Source of the DNA: Boothiomyces macroporosus
Taxonomy: Eukaryota; Chytridiomycota; Chytridiomycetes; Rhizophydiales; Terramycetaceae
DNA length: 61,245 nucleotides
Direction: 5' to 3'
Assembly (NCBI GenBank): GCA_027604185.1
Contig: JADGKB010000089.1
Location: 1 to 61,245 of the forward strand
In this document: positions 1 through 61,245 of the stretch, piece by piece
Layout: every line of letters begins with the position of its first letter
Position numbering within the stretch: the first letter of the stretch is position 1
Notes under the pieces: generated by a model
Told to the model about the DNA's origin: nothing
Seen by the model: only the letters and a program-made list of their open reading frames with translations
Database searches by the model: none
Position numbers and translations under genes: made by a program

Positions 1-424
1 TTACCATTTTCTTCTTGTGTCTTTGCCAAGGTCTAGGATTAAGCCGCTCCTTGAATCCCTTGACAATATACTCTTTGGACATGCACTTTGGACAGACAGA
101 GGAAGTAAGATGCTCGTCCAACAAATAGCACTTGATTTTGTGCTGGGCAAAGACAGTCCTCCAGCCCTTTGTTTTCGAAGGTTTCTGGTATTTCATAGTG
201 TGCCCTGCATCGCTCCAATCACCCATAACCACCACAAAGTCGTTTCCATAAGTTTTTTTCATATTTTTGATCAATTTCATTTCAGACCTTTGTGTATTTC
301 TGTACGTATTGAACCGCATCTGTCGATGAACAGGGTTAGAGTAAAATGCTTCCAACTCATTCCAATTCTGTTTCATGTAGCGTAAGTAGTCAGCTACTCT
401 TAGGTCTGGAAGCAAGATCGATAG
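1..424 (-). CDS. TnpB/Fanzor-like transposon protein, C-terminal part, cut by window edge
   Basis: Seen: an open minus-strand frame contains VHRQMRFNTYRNTQRSEMKL, then VVVMGDWS, then YLLDEHLTSSVCPKC, and runs off the window at base 1. Known: an arginine-rich helix, a 'GDWS'-type strand and a 'DE.RTS..C..C' zinc-ribbon start are typical of the RuvC-like C-terminal half of transposon-encoded TnpB/Fanzor proteins in fungi. Inferred: this is such a protein or its remnant. The second half of the zinc ribbon and the last RuvC aspartate would lie outside the window. The last bases read ATG then gtaa, so an intron donor at the edge is possible. The upstream limit (about 424) is a guess at a splice acceptor, and no N-terminal part is seen in the window. 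No terminal inverted repeat could be identified. Another transposase family with a similar zinc ribbon remains possible. Confidence 0.5.
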
Positions 425-767
425 CTGGATACTCGGTGTACATATGTTGTATATTATTATTCATTAAAACAATAAAGAGAAAAGTATATTTTATTACTGT
501 TTTATACCATGAGCCACTGTTATTGTTTACCATATTAATCTCTTATTTCAACAGAATTGAGAGTGCATTTCAGCAGCATCCAAGTATAATCACCAGCATA
601 CTAAACATCCTTATCAACAATTACAACATCGATATTGCTCGATCAATCTTTATCTGGAACCTAATTAAACCCGTTGAAATTTAAAGTCAATGTATCTGGG
701 CTGGTAACATATTTTTTACTGTACATTGTTAAATTTATTCAACTTTGAAACCCCCCACTATATAAGA
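425..767 (+). other. Gap with a possible 3' exon of an unidentified gene
   Basis: Most of this stretch is AT-rich and featureless. On the plus strand, bases 553-684 are open after a cttatttcaacag acceptor-like site and end in TAA. They encode a helical-looking peptide beginning RIESAFQQHPSIITSILN and ending IWNLIKPVEI. No 5' exons were found in the window. It may be a relic of a gene interrupted by the neighbouring mobile element, or chance. No function is proposed. Confidence 0.15.
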
Positions 768-2649
768 TTACGCTGGAATTTGGACAGGGAGAGGAATCAG
801 CTCTGGTATATCATCTCGATGCTTCTTCAAATGTTCCAGCTCCTTTGCTAATATTTCCTGTGCATGTTTGTCTTCCAATTCGTTGGAAAACTCCAAGGCG
901 GTTGTATAGCATTGATGTGCTTTGTCATAGTTTTTCACAGCAACTAGAATTAAATCTATAGTACTAGAGGCTTGCCCAATCAATACTCTAGAGGACAGTC
1001 CCCATCTTGGGTTGTTGAGGCTGTCCGAAATCGCCACTGACCGTTCGCCATAAGTTTTAGCTTTGGTGAAGTCCTTTAGGCGAAGATAACACTGGCCAAT
1101 ATCATGCAGCAGCCAAGCCTTTTCAATTGAGCCATCTGGCGTAATTTTAACTCCAGCTTCCAGCGCATCGATAGCCTTTTTATATTTCCTATTGTACACA
1201 TGGATTTTTCCAATTTCTGCCAAAGCTCGAACACACCATTCGTCTGAATTCATTTCTTTACCCAGAGTAACAACTAGATTAACAATTGGTACCTTTCTTG
1301 TAGTGAGTCAATGCATCTGGCACGTTCCCAAGCTTGTAGTAAATATTAGCCATTATATCATTCAATTCAACTAAATTAATTATACTTACTTGTAGTAGTT
1401 TCGACATTATGGAATTCTGGGGACTGGATTTTTGTTAACAGGGTTTTCGTTTTTCGCAAAGCGGTTTGGAAATCACCTTTGGAGAGATAGTTATTTACAA
1501 TCTGCATGCTAGTCTCGATTAAATTCTTTGCAAAATTCTTTTCTTCGAGCTTGATTTGCTGCTTCTTTATTGGATTCTCTGGGATTTTCTTGCTCTTGTA
1601 CCCTCCAGCTGTTTTTGGGTTTTCCATTTCTTGCTTTTTGAGGGCTTCTCTCTTTTTGTGATCTTCTGCTTTTTGAATAATCGATTGGCGGTTTCTTTGG
1701 TTGATTTGCTTTGTTAGTACTTTTGAAGTTTCCTTCTTTCTTGCATAGATGGGCTTTTGCTGTCTCCAAAATTCTGTTCGCATATCAAGGTACTTTAATG
1801 CATCATCCACAAGTGACTTTACTTTGCTGTTTGGATTGCTGTTAAGATCTGCGGTTAAATTTAGTTACCTTTATCTTTGACGAAATTTTCCAAATATTCT
1901 TGATCTGCATACAATTCTCCCAACAGCTGCTTTGCAGATTTGCCTATTTTTGGGTCTTTTTGTGCCTGTGTGGTCGTGGAGTTTTGCCCAGGTTGTGTCG
2001 GCTGTTTGGGTGATACCCAGACACCACTTAGAAACGGCTGTTTACTAGTAGTTGCGCCACCTTCATTTAGCGCTTAGTTTACCATTTTGTCCAGTTGGCA
2101 CGGATATAACTAGTCTGGCACCAGGAGGAGGTTGGAATTTGTAGTCAGTTGGATCTAAGTTAACGAAAGAGTACTGCCGATAGAGTTATAAATAGCTTCT
2201 CGAGCCTTTTGTATTCCCAATCTAAACTCGTCCAGCTAGATTAACCATCAATTACTTCTGGTCTAAATTGATTTCCGCGATGATAATAAACCAAGGCTAG
2301 TTCAAAATCTCCTTGTGAATACAGGGCTTCTGCTTTCTGAAATACTCCTTTGAAAAAATCTACTTCTTCTGTCAACGAAGTGTCTGCGTCTTGCAATGCT
2401 TTCTGGGTATCTCCAAGTTGTAACTATATCAGAATAACAGTACGTAGCATTTGGATCTAGCCACCAATACATTCTTATCCAACGGGCGCAAACGTAAAGC
2501 CTGGATTTAATTCCAATTACCTTGGTGTAAGCCTCGATCGATTTCTGATAGTTTCCTTGCTTTGCTAAAATATCTCCTTCAGCTGCGTATGATTGGAAAG
2601 ATGAAATGATTTCATCCACTTCTTCTTCTTCGATATCGTCCTTGGCCAT
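768..2649 (-). CDS. ODAD4: Outer dynein arm docking complex subunit 4 (TTC25-like TPR protein)
   Basis: Known role: ODAD4/TTC25 anchors outer dynein arms on doublet microtubules of motile cilia. Seen: nine exons join into about 573 residues. N-terminal TPRs include YAAEGDILAKQGNYQKSIEA, VLVARSKCYLQLGDTQKA and ALYSQGDFELALVYYHRG. The family signature FWRQQKPIYARKKE follows in mid-protein, with further TPRs (WLLHDIGQCYLRLKDFTKAK) to the end. Introns lie at 2501-2520, 2424-2443, 2236-2255, 2155-2174, 2061-2082, 1849-1868, 1371-1389 and 1274-1292, all 19-22 nt. The in-frame GTG three bases upstream of ATG 2649 was not used as start. Together with CFAP69 nearby it implies a flagellated life stage. 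Confidence 0.93.
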
Positions 2650-3038
2650 CACGAAAATTGTCGGTGAATTATCGAACCTTTTAAGGTGTCGTCATCATAG
2701 CAGTAATCACGAGTGGCAGTTGAGTTTAAAATTATAATATTACATTAGAGCCAATTCGTCTGCATTCTATTGAGTAAGGTTATTATTGCGCTAGCTGACT
2801 CTGGTAGTTTGACACCTCTAACTAATTTCGTGTCTGTGCTGAGCCATCTTTACTCTGTGAATATCAGCCGTATGAGCGTCTATGGTTGGCTACCAATTGA
2901 TTTGCACTTCCACTTCTTTTTTGGTACTCTTTTGAAGCACCTACGTAACTCACTATCCAACGCACATAGTAAATTTCACATAATTTCACAATCATCTCTA
3001 CAGCACACCTAATAACTTGTATGACAATTAAAACAAGG
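2650..3038. other. Intergenic, no gene recognised
   Basis: This spacer lies between the 5' end of ODAD4 and the 3' end of TXNL4A. Open frames on both strands (for example plus 2770-3012) have biased composition and no motif, and I could not join them with the short-intron pattern into a sensible protein. It probably carries the ODAD4 promoter and the TXNL4A 3' UTR. Confidence 0.5.
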
Positions 3039-3467
3039 TTAATATTTATATTTAGTAGAATAATCCTTTGGAGCAACAACCAGCCCTTTGCCCTTCCTTG
3101 CACCGCGATAAATAGTTTCGATAATATCAATCATTTCCTGCTTGTCTTCAATCGCCCAGTTTAGTTTATTATTATCCCCAGTTCCAAAATCCATCATCAT
3201 ATGTCGGTTGCGGAAAAAGAACATTACTGTGCATGGATCGTAGATTTCGTACATCTTGTTAAAGTCTGGAACCTGAGTGATATCGCACAGATATATCACT
3301 GCAAAGTTCTTTACTTTCTCTGCGATTCCATACAGCGTTTCATCCATTCTCATGCAGGTTGGATCCCAGTCATGTCCAAACCGTATCACTACGATCCTCT
3401 CCTCTTCATTTAGAATAGCTTGATCTACATGCCATCCAGTTGGCAAGTGCGGTAAAAAGTAGGACAT
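3039..3467 (-). CDS. TXNL4A: U5 snRNP 15-kDa protein Dim1/TXNL4A (thioredoxin-like)
   Basis: Known role: Dim1/Dib1 is a thioredoxin-fold subunit of the U5 and tri-snRNP that holds the spliceosome in its pre-activation state. Seen: a single-exon, full-length 142-residue protein with MSYFLPHLPTGWHVDQAI at the start, VVIRFGHDWDPTCMRMDE, YLCDITQVPDFNKMYE, CTVMFFFRNRHMMMDFGTGD and YRGARKGKGLVVAPKDYSTK. These are the hallmark segments of the family, and the length is standard. It has no intron, unlike most neighbours. It is the only core splicing factor in a window dominated by ultrashort introns. Confidence 0.97.
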   Translation of the reverse strand: MSYFLPHLPTGWHVDQAILNEEERIVVIRFGHDWDPTCMRMDETLYGIAEKVKNFAVIYLCDITQVPDFNKMYEIYDPCTVMFFFRNRHMMMDFGTGDNNKLNWAIEDKQEMIDIIETIYRGARKGKGLVVAPKDYSTKYKY

Positions 3468-3532
3468 GGAATATCAAGGAAAATTTTTTGGTGAGTCAAC
3501 CAGTTTACAATTGAATTGAAATTTAAATATAT

Positions 3533-3993
3533 TTATTGAATACGAGCATCAGCTTGGCACTGCTTCAACATATCCAAATAGAATTGACTAGGGTGAGTGA
3601 CAACTTACCATGCGCTGATATTGTTCTGGTTGGCATCAAGGCATCTCATGAATGCCTTGTTATCTGGCTCACAGGCAGCTCCAACTTGTTGTTGAACTGG
3701 AGCAGCCGGTTGTTGAACAGTTTGTGGTTGAGAGTTACCACCTCCAAATAATGAAGAGATTCCTCCTCCAATAACATGCCCTACGGTGCTTCCAACTGCA
3801 ACACCAGCTGCAGTAGATGCCATATTTGCAAATAAACTAGGTTGTTGTGGTTGCTGAACTGCTGGAACCTGAGCATGTTGTTGGACTGGCGGTGCTGGAG
3901 CTGGAGCTGCTGGTTTAGGAGCTGGTGCTGGTGCTACTCATTAAATGCATTCATACCTCTAGCTGCTGGTCTTGATGCTTGTCTTCTTGCCAT
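3533..3993 (-). CDS. CHCHD2: CHCHD2/CHCHD10 (Mix17)-like mitochondrial twin CX9C protein
   Basis: Known role: CHCHD2, CHCHD10 and Mix17 are intermembrane-space twin CX9C proteins imported by the Mia40 pathway and linked to respiratory-chain and cristae function. Seen: three exons give about 138 residues. MARRQASRPAAR is followed by an Ala/Pro-rich stretch, a Gly-rich hydrophobic segment (VGSTVGHVIGGGISSLFGGG) and a CHCH domain with CEPDNKAFMRC and CQFYLDMLKQC. The second CX9C pair exists only when the 21-nt intron at 3588-3608 is removed. The first intron is 23 nt (3934-3956). The stop TAA lies inside AATAAA. Confidence 0.93.
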
Positions 3994-4112
3994 TTCTGAT
4001 TATAATTTTTTTTGTGGAAGTTTCTATTGTCAAACGGGCAACGTGATCTTTCATTGGGTCGAATCATAACATCAGGTTTCAAGCTATCGGAAATGACCAG
4101 GGTTTAGAATGT

Positions 4113-4736
4113 TTATTGAACACATATTAAATTTTTACATTGAGAGTAAGGCAGCAGGTACATGCGGATAATCAATTTCAGCTCTGGTTCCACCCTCTTA
4201 TCTTGCAAGAGCATCTCCAGTAGCTCCCCGTTAGACAGCTTTGAAGCGGTTGAGATGGGATAGTTTTCGTTGCAGCATGGATTTGCCCTTTCAAATTCAA
4301 GCATCTTTCTTACAAGTTTGACATCTTGCGAGTCGATCGCTTTACAGAACAATAAATCAAAGTCTAGAAACTGGAAGTTTTCGTCAGAGTTAAATCTATC
4401 CAGCAGTAGTGAAGCGATTGAAGGGTAAAATTGAAGGGCCATTGAACATTCCAACAAGCAAAGCTGTATCCACCGTTCATTGACAGATTTCTTTGACAGA
4501 CATTCTTTTAACTGGTTATAGTGACCATTTTCTGACATGTAGCATAGGGATTCCTTTCCAATATCTCCTGGGGCAAGTTTAACCATATCTGGATTCGACA
4601 TTTTATATTGAACAAAAGTTACAGTTGGAATCAAATCTAGATTGATGCTAGTGCAAGAAAGACGCAACGAATGATATTCTGGTAGGTTTAAATGCTGGCT
4701 TATTATCTGCAATTCTAGTGGGATTTTATGAAACAT
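4113..4736 (-). CDS. F-box-like protein with degenerate repeat region
   Basis: A single exon encodes 207 residues. The N-terminus (FHKIPLELQIISQHLNLPEY, then SLRLSCTSINL) has the spacing of an F-box, suggesting a substrate adaptor of an SCF ubiquitin ligase. The rest is helical with ankyrin-like spacing (LCYMSENGHYNQLKECL, LFCKAIDSQDVKLVRKML) but without clear consensus repeats. The stop codon TAA overlaps AATAAA. The substrate cannot be inferred. Confidence 0.6.
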   Translation of the reverse strand: MFHKIPLELQIISQHLNLPEYHSLRLSCTSINLDLIPTVTFVQYKMSNPDMVKLAPGDIGKESLCYMSENGHYNQLKECLSKKSVNERWIQLCLLECSMALQFYPSIASLLLDRFNSDENFQFLDFDLLFCKAIDSQDVKLVRKMLEFERANPCCNENYPISTASKLSNGELLEMLLQDKRVEPELKLIIRMYLLPYSQCKNLICVQ

Positions 4737-5007
4737 AGCAACATTTCATTAGGGAGTTGGGTATTTAAGGAGCTCTGGCGTTTCAGGATCAATTGCTACA
4801 ACTCAACAGCAATTGATTTAAAACTTAAAGAGTTTGTAGAGTTGCTATGTTACTAAACAAACTATGAAGTTTGGCATGCCATCAATGACACTACCATAAC
4901 CTATAAAGAATTCCCAGATACTTGATAGTCACAATTGATTCCTTGAATATCAATCAAAATCAACTCTGTGTCTTGTCCAAGAAAGTTTCCTATAAAATCG
5001 CGTCATC

Positions 5008-7870
5008 ATGTCAGGAGTAAAAATACAAGCTATTCAACAGCTTCAGACAGAGTTAATTCCCACCAAATCAAGGAACCCTAAAAAGCAGATTACTAGAGAG
5101 CAACTCGAGACTTTAATCCCGACTTTTAAAAGAAACGTAAATGCCAAAGTAGACTTTGAAAAGCTCTCGAAATTACTAAACCAAAAATCTATAAAATTGT
5201 TTGCTGATAGGCAGCAAGGGGCTTTAGAAAAGCTGGTTTCAATATACACAACAGGAATTGTAATTTTTTATTGATTTAGCCAATTTCTGATTTGGTTTCA
5301 ATTACGAATTTGCTGGATCCTATTCTAAACTTGATCCAAGCAGGAGCAACAAATCTAGTTACACCGCTTTGTGACTTGCTTGGATTATTTCAGTACTATT
5401 GTGCTAACGGCAGATATTTTCCAAATTTAAAGGATGAGCAAGTAGATTTACTTTCATATCCATGCAGGCAGCAAGAGCAGGTCACAGAAAATATCGTTTA
5501 TTTATTGAATACATTGTGCAGAGTATTAGAAAGCGGCAATCAAGAGTTAGTGGTGGTAGCACTTGAGGTAATCCTTTTTTAACACAGGCGTTATTTCAGA
5601 TATCCGGAGGAGATGTTGAGCAGCAGAACAATAACAAGCCCATCAAGATTCAGTTTTCGAAATCTGTTCTCCAAACTACTGCATTGGCTCCACACAATTT
5701 CGAGAACAAGCATACAAAGAACTCTAAATTCCTATTGCATGCTGCCACTAAAAGGTAAATGCATAGTAACTAGCTCATTAATCACATATCTAACCCAATT
5801 ACTCGTCACCGCGGATGATATTTCAGTAATTTTCATGACACTAAAGTGCCTGGAACGCTTAACGCGATCCAATATATTTTGTGAGCAAATCATCAACAGC
5901 GAAAACCATAATCAAACGGCTGTACTGAAAAAGATGCTCTTGCTTCTTCGGGATTACAATGAAAAAGATGCGGTCCTGTTTCTAAACTTTGAACTGTGGT
6001 GGAATATTTTGGAAAGTCAAGTCAAAATAGAAGCTGCAAATTACCTTGGAGAGCCAGACCAACTCCAATTGATTTATTCACAACTTTGTGAATGCATCAA
6101 AACTGCAAAGCGAAAGATTGAAAAACAAAAACGAAATGAATTGCTGTTTTTGCTTGCAAAAGTAGTGGAATATTCTCTAAAGTCAGACTTTGTACAAGTT
6201 CCAATCCTAAATTTCGTTTTGGAGAATATGCAGATAGAAATGAACAATCAAGAGAAGGAAGAACCAATTGACGAAGACGATTTTGAGTTCAAACGGATGA
6301 TTGTCAACATTGCCAAGTTGCTATGTGATATCCCAGAAGCCAAAGTTGAATTGTTGAATGTAATTTTGCTTAATTCAGGCTGGACTACTTCAGCTTTCTC
6401 TTAGATTCTTGAACTGTACTCCAAATAGCCAATTGAGTAAAATTTACGACCACGACCATTTATCATTAATCCAAATATCCATTTTAGGATTGATTTGCAA
6501 TTTGATTCCGACTGTGCAGAAAGAATTCAGGATGTTGGATGGACCAGAAATACTGATGAGCTATTTAGACAAGCTGATCAAAGACGGAAAAGATTTTCAT
6601 TCAATGAGAATTGACCTTGTCCGAGTGCATGTGAATTTATTGGATACGTGCTTGTTGACTATTTTAGCGTTTGCTGAAGGTGGCCCGACCAACAAAAAGA
6701 TCCTTTCTTCTTTCAGCATATTTGAAAAATTCCTAGGTAAGCAGAGATTTATTCAGCGCTGCTTTCGAGAAAGACGCCATCCACTGAAATCTGGATAAAG
6801 TGTTTATTGTGTTGTTCCTCTTTGTGCCAAGGATACAAAGCAAACAAGCAGAATTTTGGAGAAGCTGGAGGGGTGGAAGTCATGATTGAATTCTTAAAGT
6901 ATCATTAGACTAAACACCAGATATGATACCTGCGATCCAAAAGAAAAGGAAAGAGTGTTACTATCGACAGTAGAATGTATCTGGGGAACTATCTGTGGCA
7001 ATTTCGTTTTCGAAAACAAATTCCTGCAACTGGACGGTAGACGGTTCTTAATACAGGAATGTTTTACCTCCTGGAACTCTTAGAAATGTCAACATATGAA
7101 AATAAGCGACACGCGTTAGGTTGCATACTGGACTTTTTGGAAAACCCCAAAGTAAAATTAGCTTAAATACAGGCAGTATTACATGTCCTGCAATGGAGAA
7201 CGAAAGAAAAATCCACAAAGGGAATAGAGCACCTGCTAATAGCATTGTGGAGTTTTGAAGAAGAAAAATTAGAGGTTATTCAAGGAACTTTTGGTTCAAT
7301 ATCACCAGACTCTCAATTTCCACTTCGAGGATTGAAATCAAAGAAAATCGAGCTGCTAAAAAATGGAATTGAGCCGGATGGTGGTAGAGCCGTTCTAGAA
7401 ATACAGGAAAATCTAAGAGTACTATCATTTCTTACAACCAGGCAAAGATCTACTCGATATTTTGCAAATTGGGATTCGAACATTTTTCAAACACTCTGAA
7501 TGTGAAAGAAAAGACCAAACTGGCGATGATTTCCAAGTATCTTGATTTCAAAATTGGCGAAGTTTGGAATGAAATTGGAGAAGAGCTAAAGTATGAAAAT
7601 ATTCGGCCAATCTCTCCAGATTTGTGCTGTATTCGTGCAATTGAACAAACGGTCAAAGCAAAAACTATGGCTGTAATAGAGAAACAGAATGAAATTATCA
7701 AAAAGGCAGAAAAGGTTGCTTTTATTTGACTTTAGGAAGCGCAGGTGCAGGAACAAGAGTTTTTCAGTGCCTGGAAATTCAAATTTCTGCCTGAAGTTCC
7801 TCCACCACGAAAACCAAGGATTCACACATGGAGACAAAGACAGTTTTATAATGTAAATGTACCCAAATAA
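5008..7870 (+). CDS. CFAP69: Cilia- and flagella-associated protein 69
   Basis: Known role: CFAP69 is a helical-repeat protein of the ciliary central apparatus, needed for sperm flagella and olfactory cilia. Seen: eleven exons give about 885 residues, close to the animal length. The C-terminal block LDFKIGEVWNEIGEELKYEN followed by IRPISPD is the family signature. AKIYSIFCKLGFEHF and VECIWGTICGNFVFENKFLQ also match expected CFAP69 segments. Introns: 5260-5279, 5568-5587, 5755-5773, 6360-6378, 6737-6756, 6899-6920, 7037-7056, 7152-7172, 7419-7441, 7715-7735 (19-23 nt). Two of them are 21 nt and carry an in-frame stop. The stop TAA lies inside AATAAA, 15 bp from the convergent stop of the P5B ATPase. 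Confidence 0.92.
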
Positions 7871-7885
7871 ATTGAAGAATGATAT

Positions 7886-10800
7886 TTATTTAAATTCGTC
7901 TTGAATTATTTTGAATTTCTTTCCAGATTGTCTCCACTTTTCGATTTTCGCTAGTCTATGCAAACTGTAGTTGGAATGTGTGTCTACCACATTGCGATCA
8001 ATTTTCATTATCCGTATGCGTTCAGTGATGAGACCGAGGAATTTGACCAGATAGAGTATGACATACCTCTCTACCAACCAACTGGCAACAAAGTTAAAGA
8101 TAGCAACAGCAACAATAACTACCCTTCCGTTCCAAGGCAGAACTACAATCTCCAATAAATCTACAGCAATTGTAGGAGGTAGCAAAGTGAGATATGTAGT
8201 AAATGAAATAATTAGAAAGATTACAGAAATCAGCGGTACTACATTAGTTGAATCTTACCATTCTTCCAGATCGAAGCTTGATATGGCGGACCAACAGTGA
8301 ATACAATCGCTACAATAACATACTGGTAACAGCTACTTAGAAAAACTACGGTATTTTCCATTGAGAGGTATGTTTGATTTTCGATATCAGCAATCCCTTC
8401 CTTATACCATGGCTGTGATCTAACCCACACAAAAATTCCAATTTGGAAGATCATTGACAAGACAACTTGGCCAATAAGCGACGTCAATACTTTCTTGCTA
8501 ACTAACGAGGCGGTTGGTCGTTTTGGATGGATGCTAGGATGTGGTCCAGTTTGCCCCATAAACACAGCTATTGGAATGATCAGGCAAATATCAATGTACA
8601 TGAATTGAAAATCACCAATGTTTTGCGCCAAACTGTACATTAAGGAAACAGAGGTAAATTGAATAAGGGAATACAATGCCATGTACTTGAAACAACAGAA
8701 AGACGTCACTAAAGCAGCTCTTCCTTCCCTAATTACTTGCAGTACGCATTCTAAATCAGAGTTATTTGAAGTAAATGGAGCTGCAACTGAGGCTTCAGCT
8801 TCGGATAAAGACAGTCCAATGTCTGCAGATTTCAAAGCTCCACAATCGTTGGTACCATCACCACAAAACCCTACACAATATCCTAAATGCTGCAAGTTCT
8901 CTACCAAGAAGTGTTTTTGGTCTGGAGACATTCGAGCAAAGATTTGAGTCTTGATGAGCATCTGGAATTAGTTTAAAATACCTTTTCAAAGATTTCGTCA
9001 CTGGCAAATTCGAGCATCCACTGGAACGCATCGCCAGTGATTGCCATTTGATAGTCTGCCAAACGCTCTGGAGACACATCTCCGTTTGGTTTAAAAGTCA
9101 CTGGATCCAACTTTAAATTGCTGTCATCTACATCTTCCCACACTATTCTTGCATCTTCTTCATGAGACTGGCCAGATTCAAATCGGGGAATAAAGATCCT
9201 CGAACTTTTCTTTACTAATCCACACTCTCTGGAAACGGAAATGGAAGTCAAGACATTATCTCCAGTACACATAACTTGTCGAATCGCAGCTTTGTTTAGA
9301 GTTTTAATAACAGGAAAGGTTCCTGGTTTCAATTTGTTTTCAAAGATGATGAATCCTAAAAATAATAGCCCGGTTTCCACAGATTGTCTCTTTAGTTTCT
9401 GCACAGACGCAAGGGACATGCTTTCCAGCTTCTTGTATGCAACTGCAATCACTCTGTATCCATGGTGAGTATAATACCGCAACTGCTCATTATAGTCTTT
9501 TGGAAAAGTGCTAATATCGCAAATTGATTGCATAACTTCTGGAGCCCCTTTAACAAATACTTCATATTCTGGGTATATTCCTGGGTCGCTCGAACTTTCA
9601 GTAAATGAATTTCCAACAGCAGTGCTTCCAGAATACTTGAATCGCTGCACAACAACACTTTGTCGTCGCAAGTTACTTACAAATTCAAATGATTTGACGA
9701 CACCCAATTCTGTAAATGTCTCTGTTCCGAAATTCTTGCTTGAGGTAACAGTATCGTAGGCAGGGACCCAGGGAGGTCTAACTGTCAATGTTGCACCGTT
9801 TCTAACAGTTTTCTTTGCTGCAACATTGGATGAAAAATCCTCTTCGATATTCCAATTAGTAAATTGAAACATTTTCAAATCTAACGGATCGCCCATTAAA
9901 TCCCCACCTACAACTTTGATAGAGTGGCATGTTGCCATTGCACATATTATTAAAGGATATGGAAAATCAGGTTCCACAACTGGATTGTTGGGGTCGTTTG
10001 AGTGCATAATAGAAACTCCTGACATGGTGGGGCCAAAACTTGGGTATTCTGGTACTGTTGACCCAAGAGCGCCGCTTATTGGCACTGGTTTTGTCATTAA
10101 CGTTTCAATGGTTCTGTACATGCGTGAAAATCGAACTGGCTGCAAACTTGGGATTTCATGATAAGGATTTTCAAATCTGCTCTCATTTGGAACAGTAAAG
10201 CGCACGCCAAGTACATCCAGACCTTCCTCTGTTAATGTTCCAGTTTTGTCAAAGCACATGATGTTAATTTTCCCACCAATATTGACTCTAGGAGGACTTG
10301 TGCAGAATATTCCACTTTTTCGTAGTCTGCTTATGGCAAAACTAGTACCAATTGCCATGGTAGCTGGAAGTGCTGGTGGAACAGCAATTGTGATTAAATC
10401 AAGAGCTCTGATGATGATCGTTTCCCAATTGATTCCGAGTTTTATAAAGTTGTACAGCGATCCTAAAAATCCCAGCCCAGAAATAACAGCCAGTACTCCA
10501 ATAAATCTAAAGGCATCTCGATAAAATTTGAATGTGTTTGGACGTGGAAATAGCATGGATCGAATTAAGCTTCCTTTCGTAGTATTGAAACCTGTACGTA
10601 CAACGAGTGCAATAGCACCCTTTCTACTTCCAATTATGGATGGGTATTTTTTGGATAATTCTGCTTGATTTCCAGGCCTGATTCGAATGATTTTTGTTCC
10701 AGAAAAAAGGAAATATTTGGACATATGGGGCGAAGAAGCCGGCTCTTCTGCTTCAAAATCAAGGGATGCTAATTCTTGGTCTGGAATTGGTGACTTTGAA

Positions 10801-11808
10801 ACTGGTAAACTTTCACCGGTAAGCATGCCTAAGTAAAAAGCAAATTACTTTCGTTCACTATGCAATCTCCTGTAAGTAAAACCGCATCGCATGGGAATAA
10901 ATTCAATGATCCAGATTCAATTTCAAACAAGTCTCCTGGAACCATTTCTTCCGAATTCATATAAACCCACACTCCATTTCGAAGTAATCTGACATGACAG
11001 CTGAACCTGGAAAGGTCCTTCATTCTGTTAATATTTCTTTTTGTTTCCAAAAATGTAGCAATCGACGAGGTTACTGAAATAAACAAGATTGCTCCTGCAT
11101 AATAGTAATAATCATCCAATGACCACAAAATGATACTGGCGATTTGGAATACAAAGAATGGATGCAATACTTCATCAACCAACAGCCTGAAATTCGACTT
11201 TTCCTGGATTTCCACTTGATTCTTTCCAAATATTGACCGCTTGCTATGAATTTCCTGATCTGTGTTAAAATATCTTCACCATCATCTTGTTCGAGAAAGA
11301 CTCGGGAAACTGAAGTCCAGTTTGAGTCGACCCAAGCATAGTTCGGCTCAAACATCTCTGTATTTGGATTGAAAAAGAATTTGAAATAACGATAGTCGTA
11401 AAATCGTAGGTGGTCCAGTATGATATCTTGAGATGCATCCACCTCTGTAAAAGATCTAGGAAAGATCATTGAGGCTTTCATTCCAAAATCGATTTTGGTG
11501 ATCCTATTCAGGGAGATTTCTCCCCATTGATTCTTGATGCAAATATAATCTGCGTCTGCAAGACTGCATGGGAATGTTTTGGTCTTCATTTCAATTGCAG
11601 TGTTCCAGCGACATATCAAATAGTAAATCCCGCCTGTAATAACGCATAATATGATGTAAATCGCAGACCGGAGACCGGTAGACTTCCTACCACTGGTGTA
11701 TAATGTCAGGTCATCATCTACAATGACCTCTTGCTCGTATAAATTATCTGATAATCTCATAAATTGTTGCGGTTGTCGCCTAGGTCCAATTCCTGCTCTG
11801 GAAGTCAT
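7886..11808 (-). CDS. P5B-type transport ATPase (ATP13A2/3-like)
   Basis: Known role: P5B ATPases sit in endo-lysosomal or vacuolar membranes, and ATP13A2/3 export polyamines. Seen: five exons give about 1280 residues. Order: cytosolic and membrane N-terminal region; FRLLVDEVLHPFFVFQ before M1; actuator TGES; M4 with the P5B-specific PPALPAT (P5A has PPELP); phosphorylation site CFDKTGTLTEEGLDV; hinge CGDGTNDCGALKSADIGLSL; C-terminal membrane helices. Introns are all 20 nt: 11260-11279, 10829-10848, 8962-8981, 8239-8258. The TGES exon and the helix before it join only after splicing. The stop codon overlaps AATAAA. Confidence 0.95.
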
Positions 11809-12254
11809 GTGGAGATTATTTTTTTCAAACTATCAAGAGGTTAGTGAGTCAGCCTGTGCAGCTGATGCCAAAGAATTCTAAATATCACGAGATAATCACA
11901 TACGGTATAATTTATACCGGCACTGTAAAGAGTCCAGACCTTGCTCAAATCCAAGATGATTCAAACGCAATTCTCGTTTATTCATATTTCCTGCCATTAA
12001 TATCTCATTATTAAACTGGGGCAGATTAGAAAGTGCCTGAAAAGTTGGGTCTGCAAGTTGAAGAAGCTAGAATATCTGAGGACATACTCTAGCATAATTC
12101 TAGACAGATTTCAGTTAGATACTTTGGAAAATCTCATGTGGATTGTCAAAAATGAATCCCTTATATTCATAATTGGGTGCGATAAAGAGAAGGTTCAAAG
12201 ACAGAAAGCTGGAATGACGTCAAATGAAAAGAAAACGAGAAAGTTATAAGCATG
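11809..12254. other. Intergenic with an unassigned small ORF
   Basis: This lies between the 5' end of the P5B ATPase and the 3' end of the first 7TM gene. A plus-strand frame at 12058-12249 (63 codons, Lys-rich end) could be an exon, since it contains a plausible amphipathic segment (YSSIILDRFQLDTLENLMWI). I found no upstream exon chain and no family match. Otherwise nothing recognised. Confidence 0.2.
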
Positions 12255-13233
12255 TTATTCGCTATTCTCAACCGCTGATTTCAAGCCATTCTTTATGAGG
12301 ACAGTGGGAACAAGTTCTCTTGCTGGCGCTTTGAGATACTCCGCGTCAGACAATTTCTTTGTACTTGGAAGCTGTCTTTGATTGAAAATAGCTTGCAGGA
12401 GGACAAATTTATAGAACACTTGGTTAAAAAGGAATTACAGCAAATGATGTGGTTCATGGCTACTTTGGCACATAGGTGGGTCATTAACCAACCAAAGTTC
12501 AGCAGTGGCATGCTAGCAATCCCAACCTTTCCAGCCACCAATAATAGTACGGATAACCAGTCATTCAAACACGCGCCGACTACCAAATTGGAAAACTTTT
12601 TGATATTCATGGAACTATTTGAAAGATCCAGGTCACTTTTCATTGACTTTAGCTGCCACATTCCTTTGAGTATTTTGTACACAAAGAACGCTTGCCATGT
12701 AGATATCAACTGGCTAAGAAGTCCAAAAGCAGCCAGTCCGTACTGGTCCCACTATTTAGAAACTAATTACATATAGCTGCCATCCAGTACTTGGTACTCC
12801 AAGAGACTGCAATTTAAGAAGGAATCCTCCCCAAAGCAAGATGCTCACGATTGCATAAAGTGCTTTCGCCATTAGTATGCGTTCTTTGGAGAGCCCTTTA
12901 CTTGTTTCACAGAATACATTCAATATATCCAGTTGCATCAGAATCAGATAGAATACCATCACACTTACCATTCCGTTAATCAGCCACGATATGATGGCTG
13001 GACATTCAACAACCAAGTGAACAGAATCTAGAATCGTCCATACATAATAGAGAAGCTGCAAGGACAGCAGCTTCCTAGCGATTGCGCCATTTATAATTGC
13101 TTTTTTACATATCAGCAGGAACGATACATATATGTTGACAGATATCTGTATAACGTAAAATGTGAGTAAAAGTAAATAACTGGATTGGAAAATGTAAGTG
13201 AATAGCTAGAGTTCCATCGTATCCTACTCCCAT
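12255..13233 (-). CDS. Seven-TM-like protein, copy 1 (5' end frame-offset)
   Basis: Not recognised as a named family. Its downstream neighbour (13346-14378) is a clear paralogue along the whole length. Both have about seven hydrophobic segments, a conserved WDQYG..AFGL..Q.ISTWQA block and a short polar C-tail (KAPARELVPTVLIKNG here). Confident introns: 12752-12770 (19 nt) and 12419-12438 (20 nt, ends AAG). The start MGVGYDGTLAI is homologous to copy 2 (MGIAYDGTVAI) but is one base out of frame with the rest. Either a 1-nt deletion damaged the gene, or removal of 13206-13227 (22 nt, gt...ctag) restores the frame and gives about 305 residues starting MGLFTYIFQSS. A 7TM sensor or receptor is possible because a class C GPCR follows, but this is inference. 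Confidence 0.65.
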
Positions 13234-13345
13234 TTATTTTTTCAGCGGATTACGTCAAGAAATTTGACTGTTTGAATTCTACCTTTTATTGGCAATTCAC
13301 GAATACTAAAACTGAATGATTTCCTATTTGGTAATTATTTATCCT

Positions 13346-14378
13346 TCATGCCGTTAGTTTGTTTGCGGTGGACGAGTGTCTGGTAGTAAATGAATTTTCG
13401 TTGAGTTTCATTCCAGAATGGTATTCCTTCTTTACAATAACTGTGGGTGCCAACTCTCCGGTAGGGGTTTTCACAAGCATTTCTTTCTTGGAAGCCTCCA
13501 CAGTATTAGGATGTGAACCAGAATGAAATATAAGTTGAAGCAAAACAAATTTGTAGAATACTATGGTTAATCATATGTACAGAATATTATATGTGTCATT
13601 ATTACTTTTGCGCTTAGATGGTTTAGTATCCATCCTACATTGCCCGGAGCATGATTTACAAGACCAATTTTAGCAAGGATCAGCAAACATGCTGCTATCC
13701 AATCATTCAAGCAAGCTCCAATGACTACGTTTGAGAATATTTTGATATGAGAGAGTGTACCTGTTAAATCGAAATCGCTTCTTGCTGACCGTATCGCAAA
13801 TAGACCTTTGAGCACTTTGTAAATCAAAAATGCTTGCCATGTAGATATAAATTGACTAAACAGGCCAAACGCGGCAATTCCATACTGATCCCACTATCTT
13901 AGCATTTCCTTACATACAAGATCCATCCCCTATCTAGTTGCCCTAGATACCCTAACTTTATAATGAATCCTCCCAAAAGAATTATGCTGATAATGCTGTA
14001 ACAAATCATTCCCATTTTAATTCTACTTTTGGTTAGAAATTTACTGGACGAAATGAATGAATTTAATAGTTTCAATTGCATTATAATCAAGTAAAACACC
14101 ATTCCATACACTAGCCCTACATCAATCCACGATATAAATGGTGGGCAGTCTACTAGCAAGTGAACAAAATCTAGAATCATCCAAAAGTAATACAAGAACT
14201 GTAATCCAATTAAATTGCGGCAAATTGACGTGTTGATTATCGATTTTTTTATTATCAGTCGATATGATACATAGAGATTGGCTGTAATTTGAATTACGTA
14301 TATTGATATTAAAAAGTAAATAACTGGATTTGACATTGTGAATTGTATCGCTACAGTCCCATCATATGCGATCCCCAT
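13346..14378 (-). CDS. Seven-TM-like protein, copy 2
   Basis: Three exons give about 330 residues of an unrecognised polytopic membrane protein. Hydrophobic segments appear near residues 18-45, 55-75, 85-105, 120-140, 160-185, 205-230 and 240-265, followed by a polar tail (VKTPTGELAPTVIVKK). Introns of 20 nt lie at 13894-13913 and 13561-13580, at the same positions as in copy 1, so the tandem duplication postdates these introns. It is head-to-tail with copy 1, 112 bp apart. Seven helices with a cytosolic tail would fit a GPCR-like receptor, but I see no class-defining motif. Confidence 0.75.
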
Positions 14379-14914
14379 TTTCTTGAAACAAATGTGGTTA
14401 CGTCAGCCAAATAAGAAAGCGCACATACTCACAATCTTTAAAAGGGGTCATAAAATTTAAATACTGGTATGTACGAAAAGAAATTGGCGGAATGATTTGA
14501 GAGTTAAAGAAAAACGCGTTCCTTTTATACTGCATAGACTAGATTCCTTTGTTCAGGGAACACATTATGAATTGTTAATCGGAAGTAGTCGGAAAAGGGC
14601 GGGTGGTGGTTAGAATGCATTGAAAATGCTTTTGAGCACTTTTGAATTTGAATATAATAGAAATTAGGTCTGAAGAGTGAGCAAAGTATGAACAGATTGT
14701 TTTATGTTCAATAATTTTCAATATACAATGCAGTGTTCTCTTCATATCCAGTTTTTCCTGCTGTACCGGTCGGTTTCCAAGTACATCACAATCGTAACTC
14801 ATTTTCCTGTTCATATTCGAATAAGGCCAAGTAGATTTACTGCCAACAATTACAAAATTCCAAGTCAGTTGAAACATGTGATGCTTGGCTGAAAAAACGC
14901 GTTGTTTCCTAAAA
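14379..14914. promoter_or_regulatory. Divergent promoter region with two ACGCGT boxes
   Basis: This shared 5' region lies between 7TM copy 2 (minus) and the class C GPCR (plus). It contains the 11-mer AAAAACGCGTT twice, with ACGCGT at 14514-14519 and 14897-14902. The second ends 12 bases before the GPCR start codon. ACGCGT is the MluI cell-cycle box of fungi, but two occurrences do not prove function. Open frames antisense to the GPCR start look like shadows. Confidence 0.3.
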
Positions 14915-17547
14915 ATGCAATTAATCTGTCTGGTCAGAGCATTCTTACTAACTGCTGTAGTTTTCTGTCTTTCCCCGAATGGAAGTATTCTCATTAAAGT
15001 GGGGATGCTTCTTGACTTTGAAACTGGGATTGGAGATATGGTAAGCTTGACTAATTTAGACGGATCCAATTGAGGCGGTTTTCCTTCGCATTGACCAGCT
15101 CAATAAGCAAAATGCCTCCTTGATCCATCCTGATGCGCAATTAGTGCCTACCCTTTTAAACAATCAAGCTGTTACAAAGCAGTTGATTTTGGATACATTA
15201 CACATGACTGAAACTGACGAAATATTTATTCTAGGCACTGGTGCGTCTTCCACTACGATTATATCGTCTTTAATCTTGCAAAACTATAATATCCCAATGT
15301 GCTGCGGGGCGTCTACCAATCCCAGTATGCAATCTTTAACCAAGCTTTGTCTAGAAAAGACCTCTATCCAAACTTCTTTCGCACTATTCCAAATGACAAC
15401 GCGGCAACGTTAACCATGGCTCAATATATTGTCTCAAACGGTTGGTCCAAAATTGCTACCATTAATACTGACGAAGATTACGGAAACGGGGCTATTTCGT
15501 CTTTCTTGCAAGTGACGGCACAATACAATATTACCATTCTCTCTCGGCAATCGGTAGAGACCAATGTTGACGCTAATGCTGCGAATAATATCGCTCAACA
15601 AATTCTTTCTGCTGGTGCTAGAATCATAGTATATTTTGGAATGCAACCAGAATACCAGATTATTGTTGATGCTGCTGCCAAAGCTGGTGTCTATGGCAAA
15701 GGCTATGTGTGGTTAACCACAGATGCCATTGCGGGGATTACTCCTACACCATCTTTAATAGGAACAATTTACCTGTTTCCACTAGAAAGAGCCGACGGTC
15801 CGGCAGCAGATGCCTTTGATGCTTATTGGAAAGCAAATAGAATGAATATGCCAAATCCGCCGGCAAACTTGTCTTCAGTGGACCATTCCGGCGCATATGG
15901 CTACTTTTACTCTTCCTGCGTTGACTTGATGGTTCTTGGAATGGATGCGCTGGTAAAAGCAAACAACAATAATGCCACAAAGCTGGCACTAGGTACTAGA
16001 TGCTAATGTAGGTGAATTGAATAATCAAATGATTGTTCCGGAGACGTTCTCATTCCCAAATTTCCAAACGACAACTGGTAAAGTTGTCTTGGATAAAAAT
16101 GGAGATCGAAGTGGAGAGTATGGCATTTACAATTTCCAAGAGGACTTGAGCTATCCCATGGTGGCAAAATGGATTGATGGCCAAGAAGTTCCAATAATGG
16201 CATATACTTATCCTGGAGGATCCTCTGTTAAACCAGCAGATTCTATCGACCCAACATCCGTGGCAGACTACTTGCAGCCATCTGGCGATGTTCTGGGATA
16301 TCTGGTTGAGTTCTTTACTGCCGTTGGCGCTTTGGCAAGTATTGCAACTGTTGTCGGCATTTTGTACTATAGAGATAAGCAAGTTGTGCGAGCATCAGAT
16401 GTCAACACTGGACTAGTAATGCAATTTTGTATTTTCCTTTCCTGGTTCAACCTACTAACGATGCTTTCAAAGCCTACCAGGCTGACATGCACCATTGACT
16501 CTATTTTGCTACCAATAACATTCACGGTGTATTATGGGATCATGTATATAAAGAACCACAGAATATACTCTATTTTTATGAAGCCGATGGAGAGGAAAAA
16601 GATCTCGCATTTGATTACAATCGGTCTAGGCACTACTTTTGCAATTCCAATGGCGATTATTGTTTTGATTTGGAATGTGTTGGATGGCCCAAAACCGGCT
16701 GCATTGGCAGTAACCAAAGGGGTTTATGCTTGGACCTGCTCATCGAATTCAACGAATTTTCAAAATGACATGGTTGCAGCAATATCAATTTATTGTGCGG
16801 TCGTATTAGGGTTCAATCTTTACATTGCGTTCAAAACAAGGACTATTCCATCGAAATATAGCCAAACAAAGATGATTACTCTTTCGATCTACAATTCTGT
16901 TATTGTAATTTTTATTAATTTAGATTTGTCTGTTTGCAATGGCCATTCTTATTTCACCTGGGTTAGGTTTCAGATTGAAAGCAGCAATCAAAATGATAGC
17001 AGTATTCTACATTCTCCTATTTAACCTCTTATCATCCTTCTCGTTCAAAGTCATGTTGTGTTTGAGAAACAAAGGAGGAAAATCGACAGACGGAAGTGGA
17101 GGTTCTGGCTCTTCTTCCCAGAATCAGACCAAAAATGCTTCGCAAGGTTCTAAAGGGGACTTGAAAAAGAACTCTGACAATATTGTATTAATCAAAAAGC
17201 TGGGCTTCTTTAGCGAAGCAAAGAGCAGATCCATATTCGCCGAAAATCAAGATCTGGTTACCTTCTGCGTGTACCACAAAACCAGTCTTGAAGACAAGAA
17301 CGGAGTGGCAGACGCAAACGGAGAAGTTTGGAAGTTCCAGAACCTAAAAGAGTTTGAAATTGAAATAGCGTCTGAAACACAAAGAAAGATAACAATCAAC
17401 AAGGAAAAGTATATTGTAACCTTTGCAGATGAGGCTGTTGCTAAAAAGTGGGACGCTTATTTCCAGCGATGGTCGTTATACAAGCATAGTGCCTCACCAT
17501 CCTTCATTGGCGGTGCGTCTGCAAGGTCAAATGAAGTGAGAGATTAG
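14915..17547 (+). CDS. Class C (GABA-B/mGluR-like) GPCR with periplasmic-binding-protein ectodomain
   Basis: Known role: class C receptors sense small ligands through a bilobed Venus-flytrap domain and signal through G proteins. Seen: five exons give about 851 residues. Order: signal peptide (LVRAFLLTAVVFCL); ligand-binding domain to about residue 420 (YPNFFRTIPND; WSKIATINTDEDYGNGAISS); seven TM helices about 440-700; low-complexity Gly/Ser linker; C-terminal segment about 750-840 with PH-like spacing, ending KYIVTFADEAVAKKWDAYFQ. Introns: 15041-15059, 15325-15344 (ends AAG), 15993-16011, 16905-16923 (19-20 nt). An ACGCGT box lies just upstream. The ligand is unknown. The PH-like reading of the tail is inference. 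Confidence 0.88.
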
Positions 17548-17972
17548 ATGTGCCCAATAAATTGTTCTCGTTATCCGGTTGTTATAATTGACGTCAGTTT
17601 CTCATTTATATTGACGAATTAGTCGTTCGCGCCAACCTTTGCTCATGTAACTTTGTGAAGCCTCGCCTAAGTTTGCGATTGCTGTATATCATCCTTGAGT
17701 GATAAATTGCTTCTTGGGAATGGGGTATGTTAATCGTCCACTGGTCATTAACAATCTGCCATAGAGCAGTGCTTACTGGAAAGACACTGGGGATCAATGT
17801 TTACCTCCCTGTTTGATAATTACCCACTAACAGTATCCGCCAATCGGGTTGGATTCTAAATTGACCGGTATTACAGCCTAAATTTCTCACTGTCGTGTTT
17901 AGGTCGCCCTCTGATTTGTGGCTCATTCGTTTTGTCCTTTGTCCAAGCTTCAGGCTTTTCAACACTTTTGAA
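17548..17972. other. Intergenic, nothing recognised
   Basis: The GPCR transcript probably ends near its AATAAA about 9 bases after the stop codon. The remaining bases hold only short open frames without motifs. An upstream in-frame ATG at 17895 could extend the Sel1 protein by 26 residues, but the added stretch is unlike protein. Confidence 0.5.
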
Positions 17973-18642
17973 ATGCCAAAAGAATTCACTGATTTGGCAG
18001 TAGCAACAGCGAACCACTATGCACTTCCTTCACCACTAAATCCTCCAGCAAAAATTAAAACTGCAAAACCAGTACCGGAATACATCGATCCCACCGACCC
18101 TTTAGCAGTAGGAATATATTATCATGAACTAAACGAATTTGAGATATCAGCGTATTATTTCTCTGTCGCAGCAGCAAGAGGACATCCGACAGGGCTGTTT
18201 TTATATGCCATATCATTACGACATGGGTGGGGAGTGGAGAAGAATGAAAAGGAAGCGTTCCGCTTGGTAATATCAATTTAATACAGTTATCTTCTGTCAC
18301 TGAAAGCGTAGTTGGAGAAGAGGATTTCAAGAGAATGGGAAATGCATCGCATATACCTTTGGCGCTTTACGAAGTGGGAATGTCGTTTCAACAGGGATGG
18401 GGAGTCCCTAAAGATAAAGTAAAGGCTGCATATTACTTTCAACAGGCTGCTCAGTTAGGAGATCCGGATGCGCAAGTTGCGCTTGCAGAGTGCTTTATGA
18501 GGTTTATACAACTAATTTTAGAGGTGACGGCGTCAAACCAAGCAAGCAACATGCAGCTACTTGGTTTAGAAAAGCAGAAAAGCAAGGTGCTAGGTTGGTA
18601 CAAATGCAGTGGATTTGGAAGGAGAAGTATGACGAGAAATAG
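17973..18642 (+). CDS. Sel1-repeat (tetratricopeptide-like) protein
   Basis: Three exons give about 209 residues. Seen: Sel1-type repeats such as GLFLYAISLRHGWGVEKNEK, ALYEVGMSFQQGWGVPKDKV followed by KAAYYFQQAAQLGDPDAQ, and GDGVKPSKQHAATWFRKAEK. Known: Sel1 repeats are alpha-helical scaffolds, and fungal members include chitin synthase activators and ER degradation adaptors. This copy is short and has no targeting signal, so a specific role is not assigned. Introns are 18267-18286 and 18502-18521 (20 nt each). The second restores the last repeat. ATG 17973 was chosen because an acidic start (MPKEFTDLAVA) leads straight into the conserved part. Confidence 0.82.
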
Positions 18643-18911
18643 AATTAAATGCTGTAAATGATTTTAATATTTGCCTTTCATGCCCCTTGCTCATTTTGAT
18701 TTACATTGCCGGATTTTCCATGTGCTTCTATTCTAGATCTCCAAACTTGTTCCCTGTTGGCATTGAAGCCTGCACTGATAGATTGCATCCGCGTTTCATG
18801 AGAATCCAATCAACATTAAATGAAAAGCGCTTTCGATGCCAAAACCACTAAGCTTAAGGGTACTGCTCAGTTTGGTTAAATTAGTCACGTTGACATCACC
18901 CGCGAATCAAA

Positions 18912-19337
18912 ATGAATTTAAAAAGCGATAAAAGCAGACAGACCGATCCTCTTAGCGAAATGAATAACCTGCTCAGATTGAGATTCCAACTAGCGAAACC
19001 TGTAAATGCAAGTATATTTAGGCCAATGCTGATATACAGACCAATCTATAGCCAACCCTCCCTTCAATCAAAGATTATGCAGCCAATGAGACAAATATCT
19101 ACCACTCCAAAGCTGAACGCACCGTTCCTAACCAAAATCCCAGTTCATGATAGCGTAGCAGTGACTATGCCAATCACCATACCGCTAGTAGCTACCGGAA
19201 TGTACTTTATGTATTCTGGATTATTGATAGCGTCTCTATTTGGATTCATATTCTTATATTGTCTGGGTTCAGTTGCACTATTGTCCGCTCTCTCTCCAGT
19301 TATTGGTATTCTTAATTACCTCATTGCTTGGAAATAA
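18912..19337 (+). CDS. Small, probably mitochondrial, membrane protein, family member 1
   Basis: A single exon of 141 codons. The internal ATG at 18960 gives an N-terminus rich in Arg and Ser and poor in acids (MNNLLRLRFQLAKPVNASIF), typical of mitochondrial presequences. Two hydrophobic segments follow (LVATGMYFMYSGLLIASLFG; SVALLSALSPVIGILNYLIA). It resembles the two larger downstream proteins in layout but lacks their C-terminal domain. Family unknown. The stop TAA overlaps AATAAA. The start could be 18912 or 18960. Confidence 0.6.
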   Translation: MNLKSDKSRQTDPLSEMNNLLRLRFQLAKPVNASIFRPMLIYRPIYSQPSLQSKIMQPMRQISTTPKLNAPFLTKIPVHDSVAVTMPITIPLVATGMYFMYSGLLIASLFGFIFLYCLGSVALLSALSPVIGILNYLIAWK

Positions 19338-19405
19338 ACTAATAAAATGTCTATATCTCTTTTGGCTTTAGGCAAAATTCAAAGCGAAAAAGTTTACCTC
19401 TTAGA

Positions 19406-20158
19406 ATGATTCCAACACTACTTCACCTCAGACCTGCGCTCAGGATAAACAAGCAGCTGTTCAAATCTCAGCCAAGGTTATTTCATCAAATCAGCCGCAA
19501 CAGCATTCCATCCATCAAACCAGCGATGCTTAACTACGGGTTCAGCAACACCATCAACCCATACAAATTCAAACCAGTCGCACCGCTCATTAAACCTTAC
19601 TCTTCTGCAACTCCAACTTCAAACAAAGGCAGATACTTTGTAATTGGTTTAGCTGTCTTTGGTGCGGTTTCACTAATTCCGGATCTATTTTCTTCAGTAA
19701 TCACATTGGCTGTGCTTGGAATAGTCGCATTGACATATATATTTACCTTCTCGTTTGTATTCACTATCGGATTATTCGTTGCGGCTTTATTAGCGCTCAT
19801 TGCCGTTGTATTCAGCATCCCTGCAATAGATTTATACATGGATACTAAAAAGATGATTGAAACTAATCAATTAAGTCGTGGATGGAAAGTTGTACCAATT
19901 GAACATAGAGGATTGATTTCCAGAAAGAACCAATCCCATTCCGTTAGTCATGTTGATATCAAACTAGATTTTGACTCTGATATTAAACAAAATTCCCTTG
20001 TTAAAATGTACTTTGACTTGGGAAAGGTTGTTGGTAACTCTACTGCATTGACAGGGCATGTTTCCCTCCAGCGCGATTGTTTTGGGTGGTGGATGTACTC
20101 TATCCCCTTTGACTTGGAATATATCAATGAAGACGAACATCACTCTGCTCATTTCTAG
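19406..20158 (+). CDS. Probable mitochondrial membrane protein, family member 2
   Basis: A single exon of 250 residues. The N-terminus MIPTLLHLRPALRINKQLFK is Arg-rich without acids, as in a mitochondrial presequence. Two or three hydrophobic segments occupy about residues 75-145. A soluble C-terminal domain contains SRGWKVVPIEHRGLIS and ends with VSLQRDCFGWWMYSIPFDLE. The same blocks recur in 20727-21479 (TSDWTVVPFEDRGIIS; VSLQKNCFGWYKYSIPFDLD), defining a paralogous family I do not recognise. Its 5' end was copied recently into the pseudogene at 20385-20612. Confidence 0.7.
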   Translation: MIPTLLHLRPALRINKQLFKSQPRLFHQISRNSIPSIKPAMLNYGFSNTINPYKFKPVAPLIKPYSSATPTSNKGRYFVIGLAVFGAVSLIPDLFSSVITLAVLGIVALTYIFTFSFVFTIGLFVAALLALIAVVFSIPAIDLYMDTKKMIETNQLSRGWKVVPIEHRGLISRKNQSHSVSHVDIKLDFDSDIKQNSLVKMYFDLGKVVGNSTALTGHVSLQRDCFGWWMYSIPFDLEYINEDEHHSAHF

Positions 20159-20384
20159 TACAATTCGAATAAACTCTCTTTTGAACTATTATGTCACCAT
20201 TGGCAAGTGAAGGACAGGCAATAAGTATAGGTCCAACAGGACTGTTGGTAGATTTCCTTTTAGCCAAGGTAGTCATTTGCGGGCGATGACTCCTAAAGAA
20301 GCTGTTTGTGTTATCCACGCACTTCCCGTGATTCTGACTGTCTTTGTGCAAGTCTCAGTTAAAACCATTGTGCCAGAAAAAGAT

Positions 20385-20612
20385 GAAGTTTACCTCTTAG
20401 AATGATTCCAACACTACTTCACCTCAGACCTGCACTCAGGATAAACAGGCAGCTGTTTAAAATCCAGCCAAGATTATTTATCAATTTAACCGCAACAGCA
20501 TTTCATCCTTCAAGCCAACTCTGAATTCCAAGTTTAACTTGCATGTTAAACCAATCAACTACAAGGCCATTGCAGCACAAATTAAACCCCGCGCTATTGC
20601 ATCCAAGGTATA
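20385..20612 (+). pseudogene. Truncated, frameshifted copy of the 5' end of the 19406-20158 gene
   Basis: Bases from the leader AGTTTACCTCTTAG through the first roughly 110 coding bases are nearly identical to 19390-19520. They diverge by scattered substitutions and a one-base loss near 20472 that puts a stop after about 40 codons. Weak homology continues to about 20612, after which the hydrophobic and C-terminal domains are absent. The retained leader suggests a segmental duplication rather than a processed copy. The next full gene starts at 20727. Confidence 0.8.
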
Positions 20613-20726
20613 GATCATCTCAATCAACCAAAGCAACACTAAAATGATTGAAATAAACTTGTGTCTTTGATTTAGTGTGGCTTTATAAGCCAAAAAAGCG
20701 ACCTTGAAAGTTGCCCTCATAACCAA

Positions 20727-21479
20727 ATGAATTCCCTTCTAAGTGCGTTTAGAAGAACCGCAACACTCAATTTAAAAAAGTATCCCAGACCAGTGTATTC
20801 CAGACCTCTCACTTCAATCACTCTGCATTCCAAGAAAGTGGATTTCAGCCCAGTTAAACGATTATTACCTAGCTTGGTAAAAGAATTCAAGAAACCATAC
20901 TCTACAAGAAAGCATTCAACAATTACTATGGAAACTCCTAAACTACCAACTGTAGTGACCGGGCTGTCCATTATTGGAGGTATCACACTTGTGCCCCTGA
21001 TTATTCCAGTGCTATCAGCTTCCATGGCTTACTCTGCTAGTATTTTGGTCCTAGCAATGACTCTTGGCGCAACCTACTCCTTGCTGACCTCAATTCTACT
21101 TTTACTTACTATTGCCGCTGTAATTATCGCAATTCCAACCTACGACTTGTACTGCGAAGCAAAGAAAATAACTAGGTTAGGCAGAATAACAAGCGACTGG
21201 ACTGTCGTTCCATTTGAAGATCGCGGTATCATATCCTATGCAAACCATGAATATTTGCCAAAGAAAATTAGACTAAACGATATTGACGAAGAGCTAAAGC
21301 AAAATGAATTCTATGAACTATACGAGCATGTCGGAACCATTTTATCCCGCCAGACTTCTTTTAAGGGAACAGTGTCTTTGCAAAAGAACTGCTTTGGATG
21401 GTACAAGTACAGCATTCCATTTGACTTGGACTCTATCCGAATGAAAAACCATGAATTCATCATATATCAAGTTCGTTAA
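20727..21479 (+). CDS. Probable mitochondrial membrane protein, family member 3
   Basis: A single exon of 250 residues, same architecture and length as 19406-20158: Arg-rich presequence-like N-terminus (MNSLLSAFRRTATLNLKKYP), Gly/Leu-rich membrane segments about residues 78-150, then the C-terminal domain. Shared motifs with member 2 are a DLY..K segment, W.VVP.E.RG.IS, and the final VSLQ..CFGW..YSIPFDL. The family is unknown to me. Tandem expansion with loss in between (pseudogene) suggests a fast-evolving, perhaps lineage-specific, locus. The stop TAA overlaps AATAAA. Confidence 0.7.
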   Translation: MNSLLSAFRRTATLNLKKYPRPVYSRPLTSITLHSKKVDFSPVKRLLPSLVKEFKKPYSTRKHSTITMETPKLPTVVTGLSIIGGITLVPLIIPVLSASMAYSASILVLAMTLGATYSLLTSILLLLTIAAVIIAIPTYDLYCEAKKITRLGRITSDWTVVPFEDRGIISYANHEYLPKKIRLNDIDEELKQNEFYELYEHVGTILSRQTSFKGTVSLQKNCFGWYKYSIPFDLDSIRMKNHEFIIYQVR

Positions 21480-21612
21480 TAAATCCGCTCCATGTATTTA
21501 CCCCTCATTCCGTTTTCCTTGATTCAGCAACCACAGCACTCGGCGAATACGCTGATTGATTGGATCTTTCATGGACACGCTTGGCTGTCATTTCACTTTT
21601 ACTTTTTTTCTC

Positions 21613-23275
21613 ATGTCGCAAGAGAGTAAATTCAATTCTAAAGCTAGAACCAAAAATAAAATTCTCGATAAAGATAAAAGCAAACAAGATTACATCTGCA
21701 GCATACCCGACTGAAGAGGAAGAGCCGGAAAGAAAGAAACGGCCAGCACCGCAACCATCACAATCTGTTAAAAGAAAGAAAATCACATTGTCGAATTGTT
21801 TAGAGAAGCTGATTACCATGATCACCCAGAGGGATACTTATGGGTTCTTTTTATATCCGGTAGACACTACCCTTGTGCCCGACTATGCGAATATAATCAA
21901 AAATCCGATGGATCTAGGTACTTGAGAGTAATATAGGTACAATGAAGGAAAAGGTATTAAAGAAAATGTACAAGGATTGTGAAGAGTTCAGAAAAGATTT
22001 TGAACTAGTTGTGCGTAATGCCAAATTATACAATGCTCCAGATACGATATACTACAAAGCTGCGGATAAACTAGAGCAGAGCGGACTAAGGATTATTGAA
22101 AGAGAGACTGTCAGCGTAGTTCCGGATGAAGAGGAGGACGTTGTGCAGTCGCCAGAGATATCAGAAAAAACAAAGGTAAAAGAAGAGGAGCCCAAAAAGG
22201 AAAAGAAGAAAAAGATTAAGCACTGGGAAGATCTAGAGAATATCATGTTTCAAATGTACAACCCTGATGGAACGATATACCATGGTATTTGGTTTTTTAT
22301 ATAGAAAATCCAGTGAACAAACCATCGATTGTAGAAAAATCTCCTATATTAGCATTCTTTAAACAGCTTCCATATTATTTCCAAGAAACCCTTTCAGATA
22401 TCGATCTTAATCCGCTAAGTCACTGTTGGATCACTACTGCAGAGACTAAACCGGCATTAACAACCCAAGAACAGAATTACAACTATTACCTTGGGGACGA
22501 AAAGGGTAGATCTTATATGGAGAGTTTAGAGAGCTTTACAAAGGATTTAAAATACAATTTTAAAGAAAAGGATCTAACGAGAGGAGCACATTCAATTGCC
22601 AAAGCAACAAGAAATATAATTGAAAAAAAGAAGGAGGTAGACTATCATGATACAGAGTGCGGCCAAGTGTCAATAAAAGCACAGATCCAGAAACTCACTA
22701 ATGAAGCGGAAACGCTATTCAAGAATGCTGAAAAGGAGATTTACAAAAAACAAGCCAACAAGTGTGCATGCTTATCGCAGCCAGTAGGAACATCAGAACA
22801 AGTACAAATCACATCAATAGAGCAAGCCATTAATGAAAATAAACAAGAATTGCAAAAAATACTAGGAATGCCAAAAGAAACTCGATTACCCCACTTGGAA
22901 AAGTTGCGTAAAAGGTTACTCTTGTTGGTAGAGCAGAGTAATCACTCTGATTTTGAAGTTGCAAAGAATGTTACAGTTAAAGTGGTTCAGCCGAAAGCAA
23001 AGCAGTCACCAAAAGCCAATGCAAATGTTGGTGCATCATATAGTGCAATCACCAGTATGCTAGCACAGCAAAGGGCTAGACCACAGGTATGGCAGCCAAT
23101 GTTTCCAGTTGAAACTCGACCTCCAGAAATAGAGCGAAAATGCATTAATTGCAATGATCCTATTGGAGTAACTGATGATTAATCATAGGGCGTAAATGTC
23201 GGCTACGAGTATTTGTGTTTACAATGCAGTTTATACTATCTGCAGAATAAGATGCACCGACCTATTAGTAAATAA
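21613..23275 (+). CDS. Bromodomain protein of the BRD7/BRD9 type with C-terminal zinc-ribbon-like motif
   Basis: Known role: BRD7/9-type bromodomain proteins are acetyl-lysine readers in SWI/SNF remodelers. Seen: five exons give about 526 residues. Lys-rich start; bromodomain about residues 45-150 (CLEKLITMITQRDTYGFF, PMDLGTMKEKVLKKMYKDCE, NAKLYNAPDTIYYKAADKL); acidic/basic linker; helical region; two CxxC pairs at the end (CINCNDPIGG and CLQCSLYYLQNK) forming a possible zinc ribbon not expected in BRD7/9. Introns: 21626-21647, 21918-21936 (19 nt, inside the bromodomain), 22285-22304, 23168-23188 (21 nt, in-frame stop, inside the zinc motif). The stop TAA overlaps AATAAA. Confidence 0.88.
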
Positions 23276-23317
23276 AGCATTTGTGGATCTAACGCGAAAG
23301 ATTTTTTCTTGCTTGTA

Positions 23318-23835
23318 ATGACCCTGTCAGTAGTAGAAGCGGTGAAATTAGATGAAAGCCAATTGAAAAAAGGTACGCTGTCGCTAAGCAGAACTGTCAA
23401 CGAGAGGATTGAAGCTTGGATCAAAGGAAGAGATGCTCGTAACGTTGGTTGAACACTTGGAGAAGCAGAAACAGACACTGGAAGATCAAAAGAAAGCGAG
23501 AGCAGAGCGATTCAATATCAGTGTAAATACCAACGCTCCTGTCTTAAAAGCATCCAGTAAAAAGACACCAACCACTCCCAAATCTGCACCAACTCCCAAA
23601 TCTGCACCAATGACCAAATCTGTACCAAAAGGAAAACTCGTAGTTGCTGTAGACACCGAATTGGCCCAGAAGCGAAAGGAAAAGTTTGGGGTTGAAACGC
23701 AAGAGCCAAAGAAACCAAAGGTGGAGAAGAAAATAGTAAAGAAGGACGGTAATTATATTTCTTACTTCAGGTAAACTCAAAGTGGAGCTGGATGCCGATC
23801 TCGCAGCCAAACGCAAAGCCAAATTTAACTCGTAA
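23318..23835 (+). CDS. SARNP: SAP-domain mRNA export factor SARNP/Tho1
   Basis: Known role: SARNP (Tho1 in yeast) binds the DEAD-box helicase UAP56/Sub2 and nucleic acid in TREX-linked mRNA export. Seen: three exons give about 158 residues. A SAP domain (LKKELSTRGLKLGSKEEMLV) is assembled only by removing the 19-nt intron 23373-23391. Then come repeats of the helicase-binding motif (KKARAERFNI, AQKRKEKFGV, AAKRKAKFNS) separated by a Thr/Pro/Lys linker. Second intron: 23749-23770 (22 nt). It starts 42 bp after the bromodomain gene and ends 24 bp before the Sac1-like gene, all on the plus strand. Confidence 0.9.
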
Positions 23836-23859
23836 TATATTCCAATTTTTTCTAATCTC

Positions 23860-25866
23860 ATGTTTGCAGACAACCACCGCAAAATTTATATCGTTGAGGG
23901 AGGAAATGTAATTGTAGAGTCGGTAGCAGGTACGCAAGTCAATACTATTTACTTTGATACGAATGACGGAACGGCGAAATTGGATGGTAAATTGTAATAA
24001 TTCAGGACAACTTGGCGATAGCTCGCTTTATACGGAGCCAATAGTAAGCGAGTGTATCCATTTCGGAATCGTTGGATTGTACGATTTTGGGTTTTCTCGG
24101 TATATCTTTGCTATTACTAAGCGGGAGAATGTTTGTTCCAACTCTGACTTGAATGTTGGGATATACAAAATATTAAAAGTTACTGCATTCAATGTTTATC
24201 AGCAACCGCTTTCTCTATCTTTGGATGAAGTAACTTGGCTTAACGTTAGCAAGAGTATCAAGCTGTTACGCTACGTGACCTGGTATCTCAATTCACCACT
24301 AGGGACACGTATTATTCGCTGGATGTTGATTTGACTGCGGATGTGCAGTTTATTGCTTCGCAATTGGCTGGCAATCGTGATTTAATTACCTTTGACAATC
24401 TGGATGATAGGTATATTTGGAATAGGTATTTGCTATCAAATATAATGGCAGACCAAGATCCTAGCAAAGATTACTCTCCTTTTATAGTTCCAATTATCTC
24501 TGGATATGTAGGAACTATGAAGGTGAAATTGGATGGGCCGGAAGTTAGTGTTTTGACAATGTCTCGTACCAGCAGATACCGAGCTGGAAAGAGATATTGG
24601 TGTCGCGGAGTTGATGTTGATGGAAATGTAGCGATTGAAGTTGAAACGAATTTGATTGCTGCAAAAGTTGGCAAAACTGCTGCATATCGGCTCTTGAGAG
24701 GGTCCGTCCCTCTATTTTGGTCCCAAACTAATTTGAATTTGTTTAAAAGACCCAAAATTGAAATGGAAGAAATTGAATCTGATGCTTCAACAATTGGTTT
24801 TGAAAGACACTTTAAACGGTTGTTGGAAACGTACGGATCAGTTGATATTATTGATATGATTGATAGGAACTGCCACGGATCTGATTCGAGGGATTTATCC
24901 ATTGCATATCAAACTGCTGTCAAGACTGTGGACCATCCAAATTTAAAATATTACAAATTTGCACCTGTTATAAATCATGCAACAGAGATGGAATTTACAT
25001 CGCATATCAGCAGGATACTTGATATGCAAGGATTCTTTATATGCACCAGATCTCTTTCAGGAAATAGTGCCTTTTTTACTAAGCTTCAAAATGGAATATT
25101 AAGGGTAAACAGCATAGACTGCATTGATGAAACTTCAATATCTCAATATCTGATTGCTAAAGAAGCCTTGAAGCTTATGCTTATCGAACTGGAAGCTTGG
25201 GGATTTAAAAGAAAAAGCATGCCCTCTTCCATAGAATATCAATTTCAAAAGCTATGGTTAACTATGGCTAATTCATTGTCGCACTACTATGTCGGATCTC
25301 CAATGAACCACCCATACAGAATATGCCGTACTTGGAGATATCAATTCACAACTATTGGAATTGATTTTTGGACACAGATTGTTCGAATGTACCTTTCACA
25401 CTATCAGCATTACAGTACACAGGATAGTGTTGATTTGTTTATGGGCAAGAAATGGCCTGGTCACACCACCGTTGCTGATCAAGTCCTTCTCCGTAGAAGA
25501 ATCATCTATTCAGATTTTTCAAAGCCTCTTTTATTAGCACTGTTTTTGCTAGTCAAGCGATTCGCCGCGCCTCGTAGAGTACACAACCTCATTCAATTCA
25601 TTTTGGCAATAATGTGGATGTACATTTACTGGTTCATGTGCACATTTTTAGGAGTCAGTAAATCCCTGTTCCTTCGCACACCAAAGTACATGATTGATAC
25701 CTCCAAATTGCCAGACTTGTCTCAACCGCCTGAAAAGGGATTGGTAGCTGAATTTGAAAGATTAGAAGCCATCAAAGGGATCCGTAGAAACACGAAACGC
25801 TACAGCTCTGACATGGCTGCTGGCACCATTACCAAGGAAGACTCATTTAACCAGCTTGGCCGCTAA
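23860..25866 (+). CDS. Sac1-like phosphoinositide phosphatase lacking catalytic residues
   Basis: Known role: Sac1 is an ER/Golgi lipid phosphatase that removes phosphate from PI4P using a CX5R active site within RxNCxDCLDRTN. Seen: three exons give about 655 residues. SAC domain segments include YYSLDVDLTADVQFIASQL and FDNLDDRYIWNRYLL, and a C-terminal pair of membrane helices lies near residues 555-600 (LLALFLLVKRF; FILAIMWMYIYWFMC). At about residues 398-413 the motif reads LRVNSIDCIDETSISQ: the nucleophilic Cys is Ser and the catalytic Arg is Glu. The fold appears intact, so this is a likely pseudophosphatase. Introns: 23987-24005 and 24283-24302. Only 12 bp separate its stop from the next ATG. 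Confidence 0.88.
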
Positions 25867-25878
25867 TGTTTTAATATA

Positions 25879-26901
25879 ATGCCGATTTTTAGCTTTTTTC
25901 CCCAATCAAATTCGCCCGTTTTAGTCGGCATGCTCGCCGCACCACCTGAGCATTGTTCCCCAAACTGCAAAATGGAACTAACTCCAATCAATGCAGAGCC
26001 AGAATTAGTTCCAAAAGACCTCACCACCTCCAATAACTCTATCCAGCAACTCTTGGACTCTACTCAAATGATCTCTCACCAACTTTCCCAGTTCCTATCA
26101 ACCACAGTGCAAATAAATCCTCAAGAAGACCTCGTAACTCAACTATCAAGTATATTTAGACATCAGCAACAAATCAATCAACTCCAGTACTCAGTCTCTA
26201 CTGCGAATTACATGGCCAATATTGCGAATTTCACTCGAACAAAGAAATTGGAGGGAATAATTCTTCGCGGGCAGCAAGAGATTATTACCCTGTCAAAAAC
26301 TATAACCAATTTAAGAGCGACTATTCAAAATTTGGATATGGATGTTGAAGCGCAGCGACAGGAAGCTCAGCGGCTTAATTCTGTCCTCAAGGATACCCAG
26401 AACGTCCTCAATAATGCTATAATTCAAGTACGTTCAGTTAACTTTAGTATCGAAAAGAACTGGATGAGCAGAAACGAGTGTTGGATAGTACCGCTGAAAA
26501 GTTGGATAAACTATCGCAAACTAGGATAAAGACTGATTTCCTGGTAGATAGCGGGTACGACCGTATTAATTTAGTATCTTGTTTGGATGTATTTTGCTAC
26601 TTCGAAATTCTCTCACTATGACTGCTGTTGATAGCTTATCCTCATTCTTGCCAAAGAAAAATAGAAAGTATGTTGAAAGACTCATTCAACTGGTTACATT
26701 TATTGCGCTATTCACAAGGCTGAGAAAGTTTTTGCTCGCACTTGGGATTCATGGAGGGTATCCTGCATCTAATCTAGGGTTGGCACTGTATTCAGTTACT
26801 TGAAGGCTGTAACTGGTTTGGATATTGGAAAGAGTATAGACAATGTGAATGAGTTTATGAAATTACCACCTCGTGATTTTGATCGCAAATTGCTGAAATA
26901 A
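25879..26901 (+). CDS. Coiled-coil protein with C-terminal membrane segments
   Basis: Four exons give about 320 residues; family not recognised. Seen: Gln/Leu-rich coiled coil about residues 50-230 (QQEIITLSKTITNLRATIQN; KELDEQKRVLDSTAEKLDKL), then hydrophobic stretches (SGILFGCILLLRNS; LIQLVTFIALFTRLRKFLLA) and a polar end. This suggests a tail-anchored or hairpin membrane tether. Introns: 26428-26447, 26555-26574, 26758-26777 (20 nt each). The start could be 25879 or a later in-frame ATG. It begins 12 bp after the Sac1-like stop codon. Its stop TAA lies in AATAAA and faces the asteroid-like gene 23 bp away. Confidence 0.75.
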
Positions 26902-26924
26902 AGTGTTTCATTGTGTATATTGCT

Positions 26925-28618
26925 TTACATTTCTGGATATTCTATCACTATATCTACAAGCGGTTCAAGGCCAGCAATAACGCTAGAGTATATGTCTTTA
27001 TACCTTTCTATACCTACCCTTCCAAGCAATGATTTTGGTGATGCGCCTTTACGAGCATGTTGCAGGCACCAATGGAATGTAGGTCCATCAAGCAATTCCC
27101 AAAATACCACATCTGTTCCTTCCAATGAACACAGTAATGATAAACAAAAGATTATGCATTCAATCTGCGCCAATTGATGGATTGATTCTTTAGTGGGGTT
27201 GATGGTTCTGCTTGGAATCTTGCTTTTACCTTCCAAACCCGCTTGGACAAGTATAGAACTAGATATCCATCCACACAACTCATGGTTTCCAACCGGCTTG
27301 CCACTTTGATATAGATACTGTATTAGCTCTCGAAAAGCGTAAATCATTACATCCATACTGTTGGCTATAGGTGGAACTAATACTTGGGTATTAGTGAGAG
27401 AAACCAGTCTTGTCGCCATTGAATTGGATGAACGGTAATGTTCTGTAATGTTGTTCACACCCAGGCGAGTGTAAAGAGACCTTCTTACATTTTGTGCAGA
27501 GTCCCAACTGCATGCAGAACTGTAGTTTTCCAAAAACAAGGTACACCAAAAAGTTGAATCGTACATGATTTCAAAAATCTTTGGATTAATCAGTCCTTGG
27601 CTATACATTTTTTCCAGTTCGGTAGTGTAAGAAATTTCTTTGCATTCAAATAAGTCGTATTGCGTACGGGCCAGAGTGAACGCTGTATCTAGTTTATATG
27701 TCCAATCTGATTTCACTAGCTCTATTATTTTCTCTTGAGCTTTTGCAGGTGGAAGTGAATTGAATTTGCGTACCAGTTGAATTACTTTTGGCCATTTCTG
27801 CTTTGGCTTGACTTGGTTTTTGATTCCTAATGCCGGATTTGCCTTGTATAATTCCGATACTTCATCTCTTGAGAAATGATCACTCCCTCCCAATACAGCT
27901 ACAAGATACAACAGATTTGCATTCACACCAAATGCCAGAGCCAATTTCTTGCGGGTATACAAAACAACAGACAGCGCGTTATTTGATTCATCAACCTTAT
28001 CCTTAATATATTGATTCATTCTATGTTAGCTTGTGCCTACTTGAAGTTGATACTGTCCAGAGGAATAAAGCCAGGAATGTCGTAAACATAAAAGTCAGAG
28101 TCCTGAGATAATACATATCCATTGTATTTCTTTGCTAATCCTGCAATAACAGAGTCTGCTTCCTCCTTGGCAATTATGTATTCAACCCCCAACTTTTTAA
28201 CCGTCTCAATGACAATTGGGACTGCAAAGGGTGGTAAAATTGATGCAGCCAGAGATTGGCTGCCTGGGTCGACCACTGCTGCTGTAGCTTCTTTTAATAG
28301 TTCGTGGATTTTATCTACTCGTTCTTGGTTCCTGGATAGTCTCTCTGATACTTTATATTTCGGCAACGCTCCATCGAAAACAACAATAATCCTCTTTCCG
28401 GTCCTTATTAGATAACTGTAATGCTGCTCAACATAGTACTGAAAGGAGTGGTACTGGGGGCCATGCAGCCAGTTGATTTCTCTGGCAATTTGGAATCCAA
28501 ATGAATTTCCATCAACCACCAGCACACCGCTGTTGGAATGATTGCAACTCCAGGTAATCCGCTCTCCCAAATTGGGGAAATTCTGTTTAATATGTAGGGT
28601 CAGTCCAAATACTCCCAT
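26925..28618 (-). CDS. Asteroid-like protein (XPG/FEN nuclease fold)
   Basis: Known: asteroid proteins share the XPG N and I regions with FEN1-family structure-specific nucleases, and their substrates are poorly known. Seen: two exons give about 557 residues. MGVFGLTLHIKQNF, then VLVVDGNSFGFQIARE (first acidic site), IIVVFDGALPKYK, and the XPG-I region AKEEADSVIAGLAKKYNGYV with LSQDSDFYVYDIPGFIPL. A long helical C-terminal part follows. Acidic residues of the active-site cluster are kept, so activity is possible. Intron: 28021-28040 (20 nt). It lies 37 bp downstream of HIS1 on the same strand. Confidence 0.85.
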
Positions 28619-28655
28619 TTAAAAACAAAAAAAAATAATATTGCTGATAATTTAT

Positions 28656-29637
28656 TCAGTGCCCAATTCTACAATTATGGATTTCCATAACCATAATATC
28701 TTCTGCTCCAATAGCAGTCAAGTCGTCCATAATCTGAACCACTTCCTTCTTTAAGACCATCGAGGAAACAGCAACCCAATTCTCATCTTCCAGTGGGGAT
28801 AGAGTAGGTGCTTTCTTTCCTGGAGTAATCTTTGCTGCTAGCGGCAGATTCTTTCTCAAGATATTGTAAGTGGTCAGCACATACTTTTGAGCAGTCAAGA
28901 CGCCAACAATTCTTGTCTTGATTTTTTCAATCAAAGCGTTAGATTTGTGTTTTGATGGATTACATATTAGAACCGCTTGTGTGGTAAGCAAAGTGGCAAT
29001 TGGTGTCAACTTGGCAGCCCTCATTGTTTCTCCAGACTCAACTAAATCAACTGGCCATTAATGATCGATTACCAATCGCATCCGCTAATCCCAACGAACA
29101 TGCAGCCTCCACAGACCCACCAACATAAGTCACTTTTGTGCTTGGCTTGGCATCCAGCTTCAGTTCAGAAAGTGCTTCAATACTGTCCTCGTGAGTTTTT
29201 CCTTGTTCCCTAGAGCTAAAGTAACTTTTGTTATGGATCAAATACCTCTTGGTAATGTTGGTGAATGAAGTAACAATCCTCTTTCCAATCAATTCGTCAA
29301 TTGATTTATATCCGGCAGAGATTGGGACTTGGACTTGCAGCTGGCATTTGCCAAACCCAAGTGGAAGCAACTCTTCAACCACAACCGCATTTTCTTTGCA
29401 CATATCCTGCCCAGTAATCCCGATATCAACGTTACCCTCTCCGACGAATTTAGCAATGTCAGAAGCATTTAAAAACACTAGTGCGATTGGCAAATTGGTA
29501 GAAAGTGCGATATCGAGTCTGTTTCTACGGGTGAATTGGATATCGGCTCCAGCTAGTAATTGTAAGCATTGTTCGTGAAGTCTTCCTTTCTTTGGAATGG
29601 CGAATAGCAATCTTCCTTCTAAATCAGCTGGATCCAT
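28656..29637 (-). CDS. HIS1: ATP phosphoribosyltransferase (histidine biosynthesis, step 1)
   Basis: Known role: HisG/His1 joins ATP and PRPP to phosphoribosyl-ATP, the first and feedback-inhibited step of histidine synthesis. Seen: two exons give 319 residues of the long form. RLLFAIPKKGRLHEQCLQLL, VGEGNVDIGITGQDMC, the PRPP-binding region KVTYVGGSVEAACSLGLADA then IVDLVESGETMRAA, and a C-terminal ACT-like regulatory domain (WVAVSSMVLKKEVVQIMDDL). Intron: 29051-29072 (22 nt), placed exactly in the ADAIVDLVESG motif. An in-frame GTG lies nine codons upstream; ATG 29637 is the proper start. The stop TGA overlaps AATAAA. It argues for histidine prototrophy in this organism. Confidence 0.95.
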
Positions 29638-29855
29638 TTTTTTAATGACAACGGAAAATTGCACTTCGCCAACATGTAATGTGGCGCAGATAGATCATCA
29701 ACAAAACGTTGTTGCAACCTTTTACTGACACGATAATTATGGTGGGTATTAGAAAAAGCTGTCGCGTCAAAGCGATTCAAGACCAGATAGACCTGTTATA
29801 TCACGAGCCTAAAACACGTACAGTAAAACAATTTATTATATCACAGCAAGCCTAG

Positions 29856-31044
29856 TCATATTGCCAACAATCCAGCACCAAGCGCCTTTATCGCACTTAT
29901 ATTAGGGACACCCAGTTCGGTCTAGGTTAATGTATTCTTACTTTGACAGAATCAGATACATCAGTAACGCCAACAAGCTGGCATCTGTAAAATCCGCAAT
30001 TTCCGTCATCAAATTTACTTTGGCAATGCCTACAGTCAACTACAATTCACCAGCAAAACTTGTATCCACAGTACAGGCAATCAACTTTGTTGCATCCCTC
30101 TTCTCTATTAATCAAGATGGAGCATTTTGGGCATCTCTTGCTGTTTGACAGCTTCCAATTAACGTTTGCCAAGAATTCTTGGCTGCCTAGTTGCATGGTC
30201 AAGATATGGGACATGTGTTCTTGACAGGTCATGTTGTAATGGTATGGGGATGCTCCGCAAGGGAAACAAATATCAGTGCAGCAAGCATTACTACATTAAT
30301 AATGAATTACCAAATGACTTTTGGAAACTTGGATATATGTCTGAATTGGAGATCTTTCCATTTATCCGAGTCTAATTCTAATGTGATCAACTTTGAGGAG
30401 AATTGAGAAATGATATCGATATGATACTCGCTGTTTTTCCCATTGCTACTATTAGTAAGAAATACTATTTCCTCCTCGCAAAGTATTCCAAATCAACAAT
30501 TAGCTGGGTATAAATAGAATGAACCTCCAACGGGCCTCCTCTAAAATGACAGGAGAAATCCGACTGGAACTTTGACAGTATCTTAAAACCAAGGCTGTCA
30601 ATTGTATCGTTAGATACCAGTATCTTTTCGAGCATGGCGAACAGCTCTTCATATGCTCTACAGTCAATGACAATTACAGTTTCCTTGAAACTTTGTCGAT
30701 TTTAGGTGTCGGAGTAGCATATATTTCATTTATTTGGCAGCTTTCGCAAGTCCTGGTGAGCGGTCGGTAAGGCCTGTTATAATGCTCATACAAATCAACA
30801 ACGTCTTCGTCGACATACTAGGTTAAAAGAGCATTACGTCTTCCCAATCGGATTGACTAAGCGTTGTTGAACAAGCCGGACAGCTAATCTTTTGAACTGA
30901 CAGACCCCAAGAGTTTGTAACTTGAGTCTTGATATACTTGTTGAAGCATTGGAAGCAAAATTGGTCTCGACAATTCGGAAGGCAGAAATCAAGATGCGCA
31001 TCAAAGCAAATATTGCATCTAGTCAGTAGTTGTTCCATATCCAT
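29856..31044 (-). CDS. RBR (RING-IBR-RING) E3 ubiquitin ligase
   Basis: Known role: RBR ligases receive ubiquitin on a RING2 cysteine before passing it to substrate. Seen: seven exons give about 355 residues. RING1 (CNICFDAHLDFCLPNCRDQF, ISCPAC); linker with CESC; IBR-like Cys cluster (CNACCTDICFPCGASPYHYN); RING2 (CPKCSILINREEGCNKVDCL, YCGYKFCWHC, CGFYRC). The expected acceptor position is the Cys of GCNKVDC. Introns: 30818-30837, 30658-30677, 30446-30465, 30291-30310, 30030-30050, 29922-29941. The 21-nt one begins inside the CWHC motif and carries an in-frame stop. After the last intron a short hydrophobic tail ends in TGA, with AATAAA about 20 bases on. Confidence 0.88.
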
Positions 31045-31474
31045 TTGAATAGTTTAATAATCGGAAAAGTTTGAATGCGGCAAGATGGGGAGCGCATTCA
31101 GGTGTGTGGCTGAAAAGTCTAATTTCAAGAGGGCATTTTGAATGACGTTTGTTTATCAGCTGCTGCAAACAATCGATAAGAAATAAAACAATGGATGTTG
31201 TTGATGCCATAATATGAGGTATTTTTAACATAAATATGGTCTGGTTTCGTCTTGAAGGTTTTTGTCAGTGATTGGTAACGATTGATGGTGATGAGTCGAT
31301 TCTCACTGACCACGATTCTAACCCACATGTAACATCTGGTACCCAACATGAACTTGTAGTCAATCTTCTACATGAATCAATTGACAGTGACAAACATCAC
31401 ATGTCGACAAGCCAAGTCAGCCAGCACAATCACGTCTGGATCACGCAGTTTCAAACTACTTTATTGAGTTTATA
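31045..31474. other. Intergenic, nothing recognised
   Basis: Short open frames on both strands show no motif and no short-intron chain. The region should hold the RBR ligase promoter and the 3' end of the Cys-rich gene, whose AATAAA lies 11 bases after its stop. Confidence 0.5.
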
Positions 31475-31987
31475 CTAGGAAGAAATGCGAACGCATTTAG
31501 CTTTAGGACAAGAGTAAAATGTCTGATTGAATTTTACGCAAGATTCGTTTTGGCCGCATGGAGGGCAGGTTACGTTTGTGTTTGGACAGTCTATTGGCGG
31601 CGCACAAAACGCTACTGGACATTCAAACTCGGTTGCTAGTTTTATTTCGCAGTGCATGGTTGAATTACAGTTTGGGCATTCTGGAATAGTTCTGTTGCAT
31701 ATCAATGGTCCTGGATCAAGACAGACTGCTTTTGGACAAGCAGTATTGGTTTGGGGGGTGATTTTACAAGTTTGAGTTGAAGGGCAATTGCACTGGGGGA
31801 TTTGCTGAGAGCATATTACTGGTTCCACTGGAATACAGACTGCTTTTTGGCAGCTATCGTTTGTGGGTGGAATAACTCTACATTCTTCGTTGTCATTACA
31901 TTTCAAGCACCTGGGTAATAGTCTTGAGCACGAAGGTGATTTAGGTTGAGCTGAACATAACAGTGCCAGTGTAGAGATTAGTCTCAT
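31475..31987 (-). CDS. Secreted Cys-rich four-repeat protein (Opy2-N-like)
   Basis: A single exon of 170 residues with a short signal peptide (MRLISTLALLCSAQP). Four tandem repeats of about 37 residues follow, each with six to seven cysteines in the order C...C..C...C....C.KA.C (for example CNDNEECRVIPPTNDSC, CPSTQTCKITPQTNTAC). Known: similar Cys arrays occur in fungal cell-surface proteins such as the Opy2 N-terminal domain. There is no transmembrane or GPI-like tail, so it is probably secreted. The biological role is unknown. Neighbouring genes are housekeeping and give no clue. Confidence 0.75.
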   Translation of the reverse strand: MRLISTLALLCSAQPKSPSCSRLLPRCLKCNDNEECRVIPPTNDSCQKAVCIPVEPVICSQQIPQCNCPSTQTCKITPQTNTACPKAVCLDPGPLICNRTIPECPNCNSTMHCEIKLATEFECPVAFCAPPIDCPNTNVTCPPCGQNESCVKFNQTFYSCPKAKCVRISS

Positions 31988-32324
31988 TTTTAAAAAAGTT
32001 GTTTACGCGTACAATGCTAGTGGTGATTTAAACTTTCAAATGTGGCCATTCAATCTACAATCTTTCTTTAGATGGTATTTGAAAGCAGATGCATTCAGTT
32101 TGGTAGGAACCTTGAAATTCCTTGATACTTTGAAAATCTTTGCACAAGGACAAGTATCTGGGTATCTGAGGAAGCGACTAGGCATGCTACCACATGAACT
32201 ACGCTCGGAATCTTCACCCTCAATGCACCAGGAAACTCCTACCAAAGAGTATTCAACTCGCTTATTGTAACAAAGTGAAACTTTATTAAAAGAATATGAT
32301 TTCGCTTTACACTTTACTGGTAAA
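31988..32324. other. Intergenic, nothing recognised
   Basis: This spacer lies between RPS23 (3' end) and the Cys-rich gene (5' end). A plus-strand frame of 76 codons at 32040-32270 and an antisense frame both look like chance. An isolated ACGCGT lies near 31995, just upstream of the Cys-rich gene. Confidence 0.45.
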
Positions 32325-32879
32325 TTAAGAACGTGGCTTTTCCTTCTTTTCTTTGAAGAGAGCTAAAAGTGCAACTCCAGATACTTTGACAACCTTGAAT
32401 CTGATACCTGGCAAATCACCAACAGCCTTACCACGACGACCGAAACCAGCAATCAAAACTTCGTCCTACAGTTTAGCTTATAATTACGTTTTCTTCGATA
32501 AAGTTCAAACAACCGTCATTTGGAACGAATGCGGTAACTTTCTTTGCGTTCTTCAATAATTGCGCACGAACACACTTACGAATAGCAGAGTTAGGTTGTT
32601 TGGATTCAACACCAATCTTTTCCAAAACAATTCCTTTAGCGTGGGAAGATCCTCCGAACGGAGAGTACTTGTATGCAGTTCCGAGAGCACGCTTTTTGTA
32701 ATCGTTGTCAGCCCATCTGTTATTTCTGCGAAGAGTGCGGAGCTTTCTGGCAGCTTGAAGACCTCTTGGTTTACACCTGGTTATTAGAAATGCTCCATTA
32801 TGAAATTGATTCAGAAGCTGATTGATATAATTCCAATATTATACTACTGAACTAGCGCTGTGAATACTTACTTGCCCAT
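32325..32879 (-). CDS. RPS23: 40S ribosomal protein S23 (uS12)
   Basis: Known role: uS12 sits at the decoding centre of the small subunit. Seen: three exons give 145 residues. [60 protein letters not shown] and [20 protein letters not shown], with the invariant [10 protein letters not shown] loop kept. Intron 1 (32777-32871, 95 nt) falls after the eighth coding base and is the longest in the window. Intron 2 (32466-32487) is a normal 22 nt. Long 5'-proximal introns in ribosomal protein genes are known from yeast. Confidence 0.97.
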
Positions 32880-33182
32880 GTTTAATGTGAAGAAAATTCA
32901 GTTTCAATATTCTACTTTTTTTCAAACGCCACCTGCACTGATTGGCTGAAAATCCTCCGAAAATCACGTGACCAGCAGAGTTGAACTATACTTGAATTCA
33001 CTGGAAATAATGTTGTACACTTTGATGAGTAGGATCTTGAGCCAAAGATAGCTACAGATAACAAGATTTCCATGTAGATATCAAATCATTTTTAGAAAAA
33101 TAATATCTATTTCATGGCTGTGATCGCGCTTAATCAGCAAGATCGCCAAAAACATGGAGTGAAATATACCGAAAATCTTTAT
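32880..33182. other. Intergenic, RPS23 promoter region
   Basis: About 300 bases between the RPS23 start and the RPN10 stop. No gene is recognised. The bases near 32920-32960 are the most GC-rich and may hold the RPS23 promoter, but no defined element was recognised. Confidence 0.4.
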
Positions 33183-34332
33183 TTACTTTTTATCATCTTC
33201 CTTGGCCTTCTTTTTCTCGTCATCCTTCTTTCCAATATTTTGCACTCTTGGATCGTTAGGGTTTACACCCGGAAGATTTCCTACCATATTATTCAAAAAG
33301 TTTGGGTCAATGGGTTGCTATTGTTAGTTGAAATTTACATTTTCCATAGATAGAGCAATTGCCCTAGCTATTTCATCGTCCTCGGTCATTTCAACGTCTC
33401 CTGCTTGGTCGTTTACTCCCATTGATAGCGCTAATGCTGCAGCCAACTCTTCATCTTCTGGTGATTGTTGAGGTACTCCTGTAGAGGCAGATGTTTCCGT
33501 ATTTCCCTGTGCTCTTGCCTGTCTTGCTTGCTCTTCCTCCAAAGACATTCTTAAAGCCTAAAGTTAGACATCTGCCATTATAGCATTCTTAGAAAATGCT
33601 GTTTTCTGTGTCCTTACCATTGCTAGTTCTGGGTCCAAAGATGGATCAACACCAAATTCAAAGTTGCCGCCTCCAAATCCTGGTGGTGGGCCATCTTCTC
33701 CTTGAATAATTGGCGAAGTTAATAATACATCGCTCAACAAGTGTGGTCCTGGAGGTATAGTGACCAAGTGACTGTTGTCGTTCGAGTTAACAGCTTCGAT
33801 AAACGCTGCCAATTTGTCTGTATTTTCCTTCTCTTGTCCAAAATTAACTACATCCACAGCAACATTGTTCTTTTTGAGTTTCTTTCCTAATTTCACTAGT
33901 GTCTTTTCATCCTGTTCAACTGGACTGGCAACAAACACAATAATCCTTTGGCGTTGATTCTTGTTTTGTCTATGCTTCAATACGAGCTACGTTAATAACG
34001 GATACTTGAGCGATCTGAATACTGGTATCCAATTTACAATTTCCTTCAATCTTGACGTGATGTAATGAAGTGAGGATTTTCCCAATATCAGATGTGAGAG
34101 TAACGAGCACTTTTGGACTAGATTAAAATCAAGTACCTCTTGCCTGCCATACTGATTAATCCAACAGTATTTTCTAAATTTGACTGAGTTTTCGCATTGA
34201 ATAGAAATGTAACTGCATCGTTCTGAGCTTCCAACCTCGATGGTGTGTAATCTCCATTTCTCATCCATTCGGAATTGTCGATTCTAATTTTTAATCGTAA
34301 TTGTACACTAACACTGTCGCTTCCAAAACCAT
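33183..34332 (-). CDS. RPN10: 26S proteasome regulatory subunit RPN10/PSMD4
   Basis: Known role: RPN10 is a ubiquitin receptor of the 19S particle. Seen: six exons give 335 residues. The VWA domain starts [20 protein letters not shown], then GLISMAGKR and [20 protein letters not shown]. Two ubiquitin-interacting motifs follow: [14 protein letters not shown] and [14 protein letters not shown]. The end is Lys/Asp-rich. Introns: 34284-34306 (23), 34118-34136 (19), 33987-34005 (19), 33558-33617 (60 nt, an outlier, ending in a CTAACTTTAG branch/acceptor), 33318-33338 (21, in-frame stop). AATAAA follows two bases after the stop begins. Confidence 0.96.
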
Positions 34333-35291
34333 TTTTTAGATTTGGACTTTTTTCGTTGCAAGGGTTTTCGCTGTCACGAATTCTCACCAATCAACAGTTG
34401 GTTTGTCACGTTTTTCAAGTTTAAATGCAACCTTAATTCTTGCCCTTACAGTATCACTATCACACACCAGAAGATTTATCTTGGAATTTATTGATTCTGA
34501 ATAGGCGGAAAGTGAGCATGATGGAGTATGTGTTTGAATAGGCGGAAAGTGAGCATGATGGAGTATGTGTTTGCATCTTGGTACTCATGAATATTTGACC
34601 AAAACTCGATTCAAGTTGGCTACTTGTCAATTTGGAAATATTGACCAAGCTGTACGATTGGCCTAGACTGTTCTGGACTGGTATCCAGATTGGGTTAATA
34701 ATAATTGTATTGGCGCAAACACATGGCTTGAAATATTAAGGATAGATGAGCATTACAAAAACGGTGGAAATGCGTATCCTAATGTACAGTATTGTAAAGA
34801 CGCGTTGTCCAACACCTGCAATAAAAGCGAGTCCCCTTGGAGTTTCTTTGATCAAGTGTCCAGCTACATTGTACGCTGAAAATATTTCGATACGGCCGGA
34901 TAAAATACTGGACAGGAGTGAGTCACCAACAAAAATTTATGCAAAGGTCCAAGCTCAGATTATTTTGTGTTTAATCTCCCATAATTAATTCACTGATATC
35001 TTTGAGTTTCCGGCAATCAAAGAACTTTACCTCAATCCTTCTCTGAGGGAAAAAGTGGTAAAACGCTCGATACATACGGTAAATTCACCCAACGATGAGG
35101 GATAAATTATCCAAAAAGCGGAATAGATAAACCGTGCTTAAAACATGAAATCTGAGTGCTTTTCCAGTTGCTCGGATTTGAGGCCGCCAAGGACACTGAT
35201 ACTTTTTGAAATGGACAAATTACTCACGTGATTTTATGTTTAAAAGAACAATTTTTTTCCACCCCGGAAAAATAGTAGCTGAAAGCCAAAA
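34333..35291. other. Large intergenic region, no gene recognised
   Basis: This 959-base divergent region lies between RPN10 (minus) and the Zn2Cys6 factor (plus). It holds a 37-bp tandem duplication at 34498-34572. Open frames exist on both strands (plus 34746-34988; minus around 34700-34990). A minus-strand series with gt...ag spacing near 34780 can be read, but it matches no family and could be a decayed gene. Confidence 0.35.
34498..34572. repeat. Perfect 37-bp tandem duplication
   Basis: The unit, containing GAATAGGCGGAAAGTGAGCA followed by TGATGGAGTATGTGTTT, occurs twice head-to-tail without mismatch. It lies in non-coding sequence. Perfect identity suggests a recent slippage or replication event. 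The flanks do not continue the repeat. Confidence 0.95.
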
Positions 35292-38018
35292 ATGTTCCAA
35301 GAAGACAAAGTACAAACTGAAATTAATCTTAAGAATCGCAAAAGACAAACGCAGAGTTGTGACCGCTGCAAGTTTAAAAAGAGGTAGAATTTTGCTTGAC
35401 CCAGAAAATGTGATGGAAATACACCGTGTGCTAACTGTGTTCGAGCGGAAGCTGAATGTACCATGCTGATTGAACAAAAAAAGAGGGGTCCAAAGAGGAA
35501 CTCTGAATCTGGACCAGATTCAACAGCTAAAAAGTCAAGGTTATCACAAGATAACAGTACATCTGAAAAGTAAGTGAAGATTTATGTTAGGGAACAATTA
35601 TTTCCGGCATTCGAGTCTGCACAGCCAAAGCAAGCCTCGCAGCTGTTTTCATACAACCCTATTGTCCATTCTGTACTGCTATCCTAATTTTAGGGGCTGA
35701 TTCCTAAATTCTCGCACTCCATATTTGAGGAAAGGCCTGCCACCACTGGAGGCATACTTGATTTCGACACTGATTTTGCATTCAACTTTGGATTAGATAT
35801 CAACAGCATCAACAACAACCTGAACAATGTCGATATTCCGTTGGAGAACGTAAAACCTAGTGCATACAATCCTGTCACCCAGCCGTTGACAATTGATCCG
35901 GAAGTTTTAAATCTTTACACCCAGCTGAATCCCAAGCTGGCATTGCAAAGTGATCTTGACATGTTCCTACAATCTACGTTGTCAAACAACACTGTGCCCC
36001 AAGATGACACTTTCCTTTACGGTGCCCCTACCAATTTGACTATTCCAGAGCTTTCAAATATCCCAGCCACTTTCTATATGCACTTGATTGCAATGTTTTT
36101 CACGTACTACCATCCAATTGTTCCTGTTATTCAAGAAAGCAACTTTTTGGAGAACCTAGTGCCCAACAATAACCACCATCCTATGTTGATGAATGTCATT
36201 TATGCAATTGGATGTCACTATTCAAAGTCTCCGTACTTGTATCAAGTGCCATTTTACACTCCACAAAAGGCTACTGAATACTTTATCAACAGGGCACTAG
36301 TGTCCACTCCAGCTCCTGAAACCTGGAAAAACATCAACACTAATACCTTGGCAGTTACACAGGCAACCATTCTTTTGAGTTCATGTGATTTCATAGGTGA
36401 CAAAACACATACGTGGATGATGACCGGTATGGCACTTCGATTGGCTCTAAAGTTTGAATTCTTTAGTGACTCTGTTGGCTATGATTTCCTAACAGTTTGC
36501 AACAACACTTCTAAATTCCATGTAAAGTGTAGCGTTGAAGAGCGTAAAAGGTAAGCAATGTTAACCGTAGAGTATGGTGGTCTGCCCTCCTGTTAGATGT
36601 CTTTTCCTCGCTATCAACTGGGAATCCATTGACAATCAATGAGGCAGATTTTGCAGAGACAATGATTACCCCTCAGAATTTGATGAAGAAACCCTCCACT
36701 GGTCTGTCTAAAACTACGTTCAATCTTATTCAAAACCAAGCTGATGTGTTTGCAACCAGTACAAGCAACGAACCTGACAAGTGGATGCCATTCTTTTCTG
36801 GCTTCCCAAAGGATACCATTTTTGGTGCGTCCGACATGAGCAGCGAATGTTTTGCTAGGCCTTCTGTAGGATTCTTCCAGGTGAACCACTTGTTCAGCAA
36901 AGTGGACAGTACTGCTCACTTGATTGAGCTTTCTTACATTACCAGAAGAGTTATTCGTTTCAACTCCCTGCGGTCCTTGCCAGAGCCAAGGGCAATAGTC
37001 CCTGCGTCACTGTACTCATTATTGTCGACCAACAATCTAGACATCAACCGCATTCATGATACAATGATTTTATGGTATGAAAACCTTCCTTCGGATTTAC
37101 GATTATGGGGCAACTTGGAAATTCTCGCCAATGGAAATGAAGTTGAATTGAACGCACATTGCAACATAAAAGAAGGAGTACGGCTTTCATCCATTGCAGT
37201 TATGGTAAATGTTTTGTATTTTGCTACATTATCTCTTTTGCATCAAAGAAATGCTGAAACTACCGAACTAAATGCCCAGCCAGACCAACCACCAACATCA
37301 TCGAAACCACAATCATTCAAGACATCGTCATCAATGCTGAGTAGAGGGGTGTTTGAATCTCCAGCAATCTTGAAGATGGCATATAAGGCTCAAGTATTCC
37401 TATTGAAAAAAGTCTATGGACAATTCATGCCTCCAGCCCCTACAACTATTCCTCCGTAAGCACTTTACTAACAATAGATCTGAAATTGTTGCCTCACCCA
37501 TCATAGCCACTCTGCTTATGATTACCTCTTCTGCACTAATCAACCAACAAGAATTTGCATTTAAACTGATCGATCATCAGACATTTAACGGAGTTGGAGA
37601 AGTTCGTGATTCACAAGGTGTTGAACCATTGGAGTCAGTTGTCCTTCCTGTTCTCGATAACACTGCCCAGCTTTGGCCAGTTGCTTCCAACTATGCCACT
37701 TCTCTTAGGCAAATTATGGGTGGAATCCGTGAAACTCTTCGAGTGAAAGCGCCAGTATCAAATCTTTGGCAACAAAATGTTCCAAAAGAAGTGCCAGAGT
37801 ACCCACAATTTTCCAAAATGTCTGACCTGCCATCAACCGTTCCTCAATTCCAAATGTTTCCAACCAATAGCCAAATGAACTCGAGCAACATAATGACCGC
37901 TGCCACTTCTGTGGTTCAGACCAGCAATCCATTCCAAAACAGTGGCAACGCCCCAAAGGATACCGAAAGAAGCTTTAGAGATTTGCGAAATGAATTTGAA
38001 GATGAATTTCTATTGTAA
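35292..38018 (+). CDS. Zn2Cys6 fungal transcription factor
   Basis: Known role: Gal4-type binuclear zinc cluster factors bind CGG-type DNA sites; the family is centred on fungi. Seen: six exons give about 873 residues. The cluster is C-x2-C-x6-C-x5-C-x2-C-x6-C (CDRCKFKKRKCDGNTPC, then ANCVRAEAEC), split by a 21-nt intron (35384-35404) whose retention gives an immediate stop. A basic linker (KKRGPKR) follows. The mid-protein regulatory domain contains RRVWWSALLLDVFSS-like RVWWSALLLDVF and ends with a Ser/Asn-rich tail. Other introns: 35570-35590, 35672-35692, 36551-36570, 37456-37477. Targets unknown. It is the strongest evidence in the window for a fungal affinity. Confidence 0.92.
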
Positions 38019-38706
38019 CTACATAATAAAGTCATAATAAGTTGAAATTAGTGTACACAGCATCAGAAAATACTTGCAAGTCCCCAGAAATGGAACCCTG
38101 TAAAACATTTTGTGTTTCAGAAAATATTAAATGTTTAGTATGATGACCAAATACAATTGGCTCTCAGTTGTATTCGAATTCTTCATTAATATGTCGTACT
38201 GCCATCAATTATCGGAAGTATCAATTCACGTTATTCTTGATATTGGGACGATGCCGATGAGCACCTCAAAACTGAAATCTAAGGAGATTTTTTGTATCAT
38301 TTCGCAATAGGCTTTGCTGTTTGCAAACTATAATCAGTAATAGTAATTATGCCTAAACGTCATAGTCATTCAATTGTGAAACATAGTAGTCGCCCACAAA
38401 AGAATGGCAAAGGAAAAGATGGCGAGAGTGGCAATGACAGACTACTTTAAGCAGTCCAAAGGCGTTAATTTCAATATTAATTGCTAATAGACACCAAAGG
38501 AGTTCATCAATCACTAACGGTTTGATAGTTTTGAAACCTTTGACAGATCAAGGGGCGACACAAAAGAATTCTCGCTCTATTTTTGGTCATTCCTGTTGGC
38601 TCACTTATTGACTGAAAAAGTGCGGGGCCTAGGCTGCATCCCAGAATGAGCCATTTAGATCATGGTTAAATACTACCAGGGATTCTTGGTCCCCAATATA
38701 TTTAGA
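38019..38706. other. Intergenic, nothing supported
   Basis: AT-rich spacer. AATAAA near 38028 probably ends the zinc-cluster transcript. A 33-codon plus-strand ORF starting near 38349 (MPKRHSHSIVKHSSRPQKNG) is basic but unsupported. An in-frame ATG at 38662 could extend the next protein by 15 residues; 38707 was preferred because it begins a signal peptide directly. Confidence 0.4.
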
Positions 38707-39642
38707 ATGAAGACATTTACATTAGTTACATTATACTCTAGCTTAGTTATGGCTGAATATGCCGGTTCATATTCGTCGCCAACTGTCAAAAAGTGCCGTG
38801 CACACAATGTTCCTACAGTTACTGTTATTCCTACTACCACAGCTATCCCTACTACCATAGCTATCTCTACTACCACAAAAACTACTACTACAGTAGCACC
38901 GGTTGCTACTCAAGCTCAATTTGCTCCAAAGCAAGCTACAAAACCTAAAGCTCAACCTCAAACAGCTTCTTTTGCTCCAAAACAAAAACCAGCTACCATT
39001 GCTAAAGCTCCTACTGCTCCTTTGGCAAAAGTAAATACTTCCCCACAACAGCCAAAGCCTGCCCCTCCACCAAAACCAAATACTAGTAATGGTGGAGATA
39101 TTACTGTAGCCGGAATCAAGATCCCAGCCGCAATCGTAAAGGATGCCAAGCTATGTCTGTCTGAAGTTATCAATATCATTCCATTGCCAAAGACTGGTTC
39201 TTTCAATGGTGATTGCCTTTCTTTGCACAACTCCTACCGTTCTGTTTTGGGTCTCGGACCATACACCTTTGATGCACATCTCCAAAGTGTAGCTCAAGGT
39301 GTTGTCAATGATTTGGCAGCCAGAGATGCCTTTGAACATAGTCACCTTGGATTTGGTGAAAACCTGCACCAACAATCTGGTGGAGGCCAACTTTCTTGCG
39401 GTGATGCTGTCAAAGCATGGTTTGCTGAATTCAAATTCTACAATGGAGTGCCAATTGGTTCTGCTAATTTTGAACAGTACGGCCATTTCACCCAAGTGAT
39501 TTCCCCACAATCTACTTCTTTTGGATGTGCAGTTGCTCCTTATACTGCTCCAGACGGTACCTTTAAACAAACTGTTGCTTGTGAATACTCGCCAGCAGGT
39601 AATGTTGTAGGAACCGTCTTGGATGTAAAAATTGCTGCATAA
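38707..39642 (+). CDS. Secreted CAP/SCP (PR-1-like) protein with Thr/Pro-rich linker
   Basis: A single exon of 311 residues. Signal peptide MKTFTLVTLYSSLVMAEYAG; low-complexity Thr/Ala/Pro/Lys linker about residues 30-130 (repeats such as TTAIPTTIAISTTT and QTASFAPKQKP), probably O-glycosylated; C-terminal CAP domain (HNSYRSVLGLGPYTFDAHLQ, HSHLGFGENLHQQ, GHFTQVISPQSTSFGCAVAP). Known: fungal CAP proteins (Pry family) are secreted and bind sterols or fatty acids. Codon use is more regular than in neighbours, consistent with high expression. Role at the cell surface or in host interaction is inference. Confidence 0.92.
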   Translation: MKTFTLVTLYSSLVMAEYAGSYSSPTVKKCRAHNVPTVTVIPTTTAIPTTIAISTTTKTTTTVAPVATQAQFAPKQATKPKAQPQTASFAPKQKPATIAKAPTAPLAKVNTSPQQPKPAPPPKPNTSNGGDITVAGIKIPAAIVKDAKLCLSEVINIIPLPKTGSFNGDCLSLHNSYRSVLGLGPYTFDAHLQSVAQGVVNDLAARDAFEHSHLGFGENLHQQSGGGQLSCGDAVKAWFAEFKFYNGVPIGSANFEQYGHFTQVISPQSTSFGCAVAPYTAPDGTFKQTVACEYSPAGNVVGTVLDVKIAA

Positions 39643-39921
39643 TAAAATCGAATGGGTTGTAATTTTTTACCGTAAATGATCTTCAAGTTTACAGTAATGG
39701 TGCAATAGATTTTGATCGTTTAGAGTATCTGCTTTACAGAATAGCCATGCCTCGTTCCTCACTGAACGAATTTAGAGTACTTTATGTGGGACAATCTGAG
39801 GCACAAAATTACTGTACATTACTGTAGCATCACATCCATATAAATCTAGAGACAATATTTCACTATCATTCCTCAAGCTGAAGACTTACTCAATAACGGA
39901 CAAAAAACTGTAAACCACGAA

Positions 39922-40315
39922 ATGTTGGCAGTTGGAGAAAGGGTCAAAGCAATTACCAAAGAAGCTGAAAAAGCCCTCAAGGCTGCCAAGAATACTTTGG
40001 ACCAGCTTTATACTATTCCAAAGCAAGTTCAAGAACTCCTTTTTTCTGCAAAGAATGAAGGTCTGGTGCACTTTCACGATTGGAGACAAGCTGCTTTGTA
40101 TATTCATCAAGTCCAAAAAGCTCAAGACTGCCCTCCTTAAAGCACCACAGCAATTTCAAGTTTATTTCTCAAAAAACCACTTTTATGGTAGCTATTTCTT
40201 GACTCTAGTATTTGTAGCACTGGTACTCATTTACCTTTATGGCCTTCTCGCTCTGGTGTGTGTTGCTCTTATTGGCCAAAGAAAACCGACTCTATCCCTG
40301 CCAACCTTCCAATGA
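39922..40315 (+). CDS. Unresolved small membrane protein (two frames)
   Basis: A first frame (39922-40140) encodes a Lys/Ala-rich helix (VKAITKEAEKALKAAKNTLD). A second, overlapping frame ends at 40315 after a strong hydrophobic stretch (LTLVFVALVLIYLYGLLALV). I could not join them with an intron of the usual type. The only gt...ag options are about 25 nt and lack the TAAY element. This may be a frameshifted gene, an odd intron or two unrelated frames. The remainder of 39643-40425 is featureless. Confidence 0.3.
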
Positions 40316-40425
40316 AGAAGGACACCATCAAAGGAGTTGTTTTGTTGCATGTTTAGATTGCAAACGCAGAAAGGCTGCATCTTAACACTTCAATAAAGAC
40401 AATATTTTTCCCAAAATTTTTTGCA

Positions 40426-41403
40426 ATGTGGGTAATGGGTTCCAATGCTTGTGGTCAATTAGGAACAGGAGATAAACAAGATCGCAATGTTCCCGTACAG
40501 GTAAACATATCCCCCGCAAAGTGCGCCGCGGGTTCAAATCATACCCTGGCTCTATGTGGAAACAAAGTATTTGGAACTGGCGATAATTCTCATGGACAGT
40601 TATCAATTCCACAAAAAGAAGTTTACGAATTTAAAGAGGTTTACGAGGCGGATAATATAGTTGACATATTCTGTGGATGGAATTCTTCATATATTACTAC
40701 CAGGGAAATGATACTCGCAAGTGGAGAAAACTCCTTTGGTGCACTTGGAATAGAAGCCAAAAAAGTGAGTTGCTTTACTCCTATTATGCTAAAGGATACT
40801 ATCAAGATCAGTACAGGGATGAGGCATACATTGTTCTTGTCTGGCTCTGGTCAAGTTTACGGTTGCGGAACTACTAGACAAGGAACCTTATCCCTGCATA
40901 GAAATGATATTGTCTGGAACCCAATTAAATTGTTTGATAATGCTGTAGATATTGCCTGTGGACAATTTCATTCAATGATTTTGACGAATGGAAAAGTGTA
41001 CGGGTTTGGAAGAAACAAGTTTGGTCAACTAAAGGGAGATTTTCAATTTACAGTCGATCCATTTGAAATCCAACTGCAAGGGGTTCCAAAGAGTATCTTT
41101 TCCAATTGGTCAACAAGTGCTGCCTTGTCGAATAAAGGTCTGGAGTTGTGGGGAAGGAATGATTTTGGACAGTGTGCGGGATCATTGGATTCAATAATAG
41201 ACCCATTAAACATAAATCAGATGCAATTGGCATTTGGTTCAGAGCACACTCTCTTGCTATTCAAAGACAAGGTTTACACCTGGGGATGGAACGAGCATGG
41301 GAATTGTGGAAATGGAACCAATTTAAATATCTATATTCCATTCTTGCTACCGATGGTCGCGAAGGGTGTGTGTTGTGGGGGTGGCCATTCAATCTTGTTT
41401 TGA
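40426..41403 (+). CDS. RCC1-repeat protein (ATS1/SERGEF-like)
   Basis: A single exon of 325 residues made of RCC1-type blades: MWVMGSNACGQLGTGDKQDR, VFGTGDNSHGQLS, GENSFGALGIEAKK, VYGFGRNKFGQL, LWGRNDFGQC and VYTWGWNEHGNCGNGTNLNI. Known: a seven-bladed propeller fills the whole chain in small members such as yeast Ats1, which acts with the wobble-uridine modification machinery, while others act as GEFs. No nuclear signal or extra domain is present, so it is not RCC1 itself. Intronless. The exact function is unassigned. Confidence 0.85.
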   Translation: MWVMGSNACGQLGTGDKQDRNVPVQVNISPAKCAAGSNHTLALCGNKVFGTGDNSHGQLSIPQKEVYEFKEVYEADNIVDIFCGWNSSYITTREMILASGENSFGALGIEAKKVSCFTPIMLKDTIKISTGMRHTLFLSGSGQVYGCGTTRQGTLSLHRNDIVWNPIKLFDNAVDIACGQFHSMILTNGKVYGFGRNKFGQLKGDFQFTVDPFEIQLQGVPKSIFSNWSTSAALSNKGLELWGRNDFGQCAGSLDSIIDPLNINQMQLAFGSEHTLLLFKDKVYTWGWNEHGNCGNGTNLNIYIPFLLPMVAKGVCCGGGHSILF

Positions 41404-41543
41404 ACTTGGGATTCGTCAACTTTCCTCATCGTAATTAAACCCAGTTTAGACTATTAGTAATTATTAGTCACTTTCAATCCATACAGACAGATTCAAGTTG
41501 TATAGACATCTCACTACTGATATCGGTAATATACAGATTCTTG

Positions 41544-41938
41544 ATGGCCAACCCTCTAGCAATTAATTTGTCCGGAATTCTTGATTCAGCTTTGTCTTGG
41601 AAATATATTATTGGTACTATCACCGACCAACTTTTCTTGTTGTTCATTAATGCACAACTTTATATACCCGGCATTCCGAACCTTTCGAGATGGCTATTAG
41701 AAATTCTAGCCAGTAACAATGATAAATCATTACAAATGGGTAGAGCTCGGAAATCGCCTAATCTTGACAAACATACACCGTGATTTATATTAGAATAAAC
41801 CTTTCTATTTTTCATATTAATTTCAGGGGGATTGCAGCACGCCAATGTCTATCAACGTCAACTTTGACTGTTGAAACACCACAACAAAAAACAGCCTCAG
41901 CTCACGTGGCAAGTATGATCAATTATGACTCATTTTGA
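41544..41938 (+). CDS. Small hypothetical protein with a 47-nt intron
   Basis: Two exons give 115 residues starting MANPLAINLSGILDSALSWK, with a central hydrophobic block (TDQLFLLFINAQLYIPGI) and a polar C-terminus. The intron 41780-41826 (47 nt, ending attaatttcag) is one of three longer than 23 nt here. The joined length is divisible by three. An alternative 14-nt gt...ag reading would also stay open but lacks a branch-like element. No family recognised. It lies 54 bp upstream of the bZIP gene. Confidence 0.5.
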
Positions 41939-41992
41939 CTCAAAGGAATATATAACCTTTTCCCCAACCCAGCAAATTCTTGCTGATTAAAC

Positions 41993-42367
41993 ATGGACGG
42001 CAATTCACCGAATCTACATAAGATTAACAAGAACGCAGGAGTGTCAAAGGAGTTACTAGAAAAGCGACAACGCAACAGTGAAGCTGCCAGACGCTGTCGT
42101 GACAAAATCAAAAACAAAATTGAACAGCTGGAGAAGGAAAACCAAGAGCTGCTCGAACAGAAGAGAGATTTATACCTTCGCTTTGTGCAATCTGAAACCA
42201 TGCTGAAAACGTCGGAAGAAAACCTGGCAAAAGCAAACGAAAGGAACAACATGTTGGAAGCCAGACTGGCACAGTTCCAAAAGTTCATTTTGTATACAGC
42301 TACGCAGGGAAAGATGGGAGAAAGCGAAATTGCACCGTATGTAGGAAATCAATTAGATTTCCAATAA
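41993..42367 (+). CDS. bZIP transcription factor
   Basis: A single exon of 124 residues. The basic region KRQRNSEAARRCRDKIKNKI carries the N-x7-R signature and runs into a leucine zipper (LEKENQELLEQKRDLYLRFV) with leucine-type heptads to about residue 90. The protein is almost only the bZIP, like small Gcn4/Atf-type factors, with no obvious activation domain, so it may need a partner. The target site class cannot be set. Haspin follows 72 bp downstream on the same strand. Confidence 0.9.
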   Translation: MDGNSPNLHKINKNAGVSKELLEKRQRNSEAARRCRDKIKNKIEQLEKENQELLEQKRDLYLRFVQSETMLKTSEENLAKANERNNMLEARLAQFQKFILYTATQGKMGESEIAPYVGNQLDFQ

Positions 42368-42439
42368 TATATTTTTAAATAGTTTTCCTAGTTTACCCTT
42401 CTCATTCAAGTGATTCGTGAGCAGGTGTGGTTTGCACTT

Positions 42440-43969
42440 ATGCAGAAAAACGCAATCAAGACCTACAGCAATAAGCTGTTCCGCAACAAGGAATTAGAGC
42501 TCGAGCGGCTGCGGAAATGGGAAATAATCAAGAGTATGAGCAAATCAAAGGCGAGCGGAAGTAGTTTGGAGATGGATGTAAAGGTTGCTAATAGTGAGCC
42601 AGACAAAGAAAATACACTACGGCAGAGGACAAGCATATCCGATGATTATTTGATGATTGAAAAGGATTCTCATGCTACTGCGGACATGAACGAAACCAAA
42701 CAGCCACGAGAATCTCAAGACTCTATTCAGCAAGGAATGTCCTTTGAAGACTTGAAAGAGCTCACCGATCATCTAGTAGACAAAGTGCAGTCGATAGATA
42801 TTGCTAACGACGATACTTTATCAGCAACTTCAGAAAAGGAAAAGGAAGATCTAGACTATGTCAATATCAGGAGTAGACAGGCTCCGTTTTTAAAGGAAAA
42901 GAATATCAGTGATTTATTGAAGCTATGTAAGCAGGATAGGTTCTTTACTTTTGAAGAGTTTTTCAAGAATCAATTGCCAACTAGAAAAATTGGAGAGGCA
43001 ACATACTCTGATGTTTATCTGATTCCAGGAAAGTATACTCCTCAAATAGCCGTTAAAGTGATACCTATTGGTGGACAAGATCAGTTGACAGTCAGCTCTG
43101 CGTGGCTAGAAATCAAGGTATCCGAGTTGATTTCAAGCGTTCTGCAGAGAGATGGGCAGCAACACGCTGTCCATTTCGCAAAATTAGAACGGTAATATTT
43201 CTTAATTTAGTGTCGGACTGGTGAGAGGATTGTACCATTCCAAGCTGCTGGATATATGGAACGACTACAACGACCAAGTCGATTCAGAAAACGTGCCTCC
43301 TGATGAATATCCTGAAGATCAAGAATACTTGATCATGTATATGGAATATGGAGGAAAAGATTTGGAGCATTCTGAAATAATAACAAATGAAAAACGAGTA
43401 TTTTCTGCATTTCTACAGATAGTCTTGTCATTAGCTCAAGCTGAACAACAGCTTTCATTTGAGCATAGAGATTTACATTGGGGAAATGTACTTGTGTCAT
43501 CATGGAAGCAATCGTTTTTGACTTTCAAGATACCCTTAGATGGTACAACCTACTCGATCGTTGTACCTACTGCATCCATTAAAGTCACACTGATTGATTT
43601 TGCACTATCGAAACTAGTTGATGGTGAGCAACTCTATTATAATGATTTGGAACTTGATCCAGATTTGTTCACTGGAAAAGGAGTTGATAAAAAAGGTTGC
43701 CAAAATTAACAATAGGCGATTTACAATTTGATATTTATAGATGGATGCGGCAAGAGTTAGAGTCTGACTGGAGCTCAACGAGCTTTAAAACAAACATATT
43801 CTGGGTTTATTATCTGGCTGATAAATTAAACCAAATCTGCCCCACAGAAATGGGTGATTTCAAAGCAAAAATTCTCGACTATCCTAGTGTCTCTGAGCTA
43901 GTTCGAGACCATGTTTTAAACCCAGAGGGATATTTATTCAAAATGGTGCGTATTGTAAAAAATAAATAG
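42440..43969 (+). CDS. HASPIN: Haspin-like protein kinase
   Basis: Known role: haspin phosphorylates histone H3 Thr3 in mitosis to place Aurora B at centromeres. Seen: three exons give about 496 residues. A charged N-terminal half precedes an atypical kinase domain with KIGEATYSDVYLIPGK (Gly loop), AVKVIPIGG (Lys), YMEYGGKDLEH, HRDLHWGNVLV (catalytic loop), LIDFALSKL (DFG-equivalent) and the haspin-specific DLQFDIYRWM. Introns: 43192-43210 and 43696-43715. The frame opens upstream at a GTG (42410), but ATG 42440 is the first real start codon. AATAAA immediately precedes the stop. The paxillin-like ATG follows after 23 bp. Confidence 0.93.
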
Positions 43970-43992
43970 CAGTCATTGTTTATTTTCTCCCA

Positions 43993-45016
43993 ATGGACGA
44001 TCTAGGTACCCATCGTTAATTAGATAAATTACTAAATGATTTGCAAGGTGGAGTGAAGGCAGAAATAGAAGCAAAACCGCAAGTCAACCTTTTGCAGGAA
44101 ATCGAAGAAATGGCGAATCAATTCCAGGGAATGAAGAAGCCATCCAGTCCCGCACTATCCAAACTAAATTCTAGGAGTGTATTAAAGGGATCCCCTGATA
44201 TCATACCAAAATATCGCACTCAGTCTAGCGCGTCTACTGATTCGAAAGAAGGTAGAGAGTTTAAAACTTGTTCTCAATGTTTAGAGCCCATCACGAGTGG
44301 CGGACAAGTACTAGGCAACAAGTACTTTCACTCTGAGCATTTCAATTGCAACAAGTGCAAAAAACATCTACGTGGCCTGTTGACGTTTGATCGTGACGGA
44401 TTGCTGTGGTGTGAAAAAGACTATCATCAAACATTCAGCCCACAATGCGGGTATTGCAAAGAGCCAGTAAAAGAGGTGATTTGCGTTAATAGCAGGAAGG
44501 CATTGAAGCGCTTGGGATGACATTCCATGAAGATCATTTCTTTTGTGTATGCTAATTTTAATGTAGGCAATGTGCGGCAAGAACCTCATCAAAACATCCT
44601 TTATTGAATACCAAGGGAAAGCTTTTTGCCAGGATGACTACAATACGTTCTTTGCTACCAGATGCGTTGGGTGCATGCAACCTTTGCTTGATGACTATGT
44701 AACTGTCCAGTCAAAAAACTATCACATCAACTGCCTAGTCTGCACCGTATGCCAAAAAGTAATCTCTGCTACTTCACTATACACGCATGAAGACCAGCAT
44801 TATTGCGAGTACCATTACTACGAACTCACATCCAACATTTGCTATGACTGTAAGGGTATTATCATTGGAAGATGTGTAGTCGCGCTGGACAAAAAGTTTC
44901 ACCTCAACCATTTCAAATGCGCCTTCTGTTCAAAGAATTTGGATGAGAAGGGAGGATACAAGGAGAAGAGCAATAAGGCATACTGCACCAGCTGTTATGT
45001 CAAGATTTTCAACTAA
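43993..45016 (+). CDS. Paxillin-like protein: LD motif plus four LIM domains
   Basis: Known role: paxillin-family proteins scaffold adhesion and cytokinetic-ring complexes, with N-terminal LD motifs binding kinases and C-terminal LIM domains targeting them. Seen: four exons give 321 residues. The start MDDLDKLLNDLQ is a textbook LD motif, assembled across an 18-nt intron (44006-44023). Four LIM domains follow (CSQCLEPITSGGQVLGNKYF; CGYCKEPVKE; CVGCMQPLLDDYVTVQSKNY; CYDCKGIIIGRCVVALDKKF). Other introns: 44476-44495 and 44547-44566 (20 nt). All Zn-binding pairs look intact. A DOCK-type RacGEF in the same window fits an actin/adhesion theme. Confidence 0.93.
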
Positions 45017-45132
45017 TTCAAAATAAATATTCCCATTCCGAATACTCTGTTTGGATCCGCTTTTAACATTCGATTGATTTATGCTGGCCTGAATCGGCCG
45101 AACTAGGGTTGAATTTTCTCACTTTTTACAGA

Positions 45133-45685
45133 ATGAACACTTGCGTTGCAACACTGCGCAAGTCGCTTTCTCCTAAACTGCAGGAACTTGTGAAATCCTA
45201 CCCGTCAATAGCGAAATTTCAGCTTCATTGGGGTGAAATGGACATGTTTGGGCACCTCAACAACGTATGGTACATCAGATACGTCGAATCCGCACGATTT
45301 GCACATTTCGAACAAGTAATGAAAAAGAACTTTACAGAGACTCAGTACAAGAATTTCAAGGACGGTAAGTGTCGCTAAGCTAGGAAGCGGTGTTGGTATC
45401 ATTGTGAAATCCATTTCCATCAACTACAGAGCTCCAGCGCTATATCCTGATAATATAATTGTCGCAACAAAGATAGCCAACCTTACCAAGGATAGATATA
45501 CGCAGTACACTGTACTTTTGTCGGAAAATCAAGAGAATGTTGTAGCAGAGACTGAATCTGTGATTGTCGCTTACGACTACGACAAGCAAGGAAAGGGCGA
45601 ACTGCACGATGGGTTCAAAAAGTCGTATGAACAAGCAGTTCAAGAATTTGGCCCGCAAGAACCAGTAAAAAAAGCAAGACTATGA
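45133..45685 (+). CDS. Acyl-CoA thioesterase (4HBT hotdog family)
   Basis: Two exons give 177 residues. FQLHWGEMDMFGHLNNVWYI is the 4HBT active-site helix with the catalytic Asp and following G-H-x-N-N. Later segments (SISINYRAPALYPDNIIVAT; VAETESVIVAYDYDKQGKGE) complete the hotdog fold. The Arg-containing N-terminus (MNTCVATLRKSLSPKLQELV) may be a mitochondrial presequence. Intron: 45365-45383 (19 nt). Substrate acyl length is unknown. Its stop faces the IIC ATPase stop 26 bp away. Confidence 0.88.
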
Positions 45686-45711
45686 ATTGTTAATAAAGGT
45701 GACTGTATTAG

Positions 45712-48700
45712 TTACACGGGATTTTGAGTTCGCTGATATCTAATCTTTTCAAAGAATTGCATGCCTCCAAAGTGCAGAAATATTCTTCTTACTGTTGCAT
45801 ACAGATAGAGGAATCCTCCAAAACAACCGGGAATAGCCAGGAACAGAGGGTCTAGGTTTCCTGAAGTAATGAATATGGCTATGTCAAAGTGTAATTACCA
45901 TTTGTAATTGGTGTGTACACCACCAACAACGCAAAGACTGTGCCAGAAGCAAGAACCACCCACATATGCTGGTTGCTATATTAAAAAGAGTGTACCTAAA
46001 CATTCTGGTCGAGATGCCAATAGTGTATCTCTTCTTGCAAGCAAAGTAGTTGCATACCTGGATGATGAATATTGAAAGATAATAACCGCTTTGTACTTGT
46101 CTAATGGCTTCAAACTGATCATACCCAGCCAATATACTTCCATTCTCGAGTTCGAGATCTGGGCTACTAGGTTTCCAATACACATTCCCAAGGATTTGGC
46201 TCTTGCGGGCATCTTCTCCGGATATTCCAAATTGAATCCAAAATATCGCAAAGTATGTACATATAGCACCGGCGAATTCAATCAATCCTGCTTCTAGGTA
46301 TGCCCAGATCAGTACCTCGGCATCCATTAGCCTTTCGCCTGTAGGAACTGATGTCAGGGCTTGCATTTCATGGAATTGGGCTTTCCAGTACCTCTTATCA
46401 ACCACCTGCTTTGCTTCTTTAAAGTAATTCAAATATCTATTTTGTAATTTACTATTTAGTTTTTTGAAATCTTTTTGCAGAGCTTCTTTTCCTGTAACAT
46501 TCAATAATTCCGTTGATTCGGCGTCCGTTTCGTTCAAGTTATTAATGCTACTAAACATATCCAATGTTTCGGCATTGAAGCTCGACTTTCTTCTCATTAG
46601 ATGATCGTGTTTCTCCATAATCTTTTCATTTGTAATTATTCTTCTTGGTGGGATTGTCATTAGAATTTTATCATCTTCAGCAGGCTCCCAAGCAAATGAA
46701 AGAGTCATTAGCAATTCAAATCCTAAATCTACTGCCAAAATTTGAGTGGGAGTGATCGGTAACGGGATAGGGACAATCACATACAAAAGGTAAGGCAGTA
46801 TCTCGCACATGATATGGCTTAGAGAATATTTGATTGCCTTTTTCAAATTTGTGAAAATAAGACGTCCTGAGTTAGTTTAGCTGCACCTTCTTGGATTCCT
46901 CTTACAGTACTGGTAAAGTTATCGTCCAAAAGAATCATTCTCGCGCTTTCTTTACTGATGTCACTCCCGGTTTTGTTCATGGAAATCCCCAAATCTGCTT
47001 GCTTTAGCGCCGCGCTGTCATTTACACCGTCTCCAGTAACTGCTACAATGTGACCAAGCGCTTGAGCATATCGGACAATATCCAGTTTATGAGAAGGCAG
47101 CGTTCTAGCGAAAATGATTTCATCGTAACAAAAAGTGTGTGCCCAGTCCTTGTCAGTCATTTCTTCCACTACTGCACCGGAAATCACAATCGCAGAAGCG
47201 CTTTCTGGATAGGGAATGGGTAGATTTACTGGCTCATAAACTTTGATAACATGGCTTTCTTTGACCAGATTTACTTGCCTTGAAATGGTCTACGTTAGCA
47301 TTGATATACTTCAGCAGTCACGGGATTGTCTCCAGTAACCATAATTACTTTAATTCCAGCCCCTCTAATTGTAGTTATAGCTTCAGCAACACCATCTTTT
47401 GGTGGATCTTCCAATCCAATTAGTCCCAAGAATGTATAATCAGATTTTGGATAATTTTCCTTTGCATGATCGAATGTATAGTTATCAGGATACCTGTCTC
47501 CTCGCATTTGTAGTATCCCACATGCTAAAACTCGAAGTCCCTTTTGAGCCATCTCTGTCATGGCATTCTTAAACTTTTGCTGGTGATCTGCGTTTATTGG
47601 TAAGATGGACCCGTTTACCCAAATCGTGGAACACAAATTCCATACTTTTTCTGGTGCGCCTTTAATATGCAATGTCAATCCGCCCTGCGAGTGTGATTTG
47701 CGATGAATCGTGGTGTGATATTTCGTATCAGATGAAAACGCGATTTCAAATACTTTTGGATACATTGAATCTATTTGATTAAAGTTCTTTAGTTTGTCTG
47801 CTGCAAATTTCAATAGTCCTTTTTCCGTTGAATCCCCTGTAAATATTTTATCATTTGAATTTGGGACTGGTTCACATTTTGCCCTATTATTAAGATATTC
47901 ATACCTGGAGCAGGTAACGCATACATGCATAAGCTGCGCTACACCACTTAATTCCATCTTTAATGGAGCCTGGCTCTTGGGATTGGTAACTTTAGATGGG
48001 ACAAGATATGTGGAGCCATTGATCCAGACTTCCGTGACTTCCATTTCATTCTTTGTTAATGTTCCCGTTTTGTCTGTCGCAAGCATTGTTATTGCACCGA
48101 GAGTTTCGATTCCATGGAGATCTTTTACCAAAACGTTATGCTTAGTCATTCTTCGTCCAGATAATGCAAGAATCATAGTTACTGTTAATGGTAAGCCTTG
48201 GGGAACCCACGCAATTAAAATTCCAATCCCAAAGGTCACTGCATAGACGAAATTTCTACCTCTTGCCAGTCCCCACAAGAAAAATATAATTGCTGTGATA
48301 AGCGCCAACAGTGCAATTGATTTGATGAATCGTCGAATTTCTTTGGATAAAAAGGAGACTTTTGCCTTTGCATCCTTTGAAAGTCTTTTAATTTTCCCAA
48401 CTATCGAGCTTTCTCCGGTGTGTACTACAATGGCATATCCTTCTCCTATATTGTTACATAGCGAGTTACCTGAAGAGACAACATCCGTACTAAAGACAAC
48501 CTGGGGACTATCAAACGGATTGGATTCTTCAGGGCTTCCTTCTAATACTGGAAATCGACTAAAAGGTTCACTTTCACCAGTAAGGCCAGATCCATCAACT
48601 CGCAGTTCGTTTGCTTGAATCAATACGCAATCTGCGGGCACCTTATCTCCAGGCTTCAAATAGACTATATCACCAGGAACAATATCACATGCAGCAACTT

Positions 48701-49613
48701 GCTCCTTCTTACCATTCCTAATTACAGTTGCATTTGATGCTATTAATCCCTATTCAAATTAAAACTACCTTGAAGGAGCTTAAAATTGATGAGATTTTTT
48801 GCAACTCATAAAATTCTATACCTGCATTGATTACGCCGACGCACAATAGCGTTGAACCAATCCAAATCTATATTAAACACTACTTACACTCTCAAAATTT
48901 CTCTCTGGTCTCAACGCGTACAAAACCAAATACATTATCCCTGAAGCATATAGCAGCACATTGAATAAATTGGTCAAGCATTCAATGAAAATCACATGCA
49001 ATTTCGAATTTTCCGTAGATTTGGACTGATTCAATCCATAAATGGTGAGTCTTTCAGCAGCTTGGGCAGACGTCAATCCCGGGGACAGCGAAGGATTTTT
49101 GACTTTAACTTCTATTCGTAGCTTTTCTGCCAGTTTCTCGATTGGTAGTGTATGCTCTTGCATATGTGTTAACCCTGCCCCCATGAATTTAACTACAGGA
49201 TCTTTGGAATTCTGTGGATCGGCTTGCATTTCAATTATTTCATCTCCATTTGCAAGTTTTTGGATGTTTTGAGAAGATTTGGACACTCCCTTTATAGCAC
49301 CTCTTATTTTCCCAAATCTTGAAGACTCTTTCTTCTTTTCTTCTTTGACTGTATCCTTCATACTCTTAATTGTCACTTCCTCTTTTGGCTTGACAGATAT
49401 ATTGACAATTTCCTCTGCCAAATTCATATTTTTCTGTTTCAGTTCATTAAGCTCCCTCTCCTTTTCTAAATCTACTTCTTTCTTTTTGAGCATTGGAAAT
49501 AATGTTGGTTTGGGCCGTTTGGTTTCAGTTTGGGCTTCTTCTGGTTGTTCCTCCTCCTTTAATGGGGTAGTGTCATCATTCAGCATTTCCATTGGAATAT
49601 CTTGATTATCCAT
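45712..49613 (-). CDS. Type IIC (Na,K/H,K-ATPase-like) P-type ATPase alpha subunit
   Basis: Known role: IIC pumps exchange Na+ or H+ for K+ across the plasma membrane. Seen: seven exons give about 1260 residues. Long charged N-tail (about 130 residues); HTLPIEKLAEKLRIEVKV; VDGSGLTGESEPFSR; M4 IAWVPQGLPLTVTM; ATDKTGTLTKNEMEVTEVW; VMVTGDNPVTAETISRQV-like hinge; TGDGVNDSAALKQADLGISM; M5 HIMCEILPYLL; M6 VDLGFELL. M4 has Gln where animal pumps have the ion-binding Glu (VPEGL), and the second M6 Asp is Glu. Introns: 48868-48887, 48750-48768, 47290-47309, 46867-46886, 45976-45995, 45879-45898. An upstream in-frame ATG (49661) exists. No beta subunit gene is seen nearby. Confidence 0.93.
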
Positions 49614-49671
49614 CGTGACTGAACGCGAAAAAATACAAAGAACAAATATTCTATTAAACACATTAAAAATT

Positions 49672-52600
49672 TCAAAAATCTGCTTTCGGACGACTTTGAT
49701 GACTAGACATTGATAGATTCGACATCCTCTTAGGGAATAGAGCCATATCTGCCATCATATTAGTCCATGATTTTAGCGATTTTAGCTTATTAGGTTGATT
49801 GGAAGATAGACTGTGATCATATGTCTTTTTTGGCACTGCTCGAGAGAGAGATAGTTTGTACAAGTTATTTAGAGGGTGACTAACAGAATCATTGGCAAAA
49901 ATAGAATTTGGAAAATCCAGGATTTCGGATTTTTGTGGTGGTCGGGAAGGCGAAGAATGAAATGACACTCTTGATGCTCGTGATTTGCTTTGACTTTCAT
50001 GTCGAACAAGGGCTATTTCATCAGCGAAATTTTCTTCAAATACTGAGATTAAGTCAACTGTTACCTCTCACAAGCTCAGCATGCAGCGGCTTCATATCAT
50101 TGTGAACTATATGTGCGTGTAGGGTTATACATCTGGAGATGACTTCAACCTATCATTAACGTTTAGTTACTTGATCCAATATATACTGCTGCAGCATTGG
50201 TTTCAACTTCTTGTCAGGGAATTCAAATGGAAGCTTTTCATTCAAGAATGCATTCTTATACATTTGCACTCCTCCATTTACTGGTGCATCAACGGCACCT
50301 TTCAAAGCCATGGTGAAAATGTTGGTATTTTGCATCAAAAATGTCAAATTTTGGTTCGTACCAGTCGTTGAAGTTCCAGATGATGTTGGTCTGCCTGAAT
50401 CAGTAAGCATAGATGCTCTATTACTTCCCGCGGTTCGTGGTTTAGAATTAGTCGTGTCTATAGAACCTCTTCGTTCTCGTATCAAATCAGGAATCAGCTC
50501 GAATTTCTTTTCTAAAGCCAGCAATTCTTGAGTCTTGGTTCTAATTGATATGATTGCATTTTCAATTGGGCTAAGTTGGAAAGTCAAAGATTGGATCACT
50601 TTACTCCTACGGGAGAGATACGGCAAAGCATTTTCCGTAATCAAGATAGTCTTTTCCGAATAAAGTTCCAAGAATTCTTTAGCAGGGTGATTGTCATATT
50701 CCGAGTTTGGTCTTCGAACTGGCTTTGAATATGAAAATATTGAAACCTCGTTGTTTTCATAGTACGCTCTGAAATGATCTGGCAATGAATCCCGATTCTG
50801 AGTTGCAATCTGACATTCCTTATCATGTTGGAATAATTCAGGAGCCAATAGCCACAGAGGGATCTTGTCTTCCGCCTTGGTTTTGTTTTTGGTATCTATC
50901 CCCCATTTTAACAGTCCAAGTGGGCCTTCACAGCCAACGCTGTTACTCTGTTCGATTTTCCATTGTCGAAGATCTGATACAGGCGACACGGCAGTAATCT
51001 GCATGTACCTTTGACTGCTCAGGAGAACTTCATCGTCAATTTCGTAATTGGCTTTGAGAACAGTAATTGGTTCATATTCCTTTTGTATCCTTTCCGTAAA
51101 TTCAGTCAGTTTTTCCCAGTTATCACCTCTAAATACAAACTGTTTTCCAGAAAGCTTGCTGGTAAAACCCTTTCCGTAGAATGCCACGCGGTAGTATGTT
51201 GGAAAGCTGCGTTGGTTCAAAGAGATTTTGTCGTACAAATAAACCCTGAACTTTAGTAATTCGGATAGTTTAAAGTAGTCGAATATTTTGTGTTCATACT
51301 GATACTCCAATTCTCTAGTCAATTCAATCGCTCTTTCCCAAGCTTGGCCTTCATCTAATAGTCTGATGCATTCGATATGAATCTGCTCATTCAAGTCAAA
51401 TTCAGATTGCCACACTGGGAACCCACCAACGGTATCTTTCGGGTCAATGAGTTTATCCATACTCCATTGTAATAATTCACACTGCTGTTTGAGGGTGATT
51501 GCAGCTTCAATGTAATTCTTGTGCTCCATATGAATCTGATACAAAATTTGCAAGTACTTTACAAACAGCTGTCTATGTTTGATGTGACGAACGAACCGCA
51601 AAAGCCTTAATGTACTGGCTACAAATTCAGCCGTTTCATAGCTTCTTGCTTCTTTTTGGAGTTGAACGAGAGGAATAAATTTATGGAGAGACCGCAAAAA
51701 TGAATTTCCTTGAGATACAAAGTTTCCTTGTCCTTCTTTGAATTTATCCGACATTGCATCAAGTAGAAAAGTTTCGTTTTCACCAGGATCATTAGAATCG
51801 GATTGTAGAATGATATCATGGAACGTCTCGTAACAAACATATTCGACAACTTTTAGATTTCCGGATCTTTCAAATTCGATTCTAAAGCAGTCGTGAACTA
51901 AATCTACAGCTAATGATTGTACTCGTTTCCTACCGATTGCAATTTGAAATACGTTAGAAATGAATGACGAGTGCAAAAGCAATTCAACTTGATACTTTTC
52001 TCTGCACATTTCCATTGTTAGTATACATGACTGGACAAGGAGTGTAGAGCGCAACTGTAAATCACCAACAAATTGATTGTAATACCATTGTTTTTGAACA
52101 CAGTACTCTTCAAAATTCATTTCGTTAGATTTTGCAAATTCGACAGACAAGTCCAGCAAGCAGCTCCAGATGTACTGATAAGTAGATAGCAAACCAACAT
52201 CTGATGCTAAACTTTTTTCATCTACAACAAATCCAGCTAAGGCTCGACGAACGCACTCCAAAAACCTGATTGTTGCTTTGAGTACAATTGCATGGAATCC
52301 AATCTGGTTCTTGTCAAAGGCATCATCCTCACTAAATGATCGTACAACTGCGATTAACTGCAGAATTAAATGAGTAGAGTCCAACGAAGATAGCGATTCA
52401 ATCAAGATGGTGGTTAGGTAGTCCGTGGTGAATATAGTCCCCAATGTAACGAGCAATATTTGCACATCGTAAAACTCTTTTTTAGCTGGGATTCTTACAG
52501 AAATATTTCTATTTCCTGTATTAGTATTGTAACCATTTGTGACTGAACTATTTGACTGACAGGATGAATCATTCAACTGAGCGTCAAAAGATGTAATGTA

Positions 52601-55437
52601 AACAGTAAGCAACATTGACAGCAACTTTGACCATTGAAGAGCGGTAATTCCAGTTAATCCTTCTGAAGGGAATTCAGCTGGCTCGGGTAGCATCAATCTT
52701 TGAATTTGATCAACTATAGCTAGACAGACTTCTGTTCCATTCACTACCACTGCCTTTTCGCTTGATCCCACAGTTCCACCAATTGATCCAACTGAATGCA
52801 TTACTTCGTTTCCAAACGATTCCAGTACCCAATCACAAGAATATCTTCTCCAGAGAACCTGTGCATCGATCGTACGAAATATGTTCATGGTGTAAACGTT
52901 GGATATCAGCTTTAATCTGATGCTGGAAAGTTTGTTTGATTTCATGTCAATTGTGTCCAAGATCTTTTTCAACAATTTCACTTTTCTCTTTTCATCCATA
53001 AATCCAAGTTCCATCACAATAGAGTCCAATTTCTGTAGAGTAAGAGTTTGAATGGCCAGCGTTTGCACAGTACACTCCTGGGAAAAGAGCGCAGCAAGAG
53101 CATCCATCAGCTGTTCCACCATTAAATTTTTCTTTTCGTCGTCCAACTGCAACTTGAATATAAGTCTAAGAATCAGATGCCAAGATTTAACTGCCTTTTT
53201 AATTGCTTTGCCCCCTTCTAGTGTAGTGTTTCTGAATACGTCGATAAATAGCTCTGATATTCTGGGTAGATCAGATTTGAATTTTGGAAGTAGTTCAAAT
53301 TGATGCAATACGTATTCAAGCTTCTCTGCAAATCGAACATCTAGTAGTGTATTGAAGAAAGAAATGAACGCATCCATAACTTCCTTCTTGGCAGGCAGTA
53401 CTACATCAAATAGTTTGGCTTCTCGGTGTGGTCCCATCTCGAAAAAGAGATCTTTGAAAGTCTTGAATATGTGATGGGAAAATTTCGCAATTTCTATTTC
53501 AGAAATGTTGCTGAAATTAAGTAATACATCCTTAAGCGGCGATCTGTTATGTATACCCGTGTGTTTCCATGTCAGAAAATTCGAAAGTTTAATGTCTTGA
53601 GTGAAAAATGTAGAAAACAGTGTTGTCGATATGGTAAACGAATTTTCCAGCAGCGGCAATTTGGTTAATGCATTGGCGGATTTGGAAATCGAGGTAATGG
53701 AAGACGAGGATAGATGAATGGGAACCAGAATATCTGGCCCTGCAGCAAAACCAAGATAATTTTCGGGAGAAACATAGCGACTATCATACTTGTAAAGGGA
53801 TAATTGATGGTATCCATCACTAATCATCAAATGTTGGCGCTGCATTAAAGGAAGAAAGGCAAACGAAGTTGGTTCCAGGCTCTTTGCGAGGTTCCTAAAC
53901 GTAATGAATACATGGGCAGTTTGCATTTGCTGAGGTGGAAGATCCACTCTAATAGTTTCATTCCATATTGATGTAGAAGACTTAGTAAATACGATAGAAT
54001 TGTACTCTTTAATTGGTGACTTTCTTCCTCCCCTAAACATTGCATCTGCGATATCTACCATTAATATTGATTACATGAGCCATCAGGCTGTCGAATATGG
54101 CAAGTGATTTGAATTGCTACTGAACTTGATTTGGGAAAAGTAAAATTCCCCCGCTCAAGTGTCAGGTACATACAATTAGTATCGTTTGCTGGGAGCACCT
54201 CGTCAGAGTTTCCGTTTCTAGGGATTCTACAGCATGCTTTTGGGACAGTAACTTCACCTAGATTTCCTCCCAAAACAGAGACTCTTAGCGTCAGTTTTTC
54301 TACACTATTTACATCATCAGTGGTAGCTGACCAATCCATTTTGACTTCTTGATCTTCCACAGCCTTTTTGATAGAAATCTTTAGTTCCTGACCAACCATC
54401 TGCCCAGGCCCTCCAGGATTAGATAATAGCTGTGCAATTGTAATGATAGAGTATCCATACAGCTTTCGAATAATTTGATTATTTTCCTTTGAAAACAACT
54501 TTGCTCCTTGCTTTTTTATAGATTGAAACAAACTGTTGCTTTTACTTTCAATGTTCAAGTTGGCCAATGAACAAGACACACTGATTTGGCATAATAGATA
54601 CACATGTGGGTGGAGCAGCTTTCTTGTCAATTCCATAAAAACACATGATTTGGGGGAGCTATCCAACACTTTTCCAGTATGATCCAAACTGACAATAAAC
54701 TCTTCCGACAAAGGCTTCATTGCTCTTTGATCATAGACTGCAAATGAGAATTCCACTGTTTCTTCAGGTGCAATGTCCAGCCCTCGAAAGCTAATAAAGT
54801 CCATAAACAAGTGCAGGCGATCATAAACCACATCACTGGGGCTCTTTACCGGCTCTACACTTGTCTTTTCCAAATACTGTTCATATAGGCGTAGCGTACT
54901 GCAGGTTTTTTCCGAGATCAAATCTCCATTGTCATCAAATAGATACAAGCCAAATTTGAATTTCTGGTTCAATTGCAGAACTGAAGAAACGATTGATTGT
55001 TTGTATCTAATTGATTCGTTCCTGGACGGCACATTTGATATCAAGATTTGTATTTTGTTGGTTATAACTTCCATCGCATTGTAGATGTGTTCCCTCTGAG
55101 CATGGTCGTTGCAGCGAGGTAAATAGAATATCCAGTCCTTGAATGCAGCTCCTATCTGGCTGTAAAACTGCCCATCGCTTCCAGGTATAGCATATGCGTT
55201 CGGGAAATGCGGGTGCTCAAATAAAAGCACTTGAGATCTCTGCAGAACCAATTTCCCAAAGTCTTCAGGATTCAGTTTGAAGCATTCATAGTGCGTTGGA
55301 GAGTAAGCTGATATTTCAACTAAATAACTGTATGGGGTCTCCTCGAAACCAGAGTATTGCTGTTGGGCAGCCCCAGTTACTATTATTCCATAGATATTCT
55401 GTTCTAGTTGTTTGAATTCGTCCGGATCTATCGTCAT
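49672..55437 (-). CDS. DOCK180-type (DOCK-A/B) Rac guanine nucleotide exchange factor
   Basis: Known role: DOCK proteins activate Rac/Cdc42 through a DHR2 domain and bind phosphoinositides through DHR1, driving lamellipodia and phagocytosis. Seen: four exons give about 1900 residues. N-terminal DOCK-A/B helical region (FKDWIFYLPRCNDHAQREHI); DHR1 near 430-560 (SIWNETIRVDLPPQQMQTAH, VFITFRNLAKS); armadillo-like middle; DHR2 near 1350-1700 (ERAIELTRELEYQYEHKIFD, FPTYYRVAFYGKGFTSKLSG); Ser-rich tail. A canonical N-terminal SH3 is not evident. Introns: 54055-54074, 50150-50170, 50043-50064. The exon 50171-54054 is the longest uninterrupted coding stretch in the window. Confidence 0.93.
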
Positions 55438-56163
55438 TGAGCTAGTAGAATGAATATTTTTGGTTGATCTGTGAGTTTTTAATTTCTCAAACTCTTTTGG
55501 TCAAGTCGAAAATATTTTGTGTAACCACATGGATGATGGGGCAAAAGTACGCAATTTAATCACCAAATGGAGAGCAGATCAAAGGGAAGGCATTCTATTC
55601 TGCTTACCGCCATTATCAATCTGAGTTTTGAATAGCCCATGGATTCAATAGCAACAAAATGCTGTGTCCAAAAGTACCCAGCGGCTGATTCCATTTTAGG
55701 ACCACACGGGTTTCTTGTTTCAGTCTTATTTTACCATCGAGAAGTAGGTGGGAAAATTAATTCAAAAACAAGACAAAGAACAAGAACCAATTGATGGGCA
55801 TGAAATTGACTTTCTTGATCCTTTATCTGGTAGGTTTATGCTACTATAGGACGGGACCTATTATTTTTTCTTACCACTCTTTACTGTTTTTAACCAATAC
55901 TTATTTCAAGAGAACCAAAATCTACCAACGGATTTTGAGCCGTCATTAAGGAACATTATGAGACTGAGTAACAAACCAAAACTTGAATTTTAACCGGTTG
56001 ATCGATAAACGCATCAGCTTTTCAATAAGGCATTTCCTAATTACTTTACTATTGTAAAATTTTGAATATTGGTGCGAATGGCCAGCCCGATTCCTATTAG
56101 CGGAATCCATATTTGTTGGTATTAAACAACAGCGACGCGAAAAATCTCTCATTTCTCTAAAAA
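55438..56163 (+). other. Intergenic with a possible small plus-strand gene
   Basis: This shared 5' region lies between DOCK (minus) and the ankyrin gene (plus). A 20-nt intron of perfect local style lies at 55830-55849 (gtaggtttatgctactatag). It is preceded by an open stretch encoding KEQEPIDGHEIDFLDPLSG. Further upstream, open pieces (MDDGAKVRNLITKWRADQRE from 55531) could be a first exon, but I could not build a continuous frame. A small or decayed gene is possible. Confidence 0.25.
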
Positions 56164-56687
56164 ATGGTCCAAATCAAAGTAAGCAATTCTAACAGTAGGA
56201 ATTATTCGATGGTTCAAATCTATTTAACCTAGCAATCAAAAACTCGCAGTCTGATTCGGTCCGTCAGATGCTTCTTCAAGAGAAAGGATTAGCATCCCAG
56301 AAATACAAATCTGAAGACGCAAAATTTGATGCAGATGTAGAACTAGACGCTTATAAATTCTTGGGAGCTTATTTGGGGGCAATGACTCCCCTACATTTTG
56401 CCATTTTGCTGGGACAGGACGATATCGCCAAAGATATTATTGAACGAAGCTTCAAGGAGGATTTGGAAGAAACTTTTGGAGTATTTTTTATTAATATTAG
56501 GGAGGTAACACTGCTCTACACTTGGGTAATTGATTACTAACAAGCCACTCTTTTAGGTGCCGTGGATATTGTAACTCTGTTGTTGGAGAGAGGCGCAAAT
56601 AGAACTGTCAACAATGCAAAAGGATTTCAACCTGTAGATTTGTCTGATGATCCGGAATTGAGAAAACTTTTCGTTTCTACAAAATAA
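56164..56687 (+). CDS. Small ankyrin-repeat protein
   Basis: Four to five exons give 147 residues (155 if the second candidate intron is retained). Seen: start MVQIKELFDAIKNSQSDSVR; repeats GAMTPLHFAILLGQDDIAKD and GNTALHLATLLGAVDIVTLL, then LERGANRTVNNAKGFQPVDL. Introns: 56179-56198 (20), 56212-56232 (21, no in-frame stop, so optional), 56481-56500 (20), 56526-56544 (19, branch and acceptor fused as actaacaag). The last exon restores a perfect ankyrin consensus. The stop TAA lies in AATAAA and is 24 bp from the convergent F-box stop. Partner unknown. Confidence 0.85.
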
Positions 56688-56711
56688 ATTACAAGTATTT
56701 TATTTACAGTG

Positions 56712-57548
56712 TTAACAAACCATCCGCATGTATAGGTCCCTCAGTCTATGGGAAAGATCTTGACCGTTGATTCTTGATATTTTGGTACATACACAAGGCA
56801 TCTCGTCCTTGTAGCCGAAAACACCTCTGATTGTAGTCACAGTTAGCCTGATACGGTATTTATCTTGGACAAAAGTATGTTCAAGATGATCAAATGCAGA
56901 GATAGAGCCATGTACAAACTCACTCTTGCAAACTTGTTGGTTATCATAATGAGCACATTCTGAACAAGAGTGTGCCACTCTGAGACCACCAACTGGGGAG
57001 TTTGAAGTGGCCATCATTGGCGGCAGTTGGCCAGATTTGATTCGCTTTTGAACATCAGCGATATAGCATGGAAGGGTTTCTCGATGATCGAAATAATCTA
57101 CGAGCACTTTTCCTCCTGGCTGAACATCCAGAGCAATTCCACCCAAAAAGTCGTATTGTTCCAGAAAAGTCTTGTGAATCATGTATGGCATTTTCACCCC
57201 ATTCTTTGTCCATTCACCAAACACCAGTTGGTCGAATGAATGCAGAGAAGTTTCAAGAGAGACATCAACTTGTATTATATCGGGTGTTCTGTAAATATAT
57301 TCCCTCCAACTTTGACGGTTCATCACAACGGATCTCCAGCGTTTGTTTACATGGCGCAGGGTGAAGCAAGTCATAAAGCCACTATACATGGCAATCATTG
57401 CCAGTATTTCTGTTGGCAGCTTGTCAAAGCACTCTGGCTGCTCTTGAACCAGAGTAACTTCAGAGTCCTGTCTATACATTGGCTTCAAAAAATCCAAATC
57501 CTGGAGATCCAGCGATCCCAAGATGTGCTGTACTTGAGTTACATTCAT
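56712..57548 (-). CDS. F-box protein
   Basis: A single exon of 278 residues. The F-box lies at about residues 40-85 (CFDKLPTEILAMIAMYSGFM, TLRHVNKRWRSVVMNRQSWR). The C-terminal region has no recognised repeat. It carries a Cys/His group (HSCSECAHYDNQQVCKSEFV, then CVCTK) that could bind zinc. Known: F-box proteins connect substrates to SCF ubiquitin ligases. The substrate is unknown. AATAAA lies about 10 bases after the stop. Confidence 0.8.
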   Translation of the reverse strand: MNVTQVQHILGSLDLQDLDFLKPMYRQDSEVTLVQEQPECFDKLPTEILAMIAMYSGFMTCFTLRHVNKRWRSVVMNRQSWREYIYRTPDIIQVDVSLETSLHSFDQLVFGEWTKNGVKMPYMIHKTFLEQYDFLGGIALDVQPGGKVLVDYFDHRETLPCYIADVQKRIKSGQLPPMMATSNSPVGGLRVAHSCSECAHYDNQQVCKSEFVHGSISAFDHLEHTFVQDKYRIRLTVTTIRGVFGYKDEMPCVCTKISRINGQDLSHRLRDLYMRMVC

Positions 57549-58569
57549 TGTTTGTGATTGTGGCAGTTGATGGGTATTTATAAGTCCATTGTGGCATTTG
57601 GGGCAAACAATGGGGGTTTCAGTTTAGTTTCAAGGTCTACTGATCCTTATGGTTTCATGTATTACCCGCCAGAGTGAAAATGGTCCAGAATCGTCTTTCA
57701 TTGTGAAATGCTCTTTGACATCATGACTATGTAATGCAATATTATGCGTTAGAGTGGATGAGCAGGTGGACTAGTCACATTGATAATGGAAAAAGAGCTT
57801 TCCTCAACTATTTAAATTCACTTTGGAAGAGCTGTATTTTGTCTGATCTGAGGATGGTATTAGACGGTATTGATTGCCCCAATGAGGCTGCACCAGTCGC
57901 TGATCTACTTCAAATTAATGACTGTCTGTGTATGTTTTTTGTTTACTTGAAACGAAAAAGTTGGTCATGCTTATTAGTCAATACTACGGATGTCAATGAT
58001 GCCAAGAGCAAACAAATTAAATCTTGAAGATATTCAAAAACTAGAAATAGATCAATAGAACTTATCCAGCCGGAATAAGAAATATTGCCCAAGTTTAATT
58101 GGGCTGAGAAGTGATTAAATAGAGAAGCGCGACAGCTACCATTACATCACCTCAAGCTGCGAAACGCACTTTCGTAGCGTTCAGTAATTCATTGATCTAT
58201 CAAACGTTCCAATTTAAACAGTGTGTAACTTACTGTCCCTGCCCTATTTTGTGAGAGGGAACGTCGCCATAATAAGGAGAGTTGCCGAACCAGATCAAAC
58301 TTTTGAATGCGTCCTAGAATCTCCAATTCAGCGTATAAGTGAACCTTGGCAACCACTAGCAGCAAGTCCGCCAGAACTCCGATCGAATTGATTGGTTGAT
58401 GATATGAAAATTCCCAATGCTAACCCTTGATCAGTTGAGTTTGTCTGTGCGCCATGAAACACCACCCAAAAGCCTTGAACTTTCGATAGCAACAGGGGTT
58501 CAACAATATCTCACGTTATTAACTAGCGTTTTAATATAAATTGATTCAAAATATGCGTGAATTTTTAGC
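57549..58569. other. Long intergenic region with a possible plus-strand gene
   Basis: About 1 kb between divergent F-box (minus) and SWIRM (plus) genes. A plus-strand frame 57734-58027 contains DLRMVLDGIDCPNEAAPVAD, which looks protein-like. A 22-nt gt...ag segment starting near 57730 could link it to an upstream ATG. I could not complete a convincing model. The remaining bases (58030-58560) show nothing. Confidence 0.25.
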
Positions 58570-59368
58570 ATGTCTGCTATGTTCGACTATCCTAGCCCAA
58601 TACCATCGCCATTCCTTCCTAAATCAGCATTGATCTGGGAAGCTCCCCTCAGCGAACTTCACCAAAAATCAAAACGAAAGAATTCAGTACCTCATCGGTC
58701 GCTAAGCCCACCACTAGACCACGTTGATAGATCTTTTCAAAGAATTGTAAATTTGGATGTATATGCCGTGTTCAAGGAGAATCCTGCTCAATTGTTGGGA
58801 AAGAAGCTTTCAGATTCAGATTCAGAATCTAGCGCAAAATCTCCAAGAGAATCCGCTCCAGACCCGCCAAAAGCAAAATCCACCAGTGCTTGCAAAGTAC
58901 TTCCTTCATTTATTGTCAAGAATGAACCATTAGAGTTGGATTTGTGTGACTACAAGGAAACTAAGGGAGCACCTAACGTGTCGTGGAAGGGTAGATGATT
59001 AATTAACGCTAGCTGGAGCACAACCACTTCCAATTACTAGAGATATGCCTGAATATGACGACTTGACGGCTGAGGAAGTACGCACTTGCGCAACTTTGCG
59101 TATCTCTCCAAAGCAATATATTGAAATCAAACGAACTATGCTCACTGCTGTTCGTTCCTATGGCCCGTTTAAAAAGCGCGAAGCTCAGACCTGGTTTAGA
59201 ATAGACGTAAATAAGGTATACACAAGCTAACGATAGATTTGTATAATTTATGACTGGTTTAAAGCCCTTCAATGGATTCCAAGTACTGATGATTGGGTTG
59301 CACCAGCAGATTCTGGTAGAAGAGGATCATTTTCCGAACATAGACAAAAGAAACTCAAGAGAAAGTAG
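58570..59368 (+). CDS. SWIRM-domain protein (Fun19/Laf-like)
   Basis: Known: SWIRM is a small helical domain found in chromatin complexes, and fungal Fun19-type proteins carry it alone at the C-terminus. Seen: three exons give 251 residues. Pro/Ser-rich disordered N-terminal half; SWIRM in the C-terminal half (LTAEEVRTCATLRISPKQYI, KKREAQTWFRIDVNK then ICIIYDWFKALQWIP); basic end (KKLKRK). Introns: 58991-59012 (22) and 59216-59236 (21, in-frame stop), the latter inside the SWIRM domain. It probably acts in the nucleus with a deacetylase or remodeler, by family analogy. Confidence 0.85.
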
Positions 59369-59426
59369 GTTATTTCACCGTTTCTCTGTAAATACAATGT
59401 AAATACCTTGGTTGAAATATATTTCT

Positions 59427-60107
59427 CTAATTCTTTTCAAATTGCAATTGTCTATACAATTCAAACAGATCAGCTCTGACTTGATACTGCTCTCTTTGAT
59501 TTTCTGGTCAGCTTTAACGTACCTGGTTGAAGCATTTCGCGGCATTTTCGATTCTCGATGGAGAAGGCTGGAGATTTATCTTGCCACCATTTGGATCTAG
59601 GCGGTCTTACAGCTTCCCAATGCTCTTTCCAGCGCTCAAGAAGCAGATATTTCTAAATCAGTTTCCAATTACTTCCTGTGCACGTAGTATTTCCAACTGC
59701 TCCCGTATAGAAATACCAGGAATCAGTCCCTTGGCAGAATCAGGAATTACAGTTTCCTTATGTATCGGCTGCATATATTTATAGTCATTTTTGAACTTTG
59801 CAGTAATGACGTTGCCAACAGACTTTGGAGGATTCCTGTGAGCTAACAGTGCTTCGCGCATTTGTAAATCCGCTTGATGATATTCCAAGTCTCTTAGATT
59901 GTTGGATTTTAATGAATTTTCCAAATGTGTCTGTAGTTCTAATTCTCTAAAAAGAGTTTTGCAATTTAGGTAGTCAGAGGTGCCTTGGGGGTTATCGCTG
60001 GATACTAAAGATATTTGCGACTCTTCATGCGACACTGGTGGAGGTACTGGTGCCGATTTCTTTCCAAATGCAGTGCCTCTCACTATCAAGTCGCTTTCCT
60101 TCCGCAT
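59427..60107 (-). CDS. Charged helical protein, family unknown
   Basis: Three exons give 213 residues. The start MRKESDLIVRGTAFGKKSAP is followed by helical, Glu/Arg/Leu-rich stretches (FRELELQTHLENSLKSNNLR; EKYLLLERWKEHWEAVRPP) and a Trp-containing end (SKWWQDKSPAFS). No membrane segment or signal. The style resembles small axonemal or cytoskeletal proteins, but no family signature was recognised, so no function is given. Introns: 59653-59672 (20) and 59504-59522 (19). It lies 39 bp downstream of PEX11 on the same strand. Confidence 0.7.
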
Positions 60108-60146
60108 TGTTCAAAGATTAAATAGTAAAGATTTAACAAATGTATT

Positions 60147-60905
60147 TCAATTAGTTGCTTTCCATGCGGAATAGAATTGCAATACGGCAGCAATAGTTCC
60201 AAAGAAGCCAACTCCAACATCTGGGAAGGAAGATGCTTCCAAGGACCAATGAATAGTCAATGGGAAATATGCAGTATTAATCAATGCAGATATAGCCCAA
60301 TCATGTTCTTCTTGCTTTAGCTTCTTTAATTCGCTCTTGACGACTTCCTCCTCTTTCTTTCCACTTTTCAATGCCTTGATCTTTTGCCCTCGAACAGTGC
60401 GTTCCTCCCACAATTGAGCAAAGTATAATACGACATACGCGGCCCAAAATCTGCAGCTCCACATTCCAATCTACATTAATATCGAATACCTTGTCGCGAG
60501 TAGCGTCTGACATTGGAATCACCTGGTGGAGACCAAGCCAGTAAGCGTGTTCTAATGGGTAATACATCAGGTTCATTAGGTTTTGCAATCTTCCTAGGAG
60601 CTGCAATCGTGGGTTAGGATTAGGATTCTTTTCTGAATATTTGATCCACTGAATCAATGGCAACAAGCCTAGATATTAATGTGAATAACCATAGTATCTC
60701 AGCAGTAATCTGAAATCCGAAACTGGTCCAGAGAAATTGGCAATCCTGACGGCTAATGGTGATGAAGCGTCCTTTCGTTTCAAGTGCCAAATAATCAATT
60801 TGGAAAAGTATTGAACAAACATCAGGGTTTTATCAGTGCCTCTATTGTTAATATTACACACCTGACAGAGTCTAGGAATCTGCATAATTTGTCCAAGTCA
60901 ACCAT
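60147..60905 (-). CDS. PEX11: Peroxisomal membrane protein PEX11
   Basis: Known role: PEX11 bends and elongates the peroxisome membrane before fission. Seen: four exons give 232 residues. Start MVDLDKLCRFLDSVRGTDKT with the N-terminal amphipathic region and YFSKLIIWHL; FRLLLRYYGLLPLIQW; LMYYPLEHAYWLGLHQV; SCRFWAAYVVLYFAQLWEER; C-terminal membrane segment (GVGFFGTIAAVLQFYSAWKA). Introns: 60842-60861, 60669-60689 (21, in-frame stop), 60471-60489. Its presence indicates peroxisomes, consistent with an organism not reduced to the microsporidian level. Confidence 0.92.
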
Positions 60906-61245
60906 TGTGTGATTGAAAAAAATGGCCGACGAAACTCAGGTGATGGGTGATTGAACTGCAGTGAATGAGTGGCGAGAAACAAGATTTTCCAGAGCGGAGA
61001 GACAGTTGGCCCGAGTTTGCTCTTGGTCTGTTAGCAGTTGGATCGCTCACCAGTAGGTGTAATTTCAAATGGTCTTGATCGCAGTTCTTTGAAGCCAAGT
61101 TTCTCTACAGTGGGCAGATTGAAGCACTGCCCGATTATATTAGATAAGAACCAATAAAGACTTGCAAAGAAATAAATTATATTAGCAAATCAGCTGGTTG
61201 GTCGCAGTCAAGAATGACATGCCGGACATGCAGTCGTCGTCTGGC
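60906..61245 (+). other. Right edge: PEX11 promoter and a possible small ORF
   Basis: A plus-strand ORF at 60965-61078 encodes MSGEKQDFPERRDSWPEFAL followed by a hydrophobic GLLAVGSL. It could be the first exon of a small membrane protein, but the downstream splice choice is unclear. AATAAA occurs near 61153. The window ends without another recognisable gene. Confidence 0.25.

Follow-up and report, generated by a model that had tools for sequence, protein, structure and literature searches.

The window, a 61,245-nt stretch of DNA from the chytrid Boothiomyces macroporosus, carries genes in which tiny introns were placed. The main ones are listed below; fractions give the homologues that are contiguous across a junction, out of those compared.

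768..2649, minus strand: ODAD4/TTC25-like gene, nine tiny introns of 19–22 nt; 28 homologues compared, including the contig's deposited model P0126
2501..2520, minus strand: ODAD4 intron, 20 nt, GTAATTGGAATTAAATCCAG, 26/28
2424..2443, minus strand: ODAD4 intron, 20 nt, 23/28
2236..2255, minus strand: ODAD4 intron, 20 nt, 27/28
2155..2174, minus strand: ODAD4 intron, 20 nt, 27/28
2061..2082, minus strand: ODAD4 intron, 22 nt, weakly supported, 3/28 in a variable region; same junction in P0125 and P0126
1849..1868, minus strand: ODAD4 intron, 20 nt, 23/28; junction also in P0126
1371..1389, minus strand: ODAD4 intron, 19 nt, 24/28
1274..1292, minus strand: ODAD4 intron, 19 nt, 26/28
944..964, minus strand: ODAD4 intron, 21 nt, 24/28; 7-residue insert in P0126 and P0127
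3588..3608, minus strand: 21-nt intron in a CHCH domain gene; CHCH (PF06747, E 3.4e-8) spans the junction
5008..7870, plus strand: CFAP69-like gene, 12 called introns, 11 backed by at least one of four homologues, one of which is the contig's own deposited model, P0124
5052..5072, plus strand: CFAP69-like call, probably coding (a false call), 0/3 relatives without the segment
5260..5279, plus strand: CFAP69-like intron, 20 nt, 3/3
5393..5413, plus strand: CFAP69-like intron, weak, 1/3; 7 residues present in P0121 and P0122
5568..5587, plus strand: CFAP69-like intron, 20 nt, 2/3
5755..5773, plus strand: CFAP69-like intron, 19 nt, 3/3
6360..6378, plus strand: CFAP69-like intron, 19 nt, GTAATTTTGCTTAATTCAG, 4/4, including P0124
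6737..6756, plus strand: CFAP69-like intron, 20 nt, 4/4
6899..6920, plus strand: CFAP69-like intron, 22 nt, 3/4; 7 residues in P0122
7037..7056, plus strand: CFAP69-like intron, 20 nt, 3/3
7152..7172, plus strand: CFAP69-like intron, 21 nt, 3/4
7419..7441, plus strand: CFAP69-like intron, 23 nt, 2/4; 7 residues in P0123
7715..7735, plus strand: CFAP69-like intron, weak, junction clear only in P0122, whereas the models P0121 and P0124 continue into the intron sequence
44006..44023, plus strand: LIM gene intron, 18 nt, branch A at nt 14, then 4 nt
45712..49613, minus strand: Na+/K+-type P-type ATPase gene, eight introns of 19–24 nt, junctions contiguous in 34–37 of 35–38 homologues
48868..48887, minus strand: ATPase intron, 20 nt, 37/37
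48750..48768, minus strand: ATPase intron, 19 nt, 37/38
48446..48469, minus strand: ATPase intron, 24 nt, 37/38
47884..47904, minus strand: ATPase intron, 21 nt, 36/38
47290..47309, minus strand: ATPase intron, 20 nt, 37/38
46867..46886, minus strand: ATPase intron, 20 nt, 35/38
45976..45995, minus strand: ATPase intron, 20 nt, 34/38; 7 extra residues in the Terramyces model P0002
45879..45898, minus strand: ATPase intron, 20 nt, 34/35
60147..60905, minus strand: PEX11 gene, three introns (20, 21 and 19 nt); the spliced product covers PF05648 profile positions 1–222 of 222 (E 2.3e-32)

Coding contiguity across the junctions was scored in three genes (ODAD4/TTC25-like, CFAP69-like and P-type ATPase) with 29 called introns, and intron sharing was judged from the protein models of the relatives. 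At least one homologue backed 28 of the 29 introns (three weakly), and one call was contradicted. In the ODAD4/TTC25-like gene, eight of the nine junctions were contiguous in 23–27 of the 28 homologues, and the ninth (2061–2082) in 3. Intron 2501–2520, which the sequence-only reading had singled out for checking, is present. Deposited models already use eight of these junctions (six in P0124, two in P0126).

It had also been claimed that conserved motifs form only upon intron removal. Several of the expected features were found in spliced products: the CHCH domain of the CHCHD2-like gene was continuous across 3588–3608, the retention of which would read TGG TAA; the HisG match of HIS1 contained ADAIVDLVESG; and the IBR match of the RBR ligase contained CWHC. 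For the LIM gene, removal of 44006–44023 gave the LD motif (LDKLLNDL) and retention an in-frame stop, as proposed, but the LIM domains were recognized by eye only.

Intron lengths were analyzed in the window and 20 other contigs (21 places, 261 kb of the 15.2-Mb genome). In the window, 68 stretches of 19–22 nt matched GTA...TAAN...YAG when compared with 14.2 expected from 20 dinucleotide shuffles, with no gene models used. By length (19, 20, 21 and 22 nt) there were 16, 31, 11 and 10 matches, and no comparable peak was seen in the window at 24–59 nt, where the maximum was 10 at 49 nt. A motif-free decoder, in which introns were defined by their end dinucleotides alone under a flat length prior, was run on the window and 20 stretches. 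With GT-AG ends, 74 of 156 calls were 18–23 nt long (75 of 158 in an earlier run), compared with 3–14 such calls for each of eight decoy donor/acceptor pairs, GC-AG included. This GT-AG preference is that of U2-type introns, although part of this small set (n = 74) must be due to chance, since the decoys also yield calls.

A learned-motif decoder, with its motif model anchored at the intron 3′ end, called 452 introns in 109 genes of all 21 contigs, and 363 of them were 18–23 nt long (270 of 337 in the 20 other contigs). In the window, the sequence-only reading had placed about 90 introns, all but three within 18–23 nt. The range held for 93 of 115 calls, whereas 11 exceeded 28 nt. In the 363-intron set, lengths of 19, 20, 21 and 22 nt accounted for 77, 146, 86 and 30 introns, respectively. 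Retention would shift the frame in 264 of the 363 and introduce an in-frame stop in 57 more. Some stop-free calls whose length is a multiple of three are uncertain; among these, the 15-nt calls are the most doubtful (13 of 13 lack a stop). A dip at 21 nt, as would follow from selection against silent introns of 3n length, was not obvious in the 363-intron set, in which stop-free 3n introns are under-detected. The sampled contigs thus share a narrow length mode at or below ∼25 nt, by which ultra-short introns are the default class. The earlier proposal that tiny introns are the default in a fungal nuclear genome is supported for these 21 places.

The 5′ splice site of the tiny introns is weak. 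GTAATT was the commonest 5′ hexamer (49 of 363); compared with GTAAGT, A was present at +3 in 322 introns and at +4 in 200, and T at +6 in 198, but G at +5 in only 75. On average, 5.4 of 9 positions matched the complement of U1. Compensation between G at −1 and G at +5 was considered and rejected, with no association found (Fisher p 0.44).

The consensus branch motif was YTRAY, with its A at nt 14 or 15 followed by 5 or 6 nt. In the motif-free set, YTRAH was present in 60 of 74 introns; in 53 of these 60 its A was nt 14 or 15, and in 50 it was followed by 5 or 6 nt. In the larger set, a good branch match was found in 290 introns and not in the other 73 of 363; the A lay at nt 14 or 15 in 245 of the 290 and the tail was 5 or 6 nt in 255, figures that are partly circular because the calling model is motif-based and 3′-anchored. 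The motif is complementary to U2 GUAGUA and lies near the intron 3′ end, as in U2-type introns, and its nearly fixed distance from that end is a mark of the ultra-short class. Branch position and tail length showed no significant association (chi-square p 0.20).

The genome contains a U1 gene (68.8 bits, slightly below the gathering score of 69.5) with the 5′ end AUACUUACCUG, two U2 genes, both with GUAGUA, and a U6 gene with ACAGAGA. Judged from these gene sequences, U1, U2 and U6 retain their canonical pairing regions. U5 was not detected in the genome search, a result that is no proof of absence. SF1, U2AF65, Slu7, Prp18, Isy1 and Cwc25 are encoded; the Isy1 structure, with two calls one base apart, was left out of the analysis. 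Loss of Slu7 or Prp18 owing to the closeness of branch and 3′ end was rejected, both genes being present. In the parts surveyed, there was no sign of a reduced spliceosome of the mikrocytid and microsporidian kind, from which U2AF, SF1, U1 or second-step factors would be missing.

These data suggest, with a probability of about 0.94, that the segments are true spliceosomal introns of the U2 type, reduced nearly to the minimum length that a spliceosome can process, and that they are the default, perhaps the only, class in this chytrid. The segments, their lengths, spacings and motifs, the coding continuity in their absence and the intact snRNA and protein parts were observed. We infer that the segments are spliced, which base is the branch and in what order the sites are recognized; deletion bias may have caused the shortening.

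The alternative that survives best, although unlikely, is a special splicing route, in which SPF45 takes the place of U2AF, a substitution known from short human introns whose pyrimidine tract is truncated, or the branching stage is altered as proposed for Stentor. The 5–6 nt past the branch indeed provide no space for a pyrimidine tract. However, U2AF65 is present, and matches solved structures over its two RNA-binding domains and its C-terminal domain. SPF45 was not detected by eye among seven G-patch matches, with ∼3 kb decoded around each, a survey that an intron-split G-patch could escape. One match (L046) has RNA-recognition motifs by eye and looks RBM5/10-like. The Cwc25 model retains an MGGG N-terminus, whereas Stentor is reported to have lost this Gly motif (PMC9505925).

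It is less likely still that the tiny introns are one class only and that a normal longer class escaped the decoder. The length ceiling was 160–300 nt according to the run, so that introns above 160–200 nt were sought only in some runs, and 42 of 452 learned-motif calls exceeded 28 nt. Against this, the motif-free decoder showed no GT-AG excess at 30–160 nt (70 calls vs. 92–112 for each of the eight decoys), and in the three genes compared with homologues none of the 29 calls was longer than 24 nt.

That the segments are kept in mRNA and bypassed in translation, for which the byp elements of some yeast mitochondria are a precedent, or are removed without a spliceosome, is very improbable: they have GT-AG ends, a YTRAY complementary to U2 GUAGUA and a 5′ site that matches in part the complement of the 5′ end of U1, and the same genome encodes U1, U2, U6 and spliceosomal proteins. 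Assembly or sequencing insertions can be practically dismissed, because the segments are bounded by GT and AG, have a branch-like motif in a constant position and are seen repeatedly across the 21 sampled contigs, and because models of sister strains and genera show inserts or gaps where the segments lie.

Each intron consists of two nearly fixed spacings, from the first base to the putative branch A at base 14 or 15 and from there 5 or 6 bases to an end that is mostly UAG or CAG, and their roughly independent combination yields 19, 20, 21 and 22 nt. In the mechanism that we propose, the 5′ site, which is short and weak (GUA followed by A at +4 and U at +6, but lacking the customary G at +5), would be recognized by U1 and then by U6, and U2 would pair with YURAY a few bases downstream. 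The lariat would be 14–15 nt with a tail of 5–6 nt, and the first AG past the branch would be chosen because a polypyrimidine tract has no space between branch and AG.

We tentatively propose, at somewhat less than even odds, that introns of Terramycetaceae are as short as the geometry of an unreduced spliceosome allows while neither the U6/5′ site helix nor the U2/branch helix can be dispensed with. Bases 1–6 would serve U6, followed by two or three linker bases, the branch helix and the shortest tail that permits AG cleavage. Two rigid spacings, and not selection acting on overall size, would then determine intron length; heterotrichs and mikrocytids would be 3–5 nt shorter only by forgoing branch pairing or altering branching factors; and G at +5 would be lost because U1 must leave easily with U2 so near.

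Other fungal introns are GT-AG and U2-type, as the tiny introns of Boothiomyces appear to be. The introns of Cryptococcus neoformans, with a mean of 63 bp, are called relatively short, in contrast to ∼20 nt here. No fungal report of ∼20-nt default introns was found in a literature search of open-licence PubMed Central papers; if confirmed by RNA, Boothiomyces would be the first such fungus as far as that literature shows.

The sequence-only reading had named the nucleomorph (18–21 nt) and heterotrich (15–16 nt) precedents, but had left out the mikrocytids (16–17 nt; PMC10245619). According to work on Stentor coeruleus (PMC9505925), its 15–16-nt introns share GU-AG ends and AU-richness with those of Boothiomyces, as well as a canonical U1 (ACUUACCU), U2 GUAGUA and a 5-nt tail past the branch A, and the most abundant one starts with GUAAUU, the commonest Boothiomyces 5′ hexamer. 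In contrast, the same work places the Stentor branch A at nt 10–11 with no strong consensus, vs. nt 14–15 within a clear YTRAY, and finds introns in only 18.14% of genes, vs. 452 called in 109 genes. Chlorarachniophyte nucleomorph introns cover nearly the same lengths as those of Boothiomyces (Gilson 2006, as cited in PMC10245619), but a nucleomorph is what remains of the nucleus of an endosymbiont, its genome reduced to an extreme degree, unlike the 15.2-Mb fungal nuclear genome here. Mikrocytos mackini introns resemble those of Boothiomyces in their narrow range and conserved sequence; unlike Boothiomyces, this mikrocytid is an intracellular parasite, with 224 introns in 179 genes, 17–19 spliceosomal proteins and only U2, U4 and U6 identified (PMC10245619). 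The ultra-short introns of the ciliates Paramecium and Nyctotherus, given as ∼25 nt (PMC5014332), are ∼5 nt longer.

Because tiny introns, many per gene, occur here with no sign of reduction in the tested parts, intron shrinkage appears separable from spliceosome loss and endosymbiosis. The retained branch motif makes both spacings directly readable, and the spliceosome minimum therefore testable, so that Boothiomyces offers a new place to study the lower limit of intron size with an apparently ordinary spliceosome.

Several deposited protein models appear to be wrong at tiny-intron sites. The exon between ODAD4 introns 2501–2520 and 2424–2443 is missing from P0125 and P0126, and P0126 treats intron 944–964 as coding. 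Such false insertions and lost exons at tiny introns, seen in the Boothiomyces and Terramyces deposited models examined, affect comparisons among early fungi.

Introns were called with a custom exon-intron Viterbi decoder that relied on codon usage only, with the end dinucleotides as the sole splice signal and a flat prior over lengths of 14–160 nt. Applied to the window and to 10-kb stretches of 20 other contigs, one from each, it called 156 GT-AG introns, of which 74 were 18–23 nt long, vs. 3–14 for each of eight decoy dinucleotide pairs; at 30–160 nt, GT-AG calls numbered 70 vs. 92–112 for the decoys. An earlier motif-free decoding that included three small snRNA loci placed 75 of 158 introns at 18–23 nt. 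Splice motifs appeared upon iteration of the decoder, which had started without any, and a motif scan of the window yielded 68 candidates at 19–22 nt vs. 14.2 expected from 20 shuffles. With the learned motifs, 452 introns were called in 109 genes of the same sample, and 363 of them were 18–23 nt long (93 of 115 in the window and 270 of 337 in the other contigs). Their density in the sample was ∼1.4 per kb of sequence, and the genome-wide total, extrapolated from 1.7% of the genome, would be of the order of 20,000 over 15.2 Mb. Judged by sequence evidence, the class of 18–23-nt introns proposed by the sequence-only reading is real and present throughout the window and the 20 contigs.

Coding continuity was analyzed at 29 called introns of the first three of these genes:
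768–2649, minus strand, ODAD4/TTC25
5008–7870, plus strand, CFAP69-like
45712–49613, minus strand, Na+/K+-type ATPase
60147–60905, minus strand, PEX11

In the ATPase (contiguity over 4 + 4 residues; 38 homologues out of 120 matches listed), each of 8 junctions was contiguous in 34–37 of 35–38 homologues. With ODAD4/TTC25 (28 homologues out of 120 matches listed, one being this contig's deposited model), 8 of 9 junctions were contiguous in 23–27 of 28 homologues; intron 2061–2082, in a variable region, was so in 3 of 28. The CFAP69-like search returned four homologues as its sole matches, one again this contig's deposited model, and 11 of 12 called introns were contiguous in at least one of them. 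Two of these are weak: at 5393–5413 seven residues are present in 2 of 3 relatives' models, and the 7715–7735 junction is clear in homologue P0122 only, a count of 3 of 4 being too generous because P0121 and the deposited P0124 read into the intron (VAFI). Segment 5052–5072 is probably a false intron call, being contradicted by all three relatives spanning it. Upon removal of three tiny introns PEX11 matched its Pfam profile from end to end, and a Pfam search found CHCH, HisG and IBR domains in other spliced products. Outside the window, the spliced Slu7 and U2AF65 models matched solved human proteins. Retention would shift the frame in 264 of the 363 introns, and 57 of the 99 introns of 3n length would add a stop.

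At the 5′ site of the 363 introns, A was found at +3 in 322 and at +4 in 200, and T at +5 in 150 and at +6 in 198; the 3′ ends were TAG (235), CAG (85), AAG (41) and GAG (2). The most frequent 5′ hexamer, GTAATT, also opens the commonest intron of Stentor (PMC9505925). A YTRAY-like branch motif was present in 290 introns; its A occupied nt 14 or 15 in 245 of them and was followed by 5 or 6 nt in 255. The motif-free set offers a fairer test, since the 3′ end serves as anchor for the model with learned motifs; there, the A occupied nt 14 or 15 in 53 of the 60 introns with a branch match, and 5 or 6 nt followed it in 50 of 60. The two spacings were not significantly associated (p 0.20), and by our own arithmetic their product approximates the observed counts at 19:20:21:22 nt (77:146:86:30).

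The genome carries U1 (68.8 bits, slightly under the gathering score; 5′ end AUACUUACCUG), two U2 genes (142.2 and 135.4 bits, each with GUAGUA) and U6 (62.2 bits, with ACAGAGA). A genome search for U5 found none, a non-detection that is no proof of absence. G at +5 is scarce (75 of 363 introns) despite the canonical 5′ end kept by U1. The genome also encodes Slu7, Prp18, SF1-HH, U2AF65, Isy1 and Cwc25; one stretch of U2AF65 scored 230.7 bits with TIGR01642, below the whole-protein cut-off of 310.3. The decoded Slu7 and U2AF65 genes themselves contain three and six introns of 19–24 nt, respectively. Cwc25 was named from a Cir_N match and the N-terminus MGGGDLNLKKSWHP, which we take to be a Cwc25 hallmark. 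Its gene lies on two 3,111-b loci, L041 (contig C49) and L042 (C100), that are base-for-base identical: either the locus was duplicated recently or the assembly contains it twice. Next to the U6 gene, two similar copies of a GC-richer gene (locus L003, 1–480 and 914–1425) face each other and, by eye, form an inverted repeat.

The intron anatomy and the spliceosomal parts were observed directly; from them we infer a linking geometry. U6 would pair with intron bases 1–6 and the U2/branch helix would begin near base 9 or 10, leaving two to three bases to join the helices; a spacing of 14–15 may therefore approach the shortest that keeps both. In Stentor the branch A lies at 10–11, with a strong branch consensus absent and a tail of 5 nt (vs. 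5–6 nt here; PMC9505925). A shorter spacing without that consensus would fit the minimum-spacing idea.

The deposited models of this contig agree with our calls in part. The ODAD4/TTC25 model P0126 does so at 2061–2082 and 1849–1868, and the CFAP69-like model P0124 (HK103_007287; 100% identity over 64% of the decoded model) at six junctions. P0126 translates the 21-nt intron 944–964 as 7 residues, and its exons between the tiny-intron pairs 2501/2424, 2236/2155 and 1371/1274 are absent or replaced. Between them, the two models keep one 21-nt intron, skip exons and lack an N-terminus beside tiny introns.

The source, Boothiomyces macroporosus, belongs to the Terramycetaceae (Chytridiomycota, Rhizophydiales). 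Among 120 listed proteins, its ATPase is closest to those of Boothiomyces JEL0866 and Terramyces JEL0728, at 85–87% identity; all others share ≤60%. The Terramyces sp. JEL0728 model P0002 carries a 7-residue insert, RWVNFNN, exactly at the position of intron 45976–45995, and the insert back-translates compatibly with a 21-nt GT...AG segment. P0002 and the model P0001 also lack pieces whose start or end is a tiny-intron boundary. These scars in protein models suggest that tiny introns are common to the sister genera.

Introns of this kind are already known from distant lineages. The open-licence literature, including the available portions of PMC10245619, PMC9505925, PMC12316389, PMC8476143, PMC8363638, PMC5364385, PMC13391722 and PMC9138132, yielded no report of fungal introns of such size, and as far as that literature could be searched they are new for fungi.

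At the edge of the window, 2–460 (minus strand) holds an open frame that continues past the contig end and contains a CPKC motif. A Pfam search with a piece of it gave no match; the frame is reminiscent of the zinc-ribbon end of Fanzor/TnpB proteins.
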